Of a DNA stretch of 64,000 nt, positions 1-64,000 are shown one piece after another. Under the pieces are notes generated by a model. That model was given only the letters and a program-made list of their open reading frames with translations, had not been told where the DNA came from and ran no database searches. The stretch's first letter is position 1, and the number at the start of each line of letters is the position of its first letter. This DNA comes from an uncultured Lachnoclostridium sp. Its GTDB lineage: Bacteria; Bacillota; Clostridia; Lachnospirales; Lachnospiraceae. The stretch is taken from positions 1-64,000 of the forward strand of contig CAMKRZ010000013.1 of the NCBI GenBank assembly GCA_946415315.1, given 5' to 3'. The translations under genes were made by a program, and so were the position numbers.

Positions 1-45
1 CCCCCTTAGGTAGATTTTGGTATTTACCGTGTCTACCTCAGGGGG
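1..45 (-). terminator. Hairpin downstream of the giant adhesin, cut by the window edge
   Basis: Positions 1-14 and 32-45 are inverted copies of each other (arms CCCCCTTAGGTAGA and TCTACCTCAGGGGG) with a single mismatch and a 17-base loop. It lies 50 bases beyond the adhesin stop codon on the minus strand, where a terminator is expected. Any U-run would fall outside the window, so the terminator call is unproven. Confidence 0.5.
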
Positions 46-97
46 ATCATATCATTTCGACACCCCTTTAATCATGTATTATCGGTTTTCAATCAAC

Positions 98-3000
98 CTA
101 TTGAGCGGATGCATCCTCCTGCCGTCTGCGAACAGCGAGCACCACGGTCGCTGCGCCGAGCAGGAATACCCACCAGATCAGCAATCCGGAATCACCGGTC
201 TTCGGAGCATCGGGCTTTGTCTCCGGCTCCGTCGTATCCTTAGGATCTTCCGTCTGCTTATCCTGCTTCTCGGGATCGTCCTTATGCTCAGGCTCATCAG
301 GATTAACCGGATTCACAGGTTCATCCTTCTGCTCAGGTTCGTCAGGATTCACAGGATTTACTGGGTTCACCGGTTCCACCGAATCATCTTTCTGCTCAGG
401 AACATCGGGATTTACCGGATCGTCGGGATTCACCGGATCATCAGGGTTCACCGGATCATCAGGGTTCACCGGATCGTCAGGATTCACCGGATCGTCGGGA
501 TTTACCGGATCGTCGGGATTCACCGGATCATCAGGGTTCACCGGGTCGTCAGGATTTACCGGATCATCGGGGTTCACCGGATCGTCGGGGTTCACCGGAT
601 CATCAGGATTCACCGGATCGTCGGGATTTACCGGGTCGTCGTTCTTTGTGATTACAAACTCATCAATTGCTGTTGCGGATTCATGGTTTTCGGTCTCAGG
701 AATCGTCACTCGTACAACATACTCGCCCTCCTCCGTCGGAGGATTCGTTGTGTACTCGGTTCCATCCTTGACCTTATACTCAATAATGATGTCATTGCTG
801 TCCACGTCATCCGGCACACCGGAGATCTCAGGCGTCGGCAATGTCTTACCGCTCTCGCCGTCCTCCTGAACAACCGTGATGATGACTGAATCCTTCGGAG
901 TAATCTTGATCGTGATGATCTCTGTCTTTCCGGTATGGTTCTCACTGTCGTCGATCGTGACCTTGATCTTGACTTCTCCGGTCTCGGAACCGGGCACCAG
1001 ATTATTGTCCTCATCAATCTGAGCATCGCCTGCCGTCGTACCGTCATCAATGATCTCGAACGTTACATCGCCGGATGCATCCTCTACCAATTCCTCGAGG
1101 TTAATCTTGTGATCATCATCCGGAAGCGTATTGACAGTCACTTCCTTCTCCTCGGTAGTGATAACCGCCGGATCCTCGCTCTTTTCAATCGTGAGTTCAC
1201 CGTTCTCGAAGATTACATTGTAGTTGCCCTGCTCCTCTTCACCCACAGGGATGATATCATAGGTGCCGGCATCCTCGCCTTCTTCTCTGATCAGCTCGAA
1301 TACAATTTCATTTTCCGTGTCGCCGTCTACAAGACCGGTGATCGTCGCGGTAAATTCAGGATCCTCGTCACCGTAGTTCTTCTGCTTGTCCTCCGCGGTA
1401 ACAACCACGGTCACAGGCGTCACAGTAAGATCGCCGTTCTCATACGTGATATAATATTTCGCCGTGACATCCTCACCGTCTGCATTCACGATCTTCACGT
1501 CGGACGGTACATTCTCACAAGATCCTACATCCGTCTGGCTTCCCGTGATCGCAATGGTCTCGATACGGTCGCCATCCTCAAGGCCTTCCGATGAGTAACC
1601 CTCATTCGTCAGGGGCGTTCCGTCATATACCTTCTTATCGCTGTCCGCCGTGATCGTGACAACGATCTTGTCCGTTACTGTCAGTTTTCCGTCCACATAC
1701 GTAATGTCATAACAATTCGTGACATCCTGGTCGAAAATGTTGACAATCACCGCATCCGAAGGCTTGTTATCGCTTTCGCCGACCTCCGTCTGACTGCCGG
1801 TCACGGTTACGGATTTGATCGTATCGCCATCTCCAAGTGTTGTATTCGTGTAACTGTCCTTGGTAAGCGGTGTTTCATCATACGTCTTCGCAGCACTGTC
1901 TGCTGTGATAGTGATGGCCTTCTTCGTTACTTCCAGTTCGCCGTTTACGTATTCAATATCGTAGGACGAAGTAACATCCTCACCCTCAGCGTTCACGATC
2001 TTTGCTTCGGACGGTACGTTGTCACTTGTTCCTACAACCGTACGGCTTCCGATCACAGTTACACTCTTAATCGAGTCGCCCTCTGCAAGATCATCAATCG
2101 CGCAGGAATCATTTGTAAGCGGTGTTCCGTCGTATTCCTTCGTATTGCTGTCCGCCGTGATGGTGATGGACTTCTTCGTTACTTCCAGTTCGCCGTTTGC
2201 GTATTCAATATTGTAGGACGAAGTAACATCCTCACCCTCAGCGTTCACGATCTTTGCTTCGAACGGTACGTTGTCACTGGTACCTGCAACGGTCTGGCTT
2301 CCGGTCACAATCACGCTGTCAATCTTGTCACCTGTTGCCAACTCAGTGTTCGTGTAGCTGTCCTTCATAAGAGGCGTTCCGTCGTACACCTTCGTGTCGC
2401 TGTCCGCCGTGATGGTGACGGACTTAGGCGTTACTGTAAGTTCGCCGTTCTTGTACTCAATATCGTAGGACGAGGTGACATCCTTACCATCCGCATTCAC
2501 GATCTTCGCGTCGGACGGTACGTTGTTGCTTGCGCCTACAACCGTCTGGCTGCCGGCCACAGTTGCACTCTCAATCGAGTCGCCCTCTGCCAAAGCAGTG
2601 TTCGTGTAGCTGTTCTTCGTAAGCGGCGTTCCGTCGTACACCTTCTCGTCGCTGTCCGCCGTGATGGTGATGTCCTTCTTCGTTACTTCCAGTTCACCGT
2701 TCGCATATGTGATTTCATAGGACGTGGTGACATCATCACCATTCGCATTCACGATCTTCGCTGCGGACGGTTCGTTGTCACTCGTACCTGCGACGGTTTG
2801 GATGCCGGTCACGGTCACACTCTCAATCTTATCGCCCTCTGCCAAAGCAGTGTTCGTGTAACTGTTCTTCGTGAGTGCCGTTCCGTCATACACCTTCTCG
2901 TCGCTGTCCGCCGAAATGGTGATGGCCTTCTTCGTTACTTCCAGTTCACCGTTTGCATATGTGATTTCGTAGGATGTAGTGACATCCTCACCATCCGCAT

Positions 3001-6000
3001 TCACAATCTTCGCTTCGGAAGGTACGTTGTCGCTCTTTCCTGCTACGGTCTGGCTGCCGGTCACGGTTGCACTCTCGATGACATCGCCTTCTGCAAGATC
3101 ATTGCTCGAGCAGCTGTCCTTCGTGAGTTCCGTTCCGTCGTACTCCTTCTTATCGCTGTCTGCCGTGATGGTGATGGCCTTAGGCGTTACCTTCAGTTCG
3201 CCGTTCTCATACGTAATCTCGTAGGACGACGTAACATCATCACCGTTTGCATTCACAATCTTCGCTTTGGACGGTTCGTTGTCGCTCTTTCCTGCTTCAG
3301 TCTGGCTTCCGGTCACAGTCACGTTGTCAACCTTGTCGCCTGTTGCCAATTCGGTGTTCGTGTAACTGTCCTTCGTAAGGGCCGTTCCGTCGTACACTTT
3401 CTCGTCGCTGTCTGCCACGATGGTGATAGTCTTCGGAGTTACTTCAAGTGCACCGTTCTTGTACTCAATATCGTAGGACGAAGTGACATCCACACCCTTC
3501 GCGTTCACGATCTTCGCCGCAGACGGTACGTTGTTGCTTGCGCCTACAACCGTCTGGCTGCCGGCCACAGTTGCACTCTCAATCGAGTCGCCCTCTGCCA
3601 AAGCAGTGTTCGTGTAACTGTCCTTCGTAAGCGCCGTTCCGTCGTACACCTTCTCGTCGCTGTCCGCCGTGATGGTGACGGACTTAGGTGTTACTTCAAG
3701 TGCACCGTTCTTATACGTGATCTCGTAAGACGACGTAACATCCTCACCCTTCGCATTTACAATCTTCGCCGCAGACGGTTCGTTGTCGCTCTTTCCTGCT
3801 TCGGTCTGGCTGCCGGTCACGGTCACGCTTTCAACCTTGTCGCCTGCTGCCAAATCAGTGTTCGTGTAGCTGTCCTTCGTAAGTGCAGTTCCATCGTACA
3901 CCTTCGAATCACTGTCTGCTGTGATGGTGACGGACTTAGGCGTTACTTCCAGTTTACCGTTTGCATATGTGATTTCGTAGGACTTGGTGACATCGTCGCC
4001 ATCCGCATTTACAATCTTTGCTTCGGAAGGTACGTTGTTACTCGTACCGACTAACGTCTGGTTACCGGTCACGGTCACGCTGTCAATCTTGTCGCCTGTT
4101 GCCAACGAGGTATTCGTGTAACCGTCCTTCGTAAGCGGCGTTCCGTCGTACACCTTCTCGTCGCTGTCTGCCGTGATGGTGACAGACTTGGGCGTTACTT
4201 CCAGTTCACCGTTTGCGTATGTGATCTCGTAGGACTTGGTAACATCCTCGCCAGCCGCATTTACAATTTTTGCTTCGGACGGAATGTTGTCGCTCTTTCC
4301 TGCTAAGGTCTGGCTGCCGGTCACAGTTGCACTCTCGATGACATCGCCTTCTGCAAGATCATTGCTCGAGCAGGTGTCCTTCGTAAGAGCAGTTCCATCG
4401 TACTCCTTCTTATCGCTGTCCGCCGTGATAGTGATGGACTTGGGTGTTACCTTCAGTTCGCCGTTCTCATATTTAATCTCATAGGACGACGTTACATCCT
4501 TACCATTCGCATCTACAATCTTTGCTGCGGACGGCACGTTGTCGCTTGTACCTGCAACAGTCTGGCTGCCGGTCACAGTCACGCTTTCAATCTTGTCACC
4601 TGCTGCCAACTCGGTGTTTGTGTAACTGTTCTTCGTAAGCGGCGTTCCGTCGTACTCCTTCTCATCGCTGTCTGCCGTGATGGTGATTGACTTAGGCGTT
4701 ACTTCCAGTGCACCGTTCTTATACTCAATATCGTAAGACGAGGTGACATCCTCACCATCCGCATTCACAATCTTCGCTGCGGACGGTACGTTGTCACTGG
4801 TTCCCACAACCGTCTGGCTTCCGTTCACGGTCACGCTCTCAATCTCGTCGCCTGCAGCCAAATCTGTGTTCGTGTAGCTATTCTTCGTAAGCGCTGTTCC
4901 GTCATACTCCTTCTTATCGCTGTCCGCCGTAATTTCGATGGTCATAGGAGTTACTTTCAACTCGCCGTCTACATACTTGATATCGTAGCAATCAGTGACG
5001 TCTTCATCATCCGCATTTACAATCTTCGCCGCAGACGGTACGTTGTTGCTCGTACCTGCAACGGTCCGGCTGCCGGTCACGGTCACGCTGTTAAACTTGT
5101 CGCCCACTGCCAAATCAGTGTTCGTGTAACTGTTCTTCGTAAGTGCCGTTCCGTCGTACACCTTCGAATCGCTGTCTGCTGTGATGGTGACGGACTTAGG
5201 CGTTACTTCCAGTTTGCCGTTTGCGTATGTAATCTCGTAGGACTTGGTGACATCGTCGCCATCCGCATTTACAATCTTTGCTTCGGAAGGTACGTTGTTA
5301 CTCGTACCGACTAACGTCTGGTTACCGGTCACGGTCACGCTGTCAATCTTGTCGCCTGTTGCCAACGAGGTATTCGTGTAACCGTCCTTCGTAAGCGGCG
5401 TTCCGTCGTACACCTTCTCGTCGCTGTCTGCCGTGATGGTGACAGACTTGGGCGTTACTTCCAGTTCACCGTTTGCGTATGTGATCTCGTAGGACTTGGT
5501 AACATCCTCACCAGCCGCATTCACAATCTTTGCTTCGGACGGTACGTTGTCGCTCGTATCTGCAACCGTCTGGCTGCCGGTCACGGTCACACTTTCAATC
5601 GTGTCACCCTCTGCTAAATCAGTGTTCGTGTAACTGTCCTTCGTAAGCGCGGTTCCGTCGTACACTTTCTCAGCGCTGTCTGCCGTGATGGTGATCGGCT
5701 TCGGCGTTACTTCCAGTTCACCGGTATTATATGTAATAGCATACTTGTCCGTGACATCTTCGCCGTCTGCATTCACGATCTTCACATCGGATACTACATT
5801 GTCACTCTTTCCTGCTACAGTCTGGCTGCCCGCAATCGTAATGCTCTCGATGCTGTCGCCTTCCTCAAGCCCATCCGTTGTGTAATCCTCATTGGTCAGG
5901 GCCGTTCCATCATATTCTTTGGTACCGCTGCCGGTCGTAATCGTGAGGTTAATCTTATCCGTTACCGTCAGTTTTCCGTTCACATACGTGATGTCATAGC

Positions 6001-9000
6001 TCTCCGTGACAACCTGGTCGGAACCATTTACGATCACAGCCCCGGAAGGCTTGTTGTCGCTTTCGCCGACCGCTGTCTGGCTGCCGGTCACGGTTACGGA
6101 TTGGAAAATGTCGCCATCCGCCAGTGCCGTGCTCGTGTAACTGTCTTTGGTAAGCGGTGTTTCATCGAAAGTCTTCGATGCACTGTCCGCAGTAATCGTA
6201 ACAGGTTTCTTTGTTACCTTCAGCTCGCCGTTCTCATAATTAATGGTATAGCAGTCGGTAACATCCACACCGGCATCATTGACAATCTTTGCATCGGACG
6301 GTACATTACCGCTTGTCCCTGCGAATGTCTGACTTCCGGTTACAGTAATGCTTTCGATGCTGTCATTTCCCGCGAGATCTTTACTTTCTGCCTCTTCAGC
6401 AGTCAATTCAGTACCATCATATACTTTCTCTGCAGATTTGGCTGTGATCGTAATCTCTTTCGGGGTTACCGTCAGCGTGCCGTTTACATACGTGATGGCA
6501 TAGTTTTCCGTAACATCTTCGTCATGTTGTTCGTTGCGAATAACTGCCTTGGAAGGAACGTTTTCAGATCCCCCTACCAAAGTCTGCGCTCCCGAAACTA
6601 CGATATCGGTAATGCTGTCTCCAGCGCCAAGTTCATCGTTGGTATAGTCAGAATTTGACAACGGTGTGCCGTCGTATACCTTTTCATCGCTTGCCGCAGT
6701 GATGGTAATCACCCTCCGCGTTACTTTCAGCGTACCGTTCTCATATGTGATGTCGTAGCAATCGGTGACGTCCGTACCGTCGGAATTCACGATCAATGCG
6801 TCAGACGGTACATTGTTCGTCGAACCGACTGTGGTTCTTCTTCCGGTTATTGTGATATTCTCAATGGAGTCGCCCTCCACCAGATCATTTTCACCACAGG
6901 AACAACTGTCGCATGTCAATGCAGTACCGTCATATTGCTTCTCGTCACTTCCTGCTGTGATGGTGATCGGCTTGGGAGTTACTTCCAGTTCACCGTTCTT
7001 GTACGTGATAGTATAGCAATCGGTAACTTCCACACCATCCGCATTTACTATCTTTGCATCGGACGGTACGTTGTCACTTGAACCGACTAACGTCTGGCTG
7101 CCGGTCACGGTTGCACTCTCGATGGTGTCACCTGTTGCAAGATCGCCACTCGAGCAGGTATCCTTCGTGAGCACCGTTCCGTCGTACACCTTCTCTGCGC
7201 TGTCCGCTGTGATGGTGATGGGCTTAGGCGTTACTTCCAGTGCACCGTTCTTATACTTAATATCGTAAGACGAGGTGACATCCTCACCATCCGCATTTAC
7301 GATCTTTGCTTCGGACGGTACGTTGTCACTTTCTCCTGCAATCGTCTGGCTTCCGTTCACGGTGACGCTTTCAATCGAATCATTTTCCGCCAGTGACGTG
7401 TTGGTGTAGCTGTCCTTCGTAAGCGGCGTTCCGTCATACACTTTCGTGTCACTGCCTGCCGTGATGGTGATTGACTTCGGTGTAACAGTCAGTTCACCCG
7501 CCTCATATTCAATAGAATACTTGTAGGTGACATCCTCACCCTTGGCATTTACGATCTTTGCATTGGAAGGAGTATTTTCACTCGTTCCGGCCTTAGTCTG
7601 ACTTCCGTCAAAATCAACTGATGCGATGGTGTCGCCTTCGTCCAGAGAACCCGTAAGTGTGTACGTATCGCTTGTCAGTTCTGTGCCGTCGTATTCTTTG
7701 TCTGCGTTTTCCGCCGTAATTATGATCTCGTTCTGTGCGAGAATCTTCAGTTCACCGTTTACATACTCAATATCGTAGCAGAACGTAACATCCTTGTCTC
7801 CGTTAAAGATCTTTGCATCGTGAGGAACATTTTCTTCTGTTCCGGGGTCGGTTATTGCCCCACTCACGGAGACGCTCTCAATTGTATCTCCGTCAACTAA
7901 ATCGGTATGCGTGTAACTGTCCTTTGTCAGAGGCTCGCCGTTATAGTACCGTTCTGCACTGTCGGCAGTGATTGTCAGCGGCTTCTTCGTTACCTTCAGC
8001 TCGCCGTTTGCATACGTGATATCGTAGCAGGCCGTAACGTCTTCACCGGCTGCATTTCTGATCATTGCATCCGACGGCGTACTTGGGCTCGTACCGACTA
8101 CTGTCCGGCTTCCGGAAACCTCAACATTCTCGATGGAGTCACCTTCCGCCAGCTCATTTCCATCGTATGTGTAATCACTCTGCGTCAGTTCCGTACCGTC
8201 ATATACCTTCTCAGCATCCTCGGCTGTGATCGTAATCGGCCTCAGCTTAACGGTCAGATCACCCTCCTTATATTCAATAGAATACTTGTAGGTGACATCC
8301 TCATCGGCTTGATTAACAATCTTCGCATTGGAAGGAATATTATCGCTCGTACCGACCTTAGTCTGACTTCCATCGAAATCAACCGATACGATGGTATCGC
8401 CTTCGTCCAGTTCGCCATCATATGTATACGACTCGCTCGTCAGTTCCGTACCATCATATACTTTATCTGCATCTGTCGCAGTAATCGTGATCTCCTTCTG
8501 TGCAAGAACCTTCAGTTCACCATTTACATACGTTATATCGTAGCAGAACGTAACATCCTTGTCTCCGTTAATGATCTTTGCATCGCGAGGAACATTTTTT
8601 TCTGTTCCGGGGTCGGTTATTGCCCCGCTCACGGAGACGCTCTCAATTGTATCTCCGGCAGCAAGATCGGTATGCGTGTAACTGTTCTGTGTCAGCGGCT
8701 CGCCGTTATAGTACCGTTCTGCACTGTCGGCGGTGATCGTCAGCGGCTTCTGTGTTACCTCCAACGTGCCGGGCACGTATGTAATCTCGTAGCAATAGGT
8801 GACATCCCCAACGCCCGTTCTGTAAATCACCGCGTCATGCGGTACATTGTTGCTTGTGCCGACCACAGTCTGACTGCCGTCATATTGGGAAGATATGTAG
8901 AGGTCTCCGGCCGCCAATCCATTGCAAAAACTACTTGCTCTCGTCAGCGCAGTACCGTCATATACCTTCTCAGCACCATACGCCGTAACCGTCAGAGGTC

Positions 9001-11140
9001 TTGGCGTTACGTTCAGTTTGCCATTCACATAGGAAATGTCATAAAGATCAGTGACGTCCTCACCTGCAGCGTTTTTGATCACTGCATTCGACGGTATATT
9101 GTCGCTTGTGCCGACAAACGTCTGGCTTCCGTTCACATCGACGGACTCCACGCGATCGCCATCCATCAGACCTTCAACCTTATACGTATCTTTCTCCAGC
9201 GGCGTGCCGTCATATACCTTCTCATCACTGTCCGCCGTGATGATCAGAGAATATTTCCCCGTCACCGTCAGTGTTCCGTTATGATATGTAATGTCATAGC
9301 AGCTGGTAACATCTTCACCGTCTGCATTCTTAATGACGGCATCTGAAGGAACGTTATCACTTGCACCGATCAACGTCTGGCTTCCGGTCACCGTAACACT
9401 CTCGATGTGATCACCGTCTGCCAGTTCGGAGTTCGTATAACCGTCCTTCGTAAGTGCAGTTCCGTCGTACTCTTTCGAATCGCTGTCCGCAGTGATTGTC
9501 AGCGGCTTCTGAGTTACTTCCAGCGTGCCGTTCTTGTATTCGATATCATAATTTTCCGTAACATCTTCATTGGAACTGTTCTTGATGATCGCGCCAGACG
9601 GAACATTGTCGGAAGCTCCTGCCACAGTCTGACTTCCGGTCACCGTAACACTCTCAATGAAATCGCCGGTTACCAATCCGTCGTGAGTATAACTATCCTT
9701 CTCCAGCGCAGTTCCGTCGTACTCTTTCGCATCGCTTCCGGCGGTAATCGTTATCTTTTTCTTCAATACCGTAAGCGATCCGTCTACATACGTGATGTTA
9801 TAATCTGCCGTGACATCGGCGCCGTACGCATCCACGATCTTCGCGTCAGATGCGACATTGGCCGATGATCCCGCGTTGGTCTGACTTCCGTCGACCGTAA
9901 CACTCGCAATGCTGTGGCCGGGCTGAAGACCCTGACTCGTATACCCGTTGTTCGTCAACTCGGTTCCGTCGTATTCTTTGGAATCACTGTTCGCAGTGAT
10001 CGTAAGGTCATACTTCGGCGCTGCCGGAAGGTTGCGCGGGTTGATCATATGCGTTTCGCTGTGAATCTTAGCCGTATTTACAACGATCATACCGTTGTAG
10101 TTTCCGGAGCGAACGTCCAGATTTGCCATCGGAGCTATGAGCGTACCGAAAATGACACCATCTGTGTAAATGGTACCGCGGAACTGGCCGTCACTCTTCG
10201 TCGAATCATAGAAATTGTAGTACACGCGGTTGAGGTCATTGGGGTCGTTGTACGCATTTTCGTACGATATGTTAGCTGCCTCATACTGCGGATGAGCATT
10301 ACCATATGTCGTGTTCCCGCCATCGATGGACAGCAGTGTTTTCTTGATTGTAGTGCTGTCCCGGCCTTCCATATCGATGTTGATAAGCAGGCCGGCTGCC
10401 GACCCGCTCGGGAATGTGATGGTCACTTCATGTTCCCGGAACTGCTCGATATCCGACGCTTTCAGATTCAACACAGCAAGTCCGCTGTCCGTCTTGTCGA
10501 CATTGATCGTAAGCGCATTCATGTCATGGAAGTCAGCAGTGACATTGCCGGTAGCACTCTTTCCCGCAAGGTACGTTGAATACTGACCGTAACTGCGCTG
10601 CAGCTGGGCAAGATCGATATACTTCCACGTATCGCTCTCCGCAACAACCGTGCGGCTCGACACAACTGTCACGCCGTCCACCGTCGACTGGTTCGCATTC
10701 AATTGCGCTACCGTGTGTCCCGAACCTACGATCAGTCGATCCTGATCATATCCGAACTTCATTCCGTACTGTTCCCGTCCGGAGTACTGGATTACCTGAA
10801 TATAGTTGTCCAACGAAGTATCGGGAGTTTCACGCAGGTTTGTACGGATCGTACACTCACTGGTGTTGCCGATGTCATGATCCCAGGCGCCGATGTATCT
10901 TGCTGTCATGACATTCGTGTGCTGATGACCGAACATCTGAAGAGACGTAAATGCAATAACGCCGAACTCACCTGTCAAGGCAGCGGCGTCCTGCATCGTT
11001 GCCCCCTTCTCATAGGTCACTTCACCGTCGGCATGCGCAGTCCGTTCCGGAGAAACCCATCCCGGAAGGCCGAAAAATGCCATCGTGATCGCGAGCATGA
11101 TACTCAGTACTCTTTTGGCTGCTTTACGGATTTTACGCAT
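98..11140 (-). CDS. Giant sortase-anchored repeat adhesin (choice-of-anchor-A head, 34 YDG repeats, MBG-like domain)
   Basis: A 3680-residue secreted surface protein. Residues 1-38 form a signal peptide (basic start, hydrophobic core, cleavage near AHA-DG). Residues of about 45-370 resemble the choice-of-anchor-A domain of surface adhesins. From about residue 375, 34 tandem YDG units follow, each about 84 aa and marked by K.YDGT.LT, VTGSQT, SDNVPS.AKIVN and DVT.SYEITY.NG.L.VT. Next come an MBG-like domain (NYGDEDPEFTATITGLVDGD), about a dozen NPDDPV hexapeptides that probably span the wall, and a sorting signal (PKTGD, hydrophobic segment, RRRQ tail). The start is fixed by AAAGGGG just before ATG. 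The gene has its own promoter and a leader with a terminator-like hairpin. Adhesion or a stalk role is inferred from architecture; the ligand is unknown. Repeat number is prone to assembly error. Confidence 0.93.
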   Translation of the reverse strand: MRKIRKAAKRVLSIMLAITMAFFGLPGWVSPERTAHADGEVTYEKGATMQDAAALTGEFGVIAFTSLQMFGHQHTNVMTARYIGAWDHDIGNTSECTIRTNLRETPDTSLDNYIQVIQYSGREQYGMKFGYDQDRLIVGSGHTVAQLNANQSTVDGVTVVSSRTVVAESDTWKYIDLAQLQRSYGQYSTYLAGKSATGNVTADFHDMNALTINVDKTDSGLAVLNLKASDIEQFREHEVTITFPSGSAAGLLINIDMEGRDSTTIKKTLLSIDGGNTTYGNAHPQYEAANISYENAYNDPNDLNRVYYNFYDSTKSDGQFRGTIYTDGVIFGTLIAPMANLDVRSGNYNGMIVVNTAKIHSETHMINPRNLPAAPKYDLTITANSDSKEYDGTELTNNGYTSQGLQPGHSIASVTVDGSQTNAGSSANVASDAKIVDAYGADVTADYNITYVDGSLTVLKKKITITAGSDAKEYDGTALEKDSYTHDGLVTGDFIESVTVTGSQTVAGASDNVPSGAIIKNSSNEDVTENYDIEYKNGTLEVTQKPLTITADSDSKEYDGTALTKDGYTNSELADGDHIESVTVTGSQTLIGASDNVPSDAVIKNADGEDVTSCYDITYHNGTLTVTGKYSLIITADSDEKVYDGTPLEKDTYKVEGLMDGDRVESVDVNGSQTFVGTSDNIPSNAVIKNAAGEDVTDLYDISYVNGKLNVTPRPLTVTAYGAEKVYDGTALTRASSFCNGLAAGDLYISSQYDGSQTVVGTSNNVPHDAVIYRTGVGDVTYCYEITYVPGTLEVTQKPLTITADSAERYYNGEPLTQNSYTHTDLAAGDTIESVSVSGAITDPGTEKNVPRDAKIINGDKDVTFCYDITYVNGELKVLAQKEITITATDADKVYDGTELTSESYTYDGELDEGDTIVSVDFDGSQTKVGTSDNIPSNAKIVNQADEDVTYKYSIEYKEGDLTVKLRPITITAEDAEKVYDGTELTQSDYTYDGNELAEGDSIENVEVSGSRTVVGTSPSTPSDAMIRNAAGEDVTACYDITYANGELKVTKKPLTITADSAERYYNGEPLTKDSYTHTDLVDGDTIESVSVSGAITDPGTEENVPHDAKIFNGDKDVTFCYDIEYVNGELKILAQNEIIITAENADKEYDGTELTSDTYTLTGSLDEGDTIASVDFDGSQTKAGTSENTPSNAKIVNAKGEDVTYKYSIEYEAGELTVTPKSITITAGSDTKVYDGTPLTKDSYTNTSLAENDSIESVTVNGSQTIAGESDNVPSEAKIVNADGEDVTSSYDIKYKNGALEVTPKPITITADSAEKVYDGTVLTKDTCSSGDLATGDTIESATVTGSQTLVGSSDNVPSDAKIVNADGVEVTDCYTITYKNGELEVTPKPITITAGSDEKQYDGTALTCDSCSCGENDLVEGDSIENITITGRRTTVGSTNNVPSDALIVNSDGTDVTDCYDITYENGTLKVTRRVITITAASDEKVYDGTPLSNSDYTNDELGAGDSITDIVVSGAQTLVGGSENVPSKAVIRNEQHDEDVTENYAITYVNGTLTVTPKEITITAKSAEKVYDGTELTAEEAESKDLAGNDSIESITVTGSQTFAGTSGNVPSDAKIVNDAGVDVTDCYTINYENGELKVTKKPVTITADSASKTFDETPLTKDSYTSTALADGDIFQSVTVTGSQTAVGESDNKPSGAVIVNGSDQVVTESYDITYVNGKLTVTDKINLTITTGSGTKEYDGTALTNEDYTTDGLEEGDSIESITIAGSQTVAGKSDNVVSDVKIVNADGEDVTDKYAITYNTGELEVTPKPITITADSAEKVYDGTALTKDSYTNTDLAEGDTIESVTVTGSQTVADTSDNVPSEAKIVNAAGEDVTKSYEITYANGELEVTPKSVTITADSDEKVYDGTPLTKDGYTNTSLATGDKIDSVTVTGNQTLVGTSNNVPSEAKIVNADGDDVTKSYEITYANGKLEVTPKSVTITADSDSKVYDGTALTKNSYTNTDLAVGDKFNSVTVTGSRTVAGTSNNVPSAAKIVNADDEDVTDCYDIKYVDGELKVTPMTIEITADSDKKEYDGTALTKNSYTNTDLAAGDEIESVTVNGSQTVVGTSDNVPSAAKIVNADGEDVTSSYDIEYKNGALEVTPKSITITADSDEKEYDGTPLTKNSYTNTELAAGDKIESVTVTGSQTVAGTSDNVPSAAKIVDANGKDVTSSYEIKYENGELKVTPKSITITADSDKKEYDGTALTKDTCSSNDLAEGDVIESATVTGSQTLAGKSDNIPSEAKIVNAAGEDVTKSYEITYANGELEVTPKSVTITADSDEKVYDGTPLTKDGYTNTSLATGDKIDSVTVTGNQTLVGTSNNVPSEAKIVNADGDDVTKSYEITYANGKLEVTPKSVTITADSDSKVYDGTALTKDSYTNTDLAAGDKVESVTVTGSQTEAGKSDNEPSAAKIVNAKGEDVTSSYEITYKNGALEVTPKSVTITADSDEKVYDGTALTKDSYTNTALAEGDSIESATVAGSQTVVGASNNVPSAAKIVNAKGVDVTSSYDIEYKNGALEVTPKTITIVADSDEKVYDGTALTKDSYTNTELATGDKVDNVTVTGSQTEAGKSDNEPSKAKIVNANGDDVTSSYEITYENGELKVTPKAITITADSDKKEYDGTELTKDSCSSNDLAEGDVIESATVTGSQTVAGKSDNVPSEAKIVNADGEDVTTSYEITYANGELEVTKKAITISADSDEKVYDGTALTKNSYTNTALAEGDKIESVTVTGIQTVAGTSDNEPSAAKIVNANGDDVTTSYEITYANGELEVTKKDITITADSDEKVYDGTPLTKNSYTNTALAEGDSIESATVAGSQTVVGASNNVPSDAKIVNADGKDVTSSYDIEYKNGELTVTPKSVTITADSDTKVYDGTPLMKDSYTNTELATGDKIDSVIVTGSQTVAGTSDNVPFEAKIVNAEGEDVTSSYNIEYANGELEVTKKSITITADSNTKEYDGTPLTNDSCAIDDLAEGDSIKSVTVIGSRTVVGTSDNVPSEAKIVNAEGEDVTSSYDIEYVNGELEVTKKAITITADSAAKTYDETPLTKDSYTNTTLGDGDTIKSVTVTGSQTEVGESDNKPSDAVIVNIFDQDVTNCYDITYVDGKLTVTDKIVVTITADSDKKVYDGTPLTNEGYSSEGLEDGDRIETIAITGSQTDVGSCENVPSDVKIVNADGEDVTAKYYITYENGDLTVTPVTVVVTAEDKQKNYGDEDPEFTATITGLVDGDTENEIVFELIREEGEDAGTYDIIPVGEEEQGNYNVIFENGELTIEKSEDPAVITTEEKEVTVNTLPDDDHKINLEELVEDASGDVTFEIIDDGTTAGDAQIDEDNNLVPGSETGEVKIKVTIDDSENHTGKTEIITIKITPKDSVIITVVQEDGESGKTLPTPEISGVPDDVDSNDIIIEYKVKDGTEYTTNPPTEEGEYVVRVTIPETENHESATAIDEFVITKNDDPVNPDDPVNPDDPVNPDDPVNPDDPVNPDDPVNPDDPVNPDDPVNPDDPVNPDDPVNPDDPVNPDDPVNPDDPVNPDVPEQKDDSVEPVNPVNPVNPDEPEQKDEPVNPVNPDEPEHKDDPEKQDKQTEDPKDTTEPETKPDAPKTGDSGLLIWWVFLLGAATVVLAVRRRQEDASAQ
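410..642 (-). repeat. 18-bp tandem repeat encoding NPDDPV
   Basis: About a dozen 18-base units (complement strand pattern CCGGATCRTCRGGRTTYA) encode NPDDPV hexapeptides. The units differ mostly at third codon positions, so the protein repeat is conserved more strongly than the DNA. This is typical of a Pro-rich wall-spanning region next to a sortase signal. Confidence 0.9.
1411..10017 (-). repeat. Array of 34 YDG-domain repeats, period about 252 bp
   Basis: I counted 34 units beginning at a K-x-YDGT-type motif. The modal unit is 84 codons. The N-terminal units (near 6000-10000) are more divergent and some carry an extra residue or two; the C-terminal units (about 1900-5700) are much more alike at the DNA level. 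Two units have FDET or YDET, and two have YYNGEPL, instead of YDGT. Confidence 0.92.
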
Positions 11141-11225
11141 AGTAAATACCCCTTTTTGAATCTATTATTTCCACCAGCGCAATCGCGTTATCGATTATCG
11201 CATCGAGATTTATGTACAAAAGAAG

Positions 11226-11262
11226 AAAAAATGTGACCAGGTCCCACTCTCCCTGGCATCAC
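11226..11262 (-). promoter_or_regulatory. Terminator-like hairpin in the leader of the adhesin gene
   Basis: Read on the minus strand, GTGA-(TG)-CCAGG pairs with CCTGG-TCAC across a 10-base loop, followed directly by six T residues. It sits between the predicted promoter (11271-11299) and the start codon at 11140, at or just after the likely transcription start. It could be an attenuator, an mRNA 5'-end stabiliser, or a terminator insulating the adhesin from upstream readthrough. Confidence 0.55.
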
Positions 11263-11270
11263 AAAAGGTG

Positions 11271-11299
11271 ATTATAACACAGTCAAAGGAAATTGTTAA
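11271..11299 (-). promoter_or_regulatory. Sigma-A-type promoter of the adhesin gene
   Basis: On the minus strand, TTAACA (11294-11299) and TATAAT (11271-11276) are separated by 17 bases. The implied start near 11264 gives a leader of about 124 nt. The rest of the 555-base gap (11141-11695) is AT-rich around 11300-11360 with several TTTTTAC tracts. I see no gene in it; a hairpin at 11631-11655 (AGGGGCA/TGCCCCT arms) lies after the XRE gene but has no clear U-run. Confidence 0.65.
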
Positions 11300-11695
11300 T
11301 CCTTTTTTACAATTTTTAGAGATTTTTTACGTATTTTTTTTACAAAAGTGAATGAAAAATCCGTTTTTTTCCTGTTTTGGCCAAAAAACGTGATAAAAGA
11401 TTCTCCCGACGCTGCGTTATGACCGCAAAATTCTCAAATTATAACGGATTTTTCGATCACGGTTACGACACCATATGTCTGCACTTTTTCCGGTGCACTA
11501 CTGACATGCCTGCAAGAAGGCCTGAAAAGCCAAAATTCTACCGAAGTAGTGCTTAGAAAAATAACACTTTTCAGCAAAACAGTTCAAAAGTCGATGCTTC
11601 CATTCTTCTTCTGTAGTCTGAAATGACGAGAGGGGCATCGCAGAACGTTGCCCCTCCCAATCATGATCATTTTCTTTTGCCAAGTTACTCTACAC

Positions 11696-12073
11696 TCATA
11701 CGTTCCATCCGTACTTGATGATGTAGTAGATGACATATCCCCAACCGAACACGCCGTGAAGGATTGCCCATTTGATCGAGTGCCATTTGAGCAGGGAGAT
11801 GCCGATCGCAAGGACACTTCCGAATCCGACGGTGGATTCACTAACCTTGGTTGTGACGTTAATCTTCTTTGACTTCTCCTTCGTTTCGTAGATCAGTTCT
11901 TCCGCCGGAACATCGAAAACCTCCGCCGCCTTCTGGACCGTATCCAGATCCGGCTCCGTCCGCTCACGTTCCCAGCTGGAGATTGCCTGACGCGTGACAT
12001 TCAATTTCTCCGCAAGTTCTTCCTGAGTCATTCCTGCTTCCTTGCGAAGTCTTGCAATATTCTTTCCTACCAT
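11696..12073 (-). CDS. XRE-family regulator with C-terminal membrane segments
   Basis: 125 aa. Residues 1-60 are a classic Cro/C1 helix-turn-helix (ARLRKEAGMTQEELAEKLNV, then TRQAISSWERERTEPD). The last 45 residues contain two hydrophobic stretches (SVLAIGISLLKW and AILHGVFGWGYVIYYI), so the protein is probably tethered to the membrane. The start at 12073 is chosen over 12091 because AAGGGGGG lies seven bases upstream. It has its own promoter (TTGCGA-17-TACGAT) and adjacent dyads that may be its operator. The target genes are unknown; the neighbouring adhesin is one candidate. The DNA-binding call is confident; the membrane call is inferred from hydrophobicity. Confidence 0.85.
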   Translation of the reverse strand: MVGKNIARLRKEAGMTQEELAEKLNVTRQAISSWERERTEPDLDTVQKAAEVFDVPAEELIYETKEKSKKINVTTKVSESTVGFGSVLAIGISLLKWHSIKWAILHGVFGWGYVIYYIIKYGWNV

Positions 12074-12102
12074 GGTTGTGCCCCCCTTCATTTGGTGGCT
12101 TC

Positions 12103-12157
12103 ATCGTACCGTACAGACGCAACATTCGCAAGAAACAACTTGTTGCATCGCGCAACA
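12103..12157 (-). promoter_or_regulatory. Promoter and possible operator of the XRE gene
   Basis: Minus-strand TTGCGA (12126-12131), a 17-base spacer, and TACGAT (12103-12108). Just upstream of the -35 box are two overlapping dyads: CAACTTGTTG (12136-12145) and TGTTGC-N5-GCAACA (12141-12157, perfect arms). Their position suits autoregulation by the XRE protein, but that is inference. Confidence 0.5.
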
Positions 12158-12162
12158 GGCAG

Positions 12163-12191
12163 GCATTTTTCGTACTTTTACGCGGAAAATG
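12163..12191. terminator. Facing pair of GAAAATG-type motifs after the response regulator
   Basis: CATTTTTCG (from 12163) faces CGGAAAATG (ending 12191) across a short A/T-rich loop, about 80 bases past the response-regulator stop. It can form an imperfect hairpin without a clean U-run. It is one of several intergenic inverted pairs built from the window-wide GGAAAATG motif. Confidence 0.4.
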
Positions 12192-12270
12192 AGCCCTTTT
12201 CGCCAATTCGTGTCCACGGCAGAGACAGAATTCGTCTTATCACATCGTCCACTGCATTGTCCGAACAATC

Positions 12271-12888
12271 TTATCCGCGCAGTGCCACCACCAGTTTCAC
12301 ACGGTCGTGGATCCCGGTCTTGTCGTAGATCGCAGAGATATAATTCTTCACCGTTCCCTCGGAGATATAGAGACGGTCCGCGATCTGACGGTTTGTGAGT
12401 CCTTCCACGAGAAGCGCCGCAATCTCCTGCTCGCGATCCGTAAACTCCTCATATGCCTGCTGTTGCGGCGCGCTGCGTCCGACCAGCGCCGTGAGCCGCT
12501 GCATCACCTTCGGGTCGAGCACGCTGACGCCCTCCATGATCTGGCGGATTGCGCCGAGGATTGCGTCCTTGCCGCTGTCCTTCAGGAGATACCCGTCGGC
12601 ACCGCCGCTGATCGCGTTGGTGATGTTTGCATCGTCATAAAATGTGGTCAGCACCAGAATGCGGATCTTCGGATACTGCTTCTTCAGGTGACCGATCAGC
12701 TCGATTCCGCCCATGCCCTTCATATTGAGGTCCACAAGCGCAATGTCGCACAGTCTCTCCGCAAGCACCGCGAGGGCCTCCGCGCCGTCATGCGCTTTGC
12801 CGACGACCTCCATGTCATTGAGGGAGAGGATAACCTCAAGGCTGTCGAGAAGCATTGTCTCATCATCTACCAGCAGGACTCGATACAT
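12271..12888 (-). CDS. NarL/LiaR-type response regulator
   Basis: 205 aa. Residues 1-120 are a receiver domain with acidic pair D8-D9, phosphoacceptor D53 (ALVDLNM), T in VLTTFYDD, and K in LLKDSG. Residues 140-205 are a LuxR-type helix-turn-helix (FTDREQEIAALLVEGLTNRQ, then IADRLYISEGTVKNYIS). It lies 55 bases downstream of the histidine kinase and is almost certainly its cognate partner. The LiaF-like gene upstream of the kinase makes this resemble a LiaFSR/VraSR cell-envelope stress system. The start has a good site (AAGGAG) eight bases upstream. It presumably controls its own operon and wall-stress genes. Confidence 0.93.
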   Translation of the reverse strand: MYRVLLVDDETMLLDSLEVILSLNDMEVVGKAHDGAEALAVLAERLCDIALVDLNMKGMGGIELIGHLKKQYPKIRILVLTTFYDDANITNAISGGADGYLLKDSGKDAILGAIRQIMEGVSVLDPKVMQRLTALVGRSAPQQQAYEEFTDREQEIAALLVEGLTNRQIADRLYISEGTVKNYISAIYDKTGIHDRVKLVVALRG

Positions 12889-12943
12889 AATATTATCTCC
12901 TTACAAAATGTCGTGCTATTCTCGTCCGGATCTGACCAAAAGA

Positions 12944-14131
12944 TCATTGCGCGATTGACGAACCGCCCAGCGGCAGTTCCACCTCGGTACGGAATCCCGA
13001 TTCGTTGTCAAAGGAAGCAGTACCGCCGCATCTCTCGGCATAGGAGAGAATTTTCCGAAGACCGAAGCCGGCCTCAATCCGCTCAGCGCGCACCGTATCA
13101 TTGAAGTCACCGTGCCCGTCGTCCTTCACGCTCAGCCGCACATGCGCCGAGTCCGCCGAGAGCAGCACCGTATAATGTTTCGCGCCGCCGTGCTTGACAC
13201 CGTTCGTGAGTGCCTCCTGCATCACGCCCGTCAGGAACTCGACATGCTCCCGCGGCACCGCGATATCCTCCGCGTAATAATCCGCGGCGATATCCACAGT
13301 GCGCTCGGTATCCATCGTAAAATCCTCCGCAGCGTTCCGAAGGTATCGCATCAGGTCGGCGATCGGCAGCACGCCGCTCTCCTCGTCGAGGGCACGCACG
13401 GCGCTCCGGATGGAATCCAGGCTTCCGCGAATGCGTTCGTTCGCATCGTTCATGCGCCTGCGGGCTTCCTCCGGTTTTGTCTCATACAACATGTCCGCGG
13501 CGTCAAGTGTCATGATGGCCGCCGTGATGGAATGGCCGACACTGTTGTGGATGTTCCGGCTGATATTCTCGCGCTCCAAAAGCCTTGCGTTCCGGTCGAT
13601 CGCGTAATTCTGCCGTGAAAGTTCCCGGTTGATCTGGCGCTCGTTCATCTCGCTCACACTCGCTTTAAGGAGGCGTTCCTGTGCAGCTTTCTCGCGCTTC
13701 TTCACATTGGCCGCAAGTTTTTTCGCGATGAGAATCACCCACACGACCAGCGAAATGATTGCAGCATACATGATGATCTCCGCCGCAGTCCGCAAACTGA
13801 ATTCCCGATACTCCCAAATGACCTCCGCTACAGCATATATGACCGGAGCAACCGCTACCGGTGACAAGATTCCGAGCCTGTCCGTGCAGGCAAATGCAAG
13901 GAAGCCCCACCAGCTGCCGCTCAGGATGGCGAGCGCTGCTGTCAATGCAAAGACTGCCGCCTTCAACGCTGCTACAGTCCTCCTGCTCTCCTCCTCGCAC
14001 AGGCTTTGTGCCGTCAGCGCGATCAGCAGCACGCCCGTGACCGCGATCACAGCGAAGGGATGGTCAGCGCGCAATGTACCGACGGTTCCGATTGCCAGGA
14101 CAACGGCTAAATTGATCAGCGTGATGAGCAT
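12944..14131 (-). CDS. HisKA_3-type sensor histidine kinase (LiaS-like)
   Basis: 395 aa. About five hydrophobic segments occupy residues 1-155, followed by a short coiled linker, a HisKA_3 dimerisation domain around residues 195-260 with the phosphoacceptor in RNIHNSVGHS, and a HATPase domain with N-box EALTNGVKHGG and G-box DDGHG. There is no large extracellular loop, as in intramembrane-sensing kinases such as LiaS or VraS. It sits between a LiaF-like gene (93 bases upstream, with a strong hairpin in the gap) and a NarL-type regulator. Ribosome site GAAAGGAAA lies upstream of ATG at 14131. The signal is probably cell-wall stress, by analogy. Confidence 0.92.
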   Translation of the reverse strand: MLITLINLAVVLAIGTVGTLRADHPFAVIAVTGVLLIALTAQSLCEEESRRTVAALKAAVFALTAALAILSGSWWGFLAFACTDRLGILSPVAVAPVIYAVAEVIWEYREFSLRTAAEIIMYAAIISLVVWVILIAKKLAANVKKREKAAQERLLKASVSEMNERQINRELSRQNYAIDRNARLLERENISRNIHNSVGHSITAAIMTLDAADMLYETKPEEARRRMNDANERIRGSLDSIRSAVRALDEESGVLPIADLMRYLRNAAEDFTMDTERTVDIAADYYAEDIAVPREHVEFLTGVMQEALTNGVKHGGAKHYTVLLSADSAHVRLSVKDDGHGDFNDTVRAERIEAGFGLRKILSYAERCGGTASFDNESGFRTEVELPLGGSSIAQ

Positions 14132-14168
14132 ATCCGGCGTTTCCTTTCAACTGACTATATACTTGAAG

Positions 14169-14197
14169 CCCCTATGCAAAACGTGTTTGCATAGGGG
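14169..14197. other. Strong intercistronic hairpin between the LiaF-like and kinase genes
   Basis: Perfect 12-bp arms (CCCCTATGCAAA at 14169-14180 and TTTGCATAGGGG at 14186-14197) around a 5-base loop. There is no U-run on the minus strand, so an mRNA-processing or partial-termination element setting the ratio of LiaF-like protein to kinase is more likely than a full terminator. Confidence 0.6.
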
Positions 14198-14224
14198 TCT
14201 CCGTTACGTTCCGTTTTTGTTTGG

Positions 14225-14707
14225 TTACTCCGCAATCCGACGGATATTCAGCGTTCCGCAGCACACGCGGCCGGTGACATTCACTACCGGCACATCATCG
14301 CGCTCGTTCGCTTCCGAGAGTTCCTCGCAGAGCTCTCCGTTGCAAGGCAGATCAAGGTCACAGCACACCTTCACGCCCACAGGCACCCACAACGTGATGC
14401 GGCCGAGACATGCGTACACATCCACGCTCACATCGTGATCCGGCACGGCCGGCATCGTCGCTTTGATTGCGCCGCATGCGGTTGAGAGATACACATTGTC
14501 CGTGTCCTCGCCGATGGTGCAGCAGTTGCGCCACAGCATGGCAATGTACACCATATTGTGCTGCCCCTCCTCCTTCTTCATCTTGCGGGAAATGCGCTTC
14601 CACATGATTGTCGTGAACGTCGCCATGAACGCTCCGACAGCAACAAACGCACCACCCACGGCAATCAGGATTTTCTTTACCTTCTTCCACTGTTCACTGC
14701 TAAACAT
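14225..14707 (-). CDS. LiaF-like membrane protein
   Basis: 160 aa. One transmembrane helix (residues 12-34, KILIAVGGAFVAVGAFMATF) is followed by a C-terminal domain with the alternating hydrophobic pattern and terminal G-x-LNIR motif of the LiaF/DUF2154 beta-helix domain (LGRITLWVPVGVKV, VNVTGRVCCGTLNIRR). LiaF proteins normally have about four N-terminal helices; this one has one, so it is a short variant. LiaF inhibits its partner kinase LiaS in Bacillus. Gene order here is LiaF-like, kinase, regulator. AAAGGGGG precedes the start, and the promoter is TTGAAT-17-TACAAT. The assignment rests on context and weak similarity. Confidence 0.65.
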   Translation of the reverse strand: MFSSEQWKKVKKILIAVGGAFVAVGAFMATFTTIMWKRISRKMKKEEGQHNMVYIAMLWRNCCTIGEDTDNVYLSTACGAIKATMPAVPDHDVSVDVYACLGRITLWVPVGVKVCCDLDLPCNGELCEELSEANERDDVPVVNVTGRVCCGTLNIRRIAE

Positions 14708-14755
14708 AATGCAGTCCCCCTTTCCGACCGACGATCTCCCTCGCGATCACCTTAT

Positions 14756-14784
14756 ATTGTATCAGAGAAACGATGCTTATTCAA
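14756..14784 (-). promoter_or_regulatory. Promoter of the LiaF-like/kinase/regulator operon
   Basis: Minus-strand TTGAAT (14779-14784), 17-base spacer, TACAAT (14756-14761). It lies just beyond dltC, so the regulatory operon is transcribed separately from the wall-modification operon. Confidence 0.65.
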
Positions 14785-14847
14785 GGTCTTCGTCTCTCGA
14801 AAAATGATTCTCTCATCGCCGGAGAACCGATTTTCTCCGCAGCTCTT

Positions 14848-15087
14848 TCAGCAGTTATATTTGCCCTCTTCATAATCCGCGATCAGCCGCTCAATCCCTT
14901 CCGGCGTGCGAAGCGCGTTCCGGTCAATCCGCGTCGGCTGCAGAAAAATGCCCTCGTCCTCCAGCCGGTCAAAGAGTTCGACGAAAGCGAGCGAATCTAA
15001 AAGTCCGCTGTCGATCAGGTCGATGCCCTCCTCGTACACGGCGTCGTCCTCGCAGACCTCCGCCAGAATTTTCCTCACATCAATCAT
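14848..15087 (-). CDS. dltC: D-alanyl carrier protein-like acyl carrier (DltC-like)
   Basis: 79 aa, the usual DltC length. It carries the phosphopantetheine attachment motif in DLIDSGLLDSLAFVEL, with S32 the modified serine. In the Dlt pathway the carrier receives D-alanine as a thioester from DltA. It overlaps the end of the ligase gene by 8 bases, so the two are co-translated. It is the last gene of the operon; the usual dltB (transfer acyltransferase) and dltD are absent from the window. With no dltB next to it, the acceptor of the aminoacyl group is uncertain, and another amino-acid carrier role is possible. Confidence 0.85.
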   Translation of the reverse strand: MIDVRKILAEVCEDDAVYEEGIDLIDSGLLDSLAFVELFDRLEDEGIFLQPTRIDRNALRTPEGIERLIADYEEGKYNC

Positions 15088-16588
15088 ATTGCTTCAATGC
15101 CTTTCTGTCCAACTTCCCGTTGCTGTTGACCGGGAGCTCCGTAACAACGGAAATCTTCTTCGGAACCATGTATGCCGGTACCTTCTGTGCAAGCCTCTCC
15201 CGGATTGCCGCCTCATCCGGTCCGCCCGGCTCCACCGTGACAAACGCCCGGATCGTACTGACAGCCCCCTCCGCATTCCGGTTCGCTGTCACGGCGCAGT
15301 CCGAAACGCCGTCGACCGAGAGCAGATTCGACTCGATATCCGCGAGTTCGATCCGATATCCCATATACTTGACCTGGCTGTCCTTCCGGCCGCCGCAGTA
15401 CAGTTTTCCGCCCCGTATAGCACCGTAATCCCCGGTCCGGTAGCAGTTCACTCCGTTCTCCGTGTAGTGTCCGCCGCAGGCACCGCCGAGGTATCCGCCG
15501 AACACGCTCGCCCCGCGCAGCACGATCTCTCCGTCCTCGATCGCAATCTCCGTCGCCGCAGACGCAATCTCCCCGACCGGGAGTACCTCCTCCGACGCAA
15601 GCATTTCCGGCGAGATTGTCACCGCAGAAACTGCGGAGGTCGCCTCCGTCGGTCCGTACGCGTTGATAACCGCAAGCTTCGGAAAATGCCGGAACAGCCG
15701 CTCGACTGTCTTCTTCTCAAGCCGCTCCCCGCAGAAGTACACACAGTGAAACTCCGGAAAATACTCCTCCGTAAACTCATCGTTCAGAAGGCACATTTTC
15801 ATGCATGTGGGCGTCATGACCGCCACATTGATCTTCTCCGCTGCAAACAGTTCGAAAATGTGATCGTACTCCGTTCGCATGTCGGCTTCGTTGGCGATGA
15901 GCGTGTGGCCGTTTCCGAGCGCATAGTAAATGTCCGCGACACTCAGGTCAAACGCAAAACTCGCCTGGTTCAGAACATTGCAGTTCCGATAATCGCACAG
16001 TGGAGAAAGCTCCGCGATCCAGTTTGCGAAGTTTCCGAGGTTTGCGGCCGTGATCGGAACGCCCTTCGGCTCCCCCGTGCTGCCGGACGTAAAGATCATG
16101 TAGGCGATCCGGTCTTCGCCGGGTTCCGTGTCAATATCCACAGCACACTCCGTGCCGGGTTCCGCGTCGCGCTCCCCCGGGCACAACGCATCAACCGAAG
16201 TAACTCCCCCGACGTTCATCCGCTCCGGCAGACTTCGAAGCGTGCACACCATAGCGCCGTTCACCTCGACCGGCCGGTCCGTAAGCACAAGTTCCGCCCC
16301 GGTCATCTGCAAAATCCGCGCCACACGCCCGGCGGGCGTCTTTACATCCACCGGAACGTATGCTCTCCCTGCCAGCAGGCACGCGACCATCGCGATCACC
16401 GTCTCGCAGCGTTTGTCCTGAAACAGAACAACCGGCGACGTGCCCTGCCGCCGAAGGCATACCGCATAACGGCGCGCCTCATCCCACAGTGTCCCGTAGG
16501 TGATCGCGCGCGCGCCGCACTTGTATGCAATCCGGTCACGGTTGGCATTCGCCGCCGCTTCCATTCGTTTTATGATCGTATCAGTCAT
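15080..16588 (-). CDS. dltA: D-alanine:carrier ligase-like adenylating enzyme (DltA-like)
   Basis: 502 aa, typical for DltA. It belongs to the AMP-forming adenylation superfamily: P-loop-like FTSGSTGEPKG near residue 145, the core motif INAYGPTEATSAVS, the YRTGD motif, and the C-terminal catalytic lysine in NSNGKLDRKALK. It should activate D-alanine with ATP and load it on the downstream carrier. It is coupled by overlap both to vanW upstream (8 bases) and dltC downstream (8 bases). Ribosome site GGAGCAG lies inside the vanW end. Substrate specificity is inferred from the pairing with a DltC-like carrier. Confidence 0.88.
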   Translation of the reverse strand: MTDTIIKRMEAAANANRDRIAYKCGARAITYGTLWDEARRYAVCLRRQGTSPVVLFQDKRCETVIAMVACLLAGRAYVPVDVKTPAGRVARILQMTGAELVLTDRPVEVNGAMVCTLRSLPERMNVGGVTSVDALCPGERDAEPGTECAVDIDTEPGEDRIAYMIFTSGSTGEPKGVPITAANLGNFANWIAELSPLCDYRNCNVLNQASFAFDLSVADIYYALGNGHTLIANEADMRTEYDHIFELFAAEKINVAVMTPTCMKMCLLNDEFTEEYFPEFHCVYFCGERLEKKTVERLFRHFPKLAVINAYGPTEATSAVSAVTISPEMLASEEVLPVGEIASAATEIAIEDGEIVLRGASVFGGYLGGACGGHYTENGVNCYRTGDYGAIRGGKLYCGGRKDSQVKYMGYRIELADIESNLLSVDGVSDCAVTANRNAEGAVSTIRAFVTVEPGGPDEAAIRERLAQKVPAYMVPKKISVVTELPVNSNGKLDRKALKQYD

Positions 16589-17408
16589 TTTGAATCTGCT
16601 CCGCGGGAATCAGGCTGTAGTCGTACATGACCTCCGAGTGATTGTCGAGGATCAGTTCCTTCCGGATCGTCTCTCCGGTCTCGCGGTCGATCACCAGGCG
16701 GTACACCTTGGAGATTCGGAAGTATTTGTCGCCCTCACGCTTAAAATGATGGTCCTCCTCTACCAGCCGGTATCTCTCCGGGAACGATCTCTCGCTGCGA
16801 AGCTCGCCGCACAGTTCGCCGTTCTCGCACCACACAAGAAGCTGAACTGCCTGGTCGGTGGTGTTCGTAAAACGGTAGTCGAGCCGGTTGTAACAGATCG
16901 ACGTTCCGGTTCCGAAGGGCACGCGGCGCCGTTCATCGGGGAACAGCGCATCCGAGTGATGGTGCAGTTCCGTCACCGTCATCGGGCTGTTCAGCACAAG
17001 CCAGTGGATCATATTGCCCATCTGGCACAGTCCCCCGCCGACTCCCGACGACATGCCGTTGCGGCAGATCATCAGGCCTTCCTTGTAGCCTTTGCGCTTC
17101 GTCGGTCTTCCGCACGACTCCCAGTAGGAAAATGTCTCCCCCGGCTGAATGACGAGCCCGTTGATCTTCCGACACGCGAGCTCAATATTTGTGACTTTAT
17201 TTTCCTGTAACTTGATGTCCACCCCGTTCAATCGTCGGATCAGGATCGAGCTGTGACTTTTCACGATATTGTCAAGCGGCGTATCCGACCGCTTCTTCGC
17301 AACCCTGCAACCATCGAACAGGTTTTTCACCTTACGTTTTAAGATTTCCTTCTCTAACGAGATCCGATAGCACCTCGGACCGAGCGAGCAAAACAACCGC
17401 CTTGACAT
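16581..17408 (-). CDS. VanW family protein
   Basis: 275 aa. It has the VanW core (NGLVIQPGETFSYW, GRPTKRKGYKEGL, the glycine-rich GMSSGVGGGLCQM, and the HHHSDA and GTGTSICYNRLDYRF region). VanW was first seen in vanB glycopeptide-resistance clusters, and its biochemical role is still unsettled. No signal peptide is evident. It heads the operon with dltA and dltC, overlapping dltA by 8 bases, which suggests a shared role in cell-wall or teichoic-acid modification. The promoter region carries three 11-bp-spaced direct repeats, so it is probably controlled by a response regulator. The nearby LiaS/LiaR-like pair is one candidate, though such repeats are more typical of OmpR-type regulators. Confidence 0.9.
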   Translation of the reverse strand: MSRRLFCSLGPRCYRISLEKEILKRKVKNLFDGCRVAKKRSDTPLDNIVKSHSSILIRRLNGVDIKLQENKVTNIELACRKINGLVIQPGETFSYWESCGRPTKRKGYKEGLMICRNGMSSGVGGGLCQMGNMIHWLVLNSPMTVTELHHHSDALFPDERRRVPFGTGTSICYNRLDYRFTNTTDQAVQLLVWCENGELCGELRSERSFPERYRLVEEDHHFKREGDKYFRISKVYRLVIDRETGETIRKELILDNHSEVMYDYSLIPAEQIQND

Positions 17409-17442
17409 ATTGTAAATCCCCCCACCACGTGTATTACAACCA

Positions 17443-17492
17443 TATATACCACATAGTTTTTACAAAACAATTACAAAAGATTTACAAAAGTC
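17443..17492 (-). promoter_or_regulatory. vanW-dlt promoter with three 11-bp direct repeats
   Basis: TTACAAAA occurs at 17460, 17471 and 17482, exactly 11 bases apart (one helical turn), overlapping the expected -35 region of a minus-strand promoter with TATATA at 17443-17448. PhoP/VanR-like OmpR-family regulators bind this kind of array, so activation by a response regulator is likely. The regulator identity is unknown. Confidence 0.55.
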
Positions 17493-17500
17493 TTAAACTT

Positions 17501-19003
17501 TCAATTGCTCTCTTTTTTTCCTCTTCCGAGTGCGGAAAATGCCCATTCCGTCACAAGCACGGCAACCAGGTAAAGCACGATGCTGAACGCGATGGAAAAT
17601 ACCGGATAAAGCGTCCGGTTGCCGATTCCCTGCATGACCTTCGTGAGGTCATTTGCGCCGATATATCCCGCGACGGTCGTCCACTGCAGCAGTCCGATCA
17701 TCAGCCGCTTCCACTCTCTCTTTGCTCCCGTGAGGCGCGACGGAACCGTCTTAGTGATAAACCCACGAAAGCTTCTCTGCGAAGCTGCGGTTTCCGCGGC
17801 GTCTGCGCGATCTTCCTTGTCCGACAACAACTCCGCGATACTGCCCGCGCCGAACAGGCCGACAGCGATTGCCGCGATCACGGTCGAGGAAATGCGGACC
17901 GCGCCGAAAATACCGTAATCTAAAAGCAGCATTGCCAGTAGGACCGGCGTGCTGCGAAGCAGAAACGCGACGCCGCGTACGACCCCGGCCGGAATGCGCC
18001 TCTTTGAGGTTGCCCCGTACGCAAGCAGAGTGCCGGCCGCCATCGCGAGTATCCACGCACACAGCGTGATCACGGCAGTGATCACTGCCGCGCGAAGGAT
18101 CAGACTGTATGCTCCGCCCGAGATCAGATTGTCCTTGACTGCCGACAGAAATGTCATCGATCCATCAACCTCCATTGCATTGACTACCAATCGGTATTCC
18201 TTAACATCCGCGTACCCTGTTGTCATCCGGTACTTCGGAATCTCCATCGAATGGTTTTCGCTCGTTCCGTACGCCGCGAGCATATCGACCTTGCCCGCCA
18301 TCAGCCGCACCAGAGCCGTCTCGCTGTCCAGTACCACGAACACCGGGCGCCGCCCGATGCTCTCCGCGAACCGCCCCGCAAGCTCTGCGGCCATGCCGCC
18401 GACGCTTCCGTCCCGGGACACGATCTCCAGTGGCGGAACCGCCCCGGTGACGCCGATGTAAAACGGTTCACCCACCTCGGAAAATGCCGGCAGCTTCGAC
18501 CCCGAATCCGTCATCCAGCGTTCCTTCGCCGCGGCGATCGTTCCGTCGGCGGAAGCCTTCGCAAGCCACTCATCGGCCTTCGCGCGATCCTCCTCCGAAT
18601 CCGGCGCGAACGCGAACCCGAACGAAAACCTCGTGTTCCCGCCGCCCGGCGTCTCGCCCGGCGAGACAGCGGCAAATTCACCGTCCCTGCAGAGATACTC
18701 CGCCGTCAGATCCACCGCCCACATGGCGGAAGCCTTCCGCCTTCGAAGCTTTGCCGTCGCCTCCTCCAACGTGCTCTCGGACTCGTACCCTCCGAAGTCA
18801 ACGCCGAAGTAGGTGTCCAGGAAGACCTTGACCGCATTGTCCGGCGACTTCACCGAAACTCCGGTAACGGTCAGCCCCTCGAGCTGCTTCGTCTCCGTGA
18901 ACACTCTCATATCTCCGGACGGTTTTCTCCACGGCAGGGCAAGCGTCAACAGTACCACTGCTGCCGCAATCACCGAAATCCACTTGTATCTCGCAATTTT
19001 CAT
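17501..19003 (-). CDS. Amino-acid-type ABC permease fused to an extracellular solute-binding domain
   Basis: 500 aa. A signal-anchor helix (ISVIAAAVVLLTLALPW) leads into an extracellular part of about 290 residues. Its second half looks like a family-3 solute-binding lobe (PFYIGVTGAVPPLEIV, GGMAAELAGRFAESIG, LMAGKVDMLAAYG). A membrane permease domain follows (YSLILRAAVITAVITLCAWI, RSTPVLLAMLLLDYGIFGAV, TVAGYIGANDLTKVM). Such fusions occur in polar amino-acid uptake systems. I chose the ATG at 19003 because GGAG lies six bases upstream; 19039 is possible. No ATPase partner is adjacent, so one must be encoded elsewhere. It lies directly after the beta-propeller gene, presumably in one transcript. 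The ligand is unknown. Confidence 0.8.
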   Translation of the reverse strand: MKIARYKWISVIAAAVVLLTLALPWRKPSGDMRVFTETKQLEGLTVTGVSVKSPDNAVKVFLDTYFGVDFGGYESESTLEEATAKLRRRKASAMWAVDLTAEYLCRDGEFAAVSPGETPGGGNTRFSFGFAFAPDSEEDRAKADEWLAKASADGTIAAAKERWMTDSGSKLPAFSEVGEPFYIGVTGAVPPLEIVSRDGSVGGMAAELAGRFAESIGRRPVFVVLDSETALVRLMAGKVDMLAAYGTSENHSMEIPKYRMTTGYADVKEYRLVVNAMEVDGSMTFLSAVKDNLISGGAYSLILRAAVITAVITLCAWILAMAAGTLLAYGATSKRRIPAGVVRGVAFLLRSTPVLLAMLLLDYGIFGAVRISSTVIAAIAVGLFGAGSIAELLSDKEDRADAAETAASQRSFRGFITKTVPSRLTGAKREWKRLMIGLLQWTTVAGYIGANDLTKVMQGIGNRTLYPVFSIAFSIVLYLVAVLVTEWAFSALGRGKKESN

Positions 19004-19041
19004 CGGTTTCTCCGCCGTTTTGTTCATTTTCCGTAACATGG

Positions 19042-20808
19042 TTATCGAAGTTCCACACCCGCGATGTACTCGCTCCGAAGGCCGACCGCCAGGTGATTCT
19101 CGAAGATCACCGGCGTCGACTCGATGTTGGAGCCGAAATTCACCTTGTCAAGCACTTCCCCTGTCTCCGCGTCCATCAGCAGAATGTCGCCGTTCCCACA
19201 GCACTGGCAGAGTTTCACAGAGCCGTCCGCCGCATAGATGAGCGCCGGCGAGCTCCACGCGTCGAACGAGAGTTCTTTCCGCCAGATTTCCTCGCCGCTC
19301 TGCTTGCTGATCGCGACAAGATAGGACGAATCGACCTTCGGCACCTTGGAGACAGCGTAGTAGATATAATCCGACACTTTCCCCTCGCCGCTCGCGCCGG
19401 AGGAGAGAAAACCGCCGGCCAGCCCGAGCACCGTGTGCACCTCGTACGCCTTCTGCCACACGATCTCTCCGGTCTTGGCATTCAGCTTGTACAGCACCGC
19501 CGTGCCGGTGTGATGTTTGTCGTAGTAATATTTGAGCGTAGTTGCCACATAGATGAACACCTCACCGCGCTCCGTAACCTCGAGCACAGGGCTTGAGTTG
19601 ATGTCCTCGCGCAGATCCTGCACCCACACCGGCTGCATCGTATTGAGATCGAGGCATTGGAAAATGCCGCCGTTGTCGCCGAAGAAGAGGTACTGCTCCC
19701 ACACGACCGCGCTCGATTCGGAGCCGGAGCCGTTGCTGAGTTCCGATGACTCAAAGCGTTCCTCCGCGCTCTTCGAGTTGTATTTATACCGCACGATCTC
19801 GTCCGGATCGATCGTGAGCGAGCCGCTCTCAGCATCGTAGGAACTGTTAAGATGAACCGTGTACAGCACGCCGTTCTCTCCCGCACAGATCACGGTGTCC
19901 GTCGCAACGCTGTAGATCGGTGAACTGTCGAAACCGTGCCACAACCGCGGCGCAAACGGATCGTCCGCCGCGAACTCGTACAGTTTCGTCCCGTCGATCA
20001 GATTGTATATAAAAATGCGTGCGCTGACCTGCTCTCCGAACAGTCCCGGCGCAGAATCGCCGGACCCGCAGATCAGGAGCGGATACTCCGGATGCAGCGA
20101 ACACGTGCCTTTGAAACACATACCCACATTGATGGCCGGGCGCGTCTCCTCACCGGTCTCCATATCCAAAAAATGAATTTTCCCGTCCATGCCCGGATAG
20201 ATGATCTCCGTAAGCCCCGCCTTCTCCTTCGCCTCGGGATACAGATTCATATGCTGCTTCGTCGCCTCGTCCCAGCGCACCGCTAACGGCTGCCCCGTCC
20301 AGCCGTTGCCGGACCAGTAATTCACGCCGTCACATTTAAGAAAACGCCCCGTCTTAAAGCGCCACGTTACGCCGAATCGGCTCTCCGTAAGCACCGGCGA
20401 GCCGTACGAGGTTACGTCCCTTCGGTAACTTCCGCGGTACGTGATGATTCCCTCATGACTCGGAAAATGATCGAGATACTCCTCCGTGAAGACGATCTCC
20501 CGGTCACGGCTGTACTCTGTGACCTCCGATCCGTTCACGGAGATTGTCGTGCCGAGAAGCCATTTGCCGGGGTCTGTCTGCCCGGTCGCATACGGCTTCG
20601 CCGCGTCCGCGCCTTCGGCTGCCGACTCAATGTAAGCCGTCTTCAGCGCACCTCGGGTCTCCACAAAGAAATTGTAGACATAGCTCAGATTGCCCTTGAC
20701 CTTGATCAGCAGGGCAAAGAAAAATCCCAGTGCGGCCAACGCAAAGAAAGCTGCCGCAATCGCCGCAGCTTTTCGGAGTTTACTTGTCCGTTTCTTCGCT
20801 TTGATGAT
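19042..20808 (-). CDS. Membrane-anchored PQQ-type beta-propeller protein (probable ATC start)
   Basis: About 588 aa. The extracellular part consists of repeated propeller blades of the PQQ/WD40-like type (GKIHFLDMETGEETRPAINV, ARIFIYNLIDGTKLYEFAAD, GGIFQCLDLNTMQPVW, LYKLNAKTGEIVWQKAY, YLVAISKQSGEEIWRKELS, DILLMDAETGEVLDKV). Function is unknown; related proteins act as sensors or scaffolds. The reading frame is open upstream of the TTG at 20739, and GGAGG sits six bases before an in-frame ATC at 20808. From there the product starts with a basic stretch (KAKKRTSKLRK) and a full hydrophobic anchor. No ATG or GTG fits. The promoter is TTGCGA-17-TATAAT. The fusion permease follows 38 bases downstream. 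Confidence 0.8.
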   Translation of the reverse strand: MIKAKKRTSKLRKAAAIAAAFFALAALGFFFALLIKVKGNLSYVYNFFVETRGALKTAYIESAAEGADAAKPYATGQTDPGKWLLGTTISVNGSEVTEYSRDREIVFTEEYLDHFPSHEGIITYRGSYRRDVTSYGSPVLTESRFGVTWRFKTGRFLKCDGVNYWSGNGWTGQPLAVRWDEATKQHMNLYPEAKEKAGLTEIIYPGMDGKIHFLDMETGEETRPAINVGMCFKGTCSLHPEYPLLICGSGDSAPGLFGEQVSARIFIYNLIDGTKLYEFAADDPFAPRLWHGFDSSPIYSVATDTVICAGENGVLYTVHLNSSYDAESGSLTIDPDEIVRYKYNSKSAEERFESSELSNGSGSESSAVVWEQYLFFGDNGGIFQCLDLNTMQPVWVQDLREDINSSPVLEVTERGEVFIYVATTLKYYYDKHHTGTAVLYKLNAKTGEIVWQKAYEVHTVLGLAGGFLSSGASGEGKVSDYIYYAVSKVPKVDSSYLVAISKQSGEEIWRKELSFDAWSSPALIYAADGSVKLCQCCGNGDILLMDAETGEVLDKVNFGSNIESTPVIFENHLAVGLRSEYIAGVELR

Positions 20809-20838
20809 CCCCCACCTCCGAACCGAGATTACAGGGCC

Positions 20839-20867
20839 ATTATACCAAACCGCACTTCCGTTCGCAA
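20839..20867 (-). promoter_or_regulatory. Promoter of the beta-propeller/permease unit
   Basis: Minus-strand TTGCGA (20862-20867), 17-base spacer, consensus TATAAT (20839-20844). The implied transcript starts near 20832, only about 24 nt before the proposed ATC codon, which supports a start well upstream of the TTG at 20739. Confidence 0.7.
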
Positions 20868-20948
20868 CGCCTTGCGGAGATTGCGGGTTTCATTTTTCGG
20901 ATAACGAGGGGTCCTTTTCCTTCGGAAAAAGTCGATTTCTCTTCCCTC

Positions 20949-22040
20949 TCAGAACTCGGTCACGTCCGCCTTGCACATCGCACGTCCGCGAAGCAGGATC
21001 GTCGGGATCAGCACGAAAATGTTCGAGATGATCACTCCGAACACACCGATCTCGGACCAATACGGAAGAAACCGTCCGCCCGGCTTGTAATAAAGCTCGT
21101 TCAACATGAACGTAAGCAGCTCAACAAAACCAACGCCGACCACAACGGAGACAAGGTCCGTAACCAGGATCTCGGCGGCAACCTTGCGGCGCACATCGCC
21201 CTTCGTACGCCCGATGGCACGGTAGACGCCGAACTCGTACATGCGCTTGTTATAGTGCCCGGCGATGACCGAATTCACAGAGACTGCCAGCACAAGGGAC
21301 AGCAGAACGAGCGCCAGATAGAAGATCAGATTGATCGGCTGAAACTGACTGTCGATCTCGTCGCGCATGGATTTCTGAATTTTACACTGACTGCCCTCGC
21401 ACGCGGTCCGAACACGCTCCATAAGCTCCGTGTATGAGAGCGTCTCGCTCATGACATGCGCCCTCATGAGTTTTTCCTTCGGGAATTCCTCTACGTAAAA
21501 TATTGCGTAGATGTCCTCATCGATTATCGCATCGAGGGTGTATGTCCCCGAAAGGCCCTGATTCTCATCCACGATATCGCCGAGTTTGAAACCCTTGTTG
21601 TTCGCCATCGCCTTGCTGACCACCAGACTGCCGTTTCGCAGACCGCTGAAGTCGCCCTCATAACCGATGATGCGGAACGCCTCTTTAAGCTCCTCAGGCG
21701 TGTTGAAGCGTGCCGCGTAGCCGCCCATCGTGAAGCCCATGGTGCCTACCCAGTCGAGGCTCGGCTCCGCGTAGCCGGAGTGCAGCATGACCGTGAGATC
21801 GGGGTCGGCGGAGAGTTTGTCGATGATCGCATAGTAATCCCGGAACTCCTCGTCATTCACGGAGGCCTCAACCTCGATCACATGCTCGGTATAGTCAATG
21901 ATCCCTTCCCAGTAATAATAGTTGCTCCGTATGAAATTGCCGCCCATCAGCAACAGGGTCGTCAGGAAGAACATGGCAGCGATCAGAAGGGAACGGCCTT
22001 TATTTTCCTTCACATAGTACAAAGCGGAATACGGTTTCAT
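20949..22040 (-). CDS. FtsX-like ABC transporter permease
   Basis: 363 aa. It has one N-terminal helix (SLLIAAMFFLTTLLLMGG), an extracellular domain of about 200 residues, then three C-terminal helices (LIFYLALVLLSLVLAVSVNS, LVTDLVSVVVGVGFVELLTF, FGVIISNIFVLIPTILL). This is the MacB/FtsX layout with the conserved YEFGVYRAIGRTKGDVRR loop. Its start overlaps the ATPase stop by 4 bases. Together with the ATPase and the second permease (22774-23955) it should form a heterodimeric-permease exporter or mechanotransmission complex, often for peptides or lipids. The substrate is unknown. Confidence 0.9.
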   Translation of the reverse strand: MKPYSALYYVKENKGRSLLIAAMFFLTTLLLMGGNFIRSNYYYWEGIIDYTEHVIEVEASVNDEEFRDYYAIIDKLSADPDLTVMLHSGYAEPSLDWVGTMGFTMGGYAARFNTPEELKEAFRIIGYEGDFSGLRNGSLVVSKAMANNKGFKLGDIVDENQGLSGTYTLDAIIDEDIYAIFYVEEFPKEKLMRAHVMSETLSYTELMERVRTACEGSQCKIQKSMRDEIDSQFQPINLIFYLALVLLSLVLAVSVNSVIAGHYNKRMYEFGVYRAIGRTKGDVRRKVAAEILVTDLVSVVVGVGFVELLTFMLNELYYKPGGRFLPYWSEIGVFGVIISNIFVLIPTILLRGRAMCKADVTEF

Positions 22041-22708
22041 AGCGTCCCTCCGTCACGGCTGATCTCGCCGTCCCACATCTCGATGATGCGGTCCGCGTCG
22101 CCTAGGATGCTTCGGTCGTGCGTGACGACGAGCACCAGGCGGTCTGCGGAATATTCCTTCAGGATCCGCATCACATTAAACGCGTTCTCATGGTCGAGTG
22201 AAGCTGTCGGCTCGTCGGCAAATAACACCTTCGGATCGTTGATCATCGCCCTCGCAATGGACGCGCGCTGGCACTGGCCGCCGGAGAGCTTCGTCGGACG
22301 CTTTCCGATCTCGCGGTCTCCGAGTCCGAGCTCCGCGAGAAATGTCTTGGCCTTCTCCTGCGTTGTCGCATCGTTGTTCACCGCCGCGACCATCACGTTG
22401 TCGAGCGCACTCATGTACGGTACGAGATAATGCTTCTGGAACACAAATCCGAATTCGCGACGGCGAATCAGTTCGCGTTCTGCGTCGGTGATCGTCGTGA
22501 GCTCCGTCCCGTTGTAGCACACGCTGCCGTCCGTCGGCTTTTTGAGTGTGGAGAGGCAGTACATCAAAGTGCTCTTGCCGCTGCCGGAAGGACCGATGAT
22601 GCCGATGAGGCCGCGGTCCGGAAGCGAGAGGTCAAAGCCCTTGAGGGCGTACATTTTCTCGTCGGTGTCCATGTCGTAGATCATGCTCAGGTTTTTGATA
22701 GTAAACAT
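22037..22708 (-). CDS. ABC transporter ATP-binding protein (MacB/LolD-type)
   Basis: 223 aa. Walker A GPSGSGKST, Q-loop in GFVFQKHYLVPYMS, signature LSGGQCQRASIARAM, Walker B VLFADEPTASLD, and H-loop VTHD are all present. The length and sequence match the MacB/LolD subfamily that partners FtsX-like permeases. It lies between two such permease genes on the same strand and overlaps the downstream one. Ribosome site AAGGAG lies 8 bases before ATG. Confidence 0.95.
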   Translation of the reverse strand: MFTIKNLSMIYDMDTDEKMYALKGFDLSLPDRGLIGIIGPSGSGKSTLMYCLSTLKKPTDGSVCYNGTELTTITDAERELIRRREFGFVFQKHYLVPYMSALDNVMVAAVNNDATTQEKAKTFLAELGLGDREIGKRPTKLSGGQCQRASIARAMINDPKVLFADEPTASLDHENAFNVMRILKEYSADRLVLVVTHDRSILGDADRIIEMWDGEISRDGGTL

Positions 22709-22773
22709 CGTTGTTGCTCCTTGTATTCTACAATAGTAGTATGTCTATTCTTCTATGTTTTGTGTTTTCCCGC

Positions 22774-23955
22774 TCAGTCTTCGATCTCATCGATCGTCTT
22801 TATTTTCCGAATGCTCACAAGAACCGGAATCTGAAGTAATCCGAGGATCAGCAGCATGATCGCACCGAGTTTCGCGATCATCCCGGGATACCATGCCACG
22901 GACACAATGCCGGCCGGTTCAAGCACCGTCTCCTTAAGCAGCAGTGCCGACGGCAGCGCGAGAACCGCGCCGATCAGGAAGCCGATCCCGAAGATGATGA
23001 ACATTTCCCGCATCATCATCCCGTACACCTCCCACCGCCGATAGCCGATGGACACATACAGGCAATACTCGTTCACGCGGTTTCTCAGGAAGGACACATA
23101 CGCAATCAGCATCGTCACCGCCACGAAGAACATGACGACAGCAGAGATGGCGTTTACGATATTCGCAATCAGAAGTTCGCAGTCCTCCCGGAATCTCTCC
23201 CGGTGAGCGGGCAGATCGTACACAGTGTCGCCGGCGCCGATCTCCACTCCCATCTCCGTGAAGAATTCCCCGAGGTTCCCGTTGGCCTCATTGTACTGTA
23301 TTACATAATACGTGCCGCAGTTGTAATGATGATTCGGCATTCCCGCGCTGACCATGCTGTCCGACTCGACTTCTCCGACAATGCGGAAGGTCTCACCGAA
23401 GTTATCCTTTGAAAACCAGTCTCCGATCTCCAGCTTCTGATTCTTCATCACCATCGAGGCGATGACCACCTCGCCGTCTGCCTCGGGAAGTCTCCCCTTC
23501 ACAAGCTTTGCGCCGGTATGCTTCAGATACCGTTCGATCTCTTCCGTCGAGGTGAACAGCGGAAACTCCTCCATCCACATGCCGATCACCGCCTGGTATT
23601 TTGCCTGCAGTACCTGCGCCCAGGTGATATCCTCAACTCCCTCTTTCGCGCTCAGAGTATCCAGGATCACCTGCACTTTCTCCTGTACATCGCCGTTCTC
23701 CGCTCCCTTGACCTTCGACTTCTCGAGTGTCTTCTCGCTGAGGCTGAAGTAGCCGACTTTCTTCGGGTACTCCAACAGCATCGGCTTGAAGCCCTCCACC
23801 GAGGTCATCAAGATCACATGCACGATGTAGATCACCGCGAAGGACAGCGCCAGCGCGGAAATCATCGTCGCCACGCTTCGCCGGTTGTTCTTCACATATT
23901 TCCATGCGGATAGATTGGATTTCATCTTTCGCAACATCTCCTGTTTCGTATTCAT
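22774..23955 (-). CDS. FtsX-like ABC transporter permease, second subunit
   Basis: 393 aa from the ATG at 23955 (an upstream in-frame extension to 24069 would read through an operator-like region and looks non-coding). One N-terminal helix (ISALALSFAVIYIVHVIL), an extracellular domain, and three C-terminal helices (IVNAISAVVMFFVAVTMLIA, MFIIFGIGFLIGAVLALPSA, LGAIMLLILGLLQIPVLVSI), with the conserved loop CLYVSIGYRRWEVYGMM. It is the partner of the permease at 20949-22040. Two 14-bp palindromes sit 70-115 bases upstream, suggesting control by a dimeric repressor. The exact start among three nearby ATGs is uncertain. Confidence 0.88.
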   Translation of the reverse strand: MNTKQEMLRKMKSNLSAWKYVKNNRRSVATMISALALSFAVIYIVHVILMTSVEGFKPMLLEYPKKVGYFSLSEKTLEKSKVKGAENGDVQEKVQVILDTLSAKEGVEDITWAQVLQAKYQAVIGMWMEEFPLFTSTEEIERYLKHTGAKLVKGRLPEADGEVVIASMVMKNQKLEIGDWFSKDNFGETFRIVGEVESDSMVSAGMPNHHYNCGTYYVIQYNEANGNLGEFFTEMGVEIGAGDTVYDLPAHRERFREDCELLIANIVNAISAVVMFFVAVTMLIAYVSFLRNRVNEYCLYVSIGYRRWEVYGMMMREMFIIFGIGFLIGAVLALPSALLLKETVLEPAGIVSVAWYPGMIAKLGAIMLLILGLLQIPVLVSIRKIKTIDEIED

Positions 23956-24022
23956 GCGGCGGTTCCCGGGCCGCCTCCGCCTCTTATGCCACCATCGTAA
24001 AGCATTCCCCGGAAAATGAAAA

Positions 24023-24069
24023 GTGACCGCGGTCACGATTTTCCAACGGATAACCGTGACTGCGGTCAT
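24023..24069. promoter_or_regulatory. Two 14-bp palindromic operator-like sites
   Basis: GTGACCGCGGTCAC (24023-24036) is a perfect palindrome, and GTGACTGCGGTCAT (24056-24069) is a near copy 33 bases away, about three helical turns. They lie between the sigma fragment and the ABC exporter genes. Paired palindromes in phase suggest cooperative binding of a dimeric repressor. No cognate gene can be named from the window. Confidence 0.6.
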
Positions 24070-24081
24070 AGTGTTTTTTGT

Positions 24082-24321
24082 TCAATTGATTTTCCGGGGA
24101 TACAGATCCCCCAGGTCAGCCAATTCGTCCAAGCGTTCTCTTCGGAGCAATTTCATAAATGCTTCCTGCACCGCATCCTCCGCATCCGCACGGTTGTGCA
24201 GGATGCGACAGGCGACGGTGTACATCGGGCGGCTCATCTCCGCGTACAACGACGCGAATGCCTCCCGGTCATGCTTCATGGCCCTCAGCCATTCCGCGAG
24301 TAGGTTTTTCTCTGCCGGCAT
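24082..24321 (-). CDS. Sigma-70 region-2-only protein (truncated ECF-type sigma)
   Basis: 79 aa. It matches only region 2 of an ECF sigma factor (AFASLYAEMSRPMYTVACRI, then LHNRADAEDAVQEAFMKLLR), which binds core RNA polymerase and the -10 element. Region 4, normally another 80-100 residues, is missing: the frame ends after LYPRKIN, just before the twin palindromes. The start is strong (GAGGAGGTGAG before ATG), so it is probably translated. It may be a decayed sigma gene or a functional small protein. ABC exporter genes with a two-palindrome control region follow. Confidence 0.7.
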   Translation of the reverse strand: MPAEKNLLAEWLRAMKHDREAFASLYAEMSRPMYTVACRILHNRADAEDAVQEAFMKLLRRERLDELADLGDLYPRKIN

Positions 24322-24359
24322 GGATTCTCACCTCCTCACTGACTATGATGCACGGAAAA

Positions 24360-24404
24360 GCCGCATTTTTCGCATATGTATAAAAAAGCAGCGAAAAATG
24401 CGGC
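24360..24404 (-). terminator. Hairpin built from facing GAAAAATG motifs
   Basis: Perfect 14-bp arms (GCCGCATTTTTCGC and GCGAAAAATGCGGC) around a 17-base loop, ending in CTTTTCC on the minus strand. It lies 43 bases past the stop of the 155-aa membrane protein. It is probably a moderate terminator, and it is made of the window-wide motif in inverted orientation. Confidence 0.6.
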
Positions 24405-24447
24405 GAATTTACAACTTTACAGCAGACAACAATGATCCCGCTGTCCC

Positions 24448-24915
24448 TCAGTCTTCTTTTGTTTTCGCGTAGATTGCCGTAATCATCATGACAATGAACA
24501 AAAGTACCGGCCATCCTAACGCCGTCAGTTTCAGAGAGTCCACTTGCAGCATGTTGCCGGTCATCCCGAGGATGAGAAACAAACCGACACAGACGGTAAC
24601 AACCATGACAACCGCGAAAACTGCCGCGATCACAAGCCATACAACGACGTACAATGCCCCGGCCCTGCCGAACTCATCCATCGTTCTTCGCAGGATCAGG
24701 CGGTAACCCGCATACAAGGCCCCGATGAAAAGAACGAGCCCGAGGATATAGGCAAACGGATTGTAACTGTAGGTGGAACCGCTGAAGATAAAACTCGAGT
24801 GCTCGCCCCGGTACGACCTTCCGATGCACTGGACCATGGCAGCAATCCCTGCGGCGACACTGCAGATCAGCAGGTACAGGCACTCAAGCGCGTACATTTT
24901 CCAACTTGGTCTCAT
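24448..24915 (-). CDS. Small four-helix membrane protein, function unknown
   Basis: 155 aa with four predicted transmembrane helices (LYLLICSVAAGIAAMV, YILGLVLFIGALYAGYRLIL, LYVVVWLVIAAVFAVVMVV, WPVLLFIVMMITAIYA). I do not recognise a family. It starts 12 bases downstream of the 5'-nucleotidase gene, with AGGAGAG before ATG, so the two are cotranscribed. A GAAAAATG-based hairpin follows. Confidence 0.8.
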   Translation of the reverse strand: MRPSWKMYALECLYLLICSVAAGIAAMVQCIGRSYRGEHSSFIFSGSTYSYNPFAYILGLVLFIGALYAGYRLILRRTMDEFGRAGALYVVVWLVIAAVFAVVMVVTVCVGLFLILGMTGNMLQVDSLKLTALGWPVLLFIVMMITAIYAKTKED

Positions 24916-24927
24916 GTCCGCTCTCCT

Positions 24928-26397
24928 TTACTCCAGGATCGTGATGCGCCCGTCCACCTTCGCGTCCAGCCCGCTGTTGGTCGCAAAATACTCTTCGATG
25001 ATGTTGTTGACCGACGTCGCAACGACGCGCGGCTTCATATTGGCTTTGACCTCCTCGAGAGGCACGCCGAAGAAGTCGTCAAAGTTGTTGTAGTGGTAGT
25101 CCTGAATTCCGAGTTTGATGCGCATGTCATCGGTGATCTCGTCGCCCTTGAAGGTGAAGGACTCGATGGTGTGCGTCGACTTGCGATAGGTCACACGGAG
25201 CGCCGAGGAGATCTGGTAGAACTCTGTCTCGCCGACCCAGGCATCGTCGCGGAACAGGTGTTGGAAGATGCGGCGCAGCTGCGCGCCGGTCACCTCCACA
25301 AGATACAGAGGCCCGTCGAAGGGCGTATTCTCCACCATGTCCTGATACTCGATGACGGGACCCAGTTCCTTCTTGCGGATGCTGCCCGAGCCAAACAACA
25401 TGACATCGTAGCTGGCCTCCCACGCCATGATGTCGGCGTAGAGGTTGCCCATCTCGGTCTCCTGCTCGCGGCAGGGGTGCGTGAGCTTGCGCGCCCAGCG
25501 TGTCACGACGCGCTTGTATTTGCTGTCGGTCTGGGTGCGGTAGCTGTCGATCAGATCCTCCATGATCTCGTCCTTCGGTGCGGTGTCCTCATTGATCGGC
25601 ACGCACTTCCACTTGAGATCGACGATCTCCTTCTTCTCCGTGTCGTACTGAATATCAAACTGCCCGATGACGCCCGTGCCGGTACCGGCCTGCACGATCG
25701 GGATCCCGTTGATGATCTCAGGCGCGTCCATGAAGGTATGCGAATGTCCGCCGATGATCATGTTGACACCCCAGTCGGGATCGAGCATCTCCGCGAGCTT
25801 GCGGTCGTTGTCGATACCGATGTGCGTGAGCAGAACGGTCATATCGGTGCGCACGGTGCGGTAATTGTCGCAGATGATACCGACCTCCTTCGCCGCCGAC
25901 TCCAGGTCAATGAAGGTACCTATGATCTTCTCATTTTTCGTCGAAGCGAGAACTTCCTCGGTGAGAATGCCGATGAACATGATGCGCATGCCGCCGACCT
26001 CGATGTTGATGTACGGCGTGAACACGCGGGCGTTGTTCATCGTGATGAAGAGGTTCGCGTTGACGATCGGGAACTTGGCGCATTTTTCGAGGAAGAGAAG
26101 ATGCGCAAAGCCGTAGTCCACCTCGTGGTTGCCGATGGTGGCGACGTCGGGGCGCAGGTTGTTCATCAGGTCGATCGTCGACAGGCCCTGGTACTCCGAG
26201 TCGATGACGGAGCCACGGAACATGTCGCCGGCGATGGCGTAGATCACGTTCTCGCGCTTCTGCCGCACCTCGTTCACGTAGCCGGACAGCCGGCTCAGCC
26301 CTCCGGTCTCCTTGCCCTCCGTCTCCTTCGGCAGAAAATCGCCGTGCAGGTCGTTTGAGTGCAGCAACGTCAGTTTCTTGATAGTGTTCTCTTCCAT
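24928..26397 (-). CDS. Cytoplasmic 5'-nucleotidase/2',3'-cyclic phosphodiesterase family metallophosphatase
   Basis: 489 aa. The N-terminal calcineurin-like domain has the metal motifs NDLHGDF, AGDMFRG, GNHEVDYG, LTHIG and GGHSHTF. The C-terminal 5'-nucleotidase domain (about residues 290-489) contains TEMGNLYADIMAW and the FGSGSIR and EYQDMVENTPFDG substrate-binding region. There is no signal peptide, unlike the secreted UshA type, so it should act inside the cell on nucleotides or related phosphoesters. Ribosome site GGAGGAAGG precedes ATG. The 155-aa membrane protein follows in the same transcript. Confidence 0.92.
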   Translation of the reverse strand: MEENTIKKLTLLHSNDLHGDFLPKETEGKETGGLSRLSGYVNEVRQKRENVIYAIAGDMFRGSVIDSEYQGLSTIDLMNNLRPDVATIGNHEVDYGFAHLLFLEKCAKFPIVNANLFITMNNARVFTPYINIEVGGMRIMFIGILTEEVLASTKNEKIIGTFIDLESAAKEVGIICDNYRTVRTDMTVLLTHIGIDNDRKLAEMLDPDWGVNMIIGGHSHTFMDAPEIINGIPIVQAGTGTGVIGQFDIQYDTEKKEIVDLKWKCVPINEDTAPKDEIMEDLIDSYRTQTDSKYKRVVTRWARKLTHPCREQETEMGNLYADIMAWEASYDVMLFGSGSIRKKELGPVIEYQDMVENTPFDGPLYLVEVTGAQLRRIFQHLFRDDAWVGETEFYQISSALRVTYRKSTHTIESFTFKGDEITDDMRIKLGIQDYHYNNFDDFFGVPLEEVKANMKPRVVATSVNNIIEEYFATNSGLDAKVDGRITILE

Positions 26398-26431
26398 ACC
26401 TTCCTCCGCATAAATGAATTGCTCAAACCTC

Positions 26432-26463
26432 GGAAAATGAGCTCTTCTCCCGCCTCATTTTCC
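26432..26463. repeat. Facing GGAAAATGAG/CTCATTTTCC pair between genes
   Basis: GGAAAATGAG starts at 26432, and its inverted copy CTCATTTTCC ends at 26463. The pair lies in the 164-base gap upstream of the 5'-nucleotidase gene, beyond the terminator of the preceding gene, so it may affect that promoter region. It is part of the iterated motif family. Confidence 0.6.
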
Positions 26464-26498
26464 CGGTCAAGCCATGGGAATATCATACCATACCACAG

Positions 26499-26532
26499 AA
26501 AAAGAGGCAAGCCACTCCATGCGACTCGCCTC
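26499..26532 (-). terminator. Intrinsic terminator after the 242-aa gene
   Basis: On the minus strand, a 12-bp stem (GAGGCGAGTCGC pairing with GTGGCTTGCCTC, with G-U pairs), a 5-base loop, then TTTTT. It starts 30 bases after the stop codon at 26562. Confidence 0.85.
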
Positions 26533-26561
26533 CCTGTTCTCTACCTTTTTTCACTGTCCGG

Positions 26562-27290
26562 TCAATCCACATACACGCCGTCCCAGTAGTACTGCTTGAT
26601 CACCTCGCCGGTCTTCGCGTTCACGCCGATCGTGCTGTACCTGTTGATCGTAAACTCATAGTAGATCACGCCCGCTTCGTCAGCCATCAGCATGTACGTT
26701 CCTCGGATCGGCTCCACACGCCGATGCGCAAAGATGGACTTCTCATGTTCCTTCGCGAGAGTATAGACTTTTTCAAACAGAAGCGATGCCGGCATGATGC
26801 CGTCCGTGTCGATCGTCACCTTCGGCATGTATTCCGTCAGACCGTAAGGCCGCGAATACCAGCGCACCGTATCGGTTGCTTTATCCCACCCCGAGTTGAG
26901 GTTCATTTCCTCCTCCACGACGCCGTTCGTCATCCGACGCCCGAACATCCGGAAATCCTCGGTATCAAACATCGAGTTGAAGCCGGTGACATAGACGTCA
27001 ACGTCCAGGAACCTGTCCGCGTTCTTCATCTGCGAGATCACCATCTCCATATGCTCTTCCTTCGACACTTTGAGAGCAAACATCGTTTCCGGGTAATACG
27101 TATGGTTCCCTACCTTCACGAATTTCATCTCAGTAAACGCGTTCTGTACCGTGGTCGGCGCTGCTGTCGGCGTGACCGTAACAACAGTCCTGTCCCGGTC
27201 TGTCGTCGGAATCTCCACGTCCTTCGCGACCAACGCAACGATCGAAAGAATGAATGAGCCGAGTATTGCAACAAAGATTTTCCAGATCAT
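26562..27290 (-). CDS. Membrane-anchored extracellular protein, function unknown
   Basis: 242 aa. It has an N-terminal signal anchor (FVAILGSFILSIVALVA), a Thr/Pro-rich linker (TVTPTAAPTTVQ), then a soluble domain of about 190 residues with no family I recognise. The end (YEFTINRYSTIGVNAKTGEV) resembles the short strand-turn motif of PepSY-like domains, but weakly. It is monocistronic: a terminator follows at once, and a terminator-like hairpin lies upstream. Ribosome site GGGAGGGAAGG precedes the start. Confidence 0.8.
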   Translation of the reverse strand: MIWKIFVAILGSFILSIVALVAKDVEIPTTDRDRTVVTVTPTAAPTTVQNAFTEMKFVKVGNHTYYPETMFALKVSKEEHMEMVISQMKNADRFLDVDVYVTGFNSMFDTEDFRMFGRRMTNGVVEEEMNLNSGWDKATDTVRWYSRPYGLTEYMPKVTIDTDGIMPASLLFEKVYTLAKEHEKSIFAHRRVEPIRGTYMLMADEAGVIYYEFTINRYSTIGVNAKTGEVIKQYYWDGVYVD

Positions 27291-27312
27291 GATCCTTCCC
27301 TCCCCGTATATT

Positions 27313-27368
27313 GAAAAATGCCGGCGTTACACCGGCATTTTCCGAATGATCAAACGGCACGCTGCCGT
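27313..27368 (-). terminator. Double hairpin terminator, one arm set made of GGAAAATGCCGG
   Basis: Two stems lie downstream of the gene ending at 27420. First (minus-strand order) is ACGGCA-GCG-TGCCGT (27354-27368). Second is GGAAAATGCCGG with its complement CCGGCATTTTTC (27313-27343, 7-base loop), whose descending arm supplies the T-run. This is the clearest case of the iterated motif serving as a terminator. Confidence 0.75.
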
Positions 27369-27419
27369 CTGACTGTGTAATCATATTAGAAACGGACGGA
27401 AGGACGGATTTTATGGGAA

Positions 27420-28202
27420 TTATTTGCCGTAATCCACCTTCACATTGTTCTTCTGGAAACTCAGAAGCATCGTCCCCTGCGACTCCTCGATCGACCAGCG
27501 GTAGGCATTGCTGCTCTTGAGGACACTGTTGGATTCGCCCTTGGCAAACTTGTCAAGGTCACTCTCCGAGAACTGCATCTTCGCATCCTTGGCGAGCTGC
27601 TTGGCCGTCTCACGCGTAACCTGTGAAAAATCCTGCCCGTTGATGAAGACCTTGATCCCCGCCTTGGCATGCGTCGGATAGTATGTCACGCTGTACAGAC
27701 TGCACTCTTTCTTACTTCTCCCTGTCGAATCAAGGTTGCAGATCCGGATCACAAGTCCGGTCTTGTCACCGTAACCGGTAGCAGCCCCCTTCTTGCAGAC
27801 ATAGTACGAGATGGCATCCAGCGACTTGCGGGTCATAATGGAGTCCATGCTCACTTCCTTGCCGTTGCTGTCGCAGATGATAAAGCCTGCTGCGAGAATA
27901 TCCTTCACCTTCGACTTCATGGAAAATTCCATACCGTCAACGCTGAACTTCGGAACATAGTTGAAGAACAGGAAATAAACCGCGCCGCCGATCGCTAACA
28001 CAGCAATGACGATCCATGTCAGAATGTTTCCTTTCTTCTTTTTGACATTCGCCGCGTTGGCCGTCTGTCCCTGTCCCTGCGCTCCCGAGAAGTCATAAGC
28101 GACATACGGCTGCGCCTCGCCGGCAACCTGCTGCGCGCCGTCGTTCACCGCATACTCGGCCTTCACGGCATTTTCCGCCACATTGTTGTTCTCACCTTCC
28201 AT
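27420..28202 (-). CDS. Single-pass membrane protein with Gln/Ala-rich cytoplasmic tail, function unknown
   Basis: 260 aa from the ATG at 28202 (AAAGGAGGG nine bases upstream). Residues 1-55 are low-complexity and acidic (AYDFSGAQGQGQ), then KKKK, a transmembrane helix (ILTWIVIAVLAIGGAVYFLF), and an extracellular domain of about 175 residues that starts FSVDGMEFSMKSKVKDILAA. I do not recognise the family. The gene follows the DNA methyltransferase by 13 bases, so it may be in the same transcript, and ends at a strong double hairpin. Confidence 0.8.
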   Translation of the reverse strand: MEGENNNVAENAVKAEYAVNDGAQQVAGEAQPYVAYDFSGAQGQGQTANAANVKKKKGNILTWIVIAVLAIGGAVYFLFFNYVPKFSVDGMEFSMKSKVKDILAAGFIICDSNGKEVSMDSIMTRKSLDAISYYVCKKGAATGYGDKTGLVIRICNLDSTGRSKKECSLYSVTYYPTHAKAGIKVFINGQDFSQVTRETAKQLAKDAKMQFSESDLDKFAKGESNSVLKSSNAYRWSIEESQGTMLLSFQKNNVKVDYGK

Positions 28203-28215
28203 TGTAAACCCTCCT

Positions 28216-29697
28216 TTATTTGATATACCTTCGAAACAACCCGTCCAGTTTTTCAATATCTCCCGGTTTCTTCCCTGCCCTGATCGAGCGGTAGATCGTC
28301 CGGATCTCCTCCCGGTCAGCCTCGCTGATCAGCCTTAGATCCAGCATGTCCGCTCTCGTCAGGTCGCCGGGCTCGAACATGTCAAGCCCCTCGCCGCATT
28401 CCCGCCGCGACCGGTGCAACAATTCCTGCGCCAGCGGCGTGATCAGGTAGCAGAAAAAGATATTCGTAAAATCCTCATCCGCATCTTTCAGGTACAGCCC
28501 GTGGAATGCGGTCAGATTTTTGATGCCCGCTTCATTGCGCACGACCTTGATCTTATCGCGGTTAAACACGGAGATCAGGATCGGCGCCGCTGCCTTGTTC
28601 TCGATCGTATACCACGGTTTTCGGTTTCGGGTCAGGTACCGCATGTGATACCCCTGCTCTTCCCCATACCGGATATACGCAAAATCCCCCTCTGTCCGCG
28701 CCTTTGTCCCGTCGAAGAGGAACATTTTCCTATTGCTTTCGACCAGTTCACGGATCAGCGGATCGGTTATCACGCACTGTTTGATATCCGGGGTCTTTAT
28801 GATGCACGGCATGCATGCATCCTCGCTGAGCCCGCGGGTTTGTATCTCGGGGAGGGACAGCGCGAAAAACTCATTGGCTCCGGTCGCAATCCCGCGGGAA
28901 ACCTTGCCGAAGGCGGATACTTTTACGATGTTGTCATAGTGACTTGATCCCGCATCCCCGAAGTACGAGAGCCATTTGCGTTTCGGTTCCAGCTCCGAAT
29001 ATCGATATTTCATTACGTTGGAGAAGGAATTGCCGGTCAGTTCCTCAACGCTGTCAGCGGTAACAAACTCCACCTCATCGTGGTTCTCATTTTCCAGCAA
29101 CAGAATGCAGGACGTGGTGACCGCATCATCAAACACCTTGATGTTGCAGTTAAGTTTGATGATCCGCACCAGCATTTTCGAGCGCAGAAGATACTCCTTG
29201 ATCTCCCTTCCGTAGCCGGTGTTCAGAAACTCGTACGGCATGATATAGCAGCATCTTCCCCGTCGGTTCAGCTCGCTCAGACTTTTCACGAGAAAGTACA
29301 CGCACAGGTTGGAATACCCGCCGATGTTTACGGAATAGCGCTCCCTGAAGTTCTCCCTGTAGCGGTCCCGTTTCTCGATCACCTGAAACTTGCTGTAGGG
29401 AGGGTTGCAGACGATACAGTCAAACTTTTCCGGAAAATCCTGCTCCAGATAATCTCCGGTTATCACCCTCACCGGGTAACGGTTGTCCTCGCGGAAACGC
29501 TCCGCCATTCCGGGATCGATCTCGCACGCCGTGATCTCGGCATCCGTGAGCGCTGCGGCATATTTCGTAAAAATGCCCATCCCGACTGCCGGGTCCAGAA
29601 AAGTCTTCGCGCCCTCATGGAGTACCTCTTTCACCATATACTCCGCGAGAGCCGGATCCGTAAAAAACTGACTGTACTTCTTCTTGTGATCTACCAT
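28216..29697 (-). CDS. Orphan N6-adenine DNA methyltransferase (TaqI/Eco57I-like)
   Basis: 493 aa. SAM-binding motif I is LDPAVGMGIFT (residues 37-47); catalytic motif IV is NPPY in FDCIVCNPPYSKF. The middle and C-terminal parts form a target-recognition region ending in HRSRRECG and a C-terminal helical tail. The order of motifs (I then IV then specificity region) is gamma class, like M.TaqI. No restriction endonuclease gene lies next to it, so it may be a solitary epigenetic enzyme or a type IIG relic without the nuclease part. The recognition sequence cannot be read from the protein. The gene starts at the ATG at 29697. Confidence 0.88.
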   Translation of the reverse strand: MVDHKKKYSQFFTDPALAEYMVKEVLHEGAKTFLDPAVGMGIFTKYAAALTDAEITACEIDPGMAERFREDNRYPVRVITGDYLEQDFPEKFDCIVCNPPYSKFQVIEKRDRYRENFRERYSVNIGGYSNLCVYFLVKSLSELNRRGRCCYIMPYEFLNTGYGREIKEYLLRSKMLVRIIKLNCNIKVFDDAVTTSCILLLENENHDEVEFVTADSVEELTGNSFSNVMKYRYSELEPKRKWLSYFGDAGSSHYDNIVKVSAFGKVSRGIATGANEFFALSLPEIQTRGLSEDACMPCIIKTPDIKQCVITDPLIRELVESNRKMFLFDGTKARTEGDFAYIRYGEEQGYHMRYLTRNRKPWYTIENKAAAPILISVFNRDKIKVVRNEAGIKNLTAFHGLYLKDADEDFTNIFFCYLITPLAQELLHRSRRECGEGLDMFEPGDLTRADMLDLRLISEADREEIRTIYRSIRAGKKPGDIEKLDGLFRRYIK

Positions 29698-29775
29698 TGC
29701 CTGCGCTTGCTTAACTCCGAACTATTTCAGATTCCTCTCGATTGATTATGACGAAACCGACCGTACCCTCTCAGC

Positions 29776-30273
29776 TCACCGGGATTCCCGCTGCAGCACC
29801 TCGCCGTCAAGCTGCACCTCCGTGAGTTCATCGGTGATCGCGTACACAAGTTTCAGCGAAAAATACGGTCTCTCCTCGCGCAGCAGCCGCAGGAAAATGC
29901 GGTCGCCCTCCCAGATCGGCAGTTCCGTGACACGGTCCTTCGCAACCCAGATGAGGTCGCCCTCATCGCACTCGCCCGGCTCCGTTCCCGGCGCGATCGT
30001 CGCCGTATAAAGGTGCATGTACTCAGTGATGTCCTCGCCGTAGCAAAACGTCACGATGCCGCGGGCGCGGTACGACGAAAGCGCAAACCCCGTCTCCTCC
30101 ATAACCTCGCGTTTCAGGCACTCGTCCGGACTCTCGCCGTACTGAAAATGCCCGCCTACGCCGATGTATTTGTCTTTGTTGATATCATTTTGCTTCTTCA
30201 CGCGGTGGAGCATCAGATAGCAGTCATCCCGCTCGATGTAACACAGCGTGGTCAGTTCCGGTGTCCGATTCAT
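29776..30273 (-). CDS. Nudix hydrolase (MutT/8-oxo-dGTP diphosphatase-like)
   Basis: 165 aa from the ATG at 30273, which overlaps the stop of the protease gene by 4 bases. The Nudix box is complete: G-x5-E-x7-REVMEETG in GHFQYGESPDECLKREVMEE. It likely hydrolyses oxidised or excess nucleotides; the MTHD1-like opening (TTLCYIERDDCYLMLHR) is common in 8-oxo-dGTPase homologues. It is translationally coupled to the CAAX-type protease upstream. Confidence 0.92.
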   Translation of the reverse strand: MNRTPELTTLCYIERDDCYLMLHRVKKQNDINKDKYIGVGGHFQYGESPDECLKREVMEETGFALSSYRARGIVTFCYGEDITEYMHLYTATIAPGTEPGECDEGDLIWVAKDRVTELPIWEGDRIFLRLLREERPYFSLKLVYAITDELTEVQLDGEVLQRESR

Positions 30274-31181
30274 AACATCTCCGCTCCGCGCGCAAGCATT
30301 TTCCGACGAACGATGCTTCCGATCACGATGATCAGAAGGCACGCAGCCGCGTTCACGGCGATTGCCATCCAGCTGCCCTCAATACCAAACGACTCATCGT
30401 AGAAGAAGCTCGAGCCCGTCACCGTAGTGTTGCACACGGAAACCGCGGCCGGCTTTCCGCTGTCCGGCAGTCCGAAAATGAAATCCTGCGTAAAATTCCA
30501 CATCATGTGCGCCGTGCATGTGAACAGGATCGTCCCGAAGAAATAGTAGCTGAGCGCATACAAAATGCCCACTACAAAAATGCTAAACAGCGGCAGAAGT
30601 CCGAATCCCGGATTGGCTGCGTGCAGGTACGAGAAGAAAAATGCACTGACAACCGTCGCGGGAACGAGCGGAACTCCCTCGCTCTTCATTTTCCCGAAGA
30701 CAAACGCGCGGCTCTCCAGTTCTTCCACGCTCGACTGCACGAAAACCGCCGCGACCGCGATCAAAAACACCTTGATGCTCATGCCGGACGCCTTGTGGAT
30801 CTCCAGGTCACCGTGCATGCGCGCCGCTAAGACGCAGATGCCCATCAGTCCGAATCCGAAGACCGCACCGTACAGGGCAAATCTTGCGCTGCGTCCGACA
30901 CTGCGGAACGGCCTCAGGATATACCGGCGATCCTTCTTCACTGCCAACGCGTACAGGATCAGCATGATCAGGAATAACGTATGTCCCAGGTACATAAGCG
31001 CATGCTCAAGCCCCTCCTCGAGGCCCTGCCTGCCAAGCCATGTAAACACTCTTGCTCTCAGAAAATAAGCCAGGTAGTGCAGGCCGTAACCGAGCACAAA
31101 CACGACAACGATCGTTTCGATCACATGGGCAAAACCGCCCGAGGGCCGCGTTTCACGGCTCTCCGCTGTTATTTCCTTCAT
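30270..31181 (-). CDS. CPBP-family (CAAX/Rce1-like) intramembrane metalloprotease
   Basis: 303 aa, about eight transmembrane helices. Three ABI/CPBP motifs are present: EELESRAFVFG (EExxxR), FFFSYLHAANPG (FxxxH) and HMMWNF (HxxxN). In Gram-positives such proteins are linked to processing of membrane substrates or bacteriocin immunity; here there is no bacteriocin gene nearby. The start at 31181 has GAGGAGAAAGG upstream. It follows the L,D-transpeptidase fusion gene by 41 bases and couples to the Nudix gene. Confidence 0.9.
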   Translation of the reverse strand: MKEITAESRETRPSGGFAHVIETIVVVFVLGYGLHYLAYFLRARVFTWLGRQGLEEGLEHALMYLGHTLFLIMLILYALAVKKDRRYILRPFRSVGRSARFALYGAVFGFGLMGICVLAARMHGDLEIHKASGMSIKVFLIAVAAVFVQSSVEELESRAFVFGKMKSEGVPLVPATVVSAFFFSYLHAANPGFGLLPLFSIFVVGILYALSYYFFGTILFTCTAHMMWNFTQDFIFGLPDSGKPAAVSVCNTTVTGSSFFYDESFGIEGSWMAIAVNAAACLLIIVIGSIVRRKMLARGAEML

Positions 31182-31222
31182 CCCTTTCTCCTCATTTCTG
31201 CCCCCGAAAACACCGGGCAACG

Positions 31223-33523
31223 TCAGTCAAGGCTTACCAGAATGCCCTCGAGAAGTCTCCATGTCTCGGGCATGGAATCCATGTAAAGTGTCTCATTGAT
31301 CGAGTGAGGCTCATGGATGTCCGGTCCGATGCTGATCATATCCAGTTTCGGGTTTCGGATCTTGAACGTTCCGCACTCGAGGCCCGCATGGATAGCTACA
31401 ACCCTGATGTCCTTACCGGTCTGATACTTGTACACATCCTTCGCCAGTTTCACAAGGCGGCTGTTCGGGTCCACCGGCCATGCATCCGATCTCTTGCTTC
31501 GCTCGACTTCGTAACCGCACGCTTTCGCGAGCGCAATCTGCGAATCGCAGATCTCGGTCTCCTTCTCCGCGGAGGAACTGCGGACATTGGTCACGCCGTA
31601 CACGCCGTCGGTGTTCAGGTTGAAAATGCCGAGATTGGAGGAACTCTCCACAAGACCTTCCATATCCGCGGACATCGTGTAAACGCCGTTGATCACCTCA
31701 CTTATGAAGCGGAGCGCGGCGTCTCTCTCTTCAGCACTGACTGTCTTCGGTACCGTCTCCTCTTCGTTCAGAGTGAAACTGCAGCCTGCCCCCGACGCTT
31801 TCAGTTTCTCAAAGAAGCTTTCCGTCGCCTGTACAAGCTTCTCACGATCCTTCGAATCGATGGTGATTGTGCAGACGGCTTTCGACGGGATCGCGTTGGC
31901 TGCTGTGCCGCCTTCAAACGAGGCAAGCTCCCACACGATTTCACTCTCACTCAGCGATCCCAGGAATTTTGCCAATTCGATCAGCGCATTCGGTCTGCCC
32001 TTGTCGATGTCAATTCCGGAATGGCCACCCGGCAACCCGGACAGTTCTATCGTGACCGCCATATCGCTCAGTGAATCGAAGTACATAAGCGATCCCCTGA
32101 CCTCAATCGCATCACCGGCTGCGGAGCTGACCAGTACCTCCCCTGCCGACTCATTATCGATGTTGATGAGGTATTTTGCGCCTTGCAACCACGCCTCGCT
32201 CATATTGAACGCGCCGTCCATACCATCCTCCTCGTTCACAGTGATGAGGATGCGCAAAGGCCCATGTGCGATCTTGCCCTGAGTAGCTGCCATGATGAGC
32301 AGACAACCCGTGCCGTCATCGGCACCGAGGGACGTTCCGTCGGCCGTCAGCGTGTTACTGTCCTGATCCCAGATCAGCTTGATCGGGTCATTCAGCGGAT
32401 CGAACGTTTTCCCGTCCTCCGCAACGGCAACCATGTCCATATGACCCTGAAGAATGCACAACGGCAGATTCTCCAGGCCTTCCGTTGCCGGCACCTCGAA
32501 CATGATATTGCCGACCTTATCCATAACAGGCTCCAGTCCCTGCTCCTGCGCCCAGCTCATGAAAAATGCTCCGATTTTCTCCTCATGATGGGACGGTCTC
32601 GGTACCGCTGCAAGTTTTTCAAAATTCTGAACTATATAGGCGAAGATCTCCTCATCGCTCATGCCCGTACTTACGTCGGGTTTCACCGCGAAACCCCATG
32701 CTTCCCACGTCTCGGGGCTCAGCGTCTCCAGGGAGTCGATCACAATGACACAGTCCTTGCTGACATTCTGAAGCACTGTCGCCATCTTATCGTTCGGGAT
32801 CGACACGCAACCGCCGGTGTACGGCTTCTCAGGGCCGAAGCAATGAAGGAAGATCGCGGATCCCTCACCGGGAACACCTTCCTCGTTGTAGCTGATATTC
32901 ATGCAATACTGGTAATGCTCATGATAATCAACGATATGTTCGCTGTTCTCCGTATCGAGATCCGGAAGATCTTTGATGCTCACCATTTCGTTGTAATGGT
33001 AGCCCTCCCGTCCGTCACCGGACCAGTAGTGATCCTCCGTCACCTGAAAATAGTCGAACCCCTTGCAGCCCGGATCTTCCGCGATTCCGAATGCCTTCGT
33101 AAAATGATACGTTCCGACGGGAGTTTTGGCATCTCCCTCCTTTGTCTTGCCAAGGCCGAGTTTACCGATATACCCCGGCGTCGACAGGATCATTTTCCAG
33201 TTTCCGGACGCATCCTTCTCATGCATGGAAACAAACGCCGTGGTCTGACCCACGCCTGCCACGACAAACAACTGATCGGCATTCTTCGCCTCACCGAGTT
33301 TCGCGACCCACTCCGGCGAATCTTCGCGCTCCGCCTCCGGTGTGGGAGTCGTAACCGGCTCCGTAGGCGTAGCCGTCGCCGTCGGATCCGCCTCCTTCGT
33401 CGGCGTCGCGGATGCCTGCGTGTCAGCGGAATCATTGTCCGAAGAATTCCCCGCGCAGCCTGCGAACGAAAGCACCACCAAAACAAACACCAAAACACAT
33501 GCGATCATTTTCTTCCCCATCAT
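31223..33523 (-). CDS. Lipoprotein with L,D-transpeptidase and peptidase D (M20C) domains fused
   Basis: 766 aa. Residues 1-22 are a lipoprotein signal with lipobox LSFAGC, followed by a Thr/Pro-rich linker. Residues of about 85-275 are a YkuD-type L,D-transpeptidase (TPVGTYHFTKAFG; catalytic region LHCFGPEKPYTGGCVSIPND with His and Cys). Residues of about 295-766 match aminoacyl-histidine dipeptidase PepD (LQGHMDMV, SLGADDGTG, ITVNEEDGMDGAF, GGHSGIDID, HAGLECG). PepD is normally a separate cytosolic enzyme, so a surface-tethered copy joined to a peptidoglycan cross-linking domain is unusual; it may trim and transpeptidate wall peptides. The start has AGGAGG upstream. It lies downstream of a sigma factor and small membrane protein in one transcript. 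Confidence 0.9.
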   Translation of the reverse strand: MMGKKMIACVLVFVLVVLSFAGCAGNSSDNDSADTQASATPTKEADPTATATPTEPVTTPTPEAEREDSPEWVAKLGEAKNADQLFVVAGVGQTTAFVSMHEKDASGNWKMILSTPGYIGKLGLGKTKEGDAKTPVGTYHFTKAFGIAEDPGCKGFDYFQVTEDHYWSGDGREGYHYNEMVSIKDLPDLDTENSEHIVDYHEHYQYCMNISYNEEGVPGEGSAIFLHCFGPEKPYTGGCVSIPNDKMATVLQNVSKDCVIVIDSLETLSPETWEAWGFAVKPDVSTGMSDEEIFAYIVQNFEKLAAVPRPSHHEEKIGAFFMSWAQEQGLEPVMDKVGNIMFEVPATEGLENLPLCILQGHMDMVAVAEDGKTFDPLNDPIKLIWDQDSNTLTADGTSLGADDGTGCLLIMAATQGKIAHGPLRILITVNEEDGMDGAFNMSEAWLQGAKYLINIDNESAGEVLVSSAAGDAIEVRGSLMYFDSLSDMAVTIELSGLPGGHSGIDIDKGRPNALIELAKFLGSLSESEIVWELASFEGGTAANAIPSKAVCTITIDSKDREKLVQATESFFEKLKASGAGCSFTLNEEETVPKTVSAEERDAALRFISEVINGVYTMSADMEGLVESSSNLGIFNLNTDGVYGVTNVRSSSAEKETEICDSQIALAKACGYEVERSKRSDAWPVDPNSRLVKLAKDVYKYQTGKDIRVVAIHAGLECGTFKIRNPKLDMISIGPDIHEPHSINETLYMDSMPETWRLLEGILVSLD

Positions 33524-33552
33524 GGAAACCTGTCCTCCTGTCGAAAACATTG

Positions 33553-34002
33553 TCATTCCCGGGTATCCCGACCTTCCGGGTCACTCTCGTTCTGCCCGTC
33601 ATCCGTCCGGTCATGATTCCCGCTTCCTCCGACTGCCATCGCAATCGAATCGTCCGGAATCTTCAGAAAACTCCCGGAGTTCTCCGACGATTCCGTGTCG
33701 TTCTCACGGCTGACCTGTCCCCGCCTCTTCGCGCTCACGCCGATCACGACGCCCAGCGCAAATGCAACAACTCCGGCCAGCACATAACCGACTGCATGAT
33801 CATACAGCCCCGCAAGCCATCCGAGCACTCCCGAGGAAGCGCCGAAGGTATTCGCAAGTAACCCGGTCAGAAGCACACCGAAGCACACGAACAGAACGGC
33901 AGTCGTCACTCCCGTCACAATCGCCCTGCGTCGCTCCTTCCTGTGCTGTCTGGCAGCCATCTTCTCATGAAGCTTTGCAATTTTCTCCTCAGCCGTCATC
34001 AT
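33553..34002 (-). CDS. Two-helix membrane protein partnered with a sigma factor (possible anti-sigma)
   Basis: 149 aa from the ATG at 34002 (GGAGG eight bases upstream). A cytoplasmic charged N-terminus (TAEEKIAKLHEKMAARQHRK) precedes two transmembrane helices (IVTGVTTAVLFVCFGVLLTG and AVGYVLAGVVAFALGVVIGV) and an acidic Ser/Asn/Asp-rich tail. The frame stays open upstream to about 34119 with protein-like sequence (RLSTEQQEIWFTEAVTTKEV), so a longer product from a TTG start is possible. Its place directly after the sigma gene and before the fusion lipoprotein suggests an anti-sigma role. No known anti-sigma domain is evident. Confidence 0.65.
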   Translation of the reverse strand: MMTAEEKIAKLHEKMAARQHRKERRRAIVTGVTTAVLFVCFGVLLTGLLANTFGASSGVLGWLAGLYDHAVGYVLAGVVAFALGVVIGVSAKRRGQVSRENDTESSENSGSFLKIPDDSIAMAVGGSGNHDRTDDGQNESDPEGRDTRE

Positions 34003-34232
34003 GAGGTTTGCCTCCACTTCCTTTGTGGTTACCGCTTCCGTGAACCATATCTCCTGCTGTTCGGTGCTCAGGCGGGTTGCGACCTTGAGCACACCGTGCC
34101 CAAGGAATCTCCGCAACACAAGGCTGTTTCACAACATCTTACCGCTGCAGGGATCATGCTTCGCAAACCGCTCGAGATTAACACTTTCATCCTATATGTC
34201 AGCGGGGAAGCGAAAAATCCTAACCACAAAAT

Positions 34233-34784
34233 TCAATCCAATATCGCACTCGTCACGCCTTCTTTTTCCAACTCTTTGCGCATCTGTTTCTTGCCGTTCA
34301 TCAGAAGGTTGTCGATCCGCTTGTTGTTGCACTTCAGCACATCGGCGGCATCCGTGTAGTTCATGCCCATCCCGTAGATCAGCCACAGCGCCTCCCGGTA
34401 CTGCGGCGCGATCCGGTTCAGACACTTCTGTACGATGTTGTCGCGATCGCTCTTCACGGTGAAGTCCTCGGGCGTATCGTCCGTCGATGCGACGTCCTCC
34501 TCGAGATTAAACTCGACATGCCGCAGTTTCCTTCTCCACAGCGAATTGGCCTTCAGCCGCGCCATTCGGAACAGATACGCGCGGAAATGCCCTTCCATGA
34601 TCTTCGGCTTGTCCACCAGGATCACGGCGAAACACTCCAGCATCAGATCCTCCGCGTCCTCCATGTTGTGGAGAAATGCGTTCAGATATGACGTCACTGC
34701 CTTACTCAGCCCTAACATCAGCTGATCGCCGGCAGCAGCATTTCCCGCAAGATACTGGCGGTACAGTTCATCGTCACTGAGCAT
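34233..34784 (-). CDS. ECF-type RNA polymerase sigma factor
   Basis: 183 aa. Region 2 spans about residues 15-85 (MEDAEDLMLECFAVILVDKP, FRAYLFRMARLKANSLWRRK); region 4 spans about 118-175 (IAPQYREALWLIYGMGMNYT, then DAADVLKCNNKRIDNLLMNG). Such factors redirect RNA polymerase to stress or envelope genes. The start follows AAAGGAGG. The promoter is TTGAAA-18-TATATT. The following genes encode a membrane protein and the L,D-transpeptidase/peptidase lipoprotein, so the regulon probably concerns the envelope. The promoter it recognises is unknown. Confidence 0.9.
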   Translation of the reverse strand: MLSDDELYRQYLAGNAAAGDQLMLGLSKAVTSYLNAFLHNMEDAEDLMLECFAVILVDKPKIMEGHFRAYLFRMARLKANSLWRRKLRHVEFNLEEDVASTDDTPEDFTVKSDRDNIVQKCLNRIAPQYREALWLIYGMGMNYTDAADVLKCNNKRIDNLLMNGKKQMRKELEKEGVTSAILD

Positions 34785-34834
34785 GGCAGGTTCCTCCTTT
34801 GTTTACTGTTCCGCACAATCCCGGAACATTTAAT

Positions 34835-34864
34835 AATATAACATAATACCGGATGAATTTTCAA
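34835..34864 (-). promoter_or_regulatory. Promoter of the sigma factor operon
   Basis: Minus-strand TTGAAA (34859-34864), 18-base spacer, TATATT (34835-34840), about 50 bases upstream of the sigma-factor start codon. It directly follows the terminator of the PatB-type gene. Confidence 0.6.
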
Positions 34865-34900
34865 CCGCGAATATGGCGCTGCGCCCCCGTTTTGCAACCG

Positions 34901-34935
34901 AAAAAAGGGAACCGCTGCGCGTCAGCGATCCCCTT
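34901..34935 (-). terminator. Intrinsic terminator after the PatB-type gene
   Basis: A 13-bp stem (AAGGGGATCGCTG with CAGCGGTTCCCTT, two wobble pairs), 5-base loop, then six T residues on the minus strand, starting 20 bases after the stop at 34956. Confidence 0.9.
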
Positions 34936-34955
34936 CACCTCGATCCTTCCGTTCT

Positions 34956-36143
34956 CTATGTTGTTGCCGGCTCGTTCGCGGCTTTCATCAGCATCGAAAG
35001 ACCTCTGACAAGCCTCTCGGTCCCGTCCTCGCACACGGCTCTCGGGCACGCGATGTTCATGCGCAGATGATGCTCGCCGCCGGTCCCGTACTGAACACCG
35101 TCACTCACGAACAGCCCCGTCATTTTCCGAAGTTTTCCAGCGATCTCGCGGCTGTCTCCCGGGATTGCGCTCACGTCGATCCACAGCAGATACGTTGCCT
35201 CGCTCTCTGTGACGCGCACCTGCGGAAGTGCTTCATTCAGCTTATTTATAACAATTCTACTATTGTAGAAAATGTACTCTCTCAGCTCGTCCAGCCACGC
35301 TTCGCCCTTCTCGAATGCCGTGATCGCCGCCGTAGTCGCGAACGCGTTCGGCTCGGCAACCTCATCGGTGTTGAGCGCGCGCCGGATCTTGTGGCGCAGT
35401 ACCGGGTTCGGCACGTAAACCGCTGCCGTCTGAAGTCCGGCAAGGTTGAACGCCTTCGTCGGGGCGATGCAGGTGATGCTCACCTCGCGGCACTCCTCCG
35501 ACACCGACGCGAACGGCACATACTCCCTCCCTGGCGCGGTGATATCGCAGTGGATCTCATCCGCGATGACCGTCACGTGATATTTCTTCGCCAGACGGCC
35601 GACCTCAGCGAGCGTCTCGCGGTCCCAGATCTTCCCGACAGGGTTGTGCGGGTTGCACAGAAGCATGAGCGTCGTCTGCGGATCCGCCATGTCCTGCTCA
35701 AGCCTTGCCAGATCCATCGTGTAGGCTCTGCCGTCGTACACAAGCGGGCTTTCCAGCGCGCGACAGCCGTTGTTTCGTATGCAGTTAAAGAAAATATTGT
35801 ACACCGGCGTCTGCAGGATCACATTCTCATTGGGCGTGGTCAGTTTCCGCACGGTCGACGAAATCGCGGGAATCACGCCTGTGCAGAAAACGAGCGCGTC
35901 CCTGTCCATCGCAAGCCCGTGGCGCCGCTGCCACCAGCCGGCATACGCCTCACGCCAGCGGTCGGAAACATCCGTGTACCCGAACACTCCGTGCGCAAGC
36001 CGTTCCGCCAGCGCCTCGCGGATCTCCGGAGCGGTCTGAAAATCCATGTCTGCCACCCACATGGGAAGCTCGTTCTCGCCGACATCCCATTTGGAGGAAT
36101 CGGTTCCCCGCCGGTTTACGATTGTGTCAAAGTCGTATTTCAT
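34956..36143 (-). CDS. PatB/MalY-type PLP-dependent cystathionine beta-lyase or aminotransferase
   Basis: 395 aa, the usual size. It is a fold-type I PLP enzyme of the MalY/PatB subgroup: the N-terminal FDTIVNRRGTDSSKWD and MWVADMDFQT motifs are diagnostic, NPHNPVGKIW and ADEIHCDI follow, and the PLP lysine lies in APTKAFNLAGLQ. The expected reaction is C-S lysis of cystathionine or related thioethers, giving homocysteine, pyruvate and ammonia. It ends at a strong terminator. AAAGGAC and GGGGAG lie before the start. Confidence 0.92.
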   Translation of the reverse strand: MKYDFDTIVNRRGTDSSKWDVGENELPMWVADMDFQTAPEIREALAERLAHGVFGYTDVSDRWREAYAGWWQRRHGLAMDRDALVFCTGVIPAISSTVRKLTTPNENVILQTPVYNIFFNCIRNNGCRALESPLVYDGRAYTMDLARLEQDMADPQTTLMLLCNPHNPVGKIWDRETLAEVGRLAKKYHVTVIADEIHCDITAPGREYVPFASVSEECREVSITCIAPTKAFNLAGLQTAAVYVPNPVLRHKIRRALNTDEVAEPNAFATTAAITAFEKGEAWLDELREYIFYNSRIVINKLNEALPQVRVTESEATYLLWIDVSAIPGDSREIAGKLRKMTGLFVSDGVQYGTGGEHHLRMNIACPRAVCEDGTERLVRGLSMLMKAANEPATT

Positions 36144-36219
36144 ACCGTCCTTTGCTCCCCTTCCGGAAATGCGTTGTCACACGTCCCCGCGCCTGTGGAA
36201 AATGCCTGTCTTCGCCGTG

Positions 36220-37101
36220 TCAGCCTCTCAGCCACTCCGGCCGGTCGGACTGCTTCTCGATATCGTTGCACAGGATTTTCGTCTTCAACGGGTCGATCTT
36301 GTCCTTCTCGATGATCAGTTCGCCGATGCTCTCCGCCCGGATCGTGCCCGATCCCGGATTGAACACGCTCTCCACCTTCGAGTTGATCTCCGCATCAACG
36401 TTCGAGTACTCAAACGCAAGCGTCGTGTTGATAAGCTTACAGTTCTTCATCACAAGATTGTCGATGTAGCACATGCCCTGCAAACTCTCGATCGTGCAGT
36501 TGATGAGCGTAAGATTTTTCGAATTCCAGCCGAGATACTCGCCCGAGATGAACGAGTCGTACACGGTGATGTCCTCGCTGTTCCAGAACGCGTCCTTCGT
36601 CAGGAGCCGTGAGTTGCGGATCACCACGCGCTTCGCGCCGTCGAAGGAATAGTTTCCGTCGAGCCGCAGCCCGTCAATCTCCATGTCAGAACAGTTCATC
36701 GCAAAATAATCCCCTTTGGCGACGGTGACGTTGGTCAGCTTCACGTCGGTGCAGCTCCACATCGTCTCCTTCGCGTCGGTGAACGCGACGTCCCGAAGTA
36801 CGATCCCGCGGCTTCTGCGGAAATTCTTCGGCGCCTGGATCACGGCATTGTTCACTTCTATGTCCGAGGTGTACCACACGCCTGCGCGCGCCATCTCAAA
36901 CCAGGTGCAGTCCGTCGCTTTCACGCCGTTGCAGTACCACAGCGGGTATTTCCAGCGGAACAGTGTGTCGATAAGTTCAATGTTCGAGCTCTCCTTGAGA
37001 GGCGACTCCCCACCGTCAAACACGCACGCCTTTATGCACAGATCGCGGCTGCCGAACAGCGCCCGCTCCCCGGTCAATAGTTTCTGTTGAATTTCATTCA
37101 T
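36220..37101 (-). CDS. DUF3737 family right-handed beta-helix protein
   Basis: 293 aa. The sequence has the DUF3737 opening (LTGERALFGSRDLCIKACVF) and then regular 20-22-residue turns (VNNAVIQAPKNFRRSRGIVL, VLRDVAFTDAKETMWSCTDV, YDSFISGEYLGWNSKNLTLI) typical of a parallel beta-helix. No signal peptide is present, so it is cytoplasmic. The function of this family is not established. GAGGGAGG precedes ATG. The 170-base gap upstream holds no gene and only a weak promoter candidate. Confidence 0.88.
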   Translation of the reverse strand: MNEIQQKLLTGERALFGSRDLCIKACVFDGGESPLKESSNIELIDTLFRWKYPLWYCNGVKATDCTWFEMARAGVWYTSDIEVNNAVIQAPKNFRRSRGIVLRDVAFTDAKETMWSCTDVKLTNVTVAKGDYFAMNCSDMEIDGLRLDGNYSFDGAKRVVIRNSRLLTKDAFWNSEDITVYDSFISGEYLGWNSKNLTLINCTIESLQGMCYIDNLVMKNCKLINTTLAFEYSNVDAEINSKVESVFNPGSGTIRAESIGELIIEKDKIDPLKTKILCNDIEKQSDRPEWLRG

Positions 37102-37271
37102 GAATTATCCTCCCTCTGAGGGGAACCGTGCAAGTCTCACGGCGCACAGTTCTTTCCGCTTATTCTCACGGTTCTATAGTACCATTTTACGTCGGATAAG
37201 TCTTTGGATTATGTTTCACGGTTGTTGTTTTTTTCAATAATTCTGGCACCAAACGTACCGCTTTTCTCCGG

Positions 37272-37829
37272 TTACTCCTGCGCAGATGCTGCCGCAAGCT
37301 CCTGCATCCCGTCTGCAACCTCCCGCATCGTCTGCCCGTAATCGACGTCGATCAGCGTGACCGTTTCCCCTGCCGCGCGAAAGCCCTCGATGAACTTTCG
37401 GTTGTCCTCCTTCACGCACGCCGCCTCGAGGTCGAACTCGTACAGCCTGCTCTCGACATCCGAGCGGTGCTCGCGGATCGCGCCGAAGTTAGCGTCGATG
37501 TATGCGTCCGTCATCGCGAGGCACACGAACCGGATGTCCGTGAGATACTCCTCCGAAAAATCCTTCCGCCAGCCGTACGGCACGTAGCAGCCCTCAACGA
37601 TCATGTTCTGCCGGTTCTCGATCGCCGTCTTGATCATCTCCCGCACGATCGGCCAGAGGTAGCCCGTCAGCTCGTCATCGTCCTCCGGCGTAAGCGTCGT
37701 GTTTCCACTGCGGATCAGGCCCATTTTCAGATGGTCGATCGACAGATACGGAAAATGCAGTTTCTCCAGCAGTCTCTGCGACAGCGCCGTCTTGCCGACG
37801 TGCGACGCGCCTGTGATCAAGATTATCAT
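37272..37829 (-). CDS. P-loop kinase-like ATPase (AAA/zeta-type), substrate unknown
   Basis: 185 aa from the ATG at 37829, preceded by GAGGAC. The opening is a Walker A (IILITGASHVGKTA) followed by a kinase-like DHLKMGL motif and IVEGCYVP, as in small nucleotide or adenylate-kinase-like enzymes that phosphorylate metabolites. The C-terminal part is helical. An upstream extension to 37943 would be arginine- and serine-rich noise and lacks a ribosome site. It follows the next gene by 25 bases, so the two are probably cotranscribed. Confidence 0.8.
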   Translation of the reverse strand: MIILITGASHVGKTALSQRLLEKLHFPYLSIDHLKMGLIRSGNTTLTPEDDDELTGYLWPIVREMIKTAIENRQNMIVEGCYVPYGWRKDFSEEYLTDIRFVCLAMTDAYIDANFGAIREHRSDVESRLYEFDLEAACVKEDNRKFIEGFRAAGETVTLIDVDYGQTMREVADGMQELAAASAQE

Positions 37830-37854
37830 GTTCAGTCCTCGTAAATCTTTTCTG

Positions 37855-38490
37855 TTATACCGGGCGATCCCACGCGTACTCGACCTCGTCGATGTAACCC
37901 GCTCCTGCCCGGACGGCCCGCACCTCCGCGATGCACTGCTCAAGGCACATCCCGATACACTCGTCCGCCATTTCCCGCGTAAAAAAGAAGATATCTCCGT
38001 CTACTTTTCTTCCGAAATACGACCGGTAGCTCTGCAGGAATCCGCTCAGGTCAAAGCACTCGTCCCTAAACAGCGGCTCCGCCTCGACTCCATCAGGCAG
38101 CGCGATGTCCGGAGTGAGCCCGTACCGGTCGATGATGTAACTGTTGGTGATCGCGTAATCGTTGTGCAGCCGCTCCCGGTTGCCCTCCGGCATCGGATTC
38201 CAGTGATGGATCCGATAGACATAGCACCGGAACACGAGGTCCTGCACCAGATGAAGATAGTACCCCAGATACAGAGGATCATTCTTCAGCTGCTCCGCAA
38301 ACTGCGCGCGAAATCCCGGAAGATCGTACGTCTTCTTCGCCCCGTCGCAAACATTGATCTTTCTGTGCCCGTTGCCCGGTCCCGCCGCGTCGGGGAGCAT
38401 CGATCCGAGCAGAAATCGGTTCCGCTCAATGTCCGGAAACTCCCGAAGGACGCCCGTGGAGATCGCCACATGCATAATACTGGATGCCAT
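37855..38490 (-). CDS. Zinc-dependent phospholipase C-like hydrolase
   Basis: 211 aa. Features that match the Zn-dependent PLC-like family are MHVAISTGVL at the start, FLLGSMLPDA with an early aspartate, and LGYYLHLVQDLVF with a helix-borne His and Asp. No signal peptide is seen, so it would be intracellular, and the substrate is unlikely to be phospholipid in every family member. AAGGAG precedes ATG. The kinase-like gene follows by 25 bases. The family call is moderate. Confidence 0.6.
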   Translation of the reverse strand: MASSIMHVAISTGVLREFPDIERNRFLLGSMLPDAAGPGNGHRKINVCDGAKKTYDLPGFRAQFAEQLKNDPLYLGYYLHLVQDLVFRCYVYRIHHWNPMPEGNRERLHNDYAITNSYIIDRYGLTPDIALPDGVEAEPLFRDECFDLSGFLQSYRSYFGRKVDGDIFFFTREMADECIGMCLEQCIAEVRAVRAGAGYIDEVEYAWDRPV

Positions 38491-38544
38491 ACACTCTCCT
38501 TCATTTTCCGCGCAGACCGTTCAATCGGCCGCGCTCTCCCACAC

Positions 38545-39438
38545 TCATTTTCCCGACCCGATAAAGTCGAAAATGCTCATCTGCCCGGACTTGTCCGGCA
38601 GTTCATTCATGTACGCGAAGCACTCATCCTCCTTGTACAGGATCCCGTGCTCCCTGCAGGTGCTGCGCAGAAGCTCCGTCAGTTCCTTTCTGTTCGGGCT
38701 CGGCAGCTCGTACGCGTTTCCGTATTCGCGGATGTACCGCTCCTTCATCCCCGGAAAATGCCGGTCCAGCGCCGCGTAGTAGTACTCCCGATCGCCCTCC
38801 CGAAGCGTCAGCCCCATGCCGAACGAGATGATACCCTTCACACCGACGCGGACACACTCCCGAAGGATCGCGCCCACATTTTCCGCGGTATCATTGATGT
38901 ACGGAAGGATCGGCGTGAGCCACACGATCATGGGGATGCCGCGCTTGCGCATCTCCTCCAGCACTTCGATCCGGCGCTTCGTGTTGCACACGTTCGGCTC
39001 GAGAATGCCGCAAAGCTTGTCGTCGTAGGTCGTCAGCGTCATCTGCACCACACATTTGGCGCGCCGGTTGATCTCGTCGAGAAGATCGATGTCCTGCAGG
39101 ATCCGGTCCGATTTGGTCTGGATCGCCGCTCCGAAGCCGTGATCCCGGATGATCTCGAGGCACCGCCTTGTCAGCCGCAGTTGCTCCTCGCAGTGCATGT
39201 ACGGGTCGGACATCGAACCCGTGCCGATCATACCGCATTTTCTCTTCGACCGAAGCGCGGCCTCCAGCAGTTCCGGCGCGTTCTGCTTCACCTCGATGTC
39301 CTCGAACGGATGCGTGAACTGGTAGCATTTGCTTCGGCTGTCGCAGTAGATGCACCCGTGCGAACAGCCGCGGTAAATGTTCATCCCGAAGTGCCCGCCG
39401 CTGCCGGTGAGAATCCCTTTTGCTTCCACAAAATGCAT
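38545..39438 (-). CDS. SPL family radical SAM protein
   Basis: 297 aa. The radical SAM cluster motif appears as RGCSHGCIYCDSR (Cys-x3-Cys-x2-Cys, residues of about 24-37), with the SPL-family GTGSMSDPYMHCE and TLTTYDDKLCGILEPN segments. It belongs to the spore photoproduct lyase-like group, but true SplB enzymes act on DNA lesions and are longer, so this paralogue may do something else. The distal YKEDECFAYMNE motif is typical of the smaller members. The gene has a weak ribosome site. Confidence 0.9.
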   Translation of the reverse strand: MHFVEAKGILTGSGGHFGMNIYRGCSHGCIYCDSRSKCYQFTHPFEDIEVKQNAPELLEAALRSKRKCGMIGTGSMSDPYMHCEEQLRLTRRCLEIIRDHGFGAAIQTKSDRILQDIDLLDEINRRAKCVVQMTLTTYDDKLCGILEPNVCNTKRRIEVLEEMRKRGIPMIVWLTPILPYINDTAENVGAILRECVRVGVKGIISFGMGLTLREGDREYYYAALDRHFPGMKERYIREYGNAYELPSPNRKELTELLRSTCREHGILYKEDECFAYMNELPDKSGQMSIFDFIGSGK

Positions 39439-39530
39439 GCCGTACGTACCGTCCTGTCATTGATCGTCCAACATCACAAACCGCCGGTGCTCCGAAGAAT
39501 ACCGACAGAACCGAAGCGGACCGAAGCCGT

Positions 39531-40376
39531 TTATTTCAACAATTCCCAGAAGCTGATCGCGCTGGCGGCAGCGACATTCAGCGAGTCGACGCCGTTGTGC
39601 ATCGGGATCATGACCCGATAATCGCACGCGGCGATCACTTCCTTCGGCAGACCGTAGCCCTCGTTGCCGAGAATGATCGCCAGCTTTTCATTTGCCCGGA
39701 TCGCGTCGTTGTCGATGCCGGTCGAATCCTCGGTCAGCGCCATTGCAACGGTCTTGAACCCATAGGACTGAATCGTGCGGATCAGCGCGGTCTCCCTGCA
39801 CTCCTCCTTCACGGCCATTGTCCACGGGATCTGAAAGACCGTTCCCATGCTGACTCTCGAGGAGCGTCTCGCGAGAGGATCCACGGAGTCGGAGGAAAGC
39901 AGAACGCCGTCCATTCCGAGCGCCGCGGCGTTACGGAAGATCGAGCCGACATTGGTCGGATTTTCCACATCGAACGCGACCGCGATGCGCTTCTTGCCCC
40001 GGCAGAACTCCTCCACGGAGGACACCGGTTTTCTGCGCAGGATCATCCAGTGGCCGCGGATCAGCGCGTAGCCGGTAAGCCGGGTGATCAGTTCACTGTC
40101 CGCGGTGTACACCGGGATGGACTCCCGTTTTTCGCGGCCCCAGATCTTCTCGATCGCGTCGAAGGCCGGGCCTGCCTCATCCTCCAGCCGGCTGGTCTCC
40201 ACAAGCATCGAGAGCGGCTCGTATCCCGCCTCCAGCGCGCGCAGGATCACGCCCGCGCTCTCTGCGAGGAACACCCCCTCGTCCGGCTCGAAATACCGGT
40301 ATAGCTGCCTGTCGGACAAACGCTCAAACACGTCCAGTTCCGGCGCGTTGATGTCTTCTATCGTAATCAGATTCAT
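39531..40376 (-). CDS. TrmH/SpoU family RNA 2'-O-methyltransferase
   Basis: 281 aa. The SPOUT knot motifs are present: NPTNVGSIFRNAAALG, LAIILGNEGYGLP, and the C-terminal VDSLNVAAASAISFWELLK. The N-terminal 110 residues are an RNA-binding substrate domain as in RlmB-like enzymes. The expected product is a 2'-O-methylated ribose in rRNA or tRNA; the target base is unknown. The start is preceded by GGAAGAG. Confidence 0.93.
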   Translation of the reverse strand: MNLITIEDINAPELDVFERLSDRQLYRYFEPDEGVFLAESAGVILRALEAGYEPLSMLVETSRLEDEAGPAFDAIEKIWGREKRESIPVYTADSELITRLTGYALIRGHWMILRRKPVSSVEEFCRGKKRIAVAFDVENPTNVGSIFRNAAALGMDGVLLSSDSVDPLARRSSRVSMGTVFQIPWTMAVKEECRETALIRTIQSYGFKTVAMALTEDSTGIDNDAIRANEKLAIILGNEGYGLPKEVIAACDYRVMIPMHNGVDSLNVAAASAISFWELLK

Positions 40377-40393
40377 ATCGATCTCTTCCCAGC

Positions 40394-41233
40394 TCAGTCC
40401 GTAACGTTGATGACATCCCCCGAGTGGACATACGCAAGCTGATCTCCCATGATATTCTTCATCACGTCAAATGCGACCGTCCCGGTGCAATGACAGGTGT
40501 AAAACTTCGTCGGGTACGTCCTGAGCGTCTCAGCGATCGCTTCAATCTCCGCGATCTCATCCGCGCTGTACTCCGTCTTCTTCATCAGATGGAACCCGCT
40601 GACCACCAGATCCGGCGCACTTCCGTACCGGTCCGTATAGGCGTCGAGGATGCTGAGAATGCCGTTGTGCGCGCACCCGGACATGAGAACGGATTTACCG
40701 TTCTGCCGGACCACCAGAACATGCTCATGTCCGAACTCGTCCCGCCGGTAACAGTCCTCCCCTCGGACAAGCAGATTCCGGTTCGTGGAGGGAAGCTCAT
40801 GGCTTCGGTTTCGTATCACAAACAGCTCCAGCTCGTCGTCGATCACGGTGTCCCCGTTCAGGAATCTCACCTGCGGCAGACTCGCGATGCTCTTGTCGAT
40901 GCCGATGTATCGGAATCTCACCGGAGCATTTTCCCCGTCATCCGCATAGTAGTCGTCCGTCGCAGACGCCTGCATGTAGATTACCGCTTTATCATTCACC
41001 TCGGAAAATGGAATGATCCCGCCGGAATGATCGTAGTGCCCGTGGCTCAGGATAACCGTGTCCACCGCAGTCAGGTCGATGCCGAGAACTTTCGCGTTCC
41101 GCAGGGTCTCCTCCGAAGGGCCCAGGTCCAGAAGCAGCCTGTGCCGCTCAGTCTCCACGTAAAATGAAAGCCCGTGGGCATACGCGCAGCCGCACCGTCC
41201 CTCTGTATTTTCGATCAGATTGATTATGTTCAT
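40394..41233 (-). CDS. MBL-fold metallo-hydrolase (DHPF-synthase-like)
   Basis: 279 aa. It has the metallo-beta-lactamase core: LLLDLGPSEE, SHGHYDHSGG, MSGCAHNGILS and the C-terminal FYTCHCTG. It resembles the 7,8-dihydropterin-6-methyl-4-(beta-D-ribofuranosyl)-aminobenzene-phosphate synthase-like group, whose bacterial members have unproven roles. It follows the TrmH gene's upstream end by 17 bases, so the two share a transcript. AGGGGAG precedes ATG. Confidence 0.88.
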   Translation of the reverse strand: MNIINLIENTEGRCGCAYAHGLSFYVETERHRLLLDLGPSEETLRNAKVLGIDLTAVDTVILSHGHYDHSGGIIPFSEVNDKAVIYMQASATDDYYADDGENAPVRFRYIGIDKSIASLPQVRFLNGDTVIDDELELFVIRNRSHELPSTNRNLLVRGEDCYRRDEFGHEHVLVVRQNGKSVLMSGCAHNGILSILDAYTDRYGSAPDLVVSGFHLMKKTEYSADEIAEIEAIAETLRTYPTKFYTCHCTGTVAFDVMKNIMGDQLAYVHSGDVINVTD

Positions 41234-41353
41234 AGTCTCCCCTGTCAGACGCCGCTTAGATGCGGCACCTCGACCGGATTTCCGTTGTGATCGTTTCCGG
41301 TCTTACCATTCCGTGTTTCCTTGCGTTTTCAGGCGGTATCGCGCTCTGGCGGA

Positions 41354-41923
41354 TCAATAATACATATTGAATCCGGTCTCCAGCACCTGCGCGTATGTCT
41401 CGCCGGCCTTCTCCAGGTTCGGCAGAACGTAATCCCTGTTGTAGCGCACAACGGAGACTCTGTCGTACACGCGCATGCCCATGTGTGTCAGGCCGCGCTC
41501 AAGCTGAGCCAGGCACTCGAGCGTCCCGCGCCCGGTACCGCCCGCGCACGCCATGATGATGCAGCGCTTCTCCGCCAGAAAATGATTCTTCGTGGCGTCG
41601 CAGCGGCGCAGTCTGTCGAAAAATGCCTTGAAGCACTCGGTCATGTCGGACCAGTACACGGCGCTGATCCAGACGATGCCGTCCGCATCCGCCAGCGTCC
41701 TGTAAATATCCGCAAAATCATCTTTTAGCAGGCACTCTCCGGTCTTATTGCAGGTGCCCCAGCCGTTGCCGCAGGCTCTGCAATGTTCCAGTTTCTTTTT
41801 GTTCAGCGCGATCTCCGTAACCTCGGCTCCGGCATCCGCCAGGCCCTTGATAAACCGGTCCTTCGCCGACGCGGTCAAACCGTCCGCGTTCGGGCTGGAC
41901 CATACGACTGCAACCTTCTTCAT
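41354..41923 (-). CDS. Flavodoxin-fold NAD(P)H-dependent oxidoreductase
   Basis: 189 aa. It is a flavodoxin-like FMN-binding fold (VAVVWSSPNADGLTASAKDR, then VWISAVYWSDMTECFKAFFD). Three cysteines near residues 48-65 (CRACGNGWGTCNKTGEC) are typical of the iron-sulfur-flavoprotein-like branch, which may bind a cluster. Redox partner and substrate are unknown. GAGG precedes the start, next to a CATTTTCC motif. Confidence 0.88.
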   Translation of the reverse strand: MKKVAVVWSSPNADGLTASAKDRFIKGLADAGAEVTEIALNKKKLEHCRACGNGWGTCNKTGECLLKDDFADIYRTLADADGIVWISAVYWSDMTECFKAFFDRLRRCDATKNHFLAEKRCIIMACAGGTGRGTLECLAQLERGLTHMGMRVYDRVSVVRYNRDYVLPNLEKAGETYAQVLETGFNMYY

Positions 41924-41965
41924 ATTCGATACCTCATTTTCCGTATTGTGATTCTTCCGCTTTCG

Positions 41966-42799
41966 TTACGCCTCTCCGCCGTCCGGATTTTCAGGGCTTT
42001 GGACAATGGATTCTCTCTGATAGTCGGTGATGTCCGAGCCGAGTTTTTCATAGAGTTCTGCGACCGTTTCCTCGTGCGAGATCAGGGTCTTCAGCTCCGC
42101 ATCCGTCACACCAACCAGCTCGCGGAATTCAACCCGCCCGTTGAACGTATCGATCGTCTCTACGGTCGGATCCGTGATCACGAGAAAACCGGTCAGTTTG
42201 GACAGCTGCTTCGCGTCCATTCCCGCGGTCTGCCCGGTGTAAATGTACTCGTTGGGGAAAAAGCACTCGTTCTTCGTGAACGTGATCCGCGCGATCGTCT
42301 GAAGAATTCCGCAGACGTTCCGGATCTCGGCTTCCTCATCCTCAAGGTCGGCTTTCTTCAGTTTGAGCGTCATCTCATAGCCGTAGCCGCTGAGTTCGGT
42401 ATTCCTGCTCTGTTTCTCGTAAAGCTCCGTCAGTCCGAACGTGACAAAATGGTAGAAGTCCCCGCCGTCGTAAATGCTGATGCCGTCCAGCGGATCGTTG
42501 CCGCCGAAGATCCATTTGACCAGCGTCCCGTAGTGCTTCGGTTCGGTCTGCCCCGGGTAGACGCGCAAGAACTCCGCCTCGATCGCATCCCAGCCCACGG
42601 TTGATACTTCCGCAGGATCCGTGACCTGCGCCGGCTCCTCTGCCGCGCTCACGGCAGGCGTCACAGCCTCATCGGAGTTCGCGACCGCTGCCTGTGCCTC
42701 CTCAACGTTCTCGACCGTTGCCTGCGTTTCTTCGGCGTTCACTGCCGGTGTCTCAGCAGGCTTCTTCTTTTTCCTTCTGAAGAAATCCAGAAATCCCAT
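41966..42799 (-). CDS. Suppressor-of-fused (Sufu) domain protein with Ala/Glu-rich linker
   Basis: 277 aa. After a basic start (FRRKKKKP) comes a low-complexity Ala/Glu/Val linker (residues 15-65), then a Sufu domain (about residues 70-230: WDAIEAEFLRVYPGQTEPKH, YDGGDFYHFVTFGLTELYEK, GYGYEMTLKL). Sufu domains are best known from animal Hedgehog signalling, but many bacteria carry them, often as immunity proteins or in unknown roles. No toxin gene is adjacent. A good site (AGGAGGAAG) precedes ATG. Confidence 0.85.
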   Translation of the reverse strand: MGFLDFFRRKKKKPAETPAVNAEETQATVENVEEAQAAVANSDEAVTPAVSAAEEPAQVTDPAEVSTVGWDAIEAEFLRVYPGQTEPKHYGTLVKWIFGGNDPLDGISIYDGGDFYHFVTFGLTELYEKQSRNTELSGYGYEMTLKLKKADLEDEEAEIRNVCGILQTIARITFTKNECFFPNEYIYTGQTAGMDAKQLSKLTGFLVITDPTVETIDTFNGRVEFRELVGVTDAELKTLISHEETVAELYEKLGSDITDYQRESIVQSPENPDGGEA

Positions 42800-42880
42800 G
42801 TTCTCTTCCTCCTGTTTATGCCCTGATCATCAAAGACCGGTCTCTTCCGGCTCTATCGTTCCGCAGGACGATGTCCGCGG

Positions 42881-43201
42881 TTACAGATCAACTTCCGCCA
42901 GTATCCTCTCCGGATCCGCTCCGTCGATATCCAGGCCGACAGCCCGGATAAGCCGAACCTCGCTGATCCCGTAAAAATCCTTCGCCAGTGTCTCCACATA
43001 CCCGAAGCCAAATTCACCCGGGACATACGTCCCTCCTGCGGTCATTACGTAAAACAATTCCTTCGCGCGGCAGAGTCCCCGCGGAACTCCGTCCGGAGTA
43101 TAGTAAAATGTGATCCCCGGGACGTTGATCTTCTCGAGGTACTGCTTCAGCGCAGCCGGAAACGAGAGATCCCAGACACAGGCGTTGATAAACAGTGTCA
43201 T
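42881..43201 (-). pseudogene. Remnant of a flavodoxin-fold NADH-azoreductase-like gene (C-terminal half only)
   Basis: 106 aa. The sequence corresponds to the second half of a Flavodoxin_2/azoreductase-type enzyme (VWDLSFPAALKQYLEKINVP, GITFYYTPDGVPRGLC, YGISEVRLIRAVGLD). The first 80-100 residues, which form the FMN-phosphate loop, are missing, and only 81 bases separate it from the next gene. It keeps a strong ribosome site (GGGAGGTGAGCGG), so it may be translated. It could be a decayed gene or a real short variant. Confidence 0.6.
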
Positions 43202-43282
43202 CCGCTCACCTCCCTATCGCTCCGCGGCAGTCTTGCGTATCGTCCTGCATTCTGCAGCGCAGTCCGATCACGCTCTTTCGCT

Positions 43283-44452
43283 TCACAGCATGATACCGTT
43301 CACGACCGCACGCACTCTGTGGTGGTGATACAGCTCGTCGTTCGGCATCATATTGTGCATGTACACGACGGAAAAATGATCCACCGGGTCGGCCTCTGCC
43401 CAGATCCCGGTGCCGCCGGTCCAGCCGAAGTTGCCGAGGTGTCCGTTGTGCCCGTACTTCTGCGTGAGCAGCGTGCGGAAGCCAAGACCGTAGCCGTACC
43501 CGGCAAGGTAGTCATTTTCAAAATCGGCGAGCTGAACCGGACCGAGCTGGTTCTCATGAAGCATCGCTACCGTGCCGCTGCCCAGGAATTTCCTGCCCTT
43601 GTAGGTGCCGCCGTTCGCGAGCATCTGCATGAACACGGCGAAATCGTGCGCGCTGATCAGAAGATTCGGACGGGCGCCGGCCGGAACGCTGTCGGGGTCC
43701 GTCGCCGAGAAATTCGGCATCGGTTCGAACACTCCGAGGTCCTTGCGCGCATAGTTCGTCACAATGCGGTCCTTGTTCCAGGGCCGTGCGAGCGTGTCCG
43801 CATCCTCAAGTTCCAGCGGATCAATGAGGCGGTCCTTGAAGACCTCCCGAAGAGGCTTTCCCTCAAAGGTTTCAACGAGAACGCCGGTGATCTCGGAGCC
43901 GAAGCCGTACAGCCAGTGCGAACCCGGCTCAAACATGACCGGCACGTTCGCCATCGCGCGCACTTCCTGCTCGATCGTCGTCGGTCCCTTCTCCAGAAGG
44001 TTGCGCATCTGCTCGCTCATTGCTGCCAGGGTGGGCGTGCTCGGATTGAGTGCCGGCACCATGCAGTACGGCAGACCGCACATCATCGCAACCGCATCGC
44101 GGATCGTGATCGGTTTCTCCAACGGCTCCGTGACGATCTCGCCGTTTTCGCGTCTCACGTACTTCTTCGTGTCCTTCCACTCGGGCAGGTAATAGTACAG
44201 CGGATCGCTGAAAAGGAACTTGCCCTCCTCGTAGATCATCCCCAGGATCGCGTATGTAAACAGTTTCGTCGTGGATGCCTGGCTGAACATGCTGTGCACA
44301 TCCACCTTCTTCCCGGAAGCGATGTCCGCGAAGCCGGCTTCCCCATGATAGATCAGCTCATCCCCCTGTATCACGGCGACCGCGCAGCCGGGATTTGTCC
44401 CCTTCTCCACGAAGCCCTTCAGCAGGTTGTCCATTCTCGTAAAATCCTTCAT
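43283..44452 (-). CDS. Serine hydrolase, beta-lactamase class C/esterase-like
   Basis: 389 aa. It belongs to the class C beta-lactamase/DD-peptidase superfamily: the catalytic S-x-x-K appears as STTK in FSQASTTKLFT (about residue 63), a Tyr-containing HWLYGFGSE motif occurs mid-protein, and HNGHLGNFGWTGG sits near the KTG-equivalent position. No signal peptide is present. Many such proteins are esterases or amidases rather than resistance enzymes. The start at 44452 follows GAGGTG. The promoter is TTGACA-17-TACTCT, with a perfect dyad just downstream, so it is likely repressor-controlled. Confidence 0.9.
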   Translation of the reverse strand: MKDFTRMDNLLKGFVEKGTNPGCAVAVIQGDELIYHGEAGFADIASGKKVDVHSMFSQASTTKLFTYAILGMIYEEGKFLFSDPLYYYLPEWKDTKKYVRRENGEIVTEPLEKPITIRDAVAMMCGLPYCMVPALNPSTPTLAAMSEQMRNLLEKGPTTIEQEVRAMANVPVMFEPGSHWLYGFGSEITGVLVETFEGKPLREVFKDRLIDPLELEDADTLARPWNKDRIVTNYARKDLGVFEPMPNFSATDPDSVPAGARPNLLISAHDFAVFMQMLANGGTYKGRKFLGSGTVAMLHENQLGPVQLADFENDYLAGYGYGLGFRTLLTQKYGHNGHLGNFGWTGGTGIWAEADPVDHFSVVYMHNMMPNDELYHHHRVRAVVNGIML

Positions 44453-44480
44453 CCCGCTACACCTCACAAAAATACTCTCC

Positions 44481-44503
44481 GTAATGATATACTATATCAT
44501 TAC
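44481..44503. promoter_or_regulatory. Perfect dyad operator-like site upstream of the serine hydrolase
   Basis: Arms GTAATGATATA (44481-44491) and its exact complement (44493-44503) are separated by one base. It lies about 16-38 bases downstream of the predicted start of transcription, where a bound repressor would block elongation. Confidence 0.65.
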
Positions 44504-44525
44504 GAGCTGATATTCCATACTATTA

Positions 44526-44554
44526 AGAGTATCTTCTTCGGCCGTTCTTGTCAA
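44526..44554 (-). promoter_or_regulatory. Promoter of the serine hydrolase gene
   Basis: Minus-strand TTGACA (44549-44554), 17-base spacer, TACTCT (44526-44531). The -35 box overlaps the stop codon of the MMPL transporter gene, so the two genes are separately initiated. Confidence 0.7.
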
Positions 44555-46986
44555 GATTTGGTGAAGCGATCAAGGCAGGCAAGTACGCCCGGAAGGACGA
44601 AAAGGATCAAAAGGATCGCACTGGCCGCCCCGATGGAGAGCGTCTGACAGATCTGCTCCACCGTGGGCTCCCCGAAGCACTGGCCGAAGACCGCCGTCAC
44701 GATCACGATGATCAGACCGGACGTAAGGATCGTGTGAATGGCCCCTGCGTAAGCCTGTTTCAGTGCGACCGCGGTCTCGCCTGTTTTCCGCGCCTCGCGA
44801 TAGTAATTGCTGAACAGGATACCGTAGTCGATCATGGAGCCCATGAGGATACACTGCACGATCAGAAGCGCCAGGTAGTTGATGCTGTAGCCCTGGAAGC
44901 CGATGACCGTGATCGTGATGTAGACGCCGCACTGCACCAGAAGCACAAGGACAACGGGCACGATCAGTGTGCGGAACGTGATAAGCACGACAAGGAAAAT
45001 GGCGACCGCCGTGAGGATCGTGATCGTCAGCAGCTCCTTGTCAAACGTCTGACTCATCTCGTAGTTCATCGCCGAGGAACCGATCAGATGATACTCCCCG
45101 ATGTTGTCGCCGCAGCGCTCGTTGATCTTCTCGTAAAATGCATCCGTCTCCGGTCCCTCCGCCGGGATCGTCACCGTGAGGATCAGCCGCGAGTAATTCG
45201 GTCCCTTCAGCTGTTTGACACCGTCATTCAGATCAGCCGCCGAACGCTGAATGTCCGCGATCATCTCATCGTCCATGAAGATCCGGAATGTCGCGTCATG
45301 GATCAATTTGTCGTTTATGAAGTTCATCAGCTGTTCGATGGACATGGTTCTGCCGTTGTTCTCGGGGAGAACCGCGTCATGGTACAGATACATGAGCGAA
45401 ATGGTATTCTCGTCGAAGCCCTCCACTGTTTCAAACGCAGAGGCCATTTCGGCAACCGACATCGGCGTGATCATCATGGCAGGGTCAAGTTTGCTCATCA
45501 CCGCAAGGAACTCCTGCGGATCGATATCCTCGATGTACGGGGCAAATGCGGGATCCGTCATCACAACCTGCATGACGAACTGCAGAAACTCACTGATCGT
45601 GAGGGTTCCCGGCTCCCCGCCGTAATATTTGTGGTACAGAAGTTTATATGTATTCCCGGTCGGCGTAATGTACTGCCTGTCGCCGCCCATGCTGTCGGAG
45701 AGTTCGTCGATCGCATCCACCATCTCCTCCGCCGTATGCTGCTTCGCCAACGTGTTGGAATAATTAGCGGCGCTCTTGACGCCCTCCCAGGTTTCCATCT
45801 CGGCGGCAAGTTCCGTCATTTTCCCGTCATCCCGGTTATCGTACACCAGAACGACGGTCTCGTCCTTCGGGAACACCTCCGCCACGGCATCGTTGCTGAT
45901 CGTCGCGTAACTGATGACGGTTCGCTCCTTCAGGATGAACGCTCCGGCAAACAGCAGCACGAACAGCACCGCGAACACCAGGCGGTATTTGTCGCAGATC
46001 CTTGCCAGTCCCCCTGTCGGGATCTTCGGCACCGGTTTTTTCGTCTTCTCCAGAAGACCGGAGCACGACAACAGAAGTCCCGGAAGGATCAGGAATACAC
46101 AGAGGACGCTGAAAAGCACGCCCTTGGCAAGCACGATACCCAGATCCAGACCGATCTTGAATCTCATGAAGACGAGCGCCAGCAGACCCACGATCGTAGT
46201 CAGCGAACTGCCGGAGATGGAGGAAAATGCCCCCGTAACCGCCGCTTTCATCGCGACCTTGCGGTCCGACGTCTGCGCCAGCTCCTGCCGGTACCGGTTC
46301 GCCAGAATGATGGAGTAATCCATGGAAAGCACAAGCTGCAGCATGGCAGTCACGGAAAATGTGGTCTCCGAGATCGACCCCATCACAATGTTGGTCCCGA
46401 AGTTGATGACGACAGCCATTCCGATGGTGAACAGAAACAGAAACGGTTCGATCCAGGAATTGCACATGATGATCAGAATGACCGTGAGGATCAGGACGAC
46501 ACCGATGAGCACGAAGGTCGGAATGTTCGGGTGGTCGCCGCTGTCGTTCGTGAACTTCATCCCATTTTCCGAGTAGTCCGAAGCGAGCGTTTCCTCGATG
46601 GACTTCTCCTCATCGGAATCGTAGTCATACTCCGTGTGAAGAACATATTTGACGTAGTCATCCCGGTTGTACGCCTCGTCGTCCGGCTTGTAATCAACCT
46701 TTGTGACGTAACGGATGCCGGCAAGTTTCTCCTGCATGGCAAGCTTCTGCTCCCCGGTCAGCCCGCGGAACATCACGCGGATGGTATAGTCGTCCTCCGC
46801 CCCCGGGAACTCTTCCTCCATGATGTCCATTCCGATCTTCATGGAGGAATCATCGGCAAGGTACTTCGCCATGTCGGTGTTGATCCCGACCTTCGGGATC
46901 AGAACGGCGCACACGCCGGCAAATACCAGCACGGCGATCAATATCCACACTCTACGCTCAACAATAAACTCAGCAATTTTCTTCAT
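44551..46986 (-). CDS. RND/MMPL-family exporter
   Basis: 811 aa from the ATG at 46986 (AGAGGAG seven bases before). It has two halves, each with a lead helix, an extracellular domain and five transmembrane helices. Helices in the first half include PTFVLIGVVLILTVILIIMC and TTIVGLLALVFMRFKIGLDL; those of the second include LLTITILTAVAIFLVVLITF. It carries MMPL-type motifs (MDYSIILANRYRQEL and GSMIDYGILFSNYYREARK), whose Asp-Tyr pairs relay protons. In Gram-positives such transporters export lipids, drugs or siderophores. The substrate is unknown. The divergent TetR gene upstream is its likely regulator. Confidence 0.93.
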   Translation of the reverse strand: MKKIAEFIVERRVWILIAVLVFAGVCAVLIPKVGINTDMAKYLADDSSMKIGMDIMEEEFPGAEDDYTIRVMFRGLTGEQKLAMQEKLAGIRYVTKVDYKPDDEAYNRDDYVKYVLHTEYDYDSDEEKSIEETLASDYSENGMKFTNDSGDHPNIPTFVLIGVVLILTVILIIMCNSWIEPFLFLFTIGMAVVINFGTNIVMGSISETTFSVTAMLQLVLSMDYSIILANRYRQELAQTSDRKVAMKAAVTGAFSSISGSSLTTIVGLLALVFMRFKIGLDLGIVLAKGVLFSVLCVFLILPGLLLSCSGLLEKTKKPVPKIPTGGLARICDKYRLVFAVLFVLLFAGAFILKERTVISYATISNDAVAEVFPKDETVVLVYDNRDDGKMTELAAEMETWEGVKSAANYSNTLAKQHTAEEMVDAIDELSDSMGGDRQYITPTGNTYKLLYHKYYGGEPGTLTISEFLQFVMQVVMTDPAFAPYIEDIDPQEFLAVMSKLDPAMMITPMSVAEMASAFETVEGFDENTISLMYLYHDAVLPENNGRTMSIEQLMNFINDKLIHDATFRIFMDDEMIADIQRSAADLNDGVKQLKGPNYSRLILTVTIPAEGPETDAFYEKINERCGDNIGEYHLIGSSAMNYEMSQTFDKELLTITILTAVAIFLVVLITFRTLIVPVVLVLLVQCGVYITITVIGFQGYSINYLALLIVQCILMGSMIDYGILFSNYYREARKTGETAVALKQAYAGAIHTILTSGLIIVIVTAVFGQCFGEPTVEQICQTLSIGAASAILLILFVLPGVLACLDRFTKS

Positions 46987-47026
46987 CGCAAAACTCCTCT
47001 TGATTTTATATTGCATGCGCGATAGT

Positions 47027-47103
47027 ATGATAACAATTTGACATGCAAAATCAACAGACTGTTTACTTCGTTTTGTTTATTGTTTTACAAATCATTATGT
47101 AAA
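47027..47103. promoter_or_regulatory. MMPL/tetR divergent control region
   Basis: A possible minus-strand promoter for the MMPL gene is TTGATT (47049-47054)-16-TATCAT (47027-47032). A dyad TTTACA-N8-TGTAAA (47084-47103) lies between it and tetR and is a candidate TetR operator. The rest of the 216-base gap holds a small GGTTTC/GAAACC stem (47142-47159) and no gene. Confidence 0.45.
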
Positions 47104-47202
47104 TGTCGGGAAGTCAACAGATCGGCGAAATTTGTTGACATGGTTTCGACGCAGAAACCGATCGTCAGCCGGGTTTAATTCAATTTTTTTCGAGGTGAGA
47201 GC

Positions 47203-47748
47203 ATGGAAAATCAGAGAATACGCGTGACCAAACGAATGCTGAAGGAAGCGCTTGTCAGACTGCTGGAGAACAAACCGATCGAGAAGATCACGGTCTACGA
47301 GATCTGCCAGAGCGCGGAGATCAACCGGACCACATTTTACAAATACTACGGAAGTCCGTTCGATCTGATGATCGATATCCAGGCGGATTTCATTCACGAG
47401 CTCGAAATAAATCTGCAGGCCAAAGAGGATCTCTTCAGCCTGCAGAATATTCTGACGTATATTGACACTCACCGGGACGCCTGCCGCGTTCTGCTGCGGT
47501 CTTCCTCCTCCAACACGTTTCTGGACGAGGTGTTCTCGCTGTCCCTGATCTCGCAGCAGATTGAGGATCGCATCCTGACCACGCATTCGGAAGTGATCCG
47601 GAAGTACGCGAAAGAGTTTGTAATCTACGGCTCGTACTCGGTCATCCGCAAATGGCTCCTCTCCGACCAGCCGGAGCCGCCGGAGGAGATCGCCAGGATC
47701 ATCTTCGATCTGGTCAAACTGTTCTGGAATCAGCAGGATCGCGCATGA
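47203..47748 (+). CDS. TetR family transcriptional regulator
   Basis: 181 aa, one of only two genes on the plus strand. Residues 10-55 are the TetR helix-turn-helix (KRMLKEALVRLLENKPIEKI, then TVYEICQSAEINRTTFYKYY). The C-terminal part (residues 60-181) is a helical ligand-binding domain ending WLLSDQPEPPEEIARIIFDL. GAGGTGAGAGC precedes ATG. It is divergent from the MMPL exporter and most likely represses it. It converges with the alpha/beta-hydrolase gene 15 bases after its stop, with no clear terminator between. Confidence 0.93.
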   Translation: MENQRIRVTKRMLKEALVRLLENKPIEKITVYEICQSAEINRTTFYKYYGSPFDLMIDIQADFIHELEINLQAKEDLFSLQNILTYIDTHRDACRVLLRSSSSNTFLDEVFSLSLISQQIEDRILTTHSEVIRKYAKEFVIYGSYSVIRKWLLSDQPEPPEEIARIIFDLVKLFWNQQDRA

Positions 47749-47763
47749 CCCCGCGTGCGATGG

Positions 47764-48513
47764 TCAGCCCTGCCGGCGACCTTTGAAATAGCGACGGATC
47801 GCGTCCGCCATCTGATCGAGATGCCTCGTGAAACAGTGGTCATCACCGTGGATCGGGATGAGCTGCGCGTTTCTGTAAAGCTTCACGGCCTTCTCCGCAT
47901 AGGAATACGGAACGGTCTCGTCCGCGTCGCCGTGAATGATCACAACCGGCCCTTCGTACCGCGCGATCTCGTCCTCCACGTGGATCGTCTGTGCCACGCG
48001 GATATAGTCGCCGGACAGCTCCCAGCCGTCGGAGACTACCTTCTCCGGGATATGCTTCGGATCATACACCGCGCCGAGGACATTGCCCTCGCGCGCCATC
48101 TCCGGGATCATCCACGCCGGCGAAAGAGGCAGGATCGCCGCAAAATCGTCCGCGCACATGCCTCCGATCAGCATCGTCAAAAGACCTCCCTGTGAGTGAC
48201 CGCTTATGTACAGGTCCGTCACGAACGGCAATGTTTTCGCGTATTTTACGACGGAGAGCGCGTTGGTCACCCATTTGTAGAGCGTGTGGTCGGAAAATCT
48301 TCCGTCGCTTCCGCCGTGGCCGAACATCTCCGCGCGGAGCACGGCGACTCCAGCGTCGTTCATCGCTTTCTGCGCCGCAATGATATGATCCTCCTCCATG
48401 TGGCCGGTGAAGCCATGGATCAAAATGCAAAGCGGTCCCCGTTCAACGCCATCGGGGCGATCCAGCTTCGCGTGAAGCTTTGTTCCGTCACTGTCGATGT
48501 AAAACTCCTGCAT
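47764..48513 (-). CDS. Alpha/beta hydrolase
   Basis: 249 aa from the ATG at 48513, preceded by AAGGAG. Oxyanion motif LIHGFTGHME, nucleophile elbow GHSQGG (catalytic serine), acid in IHGDADETV, and a late histidine (IHGDDHCFTRH) complete the triad. The layout matches small cytosolic esterases and lipases of the BD-FAE-like type. Substrate is unknown. The gene is convergent with tetR. Confidence 0.92.
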   Translation of the reverse strand: MQEFYIDSDGTKLHAKLDRPDGVERGPLCILIHGFTGHMEEDHIIAAQKAMNDAGVAVLRAEMFGHGGSDGRFSDHTLYKWVTNALSVVKYAKTLPFVTDLYISGHSQGGLLTMLIGGMCADDFAAILPLSPAWMIPEMAREGNVLGAVYDPKHIPEKVVSDGWELSGDYIRVAQTIHVEDEIARYEGPVVIIHGDADETVPYSYAEKAVKLYRNAQLIPIHGDDHCFTRHLDQMADAIRRYFKGRRQG

Positions 48514-48586
48514 TCCGTTTCTCCTTATATCGCCTGTTTTGTTCCCCGCCACCCATGCAGCGGGGACTTTGTGTTTTCTGTGTTTT

Positions 48587-49774
48587 CTAATGATCCTGCC
48601 GCTCGAACAGTCCGGGCATGTACCAGATCTTGGTCCCGCGCGCGAACACGATCAGCATCAGCACGTAGAACGCCGCGAGGTAAAAGGGGAACACCCACAT
48701 GCCGACCGCCTGCCCCAGCAAGCCACAGCACACCTGTCCGGCAAGGAAGGCAAAACTTGAGACCGCCATCTGCGTTCCGATGATCGCGGACGACCGCTTC
48801 TCGCCGAAATTTTCCGGGGCAAGGAAATTGAAATTCGGAAACATCGGTCCGTTGCCGATCCCGATCAGCATCAGCGCCGCAACCGTCACGTAGCTGTTCG
48901 GGATAAGTACAAGCAATGCGAGGGCAACTCCGAGCACGAAAAGTCCGATCTTGACGATCTTCCAGCTGTGTAGTTTCTGCGCGACCACGCCGGACAGGAA
49001 TCTTCCGAGTGTCATCCCGAAATAGTAGACCGTTACGGCCGCCGCGGCGAACTCGTCGCTCGCGTGTCGGTGCTCGACCAGAAACGTACTGCTCCATCCG
49101 CCTGCCGATGCCTCGATCGCCACCGAACAGACAAACAGAAGCCACATGACTTTGACGCCGCGGATCGACGCCGCCTGCCGCAACGTCAGCGTCTCAAACT
49201 CTTCCTCCGCCACGGTCTCCTTCCCGTGAACCTTCTTCCAGACGGGAAGCGTCGCGATCAGAAGGATCGCCAGTCCGAGCTGGATGAACGCCGCGATCCG
49301 GTATCCGGTCCTCCAGTTCATTCCGTTGCGGAACACGAGCGTCATGATGAACGGGCTCACGGTGACGCCGACACCGTAGAAGCAGTGCAGGAAACTCATC
49401 TGTGAGGCGCTGTAGTGCAGCGCAACGTAGTTGTTGAGTCCCGTGTCGATCGAGCCCGCGCCGAGTCCGAGCGGAACCGCGAACAGGCACAGGAAAATGA
49501 AACTCCCCGACGCGCTGTAACCAAACAACGCCAGCGCGGTCAGAAGCGTACAGCCCGCCGTGAGTCTGTTGGTCCCGAATCGTTTGATCAGCCTTGAACT
49601 CATCAGGCTCGACAGCGTCGTCCCGATAAAACAGATCGCTGTGACAAGTCCGCCGAGTGAGAACGGCAGATCAAACTCCGTGTAGATTGACGGCCAGGAA
49701 GCCCCGAACAGAGAATCGGGAAGGCCCAATCCGATAAATGCCGCATAGATCACGGCTATCAACAATGTCGCCAT
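48587..49774 (-). CDS. MFS transporter, 12 transmembrane helices
   Basis: 395 aa with about twelve hydrophobic helices. Signature-like segments are GLGLPDSLFGASWPSIY near the N-terminus and SSRLIKRFGTNRL in the first cytoplasmic loop. The body resembles sugar or drug proton-symporters of the FucP/FPN-like kind, but the substrate cannot be read. Two ribosome-site candidates (GGAGGAG and GGAGGGG) precede the ATG. It is upstream of the alpha/beta hydrolase gene, 73 bases apart. Confidence 0.9.
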   Translation of the reverse strand: MATLLIAVIYAAFIGLGLPDSLFGASWPSIYTEFDLPFSLGGLVTAICFIGTTLSSLMSSRLIKRFGTNRLTAGCTLLTALALFGYSASGSFIFLCLFAVPLGLGAGSIDTGLNNYVALHYSASQMSFLHCFYGVGVTVSPFIMTLVFRNGMNWRTGYRIAAFIQLGLAILLIATLPVWKKVHGKETVAEEEFETLTLRQAASIRGVKVMWLLFVCSVAIEASAGGWSSTFLVEHRHASDEFAAAAVTVYYFGMTLGRFLSGVVAQKLHSWKIVKIGLFVLGVALALLVLIPNSYVTVAALMLIGIGNGPMFPNFNFLAPENFGEKRSSAIIGTQMAVSSFAFLAGQVCCGLLGQAVGMWVFPFYLAAFYVLMLIVFARGTKIWYMPGLFERQDH

Positions 49775-49838
49775 AGCCCCTCCGACTCCTCCGCTGTTCT
49801 CCGCGACATTTTCCGCCGCGTGTGATCACTCCTGCAGA

Positions 49839-50183
49839 TCAAAAGTTTCCTCCGTTCCAGCCCCAGTCCTGTGTCGCCGAGTACCGGACGTAAATGCGGT
49901 CGGCGGCGATTCCCAGGACGTCCCCGAAGATCTTTGTGATCTCCGCGGTCAGATCGGAGAACGCCTCGCTGTCGGGCTCGCCGTACACGCTCACCGACAC
50001 GAACGCTGTGGGCTGGCTGTTGTCGCCTCTGAAATAGAGATGGTAGTTGTCCTCAAAGCCCGTCATCAGCCAGGTTTCGCTCTTGCCCGGAAGCACGGTG
50101 ATGGCTTTCCCGAGTCTTGTCTTGAGTTCCTTCTCCTGCTCCTCCGTGACCTTGATACTGATCTTGGAATCGATAAACGGCAT
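49839..50183 (-). CDS. MIF/D-dopachrome tautomerase-like protein
   Basis: 114 aa, the typical length of the MIF-like tautomerase family. It begins MPFID, so the catalytic Pro2 is retained after removal of the start methionine. The body has FEDNYHLYFRGDNSQPTAFV, VSVSVYGE and RIYVRYSATQDWGWNGGNF. In animals MIF is a cytokine with keto-enol tautomerase activity; bacterial copies are usually small-molecule tautomerases. AAGGAGG precedes ATG. It follows the GNAT gene by 14 bases. Confidence 0.9.
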   Translation of the reverse strand: MPFIDSKISIKVTEEQEKELKTRLGKAITVLPGKSETWLMTGFEDNYHLYFRGDNSQPTAFVSVSVYGEPDSEAFSDLTAEITKIFGDVLGIAADRIYVRYSATQDWGWNGGNF

Positions 50184-50197
50184 AGTTCATTACCTCC

Positions 50198-50683
50198 TTA
50201 CAGTTCTCTTTCATAGCACAGAAAATCCTGCTCGTACATGTGGCATTCACCGACCGTACGGAATCCGAACACCGCATAGCACCGGATTGCCTTCACATTG
50301 TGCTTGTTCACCAACATGTGAATTCCGCGGAAGCCCCGCCGCTTCAGCTCGTCCATGCCGTACTGCAGCATGATGCGCCCGAGTCCTTTGCACTGTTCAT
50401 CGGGTAGCACCGCGATCCTCGCGAGCTCTCCCTCCGGGGCGAGGCGCTCATCCCAGCATTCGAGTTTGTCGACATCCTCGTCCTCCTCGAGCGATACAGC
50501 TGCCACAACATGCCCGTTATTCTTCATCACAAACAGAGCGTCCCTCGAGAGATCATAATCGATCGTCTCATCGTCCGGATACTCCTCATCCCACGCGCAG
50601 TATTCACGCCCCAGCTGTGCCCTGTAGAGCGCCAGGATCTCGCTGCGATCCTCCTCGGTCGCTTTCATGATCTCATAGTCCAT
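50198..50683 (-). CDS. GNAT family N-acetyltransferase
   Basis: 161 aa. Acetyl-CoA motif A is ELARIAVLPDEQCKGLGRIM, and motif B is KHNVKAIRCYAVFGFRTVGE. The acceptor substrate is unknown. GAGAGG precedes ATG. It is upstream of the MIF-like gene and probably cotranscribed. Confidence 0.92.
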   Translation of the reverse strand: MDYEIMKATEEDRSEILALYRAQLGREYCAWDEEYPDDETIDYDLSRDALFVMKNNGHVVAAVSLEEDEDVDKLECWDERLAPEGELARIAVLPDEQCKGLGRIMLQYGMDELKRRGFRGIHMLVNKHNVKAIRCYAVFGFRTVGECHMYEQDFLCYEREL

Positions 50684-50718
50684 GTACTTCTATAACCTCT
50701 CTATCCGGCAAATTCCCC

Positions 50719-51468
50719 TCATACCGTTCCTATGTACGCCACTGAACCATTGGCAACCGTTACGACCCCGTTCACGGCGTATCGCTCAAACGTATCCGTA
50801 AGTGTTTTCATATACTCCTCATACCGATCATCTCCGGCCTTGAGGGAATAAGAACCCGAGAGACTTCTCGCAAGAAACGTGTCACAATCCTGCTGCAGCG
50901 GATTGTCAAACGAGACAAACTCGTATTCCCCGCGAAAGAATTCCGTGATCCTCGGATCATCCTTCTTCAGTCCCCCGTTGAAGCCCTTAAAAGTCGGGCA
51001 GAACTGCCTGTAGATCCGGTACAGATCCCGATTCAGCGGGTCCGACTCATCGCGGATATTCCAGATCAGAAACACCTTGCCGCCTCGTAAAATGCGTGCG
51101 CACTCCCTGCGAAAGGCTTCCACATCAAACCAGTGAAATGCCTGCGCTGTCGTAATAAAGTCCACGGAACCGGCGGCAAGAGTAGTGTTCGCGGCATCCC
51201 CCGCTACGGAGTGGAAACCTGTAAACCGACGCAGCTCATTTTCCGCCGCATGGCGCATATCGTCGTTGGGCTCCACACCGTAAACGATGTTCCCGCGCTC
51301 AAGCAGCTGCGCGGCAAACTTGCCGGTACCGGAACCGATGTCCGCGATGACCGACTCCTGCTTAACGCCATATCGATCGTACAGACAATCGATCAACTCG
51401 CGTGCATAGCCCGGTCTTCCGACCGTATAATTTTCCGCATGTCCGTCAAACAGTTTCGTAGCGTCCAT
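50719..51468 (-). CDS. Class I SAM-dependent methyltransferase
   Basis: 249 aa. SAM motif I is VIADIGSGTGKFAAQLL, followed by VYGVEPNDDM, and ITTAQAFHWFDVEAFRRECA with the post-II acidic/aromatic residues typical of ubiquinone-biosynthesis-like methyltransferases (UbiE/COQ5 type). The target is probably a small molecule, not DNA. The start is preceded by GGGAGG. Confidence 0.9.
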   Translation of the reverse strand: MDATKLFDGHAENYTVGRPGYARELIDCLYDRYGVKQESVIADIGSGTGKFAAQLLERGNIVYGVEPNDDMRHAAENELRRFTGFHSVAGDAANTTLAAGSVDFITTAQAFHWFDVEAFRRECARILRGGKVFLIWNIRDESDPLNRDLYRIYRQFCPTFKGFNGGLKKDDPRITEFFRGEYEFVSFDNPLQQDCDTFLARSLSGSYSLKAGDDRYEEYMKTLTDTFERYAVNGVVTVANGSVAYIGTV

Positions 51469-51536
51469 GTGCCTCCCATTCGTAACCCGGGCAGCGGGGT
51501 CTCATCCGCTGTCACCCGTCTCCGGTGATCAGACTT

Positions 51537-52736
51537 TTATTTCAAAGCTTTCTTCCAGTCTTTGTCCTTCATCATCGGAACACCGAGATACGCGCTGAAC
51601 CGGCTGAACGCATCTCCGATCGCTGCGATCATCTCGTCCGTCACGGTGACATCCTTCTCCCACCACCAGTGTTTGATCGCAAGCGGGTTCTTCCCGTTGT
51701 TCTTCTCCGGCTCAAACCTTGCGATAAAACGGTTTCCGTACAATACGGGCAGCACATAGTAGCCGTACTGCCGTTTCGCTGCCGGCGTGTACACCTCCCA
51801 GGAGTACTTGAAGCCGAAAATCTCCTCCGTAATGCCGCGGTCCCAGATGAAATTGTCAAGCGGCGCGATGAACTGTGCCGTGGTGCTCTCCGCGGATTTG
51901 CCGAGGTATGCTTCGTCCTCCGCGCGGATGTAGAAGGGCTCCTTCGTGCCTTCTACCCGCACCTCGGTCAGCTCGCCGTCCGCGACAAGCTCGCGGATGA
52001 TCTCCTCGCGCGGGTGACGGTTGTAAATGTAGTGCCACAGCCACGCGCCGGTGTTTCTGTTCCACACCATGCCGATGCTGCCGATCCTGCGCTTGATGTA
52101 CCACCGCAGGAATTCGTGTTCGTCGGAAAATGGGTCCTCCCCGTTCAGGATTTCCGCCTTGTACAGCCGCTCGCTCAAGCCATATACCTTCAGTGTCTTT
52201 AACTTGGAGTGAATGCCCAGTTTTCCGCTGTGATACAGATAGTCGAGCGCCGCGCTCGAGAGCTTGCTGTGGCCCCAGCTGCCCTTCTCCGCCCGGCCGC
52301 CGATGTCGATCCTGTTGGCCGGCAGCGGCCCGTTCTCACGGACGCGCGCAAGCGTCTCGTCCAGGATCGTGAGTGCCTCCGCCGAGCCCCGTTGCTCCAG
52401 AACGCCGGCCAGCTCTTCGGTCGCTCTCCTGCGGATGCGCGCCATGCTCGGATAGTCCTCCGTCAGGATGATCGACATCACCTTGTCAAAGCCGTCGATC
52501 AGAAATCGCTCCTTGTACAACAGGTCGTAAAGCATCTCCGGGCGGTAGCCGCGGACACGCGATTGCAGCACCAGGTCCGGATTTCTTCCCACGACGTTGA
52601 GCGGATCATACTGGATACAACGCACCCTCTCCATGAAGCGCTTCGCACCCTCGTAACCTTCAAACTGCCCGAAATCATTTAACCCCTGATAATTCACAAG
52701 GAAATTGCGGGCAGTCTCATTGGAAATCGTGATCAT
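51537..52736 (-). CDS. YcaQ/AlkX-like winged-helix DNA glycosylase
   Basis: 399 aa from the ATG at 52736. It matches the winged-helix DNA-binding family that unhooks interstrand crosslinks in Escherichia coli: VRCIQYDPLNVVGRNPDLVL holds the Q-x-D catalytic pair, and TAQFIAPLDNFIWDRGI with YYVLPVLYGNRFIARFE are family markers. Expected role is base-excision repair of alkylated DNA. An upstream in-frame extension to 52895 is Trp/Arg-rich and antisense to real coding DNA of the HAD gene, so I excluded it. Confidence 0.88.
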   Translation of the reverse strand: MITISNETARNFLVNYQGLNDFGQFEGYEGAKRFMERVRCIQYDPLNVVGRNPDLVLQSRVRGYRPEMLYDLLYKERFLIDGFDKVMSIILTEDYPSMARIRRRATEELAGVLEQRGSAEALTILDETLARVRENGPLPANRIDIGGRAEKGSWGHSKLSSAALDYLYHSGKLGIHSKLKTLKVYGLSERLYKAEILNGEDPFSDEHEFLRWYIKRRIGSIGMVWNRNTGAWLWHYIYNRHPREEIIRELVADGELTEVRVEGTKEPFYIRAEDEAYLGKSAESTTAQFIAPLDNFIWDRGITEEIFGFKYSWEVYTPAAKRQYGYYVLPVLYGNRFIARFEPEKNNGKNPLAIKHWWWEKDVTVTDEMIAAIGDAFSRFSAYLGVPMMKDKDWKKALK

Positions 52737-52770
52737 TTTCCATCTCTCCCAAAGTATTGACTGTGCCGGT

Positions 52771-53427
52771 TCACACCAGCCCCGGTATCTCCGCCGGCTC
52801 GGCCACCAGATAGTCCGCCCCTGCGCCCTGCAGCTCCTCTGCGGAGCCGTAGCCCCACAGCACACCCACACTCGCGAGGCCGTTCGCCTTCGCACCGTTA
52901 ATGTCCTGGTCGCGGTCGCCGATCATCAGGACAGCAGTCCTGTCCACATCGCCGAGCCTTACCAGAAGGTCTGCAATCACGTCCTCCTTCCTGCTGATGC
53001 GGCCGTCCATCGTCGCAGCGCCGAAATGGTCAAAATACTCGTACAGTGAAAAATGTTTCAATATCCGCACTGCAAACTCGTACGGTTTCGACGTCGCCAG
53101 AGAGACCGTCACACCTTTTTCCCGCAGCGCCGCAAGCATCTCCGGAATTCCCTCGTAACGCCTGTTCTCAAAGATCCCCCGGTCGCGGAAGTACTCCCTG
53201 TAGTACTCCACTGCCTGCGCGGCCTGCTCCGCGGTGAACCCGAAATACTTCATGAAAGAGTCCGCCAGCGGCGGTCCGATGAACGGAAACAACTCGCCTC
53301 GGTCGGCCACGTGAATGCCGAATTTCTCCAGTGCATACATGACCGAGTTGGTGATCCCGATCGCAGGGTCCGTCAGCGTTCCGTCCAGATCAAACAAACA
53401 ATATTGATACTTCAAATCCATGTGCAT
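52771..53427 (-). CDS. HAD-superfamily phosphatase (phosphoglycolate phosphatase-like)
   Basis: 218 aa. HAD motif I is FDLDGTLTDP, motif II includes SLATSKP, a Lys in KHFSLY or SRKEDV serves as motif III, and motif IV is MIGDRDQDINGAKANG. A four-helix cap (residues 15-85) marks the Gph/PgpB group. Possible substrates are phosphoglycolate or nucleotide monophosphates. The promoter is TTTACA-17-TACAAT on the minus strand, just upstream. The second ATG, two codons in, is an alternative start. Confidence 0.9.
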   Translation of the reverse strand: MHMDLKYQYCLFDLDGTLTDPAIGITNSVMYALEKFGIHVADRGELFPFIGPPLADSFMKYFGFTAEQAAQAVEYYREYFRDRGIFENRRYEGIPEMLAALREKGVTVSLATSKPYEFAVRILKHFSLYEYFDHFGAATMDGRISRKEDVIADLLVRLGDVDRTAVLMIGDRDQDINGAKANGLASVGVLWGYGSAEELQGAGADYLVAEPAEIPGLV

Positions 53428-53459
53428 TTACCGAATCCGTATTAAAATCATTTTCATCA

Positions 53460-53488
53460 ATTGTAACACGAGCGACGGGCATTGTAAA
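53460..53488 (-). promoter_or_regulatory. Promoter of the HAD phosphatase gene
   Basis: Minus-strand TTTACA (53483-53488), 17-base spacer, TACAAT (53460-53465). It is placed back to back with the plus-strand promoter at 53524-53553. Confidence 0.7.
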
Positions 53489-53523
53489 ACCATATATTGC
53501 CTTGTCGGTGCATTGTTTTCAAA

Positions 53524-53553
53524 TTGACAAAAACTCGTTATCGGTGATATCAT
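53524..53553 (+). promoter_or_regulatory. Promoter of the 95-aa membrane protein gene
   Basis: TTGACA (53524-53529), 18-base spacer, TATCAT (53548-53553), 55 bases upstream of the plus-strand start codon at 53608. Confidence 0.7.
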
Positions 53554-53607
53554 TTCCGCGGGAAGCCGATTACGGTTTCCCTGTGTGGTTTTTCGGGGGA
53601 AATTACT

Positions 53608-53895
53608 ATGAAAAAGAAGAATTTGATCGTACACGCGATCGCCGTCGCCATTATATTGGCGACAATTGTCTATTTTTTTCAAGAGGCAAATTTTCAGAAG
53701 GAGGCTACAGAACAAAACCTCCACGGCTTCGAAGCGTTCAGCCTGATCCCGGCAATGGGGATCCTCGTCGTCTTCCTGGAGATCTTTTTCGGGGTGCTCG
53801 TCATCCGCTTTGTTTATGCGATGGTCGTTCTCATAATCAAGGCCACTAAGGAACAGCGGGAACTTGACCGGGATTTCCTGCAGCAAACCAAATGA
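53608..53895 (+). CDS. Small two-helix membrane protein, function unknown
   Basis: 95 aa, plus strand. Two hydrophobic segments (VHAIAVAIILATIVYFF and ILVVFLEIFFGVLVIRFVYA) frame a short charged loop; the C-terminus (KATKEQRELDRDFLQQTK) is cytoplasmic. GGGGGAAA lies before ATG, it has a convincing promoter, and a terminator follows directly, so it is a real single-gene unit even though no family is recognised. Confidence 0.85.
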   Translation: MKKKNLIVHAIAVAIILATIVYFFQEANFQKEATEQNLHGFEAFSLIPAMGILVVFLEIFFGVLVIRFVYAMVVLIIKATKEQRELDRDFLQQTK

Positions 53896-53899
53896 ACTC

Positions 53900-53935
53900 A
53901 AAAAGTCGGGCAGACACACAGTCGCCCGACTTTTT
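53900..53935. terminator. Bidirectional intrinsic terminator
   Basis: Arms AAAAAGTCGGGC (53900-53911) and GCCCGACTTTTT (53924-53935) with a 12-base loop, followed by T residues in both directions. It serves both the plus-strand membrane protein ending at 53895 and the minus-strand XRE fusion gene ending at 53967. Confidence 0.93.
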
Positions 53936-53966
53936 TGTTGCCGATCCCATCAGCTTATTACCTGAT

Positions 53967-54602
53967 TTATTGCTTGTTTTCCGCATCGTCGGCTTTTCGG
54001 TTCTTCCGAAGAAGCCTGCCCGGCTTCACCGCATAAAGCCCGTGCCGGTTGCAATATGCGTACAACTCGCTCACGCAACTGATCTTGAATCTCGCTTCGG
54101 CTGCTCCCTCCGGGTACAGCTTGACAAACTGCACTCCCCGATCGGACACTGCTGCCAGGAACGAGATGTAGTGCTCCTTACTCATCGGATGATCGATCGT
54201 GACATAGTACTCGTCCTCCACAATCTCGATGTGCGGCCGGTGCTCCTCGTCCGCTGCCTCCGCCGTAAGCGGCGGCAGGGTGATGCCGCAGCAACTGACA
54301 ACCGCCTCGCCGATCGAGCGGATCACGTTGCCGCAGACCGGGCATGCGTAAAATTTTCCTCTGGCGATGTTGGCGGAATGATTCGTGTTGCATATATCCT
54401 CGCCGGACAACAGCTCGATCACGGAGATGTCGAGCGCCTTCGCGAGCGGCTCGAGCAGGCTGATGTCCGGGAAACCCTGCCCGGTCTCCCATTTGCTGAC
54501 CGCCTTGCTGCTGACAAAAATCCTCTCTGCGAGCTCCTCCTGCGTCATTCTCTTGGCTTCGCGCAGTCTGCGGATCACGGCACCGGTAACATATTTATCC
54601 AT
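53967..54602 (-). CDS. XRE helix-turn-helix protein fused to a desulfoferrodoxin-like domain
   Basis: 211 aa. Residues 6-65 are an XRE helix-turn-helix (AVIRRLREAKRMTQEELAER, then SSKAVSKWETGQGFPDISLL). Residues of about 83-200 resemble desulfoferrodoxin: FYACPVCGNVI and VSCCGITL give the CxxC...CC iron site, and EEHRPHIEIVEDEYYVTIDH with PMSKEHYISF gives the superoxide-reductase-like His pattern. The fusion suggests a redox- or iron-sensing regulator, or a superoxide reductase guided by its own HTH. AAAGGAGCC precedes the start. It ends at the shared terminator. Possible self-control through a nearby dyad. Confidence 0.88.
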   Translation of the reverse strand: MDKYVTGAVIRRLREAKRMTQEELAERIFVSSKAVSKWETGQGFPDISLLEPLAKALDISVIELLSGEDICNTNHSANIARGKFYACPVCGNVIRSIGEAVVSCCGITLPPLTAEAADEEHRPHIEIVEDEYYVTIDHPMSKEHYISFLAAVSDRGVQFVKLYPEGAAEARFKISCVSELYAYCNRHGLYAVKPGRLLRKNRKADDAENKQ

Positions 54603-54636
54603 ACGATTGGCTCCTTTCGGGTTTTGTTGCCACTAT

Positions 54637-54649
54637 GGTACCATGTACC
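54637..54649. promoter_or_regulatory. Short dyad upstream of the XRE-desulfoferrodoxin gene
   Basis: GGTAC-CAT-GTACC lies 35 bases upstream of the ATG at 54602, over the expected promoter. It may be the operator for the XRE part of the fusion protein. Arms are only five bases, so the call is weak. Confidence 0.35.
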
Positions 54650-54736
54650 GTTTCCGTTAACCACCCACGCATCGTGGAGTCACTGCCCGGCCTGCACGCT
54701 GTCAGGTCCGAAGATATCATCTCCGCCGCTGCCGGT

Positions 54737-55180
54737 TTACTTGAGCTGAATCTCCAGCGATGTGTATTTCTTTTCGAGTTCCTTTATATACTCGAGACCG
54801 TTCGACTCCTCCGTCTTGTAGAAGAAGTAACCGTCACGGTATCGATTTTCCGAAACGATCGTCACTTCAGAGCCGATCGACTTGTCTTTCATGTCATAGA
54901 AGCGGACTGTCCAGAAGTCGCCGCCCTTCTTTTCTCCGACCGCGAAACCGTCCCATTCCATCTTTGCACCCTGGATGCTCTTTACGATGGATTCGATCTC
55001 CTTTTCGTCCGTAATCTCAAACCGTTCCCCGGTGGCTCCGTCAAAAACCTCAATGCGAGCCACGTCCACCGGATCAACTCTGTCGAGATAGCTCTTCGGT
55101 GAATACATCACGATCAGCATAAAGATTGCTGCGATCGCAAGTGCTGCGATCAACAAACCGAAAAATAGTCCCTTTTTCAT
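54737..55180 (-). CDS. Membrane-anchored extracellular protein, function unknown
   Basis: 147 aa. Signal-anchor helix at residues 4-27 (GLFFGLLIAALAIAAIFMLI), then a domain of about 115 residues with alternating strands (VARIEVFDGATGERFEITDE, WTVRFYDMKDKSIGSEVTIV) resembling small extracytoplasmic beta-rich modules. No family recognised. A strong AAGGAG site precedes ATG. It is followed by about 130 bases with no gene before the XRE fusion start. Confidence 0.8.
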   Translation of the reverse strand: MKKGLFFGLLIAALAIAAIFMLIVMYSPKSYLDRVDPVDVARIEVFDGATGERFEITDEKEIESIVKSIQGAKMEWDGFAVGEKKGGDFWTVRFYDMKDKSIGSEVTIVSENRYRDGYFFYKTEESNGLEYIKELEKKYTSLEIQLK

Positions 55181-55294
55181 ATAATTCTCCTTTTTTCTCT
55201 CACCGGTTCCCCGGTATTATTTTCTTCCCGACGGCAGTCCGATCCTTTGATTGCCTTTGCAATCCTGTCTTACGCCTCATCTCACCTCCCTTTC

Positions 55295-56104
55295 CTAAAT
55301 GATGTTGATCCCGTACTCTTTCATCTTGAGCACTTCCTTAGCCGGGATCCGAACGGTATCGGTATAGTCCTTCGTCGGCGTATAATGGCTCGTCCGCGTG
55401 ACGAGGACCTCCTCCCCGTTTCTCACAATATCATACTCGATCTGTTCCGGATTATAGATTCTGTCCGGCACGAGCATACTAAGCAACCCTCCCGTGATAT
55501 CCGAAAGCTCCGTGTTGTATTCCTTGAACCGCTCGGCATGGCACAGCACCCCGTCGCGGTAGTCGTAATACTCGGCATCCACTTTTATCCCCACGGAAAA
55601 TGGTCCGTTGCTGCAGCTGAAGGTTTCCACGCTGACGAGATTGCCTGCCTCGTCGTACTCGCTCCACTCCGTGCACAGCCACCGGTATGTACAGGTTCCG
55701 TCCGGCTTGTGAAACACGAGGTACTCGATCTGCAGATTCTCGGAGACGAAGAAGATGACGTACGTGTCCCGTTTGCTCCCGATCAGCTCCTCCGCCAGAA
55801 AATTCGTCGAATTGAATTCGAACTCGGTGTGGTGACGGTTTCCCGCGGTATCATACACGACTGTGATGTACGTGCCTTCCTTCGCGCTCTTCCACAGCTT
55901 CGCGTGCTCCTTCTGCGCGAGAAGCTTTCTGCTCTCAAGATGGGGCAGGATTCTCCTGTCATAGTTGTTGGTCAGAACATCACTCGCCTTCGCATACCGC
56001 GTGTCGCCTCGCACGATCATGATATCCGGCTTGTACGTGTCAACGTACTCCATCGTGATCCGGCGGTACTTCTCCAGGATCGCTTCCTTGTCAAACTCTC
56101 TCAT
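55295..56104 (-). CDS. Conserved-looking hypothetical protein
   Basis: 269 aa, soluble and acidic, with no signal peptide and no membrane helix. Segments such as YVDTYKPDIMIVRGDTRY and EYDIVRNGEEVLVTRTSHYT give no family I can name. AGGAGAGGGG precedes ATG. The window's codon style and the strong ribosome site support a real gene. It is followed by the 147-aa gene 114 bases on, with no terminator seen. Confidence 0.75.
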   Translation of the reverse strand: MREFDKEAILEKYRRITMEYVDTYKPDIMIVRGDTRYAKASDVLTNNYDRRILPHLESRKLLAQKEHAKLWKSAKEGTYITVVYDTAGNRHHTEFEFNSTNFLAEELIGSKRDTYVIFFVSENLQIEYLVFHKPDGTCTYRWLCTEWSEYDEAGNLVSVETFSCSNGPFSVGIKVDAEYYDYRDGVLCHAERFKEYNTELSDITGGLLSMLVPDRIYNPEQIEYDIVRNGEEVLVTRTSHYTPTKDYTDTVRIPAKEVLKMKEYGINII

Positions 56105-56185
56105 CTCTGTTCCCCTCTCCTGTTATTCGCGCTATACCTGCATTGTTTTTGTATGCTCTCTGAAGTCGTGGTTTCCCGGAATATA

Positions 56186-56779
56186 TCATTCGCACTGCGG
56201 CCGAAAATGTTCCTTGTCCACCGCTACGTACAGATCCATTCCCATTTTCTGCTCAAAATACCCTTTGAGCCGAATGTTGGTGTTCCACTTATCAGGATCG
56301 TAATAGCCGTAACGCCTTTTCACATCGGACATGCGGTCGATGATGTCCATCACGCCCTCCGCACCGGAGATGGAGTCGCACAGCTGGATCAGGCGGTCAT
56401 AATCGTCGAGTTCTACCTCCTCCAGACGATCCCGGATCAATTGTGTCTCTTCCTCGGTCGTGTCAAATCTTCCGACATATTTGTTGATATCCTTGTCGTT
56501 GAACGAATGCGTCAGACAAATCCTCGCAGCCTCATCGTAACCGAGTGACATCATATACGTGTAGCCATCGTAAACATGGCCGAGGTGTCTCTTTCCAAAC
56601 CTCCGTCCGATATCGTGCAGCAGACCGATCACATACGCCTTCTCCGCGTTCATTCCCGATCTCGCGGCGATTGCCTCCGCGCAGTGTGCAGCCGTCCGGC
56701 AGTGGTCACCCCACGGTCCCGGGTTGAGTACTTCCGACTCCTTCACCAGCCGCTCCGCCTCTTCTTTCGTTGGATACAT
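56186..56779 (-). CDS. HD-domain metal-dependent phosphohydrolase
   Basis: 197 aa from the ATG at 56779 (GGGGGAGAAAA before it). HD motif residues: H in HCRTAAHCAEAIAARSG, HD in YVIGLLHDIGRRFG, H in GHVYDG, and a distal D in CDSISGAEG. This arrangement suits nucleotide phosphohydrolases or phosphodiesterases. The gene lies 44 bases past the 216-aa gene in the same direction. The upstream in-frame extension to 57040 is antisense-like noise and was left out. Confidence 0.88.
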   Translation of the reverse strand: MYPTKEEAERLVKESEVLNPGPWGDHCRTAAHCAEAIAARSGMNAEKAYVIGLLHDIGRRFGKRHLGHVYDGYTYMMSLGYDEAARICLTHSFNDKDINKYVGRFDTTEEETQLIRDRLEEVELDDYDRLIQLCDSISGAEGVMDIIDRMSDVKRRYGYYDPDKWNTNIRLKGYFEQKMGMDLYVAVDKEHFRPQCE

Positions 56780-56823
56780 TTTTCTCCCCCACTTTCTCCG
56801 GCACACAAGCACCTGTGCCGTGC

Positions 56824-57474
56824 TTACTTTTTTCTCGCCGAGTAATCCACCAGAAAACCTCCCTTGGCCTTCGCCCGCTTCATCACCGAAGCGAGCACGC
56901 CGTTCTCCTTGATCTTGCCGCTGATCCAGCATTTGTCGGCCAGCTCGGATGCGGTCATGGTGTTGTAGAAATCGTCCGGCAGATTGAACGAGACCTCCCC
57001 GCCGCCGGTGTTGCCCGCCGAGATTCCCTGGCATCGGCAATCCTGATGAATGTACGCGCTGCCGTCGTCGTAAAACCGCAGCGTCACAATGTCCACCCCG
57101 CGGTCAAAGTAATCGCCGGCTTTGGCCAGCTCGATGTCGAGTGGCAGAAACCGCAACCGGTACTGCTGCGCAAAATTCTCCGCTCCCGTGCCGTATTTTC
57201 CGCGGATGATGACCGCGTTCTTCTGAAACATCGCGATGTTCTCTTCCGACATGTAAATCTTGCATTTCGGATTCAGGATCCACAGCTGATACAGCGTCGG
57301 CAGCAGGTCGAACACCCCGAGTTCAACCACCTCGATCTCCTCCCCGAGTTCGAGCGCCACGCCGCTTGGATTCGCCAGTTCCTCTTCCTTCCAATACGAA
57401 AAATGCTCCGCTTTCAGCACTTTGCCGCCGTACGCGTCAAAGCCTCTCTTGCGATAGCCGGCACTTACATTCAT
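56824..57474 (-). CDS. Hypothetical protein coupled to a DUF2809 gene
   Basis: 216 aa from the ATG at 57474, which overlaps the DUF2809 stop by 4 bases (ATGA). It is soluble, mixed alpha/beta (FDAYGGKVLKAEHFSYWKEE, IYMSEENIAMFQKNAVIIRG, GYFLV-like C-terminus). I do not recognise a family. Translational coupling implies that it works with the membrane protein upstream. The longer frame to 57930 upstream of the ATG is antisense to the DUF2809 gene and is not used. Confidence 0.75.
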   Translation of the reverse strand: MNVSAGYRKRGFDAYGGKVLKAEHFSYWKEEELANPSGVALELGEEIEVVELGVFDLLPTLYQLWILNPKCKIYMSEENIAMFQKNAVIIRGKYGTGAENFAQQYRLRFLPLDIELAKAGDYFDRGVDIVTLRFYDDGSAYIHQDCRCQGISAGNTGGGEVSFNLPDDFYNTMTASELADKCWISGKIKENGVLASVMKRAKAKGGFLVDYSARKK

Positions 57475-57854
57475 AGGATCATTTTCCTTCCGAACATCAT
57501 ATATTCCGCGACATAGCACGGCATGATTCCGATCGCATAGCACATCAGGTCGATCGTCGAATACCCGGTTCCCAATATGATCCGCAGCAGCCGGTTCGTG
57601 ATCCCGAAATGATCGCAGAAACCCCACAGCTGCAAAAACTCCACTGCAAAGGCAAACGCCAGGATTGCCGTCGGGAGCAACCACCATTTTCGGGGCCACT
57701 CGGGAAAGGCTGTGCGAAACAGCGTGTACAGCAAAATCACGATGAGCACGTCCCCGAAATAGTTCCGTACCCAGCCGTGCGCATACATTCCGATCAGCAC
57801 TTCCACGCCGAACAAAACGGCGGAAAGCACGCCGAATACAATTCTTTTTCTCAT
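57471..57854 (-). CDS. DUF2809 family membrane protein
   Basis: 127 aa from the ATG at 57854 (GGGGAG seven bases before). Four helices; family hallmarks are VEVLIGMYAHGWVRNYFGD, VILLYTLFRTAF, FAVEFLQLWGF and ILGTGYSTIDLMCYAIG. DUF2809 proteins have no known activity. It overlaps the next gene by 4 bases. Confidence 0.85.
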   Translation of the reverse strand: MRKRIVFGVLSAVLFGVEVLIGMYAHGWVRNYFGDVLIVILLYTLFRTAFPEWPRKWWLLPTAILAFAFAVEFLQLWGFCDHFGITNRLLRIILGTGYSTIDLMCYAIGIMPCYVAEYMMFGRKMIL

Positions 57855-57926
57855 TTTCAAACTCCCCACGGAGATACAGCGGATCAGTCCCACTTCCGGA
57901 TCTGTCCGCAGATAAGGCGGTCAGTC

Positions 57927-59183
57927 TCACTCCCGTACCTGTCCGCAGATAAAGCGAATCAGCCGCGAGGCCTCCTCACGCCGGAACGGGTACACCCGCT
58001 CAATGTACACATAGTAGATCAGCATCGACCAGAACACTTCGTATCCGCCGTAATCAAACTCTTCTTCCGTCGGAAAATACAGCAGACATCCGTTCGTGTA
58101 GCCGTTCACATAGAAGTATTCGTCCTGCAGCAGCCGCGATGCTTCCAACGCAAAACCGACCATGAATTCGTACGGCCCGCCGCACATGCAGACATCCCCG
58201 ATCGTAAAATACTGCATCTCCACGTCTTCACTCTGCACGTGAACTTCCTCTTCGTTCAGTCGCTTCACTTTGGCAAGCCAGCCCGTGTCGATGATGCCGC
58301 ACAGTTCCTGCGCTTCCTTCGCGATCTGGCAAGCTCTCTCAACCGTAGGCACATCGGACTCGAGCGTGATGTGCCGTGAGTACATGCTCACTCTGCAATC
58401 GCGCCGAACTGCTGCAGTATCAAACACCTTCTCAACCGCATCGGTCACCTCACAGGCCATGTCCGTGAGCGCGGTTTCGCTTCTTACGTACCGCTCTCCC
58501 GTCGCATCGACCGGAGTTTCCTTCGAGCAAAAATACTTCGGCGCCGTGTTGCCGGCCGATCCCTGGATCACCATGACGCGACACCCGAACTTCGTGCCTG
58601 CGACCTCGCGGAGATCCCCGAACCAGTCCGGGGAGATCTTGTTGTTGTCGCGCTTCAGAACATTGCCGTGCGCAGTGACACGGAGGATTAGAAGCTTCGG
58701 CTGTCCGCTTTGCGCTTCACACACCTTGATCACTCCGACGCGGTCATCGGTTGCCTCCGAGACCGGACGTCGGTTCACACCGATCGAGGCCTGCGCGTTG
58801 GTCCATCCGACAGCAACCTCCGTCATATCGGCCGCTGCCTGCCGCGCTGCCTCCAATATCCTGCGGCAAACTTCGCGGTAGTACTCCGGCTCCCGGTCTG
58901 CATCCGGCGCCGCATGCGTGTGCGAGAAGCACAGCATGACGCGCGCGGAAGGAATACCCAGCTCGTCGCCGAGCATTTTCCGAAGCTTGTCCGAGAGTTC
59001 TCTCGTAAAGCCGATGCTGTCGATTGTGACAAGGCAGCATCGCTCCTCCGCTTCCCACACGGTAACCTGCGAAAGAAGCGGTTTGAGCACCCCGGACGAG
59101 CGGTTGTCCTCGCGGTAAAAACCGACCAGTTCCATCGGCCGATCCGGCGTGATGTCCGCCTGACTGTAACCCAATCGCAACAT
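57927..59183 (-). CDS. Neutral/alkaline non-lysosomal ceramidase N-terminal domain protein
   Basis: 418 aa from the ATG at 59183 (GGAGATAACC before). It opens LGYSQADITPDRP and has CFSHTHAAPDAD (zinc-binding histidines), GVNRRP, VIQGSAGNTAP, and a late YTNGCLLYFPTEEEFDYGGY, all in the order of the neutral ceramidase fold. True ceramidases are secreted and about 600-700 aa; this one has no signal peptide and lacks the C-terminal Ig-like domain. Members of this shorter type are amidohydrolase-like with unknown substrate. Confidence 0.9.
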   Translation of the reverse strand: MLRLGYSQADITPDRPMELVGFYREDNRSSGVLKPLLSQVTVWEAEERCCLVTIDSIGFTRELSDKLRKMLGDELGIPSARVMLCFSHTHAAPDADREPEYYREVCRRILEAARQAAADMTEVAVGWTNAQASIGVNRRPVSEATDDRVGVIKVCEAQSGQPKLLILRVTAHGNVLKRDNNKISPDWFGDLREVAGTKFGCRVMVIQGSAGNTAPKYFCSKETPVDATGERYVRSETALTDMACEVTDAVEKVFDTAAVRRDCRVSMYSRHITLESDVPTVERACQIAKEAQELCGIIDTGWLAKVKRLNEEEVHVQSEDVEMQYFTIGDVCMCGGPYEFMVGFALEASRLLQDEYFYVNGYTNGCLLYFPTEEEFDYGGYEVFWSMLIYYVYIERVYPFRREEASRLIRFICGQVRE

Positions 59184-59234
59184 GGTTATCTCCAAAACAA
59201 TAGAAATCTCTCCGCGCGGAATCGCCATCCCGCT

Positions 59235-59705
59235 CTATACCGGATAACTGATCTCGTCGCCCCACCGTTTGATCTCGTCGAAGAAACCGTCCACCAGCAT
59301 CAGTCCGTACGACCACAGAAACGCTCTGTCCTTCTCGCTGATCTCCGAAAGCGACATCCACAGCACTTCCTTGAGTGGCGGATCGTCGCCGGTTTCCTCC
59401 GGATCGTAGCCCGTGATCGCCTCCTGCTCATCGGGGATGCGCACCTCGAACGAATACTCCGCGCTGCCGTCCGACTTATGCTGCAACGCGAGCGGTCTCA
59501 CGATCGTCCCGTCCAGACCGCACTCCTCCTTCAGTTCGCGGATGACCGCCTGCTCCGGCGTCTCTCCTGCTTCAATCCCGCCGCCCGGGACCGTGTAGAA
59601 CAGTCTGCCGAAGTAGAAGACCTTCTCCATCAGGATTTTCCCGTTACGTGTGACGATCGCCACGCTGCGGCTGCGATGATACACGTACTCCTTCTCCTTG
59701 TCCAT
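59235..59705 (-). CDS. Nudix hydrolase
   Basis: 156 aa. Complete Nudix box G-x5-E-x7-RELKEECG in GGGIEAGETPEQAVIRELKE. The first strand RSRSVAIVTRNGKILMEKVF and the middle are typical of the 8-oxo-dGTP/ADP-sugar group, but a specific substrate cannot be assigned. CAAGGGGAAG precedes ATG. It lies 51 bases upstream of the ceramidase-like gene. Confidence 0.93.
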   Translation of the reverse strand: MDKEKEYVYHRSRSVAIVTRNGKILMEKVFYFGRLFYTVPGGGIEAGETPEQAVIRELKEECGLDGTIVRPLALQHKSDGSAEYSFEVRIPDEQEAITGYDPEETGDDPPLKEVLWMSLSEISEKDRAFLWSYGLMLVDGFFDEIKRWGDEISYPV

Positions 59706-59762
59706 CTGCTTCCCCTTGTTTCACCTGTTATCCCGGATATCTTCCCCCGGAAAATGACTGCC

Positions 59763-60137
59763 TCACGCCATCGTTCCCGGCTCATCCGGATAGTCCCAGA
59801 ATCCGCCCTTATGGAAGTTCTCATTCCCGAGCGGCTTCGCGGTCAGGCGGAACATGACGCACCCGTCCGGGCACACAATTGTCTTCGTGTATTTGCCGTC
59901 GCCGCCGAGATTCTCGAGGTCGCCACCGCTTCGGATCGCCTCCATCAGCGGGTACAGCATCATCATGGTCTTCGAGCAAATGCCGTAACCGTCCTGATTC
60001 ACCGGACAGCCGTACGTGCACTTGTACGTGTCGCCGATCTCCTCGCCGTTGCGGCAGTACCGCTCGGTGTGGTTACCGCGCAGGAAGCCGACGACCTCCA
60101 CCGTAAATTCATATTCTTCGTCGTACCACTTTTTCAT
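59763..60137 (-). CDS. TIGR04076 family cysteine-rich protein
   Basis: 124 aa from the ATG at 60137, preceded by AAGGAGG. It matches the small TIGR04076 family: EFTVEVVGFLRGNHTERYCR, GDTYKCTYGCPVNQDGYG, IVCPDGCVMFRLTAKPLG. The conserved cysteines suggest metal or cluster binding, but the function is not known. It comes 34 bases after the PHP-domain gene and may share its transcript. Confidence 0.85.
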   Translation of the reverse strand: MKKWYDEEYEFTVEVVGFLRGNHTERYCRNGEEIGDTYKCTYGCPVNQDGYGICSKTMMMLYPLMEAIRSGGDLENLGGDGKYTKTIVCPDGCVMFRLTAKPLGNENFHKGGFWDYPDEPGTMA

Positions 60138-60171
60138 CGGGGAATCCTCCTTATGCACAAGTGCATTTTCC

Positions 60172-60957
60172 TCACAACCGACTCTCCAGTTCGCGGATCT
60201 TGTAGCCGACATCCTCCGGAACATGCGCGTCCGACGACGTGATGATCCTCACGCCGTGCTGCTTCAGAATCTGGATCAGCTCCGCGTTCATGCCAAGTTC
60301 CGCCGTGTCCCGGCACCGTCTCTCCACGCCGCTGTTCTGGTCGGCGTACATGTGGCTTTTCGCCAGTTCCGTCGCCAGCCGCTCGTAGTACTCCGTCAGC
60401 GAAAAAGATGGCTTGTGCCCAAACAATTTGACGGCATCCGGATGCCCGATGCCGTCGAAAAGGCCGCTCCGTGCGAGCAGGATCGAGTCCTCAAAGTAAC
60501 GGCGGTAAACTTCGTCGACGTCCTCGCCGTCCCAGAGCTCCGCCGTATGATCAAACGCAAAATCGCCCGCAAAATGCACGCTTCCCAGCAGGAAATCAAA
60601 ACCCCTGCCCTGTGTCAGTTCCGCAGTCATCTGCTCGAACTTCGGAAAATAGCACACCTCCAGGCCGAACTTGATCGAGACCGGGTATTGCTTCTCCCGG
60701 ACTTTTCCGATCAACTCCAGATACTCGTCCATCCGGCGCACGCCGCCGACTCTGCGGAACCATGCGTCCACGTAATCACTGTACGCGCGCACGGAATCGT
60801 ACATCGGCACGAACTCCTCAAACCGGAAGTTGTGCTCCAGCAACCGGATCTCGTCCAGCTGCATCTCAACCGCGCGGTCAACGAACCGCTGAATCCATTC
60901 CAGCGTGTACGGACCGCGCTCAATGTGAATGTGACCGTCTATCATCTCGTTACTCAC
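60172..60957 (-). CDS. PHP-domain phosphoesterase (histidinol-phosphatase-like)
   Basis: 261 aa, starting at GTG (60957). It has the PHP metal motifs GHIHIE near the start, LLEHNF, GSVHF, GIGHPD and SSDAH near the end. It resembles HisJ-type histidinol phosphatases, but the dipeptide and helical parts differ, and no other his genes are nearby. The substrate is therefore uncertain. It follows the last gene of the ExbB/ExbD-like cassette by 9 bases, so it is likely in that operon. Confidence 0.88.
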   Translation of the reverse strand: MSNEMIDGHIHIERGPYTLEWIQRFVDRAVEMQLDEIRLLEHNFRFEEFVPMYDSVRAYSDYVDAWFRRVGGVRRMDEYLELIGKVREKQYPVSIKFGLEVCYFPKFEQMTAELTQGRGFDFLLGSVHFAGDFAFDHTAELWDGEDVDEVYRRYFEDSILLARSGLFDGIGHPDAVKLFGHKPSFSLTEYYERLATELAKSHMYADQNSGVERRCRDTAELGMNAELIQILKQHGVRIITSSDAHVPEDVGYKIRELESRL

Positions 60958-60966
60958 TCGCCGCCG

Positions 60967-61395
60967 TTACTGAGCCTCAGTCACGCTGATCTTCAGCTCA
61001 TTCAGCACGGTCTTGATATCGTTCACAATGAAATTGTCGCTGTAGGTGTCATGGACGAAAACAACGTCAAATTTGGTCATATCCTTGCCCGCAAAATACT
61101 CCGAAATCACTTTCCTGAGATCCTCCAAAGCAGGCTTCTCCGGCAGCGTCTGCTTCTGATCATTGATCGAAACACTGTTGGTGTCGACCTTGATGGTGAT
61201 CTTCTCCTTGGGCGCCTCCGTCACCTTGTTGACGTCGTTGTTGGTGTCCTTGTTGTTCTCGTTGTAAAGCTGCGCACCGCCGTACGCGCCGAGACCGAGC
61301 AACGCTGCCAGCAGCAACGCCACTAAAGGCTTCTTGCTCCTCGTCTTCTTCTCCGCATTCTGCTCTCCAACCGGACTGTTGTTCTTCTTGCTCAT
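60967..61395 (-). CDS. Membrane-anchored protein with ExbD-like extracytoplasmic domain (142 aa)
   Basis: 142 aa. After a basic cytoplasmic tail (KKTRSKK) comes one helix (PLVALLLAALLGLGAYGGAQ), a charged linker, and an ExbD/TolR-like extracytoplasmic domain (ITIKVDTNSVSINDQKQTLP, LEDLRKVISEYFAG, FDVVFVHDTYSDNFIVNDIK, TVLNELKISVTEA). Unlike real ExbD, the transmembrane helix carries no Asp, so it may not conduct protons. It is the fourth gene of the cassette. AAAGGAG precedes ATG. Confidence 0.75.
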   Translation of the reverse strand: MSKKNNSPVGEQNAEKKTRSKKPLVALLLAALLGLGAYGGAQLYNENNKDTNNDVNKVTEAPKEKITIKVDTNSVSINDQKQTLPEKPALEDLRKVISEYFAGKDMTKFDVVFVHDTYSDNFIVNDIKTVLNELKISVTEAQ

Positions 61396-61398
61396 CTC

Positions 61399-61968
61399 TC
61401 AATTCTCCTTTCGAGTTTTGTATTTTCCTTCTGTCAACAGCTCTTTCAGAATTGTCTCAACCTGTGCGTAAGTTCCATAGTCCGAATAATCATCGATCAA
61501 CACCATGGTCAGGCCATCCCTGTCGCTTTTCTTCAGGACGCTCTGCACTCTTTCTATGGGAACCGGCTCCCCGTCAATATACACCGTGTTTCCGTTGACC
61601 GTGATCCACAGTTCTCCTTCGACGCCGCTTTTCTGCGGTTCGTTCGTGTTCCCGTCGCCGAGGCCGATCCCACCGGATTCGCTGCCTCTTCCGAGACCGA
61701 ATCCGAACCCGATCCCCGACAGGAGGCTGTACAGCATCAGCAACAATCCCAGCCCGAGGACTCCCATCGTGACCCTTGCGAACCGTTTCCGCCGCTTTTT
61801 GTCTACCGGAAGAAATCGCGGGATAACCCAGAACATTATGGCGAACGCAACGATACAGGCCAGTCCGATGTAAAACCACCCGACTAACCGCTGCTTCCAC
61901 GCATCCAGGATGGTGCTCCGCATGGAAAGGCCTGCCGATAGCTGTGCTATCCTAGTAAATGTCGTCAT
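61399..61968 (-). CDS. Membrane protein with ExbD-like extracytoplasmic domain (189 aa)
   Basis: 189 aa. Two hydrophobic helices (GWFYIGLACIVAFAIMFWVI and VTMGVLGLGLLLMLYSLLSG) with a short basic loop, a glycine-rich linker, then an ExbD-like module (LWITVNGNTVYIDGEPVPIE, RVQSVLKKSDRDGLTMVLID, YGTYAQVETILKELL) similar to the 142-aa protein. The start overlaps the previous gene by 17 bases and GGAG lies seven bases before ATG. With the ExbB-like and coiled-coil ExbD-like genes it forms a four-gene set. Role unknown. Confidence 0.7.
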   Translation of the reverse strand: MTTFTRIAQLSAGLSMRSTILDAWKQRLVGWFYIGLACIVAFAIMFWVIPRFLPVDKKRRKRFARVTMGVLGLGLLLMLYSLLSGIGFGFGLGRGSESGGIGLGDGNTNEPQKSGVEGELWITVNGNTVYIDGEPVPIERVQSVLKKSDRDGLTMVLIDDYSDYGTYAQVETILKELLTEGKYKTRKEN

Positions 61969-62611
61969 ATGCGCTCTCCAGTTCCCTGATGACCGTCGAG
62001 ATCGCTTCGTAGTCTCTCGTCAGGATCCCGCCGTCTTTCCTGCTGATGGAAAAAACGATCACGGTTCGCGCCTGCTTGTCCGTGTCATAACGATCCCCCA
62101 GCAACTCCCGGTCAGCCTGCTTCACACTTTTCACATACTTCTCCAGCGTTTCCCGAAGTATTTCGTAAGTGTTCTTCTCATTTTTCTCCGTAAAATCACG
62201 TTCCACCAGCATCTTCTGATCATAGCCCAGCACGCGCAGATGGCGGGGCAGGTTTTCCCGCTCCTCCGCGCTTCCGATATCGTAGGTGCAGGTGATCGTC
62301 ACGATCTGAACTCTGGTTCCGACAACTTCATCCTTCAGATCCCGTAACTGTTGTTTATACACTTCGATGTCGGCAAGCTTCTCATCCGCCTCGGCAACCT
62401 TCTCGTCTGCCGCCGCAAGTTTCTCCTCCGCATCCGCGAGGATCTCCTCCGCCTCCGACATTTTATTTTTCGCGTTATCCGCCTCCGCCGCACTCTTCAG
62501 CGCATACCCGATCATGACCACGAACAGGAAAATGAAGATGACATCCATGAACGATGTCAGCTCAAACTGCGGGCTCGGTGAGGATGCGGTTGCGGGATTT
62601 CTTCTCTTCAT
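61952..62611 (-). CDS. ExbD/MotB-like protein with coiled-coil stalk
   Basis: 219 aa. The single helix (FELTSFMDVIFIFLFVVMIG) carries D23 at the position of the ExbD/TolR proton-binding aspartate. It is followed by a long coiled coil (about residues 43-95, repeated AEEKLAAADEKVAEADEKLA) and an extracytoplasmic domain of about 120 residues with a strand-rich end (ARTVIVFSISRKDGG). The coiled stalk is longer than in classical ExbD and is like MotB or GldM-type stators. It lies 50 bases after the ExbB-like gene. GAGGAAGG precedes ATG. Confidence 0.82.
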   Translation of the reverse strand: MKRRNPATASSPSPQFELTSFMDVIFIFLFVVMIGYALKSAAEADNAKNKMSEAEEILADAEEKLAAADEKVAEADEKLADIEVYKQQLRDLKDEVVGTRVQIVTITCTYDIGSAEERENLPRHLRVLGYDQKMLVERDFTEKNEKNTYEILRETLEKYVKSVKQADRELLGDRYDTDKQARTVIVFSISRKDGGILTRDYEAISTVIRELESAYDDIY

Positions 62612-62661
62612 TCGTCCTTCCTCGCTGTATCCGGGAAACCTCTGATCCTGACAGTTCCCAT

Positions 62662-63210
62662 TCAGTCCTTGCTGCTTCCTGCTCTTTTGTACAGTTCCTT
62701 GCTCATCTTCTCATCCAGGCGTGTAAATGCGGAATCGATGTCATTGATGACTCTGCCGGGACCGATGGAATCCACAAACTTCAGCACGATCGTGCAGATC
62801 AAACCGATGAACGTAGTCCACATGGCCAGACCGAGGCTGGACATCAGCGATTCCAGTTCGATATCGCCGCTGCTGCTCAGGATCAGTCCCAGCACCGTAC
62901 CGAGAAGGCCGAGCGACGAGAACAGCGGCACCATCTGCGACCAGAACACGTACACGGAATAGTTTCTGTCGTACTCCGTTCTGGCTCTCTCCAGCTTGAT
63001 ATTGTCAAATCGCGTCAGCACCGTCATTTTCTCCTCGATGGAGCCCTCGGCATCGAGCTTCTGCCCTACCTCCGACACTTCCTGACGCGCCTCATTTACC
63101 TCCCTGAGTATATCCGAAAAGAAGCGCTTGTAGTACCACAGAGCAAAGAAGCAAAATACTCCGAAACACAGTATCAACGCACAAAACACAAACGTAATTC
63201 CCTCTGCCAT
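62662..63210 (-). CDS. ExbB/TolQ/MotA-like proton channel subunit
   Basis: 182 aa from the ATG at 63210 (AGGAGG ten bases upstream). Three transmembrane helices: FVFCALILCFGVFCFFALWY near the start, then FWSQMVPLFSSLGLLGTVLG and SLGLAMWTTFIGLICTIVLK. The last two contain the family-defining LGLLGTVLGL and LAMWTTFIGL motifs, with Thr residues expected in the ion path. TolQ/ExbB pentamers with an ExbD dimer form rotary motors driven by proton flow. Monoderm bacteria have no TonB or Tol system, so the energised partner is not obvious. It is the first gene of the cassette, 69 bases after grpB. Confidence 0.85.
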   Translation of the reverse strand: MAEGITFVFCALILCFGVFCFFALWYYKRFFSDILREVNEARQEVSEVGQKLDAEGSIEEKMTVLTRFDNIKLERARTEYDRNYSVYVFWSQMVPLFSSLGLLGTVLGLILSSSGDIELESLMSSLGLAMWTTFIGLICTIVLKFVDSIGPGRVINDIDSAFTRLDEKMSKELYKRAGSSKD

Positions 63211-63279
63211 ATCTCGCAAGCCTCCTGAATAATTTTCTGTCGCTCCCGGTGATCGCATGATCCGCGCATCCGGCAATCC

Positions 63280-63792
63280 TTAAAGCCCGATCTCGCGGTA
63301 AATACTCTCGATCCACGGTGATTTGTACCGGATATAACCGTCGATATCCCACGGATACAATCGCGCTCCCTCCTCCTTGATCCGGCTGTACTCCCGCACC
63401 GCTTCGGGATGAGCGCGCAGGTAATCGCGGAAAGTCAGGTGTCTTCGAAGCTCCGGCGAATCCTTCGTGCAGACGTAGAGGTGATGCTTCCGAAGATGCT
63501 CCTTGCCCTCGTATCCGAAGGCTTCCCTGCCCGTGATCCCGAGGTTTCCCTCGTGCAGGTAGCCGATCCCGGCCAGAGCAGCGATCACCGCGGGAAGCTT
63601 CGTCCCGTCCTCGATCACAACATCGATGTCGATGATCGGTTTCGCGGAAAGTCCCTCTACCGACGTGCTCCCGACATGCTCAATGCGAAGCGACAGTTCG
63701 CCGAGCGCTCCCCGGATCTCGTCACGGATATCCGAAAAATCCTGTTTCCACTGTGCATCGTACGGAACGACAAGCACCTGTTTTGCTGCCAT
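63280..63792 (-). CDS. GrpB family nucleotidyltransferase-like protein
   Basis: 170 aa from the ATG at 63792 (AAGGAG six bases before). It has the GrpB motifs VPYDAQWKQDFSDIRDEI, RIEHVGSTSVEGLSAKPIID (the G-S plus D-x-D metal-binding pattern), and DYLRAHPEAVREYSRIKEEG. The family is related to nucleotidyltransferases, and its reaction is not settled. It lies upstream of the ExbB-like cassette by 69 bases, and its promoter (TTGTAG-17-TACAAT) could drive the whole set. Confidence 0.92.
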   Translation of the reverse strand: MAAKQVLVVPYDAQWKQDFSDIRDEIRGALGELSLRIEHVGSTSVEGLSAKPIIDIDVVIEDGTKLPAVIAALAGIGYLHEGNLGITGREAFGYEGKEHLRKHHLYVCTKDSPELRRHLTFRDYLRAHPEAVREYSRIKEEGARLYPWDIDGYIRYKSPWIESIYREIGL

Positions 63793-63894
63793 AGTTCTCC
63801 TTCTCAATCGTTCATTTCGCCCCGGTTACCCCGGTGCCCGACAGTGACACTTCCCTTGTCACGGCATAGAACCGTCCGAATTAAGTTGTCTTTC

Positions 63895-63923
63895 ATTGTA
63901 TCACAAAAAGACCCGGACTACAA
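63895..63923 (-). promoter_or_regulatory. Promoter of grpB and possibly the downstream cassette
   Basis: Minus-strand TTGTAG (63918-63923), 17-base spacer, TACAAT (63895-63900). The -35 box lies in the loop of the terminator ending the gene to the right, an economical arrangement. Confidence 0.6.
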
Positions 63924-63933
63924 GAAGTCCGGG
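63904..63933 (-). terminator. Terminator of a gene beyond the right edge
   Basis: Arms CCCGGACT (63912-63919) and AGTCCGGG (63926-63933), 6-base loop, then TCTTTTTG on the minus strand. It ends a minus-strand transcript that begins outside the window. Confidence 0.85.
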
Positions 63934-64000
63934 CCTCACTGTGGTAATCGTTATTCTTTTTTCCCTCACAGACGATGTGTGAAGCCTCCCGCTGCGGCAT

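Follow-up and report, generated by a model that had tools for sequence, protein, structure and literature searches.

The window, by which we mean the whole stretch of 64,000 nt of DNA analysed here, has a GC content of 54.7% (about 56% had been given in the preliminary description) and 60 called genes, 58 of which share one orientation. It holds 49 copies of the octamer GGAAAATG, 23 on the plus and 26 on the minus strand, a recount that agrees with the number, strands and places in the preliminary description. The word CGGAAAATG and the near-variant GAAAAATG were counted 28 and 18 times, as had been estimated, and a reversed control word once. When placed relative to the called genes, 35 of the 49 copies fall inside genes and represent all six frame/strand classes; the other 14 are intergenic or straddle the boundary of a called gene. 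The copies of GGAAAATG are:

1309..1316, minus strand, in gene
6103..6110, plus strand, in gene
7381..7388, minus strand, in gene
12184..12191, plus strand, intergenic
15681..15688, plus strand, in gene
17127..17134, plus strand, in gene
17534..17541, plus strand, in gene
18479..18486, plus strand, in gene
19025..19032, minus strand, across called gene boundary
19659..19666, plus strand, in gene
20462..20469, plus strand, in gene
24011..24018, plus strand, intergenic
24895..24902, minus strand, across called gene boundary
26432..26439, plus strand, intergenic, inverted pair with 26456
26456..26463, minus strand, intergenic, inverted pair with 26432
27336..27343, minus strand, intergenic
28169..28176, minus strand, in gene
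28723..28730, minus strand, in gene
29088..29095, minus strand, in gene
29892..29899, plus strand, in gene
30297..30304, minus strand, in gene
30687..30694, minus strand, in gene
33191..33198, minus strand, in gene
35121..35128, minus strand, in gene
36197..36204, plus strand, intergenic
37750..37757, plus strand, in gene
38502..38509, minus strand, intergenic
38546..38553, minus strand, in gene
38753..38760, plus strand, in gene
38877..38884, minus strand, in gene
40927..40934, minus strand, in gene
41003..41010, plus strand, in gene
41935..41942, minus strand, intergenic
44994..45001, plus strand, in gene
45817..45824, minus strand, in gene
46222..46229, plus strand, in gene
46354..46361, plus strand, in gene
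46563..46570, minus strand, in gene
49492..49499, plus strand, in gene
49807..49814, minus strand, intergenic
51237..51244, minus strand, in gene
52125..52132, plus strand, in gene
52734..52741, minus strand, across called gene boundary
55595..55602, plus strand, in gene
57480..57487, minus strand, in gene
58974..58981, minus strand, in gene
59749..59756, plus strand, intergenic
60164..60171, minus strand, intergenic
62527..62534, plus strand, in gene

The over-representation of GGAAAATG is real. Dinucleotide shuffles of the window (n = 100) contained on average 2.42 copies, with a maximum of 7, and an order-3 Markov model predicts 4.9, so that the one or two copies expected in the preliminary description were too few. 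Under the order-3 model the word ranks first among all 8-mers of the window (z 19.0); under an order-6 model, in which its 7-letter halves are already contained, it falls outside the 15 best. The genome (2.93 Mb) contains 1,763 copies, or 0.6 per kb, with 890 on the plus and 873 on the minus strand, and 35 copies of the reversed word (18 and 17). In a 464-kb sample of the genome, 292 copies were found against 37 expected at order 3, well away from the Markov expectation, and GGAAAATG was again the top 8-mer; at order 5 it came third, after two words that overlap it or are near-variants of it. As a control the reversed word is lenient, because two species of the same genus that show no Markov excess, G006 and G017, still contain 2.7 and 4.5 times more GGAAAATG than reversed word.

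Although nearly all genes of the window point one way, the orientation of the copies is balanced in both window and genome, and in genes 120 copies lie in the sense and 105 in the antisense direction. Assignment of replichores by GC skew gave 158 leading- against 134 lagging-strand copies (p 0.18). The 225 coding copies compare with a mean of 23.3 and a maximum of 30 in 20 synonymous shuffles, showing that protein sequence is insufficient as an explanation, and the excess is present in all six coding frame/strand classes rather than in a single frame. The preliminary description had already noted the balanced orientation in the window, the use of all three reading frames, the failure of protein sequence as an explanation and the presence of copies between genes. 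Density is 1.14 per kb between genes and 0.54 in genes (uncorrected for base composition), and the intergenic form of the motif is TTCGGAAAATG followed by A, C or T. By type of gap it is 1.41 per kb in convergent, 0.97 in divergent and 1.23 in tandem gaps (3, 6 and 48 copies, respectively). We looked for a bias of GGAAAATG toward gene ends and saw none. Gaps of 50-500 bp between copies, a bin picked after the gaps had been looked at, were fewer than by random placement (53 versus 70.8 ± 6.2), a deficit that was weaker in relatives (p 0.034 and 0.10). Gaps below 50 bp numbered 12 (8.9 ± 2.9 by random placement), and short-range inverted pairs were not clearly enriched, for which reason a terminator role was rejected.

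Close relatives keep the motif at orthologous positions, a point raised in the preliminary description. GGAAAATG was intact at 46 of 90 aligned orthologous sites, against 16.2 ± 3.5 expected from codon-phase-matched neighbouring 8-mers (maximum 30 in 10,000 draws), and a further 7 of the 90 comparisons showed one mismatch. In the seven relatives with high counts, 42 of 71 sites were intact.

Only one genus among the sampled genomes shows the excess. It probably belongs to the Lachnospiraceae, the family of the named relatives. Within the genus we found two dialects, GGAAAATG and GG[A/C]AAATG[C/T]. Both share a mostly rigid AAAT core with tolerant flanks, and the core has exceptions. The one-mismatch neighbours GTAAAATG, GGAAAATA and GAAAAATG are enriched 6.1, 4.9 and 4.6 times over the order-2 expectation, whereas the core variant GGAAGATG and its fellow core neighbour GGAAAGTG are depleted, to 0.48 and 0.57 of it. 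The distribution of the dialects mostly matches the clades, except that one species, G007, has switched and departs from its own clade. In G006 and G017 the count is at the Markov expectation (19 versus 20.4 in 238 kb). The sister genera contain 302-552 copies of GGAAAATG versus 87-235 of the reversed word, counts that suggested a family-wide signal; this was rejected because three of these genera showed no excess over the Markov expectation, with 3 versus 5.1, 6 versus 7.1 and 14 versus 16.6 copies in samples of 44, 100 and 100 kb. Separately, the highest-ranking k-mers in G082 and G017 resemble repeat arrays.

The genus encodes a type IV pilus operon, ComEA and ComEC. The com genes whose presence the preliminary description had asked about were found in the genome of the window: ComEC and DprA exceed the NCBIfam cut-offs, and ComEA exceeds that of a helix-hairpin-helix model. 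Across the genomes examined, ComEA and ComEC were matched in 12 of 12. In the search for a receptor, the GspH-like minor pilin gave a predicted model with a mean pLDDT of 81.4. The ComP_DUS receptor profile reached 17.9 bits in one pilin, with 27.3 needed. The Secretin profile gave no match at E <= 0.001 in the genome of the window, which is 97.5% complete; as a control, it matched in 6 of 14 genomes. G006 and G017 keep the pilus operon with the same gene order, plus ComEA and ComEC, and thus the motif does not track the presence of the machinery. PilM was rejected as a predictor of the motif across the order, in which 124 of 196 genomes match (98 over the cut-off); the profile is not a clean pilus marker, since it also matches genomes such as Lactococcus. 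One tyrosine integrase was found, with 9 copies of GGAAAATG in the 30 kb around that single locus.

Together, these features suggest that GGAAAATG is most likely, if by no means certainly, a DNA-uptake sequence like the Neisseria DUS or the Haemophilus USS. This reading is the best supported because the motif shows no significant polarity, occurs in all frames and is denser between genes, and because of its conservation at orthologous sites, its clade-structured dialects and the presence of a type IV pilus with ComEA, ComEC and DprA. We infer competence of the organism, a sequence bias in its uptake and recognition of the motif by a surface receptor. Cells of the genus would capture free DNA with the type IV pilus and import it through ComEA/ComEC, and a putative DNA receptor at the surface, either ComEA or a minor pilin, would favour motif-carrying fragments. 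Incoming motif-bearing alleles would displace homologous alleles that lack it by recombination, and the motif would thereby accumulate, in both orientations, wherever protein sequence permits. Drift of the receptor preference would let a new dialect accumulate, and its loss would let the motif decay. Against an uptake function, G006 and G017 retain the machinery without the excess, the ComP profile stays below its cut-off, and PilM-type matches are widespread in the order whereas the excess is found in one sampled genus. The absence of sense/antisense and gene-end bias is also unlike what has been reported for known uptake sequences or for those of Pasteurellaceae (PMC2346458), and close inverted pairs show no clear enrichment.

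Known bearers of uptake sequences are diderm, and the machinery of Neisseria comprises a type IV pilus and ComEA/ComEC. An outer-membrane secretin accompanies the known bearers but is not definitional; none was detected here, in a host lineage that is probably monoderm. The USS density of H. influenzae, about 0.8 per kb, is comparable to the 0.6 per kb found here. In the portion of PMC3630211 available, the Neisseriaceae DUS is likewise a short word, with thousands of copies, and has several dialects with a common core; these dialects agree with the core-genome tree, two of them can occur in one genome, some family members have no obvious repeat, and the receptor is ComP. Our motif differs in that its sequence is unrelated (core AAAT versus CTG), its host is a Firmicute with no detectable secretin and no ComP homologue over the cut-off, inverted pairs at short range show no clear enrichment, and its role in uptake is putative. 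Like the Pasteurellaceae USS, as far as the available parts of PMC1939737 and PMC2346458 describe it, it is present in coding and non-coding DNA, although the word is different; the even spacing mentioned there has a counterpart here in a weak deficit of short gaps, whereas the single orientation in genes and the preference for gene ends (available part of PMC2346458) were not seen. The USS is also covered in the portions available of PMC7811141 and PMC12616744. Veillonella parvula (PMC5397411) is, like our host, a Firmicute; natural competence and a search for an uptake sequence are on record for V. parvula. The available part of that paper defines no uptake sequence and reports no sequence of at least 10 bp present at least 100 times, words of 9 bp or less being left open.

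Chi-, KOPS- and HIP1-type explanations fit worse than an uptake sequence. The preliminary description had offered an uptake- or HIP-type signature: the uptake half is borne out by symmetry, frames, conservation, dialects and com genes, whereas the HIP half is less well supported because the motif is not a palindrome. The available part of PMC4390886 describes cyanobacterial HIP1 as a short word iterated genome-wide, as here, and as a palindrome, GCGATCGC, that contains methyltransferase sites; GGAAAATG is directional and its host is not cyanobacterial. We consider it unlikely that an orphan DNA methyltransferase or a repair bias maintains the motif in the cell, apart from uptake. The high count across all frames would agree with this, drift in methyltransferase specificity could yield dialects, and the window carries a stand-alone adenine-methyltransferase-like gene (28216-29697) that passes the Pfam Eco57I and N6_Mtase cut-offs but reaches no NCBIfam cut-off.

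A Chi motif is a short, over-represented word that is specific to a lineage and not palindromic. Such motifs usually favour the leading strand, and both Chi and KOPS motifs have a marked strand or replichore bias. A Chi-like octamer that regulates an AddAB/RecBCD-type helicase-nuclease in double-strand-break repair is, by a shade, less probable than the HIP1-like explanation: conservation among orthologs would fit, but no marked bias was found between the replichores, and one would not normally expect a Chi motif to lose its excess in two species and to change dialect inside a genus. It seems very improbable that the motif arises as a side effect of codon choice, of the amino-acid content or of context-dependent mutation. 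Enrichment does extend to several one-mismatch neighbours (GTAAAATG, GGAAAATA and GAAAAATG) and such a mutation bias would affect all frames; nevertheless, the synonymous shuffles, the two congeneric species at expectation, the depletion of GGAAGATG and GGAAAGTG and the conservation of sites across species argue against it. Slightly more doubtful still is some other site bound by a protein across the genome (a nucleoid organiser, or an element of replication or transcription). The mostly rigid core gives a binding-type profile, but density differs little among gap types, copies occur on either strand of genes, and about 1,763 sites would be many for a regulator. Finally, a polar chromosome-segregation motif (KOPS/SRS for FtsK/SpoIIIE) is barely credible: among the matches listed, contig C1 beyond about 61 kb shows only plus-strand copies, which mislead because the C1 sequence has both orientations (L006 7/6, L007 7/8, L008 7/7), and the genome totals and replichore counts also contradict polarity.

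We thus return to an uptake sequence. To our knowledge, uptake by Gram-positive bacteria is generally taken as unselective. The uptake sequences found in the literature searched are those of Neisseriaceae and Pasteurellaceae, none was found described there for this probably monoderm lineage, and the matches listed in a text search for GGAAAATG were unrelated. The chances seem to us about even that this is the first DNA-uptake-sequence system in probably monoderm Clostridia, that is, selective transformation with no outer membrane, with at least two dialects arisen within a genus, a putative receptor on the type IV pilus or ComEA, and a DNA tag that would keep the gene exchange of related rumen species within kind. 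If so, it would represent a third, independent origin of uptake sequences, in a probably monoderm lineage, and would uncouple sequence selection from the outer membrane. The dialects and the relatives with no excess, all in one genus, would then constitute a natural experiment on dialect switching. It would also mean that natural transformation serves for gene exchange in these little-studied bacteria, and their genetic study would become easier.

The plus strand of the window contains 23 copies of GGAAAATG and the minus strand 26, 49 in all, as had been counted in the preliminary description; 28 of these extend to CGGAAAATG, and the near-variant GAAAAATG occurs 18 times, both also in agreement with it. 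Dinucleotide shuffles of the window (100) gave a mean of 2.4 and a maximum of 7 copies, an order-3 Markov model predicted 4.9 and ranked the motif first among 8-mers, and the reversed word (its letters backwards), used as control, was found once. The window is positions 1-64000 of contig C13; genome-wide (2.93 Mb, 42 contigs), the motif has 890 + 873 copies and the reversed word 18 + 17. In a 464-kb sample of this genome, made up of the window and 20 stretches of 20 kb, the motif was the top 8-mer under the order-3 model (292 versus 37 expected); under an order-5 model it ranked third, after CGAAAAAT and CGGAAAAT, one of them its near variant and the other overlapping it. Repeated 10-mers such as CTGGAAGTAA (13 copies) are also present in the window, and may derive from internal repeats of one long frame, which holds three motif copies in 11 kb:

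Window 98-11140, minus strand: single open frame of 3,680 aa.

That protein sequence does not account for the motif, as proposed before, was borne out in the 464 kb, where the excess was seen in all six frame/strand classes. With genes called by our own script (384 genes, 89% of the sequence), 225 copies lay in genes, whereas 20 synonymous-codon shuffles averaged 23.3 and never exceeded 30. The raw density, with composition not factored in, was 1.14 per kb between genes versus 0.54 per kb in genes. Copies in genes were 120 sense and 105 antisense, and assignment by GC skew placed 158 on the leading and 134 on the lagging strand (p 0.18). A strand polarity apparent among the copies listed was rejected, as it was absent from the sequence. 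Gaps below 50 bp between copies showed no clear surplus over random (12 versus 8.9 +/- 2.9). Gaps of 50-500 bp, a bin picked after the gaps had been inspected, were scarce in the window's genome (53 versus 70.8 +/- 6.2, p 0.003). The deficit was weaker in six relatives sharing the motif (66 versus 78.3, p 0.034), and in six with the second dialect described below it fell short of significance (61 versus 69.6, p 0.10). Three control words showed no such deficit, one of them deviating in the opposite direction in the window's genome (18 versus 10.3).

Counts of the motif in the 21 other genomes of the genus range from 221 to 1,684. In an order-wide survey of 196 genomes from 102 genera, its own included, the best density outside the genus was about 190 per Mb, a table reading with rounded genome sizes, versus 601 here; samples from three sister genera had counts at or under the Markov expectation. 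One protein of the window has a relative of 80-82% identity on contigs labelled Lachnospiraceae bacterium RGIG7903 and RGIG8155, whose source was water-buffalo reticulum and rumen; the motif occurs 17 times in the 21.5 kb of the former and 12 times in the 18.3 kb of the latter.

Sampling of 18 genomes of the genus (20 to 534 kb each) revealed dialects. In seven A-type genomes, GGAAAATG stands at 5.8 to 10.7 times the order-3 expectation. G007, G016, G008, G018, G001 and G004 are M-type, with GG[A/C]AAATG followed mostly by C or T, and G012, from 20 kb, resembles them. The 33 kb covered for G011 placed it clearly in neither type. Counts in G015 come close to expectation, and no excess is seen in G006 and G017 (19 versus 20.4 expected, 238 kb); as these two nevertheless hold 221 versus 82 and 257 versus 57 copies of motif and reversed word, the latter is a lenient control. 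Genome-wide, copies of the second form GGCAAATG number 438 to 622 in G004, G007, G008, G012, G016 and G018, and 416 to 437 in G001, G010 and G011. The window's genome has 334, G005, G009 and G014 have 215 to 220, and G006 (106) and G017 (84) the fewest. Four pilus proteins from 15 genomes were used to build a midpoint-rooted tree, which may differ from the species tree and has three clades, of A-type, M-type and motif-poor species; G007, although M-type, sits inside the A clade next to G002. A longer word, AAAATGTGA, is enriched in G001 (L082-L086, 16 versus 0.7, order 3) and is perhaps a third dialect.

The intergenic consensus (56 sites) is TTCGGAAAATG, then A, C or T. In the seven A-type genomes pooled (1.18 Mb), GGAAAATG reaches 11.1 times the order-2 expectation; variants altered at positions 1, 2, 3 or 8 are still enriched (1.4-6.1 times), and those altered at positions 4-7 are at 0.48-1.22, with the exception of GGACAATG (1.77). 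The core is looser in six M-type genomes, where GGAATATG (1.47), GGAAAAGG (1.51) and GGCAAAGG (2.80) are enriched, the last two perhaps through ribosome-binding sites. We read this pattern as the profile of a putative bound sequence.

The preliminary description had asked whether relatives keep the motif at orthologous sites, and they do so more often than expected. The window's genome was aligned by blastn to stretches from 15 relatives, and pieces no shorter than 200 bp with 70% identity or more gave 90 site comparisons, from 12 relatives and excluding copies facing a gap; these are non-independent, as one copy may face several relatives. The motif was intact in 46 of the 90, versus 16.2 +/- 3.5 (maximum 30) for codon-phase-matched neighbouring 8-mers in 10,000 draws, and seven sites had one mismatch. 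Seven high-count relatives contributed 42 of 71 (14.2 expected) and the remainder 4 of 19 (2.0 expected).

The com genes, whose presence had been left as a question, were found in the window's genome: ComEC and DprA score above NCBIfam cut-offs, and ComEA above that of the ComEA repeat model and below that of the full comEA model. ComEC was matched in 20 of 22 genus genomes, and ComEA with ComEC in all 12 examined, the matches in G001 and G004 being cut off by the stretch end. A type IV pilus operon is also present, and is listed here first, followed by other loci noted in the genome:

Contig C5 (stretches L047 and L124): PilB-like, PilT, PilC, two pilins, PilD and PilM; a PilO-like protein (under cut-off); three more prepilin-type proteins; a protein of 699 aa that matches no family.
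L047:6757-8457: PilB, with an MshE-type cyclic di-GMP-binding N-terminal domain above cut-off.
L048:8780-15030, one strand, consecutive: ComEA, response regulator, histidine kinase, Germane-domain protein, ComEC.
Window 28216-29697: stand-alone adenine-methyltransferase-like protein, above Pfam Eco57I and N6_Mtase and below all NCBIfam cut-offs.
Window 31223-33556: 777-aa protein oddly pairing an L,D-transpeptidase (YkuD) domain (121-272) with an M20 peptidase (368-773).

The order from pilB to a GspH-like pilin is common to 14 genomes, G006 and G017 included; the pilD match is missing at its place in G011, the operon of G007 ends at a contig end, and G003, G010 and G013 yielded fragments only. 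The window's genome gave no secretin match, which fits a monoderm. The MshE-type domain suggests that the pilus may be under second-messenger control. ComEA and ComEC are 28-60% identical to those of relatives, and the neighbouring response regulator 64-94% (found in 9 of 11). The ComEC match in G016 (C57, L168) spans two frames and has internal stops, and the PilM match in G007 (C26, L116) spans two frames. Either these genes are broken or the assemblies are in error; G016 and G007 are both M-type.

From this genome signature we infer an uptake bias. A putative receptor, on the pilus or ComEA, would favour DNA bearing the motif, and motif-bearing alleles would then spread via recombination, a molecular drive of the kind argued for the uptake sequences DUS of Neisseria and USS of Haemophilus (PMC1939737). 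Against this stand G006 and G017, which lack the excess and retain the same uptake genes, and a search with the profile of the Neisseria receptor ComP, which found no candidate receptor above its cut-off. Known uptake sequences, moreover, have orientation and gene-end biases, whereas GGAAAATG shows neither. Titles and abstract openings, with few subscription papers among them, place uptake sequences in Neisseriaceae and Pasteurellaceae, and the accessible text of the sole Firmicute study examined, on Veillonella, defines none (PMC5397411). Judged from sequence, the motif looks like a DUS system and is a candidate member of that group. A receptor acting together with recombination would account for the symmetry, intergenic density, conservation and dialects of the motif and for its loss in some species; Chi, KOPS, HIP1 and mutation bias most likely fit this pattern less well.
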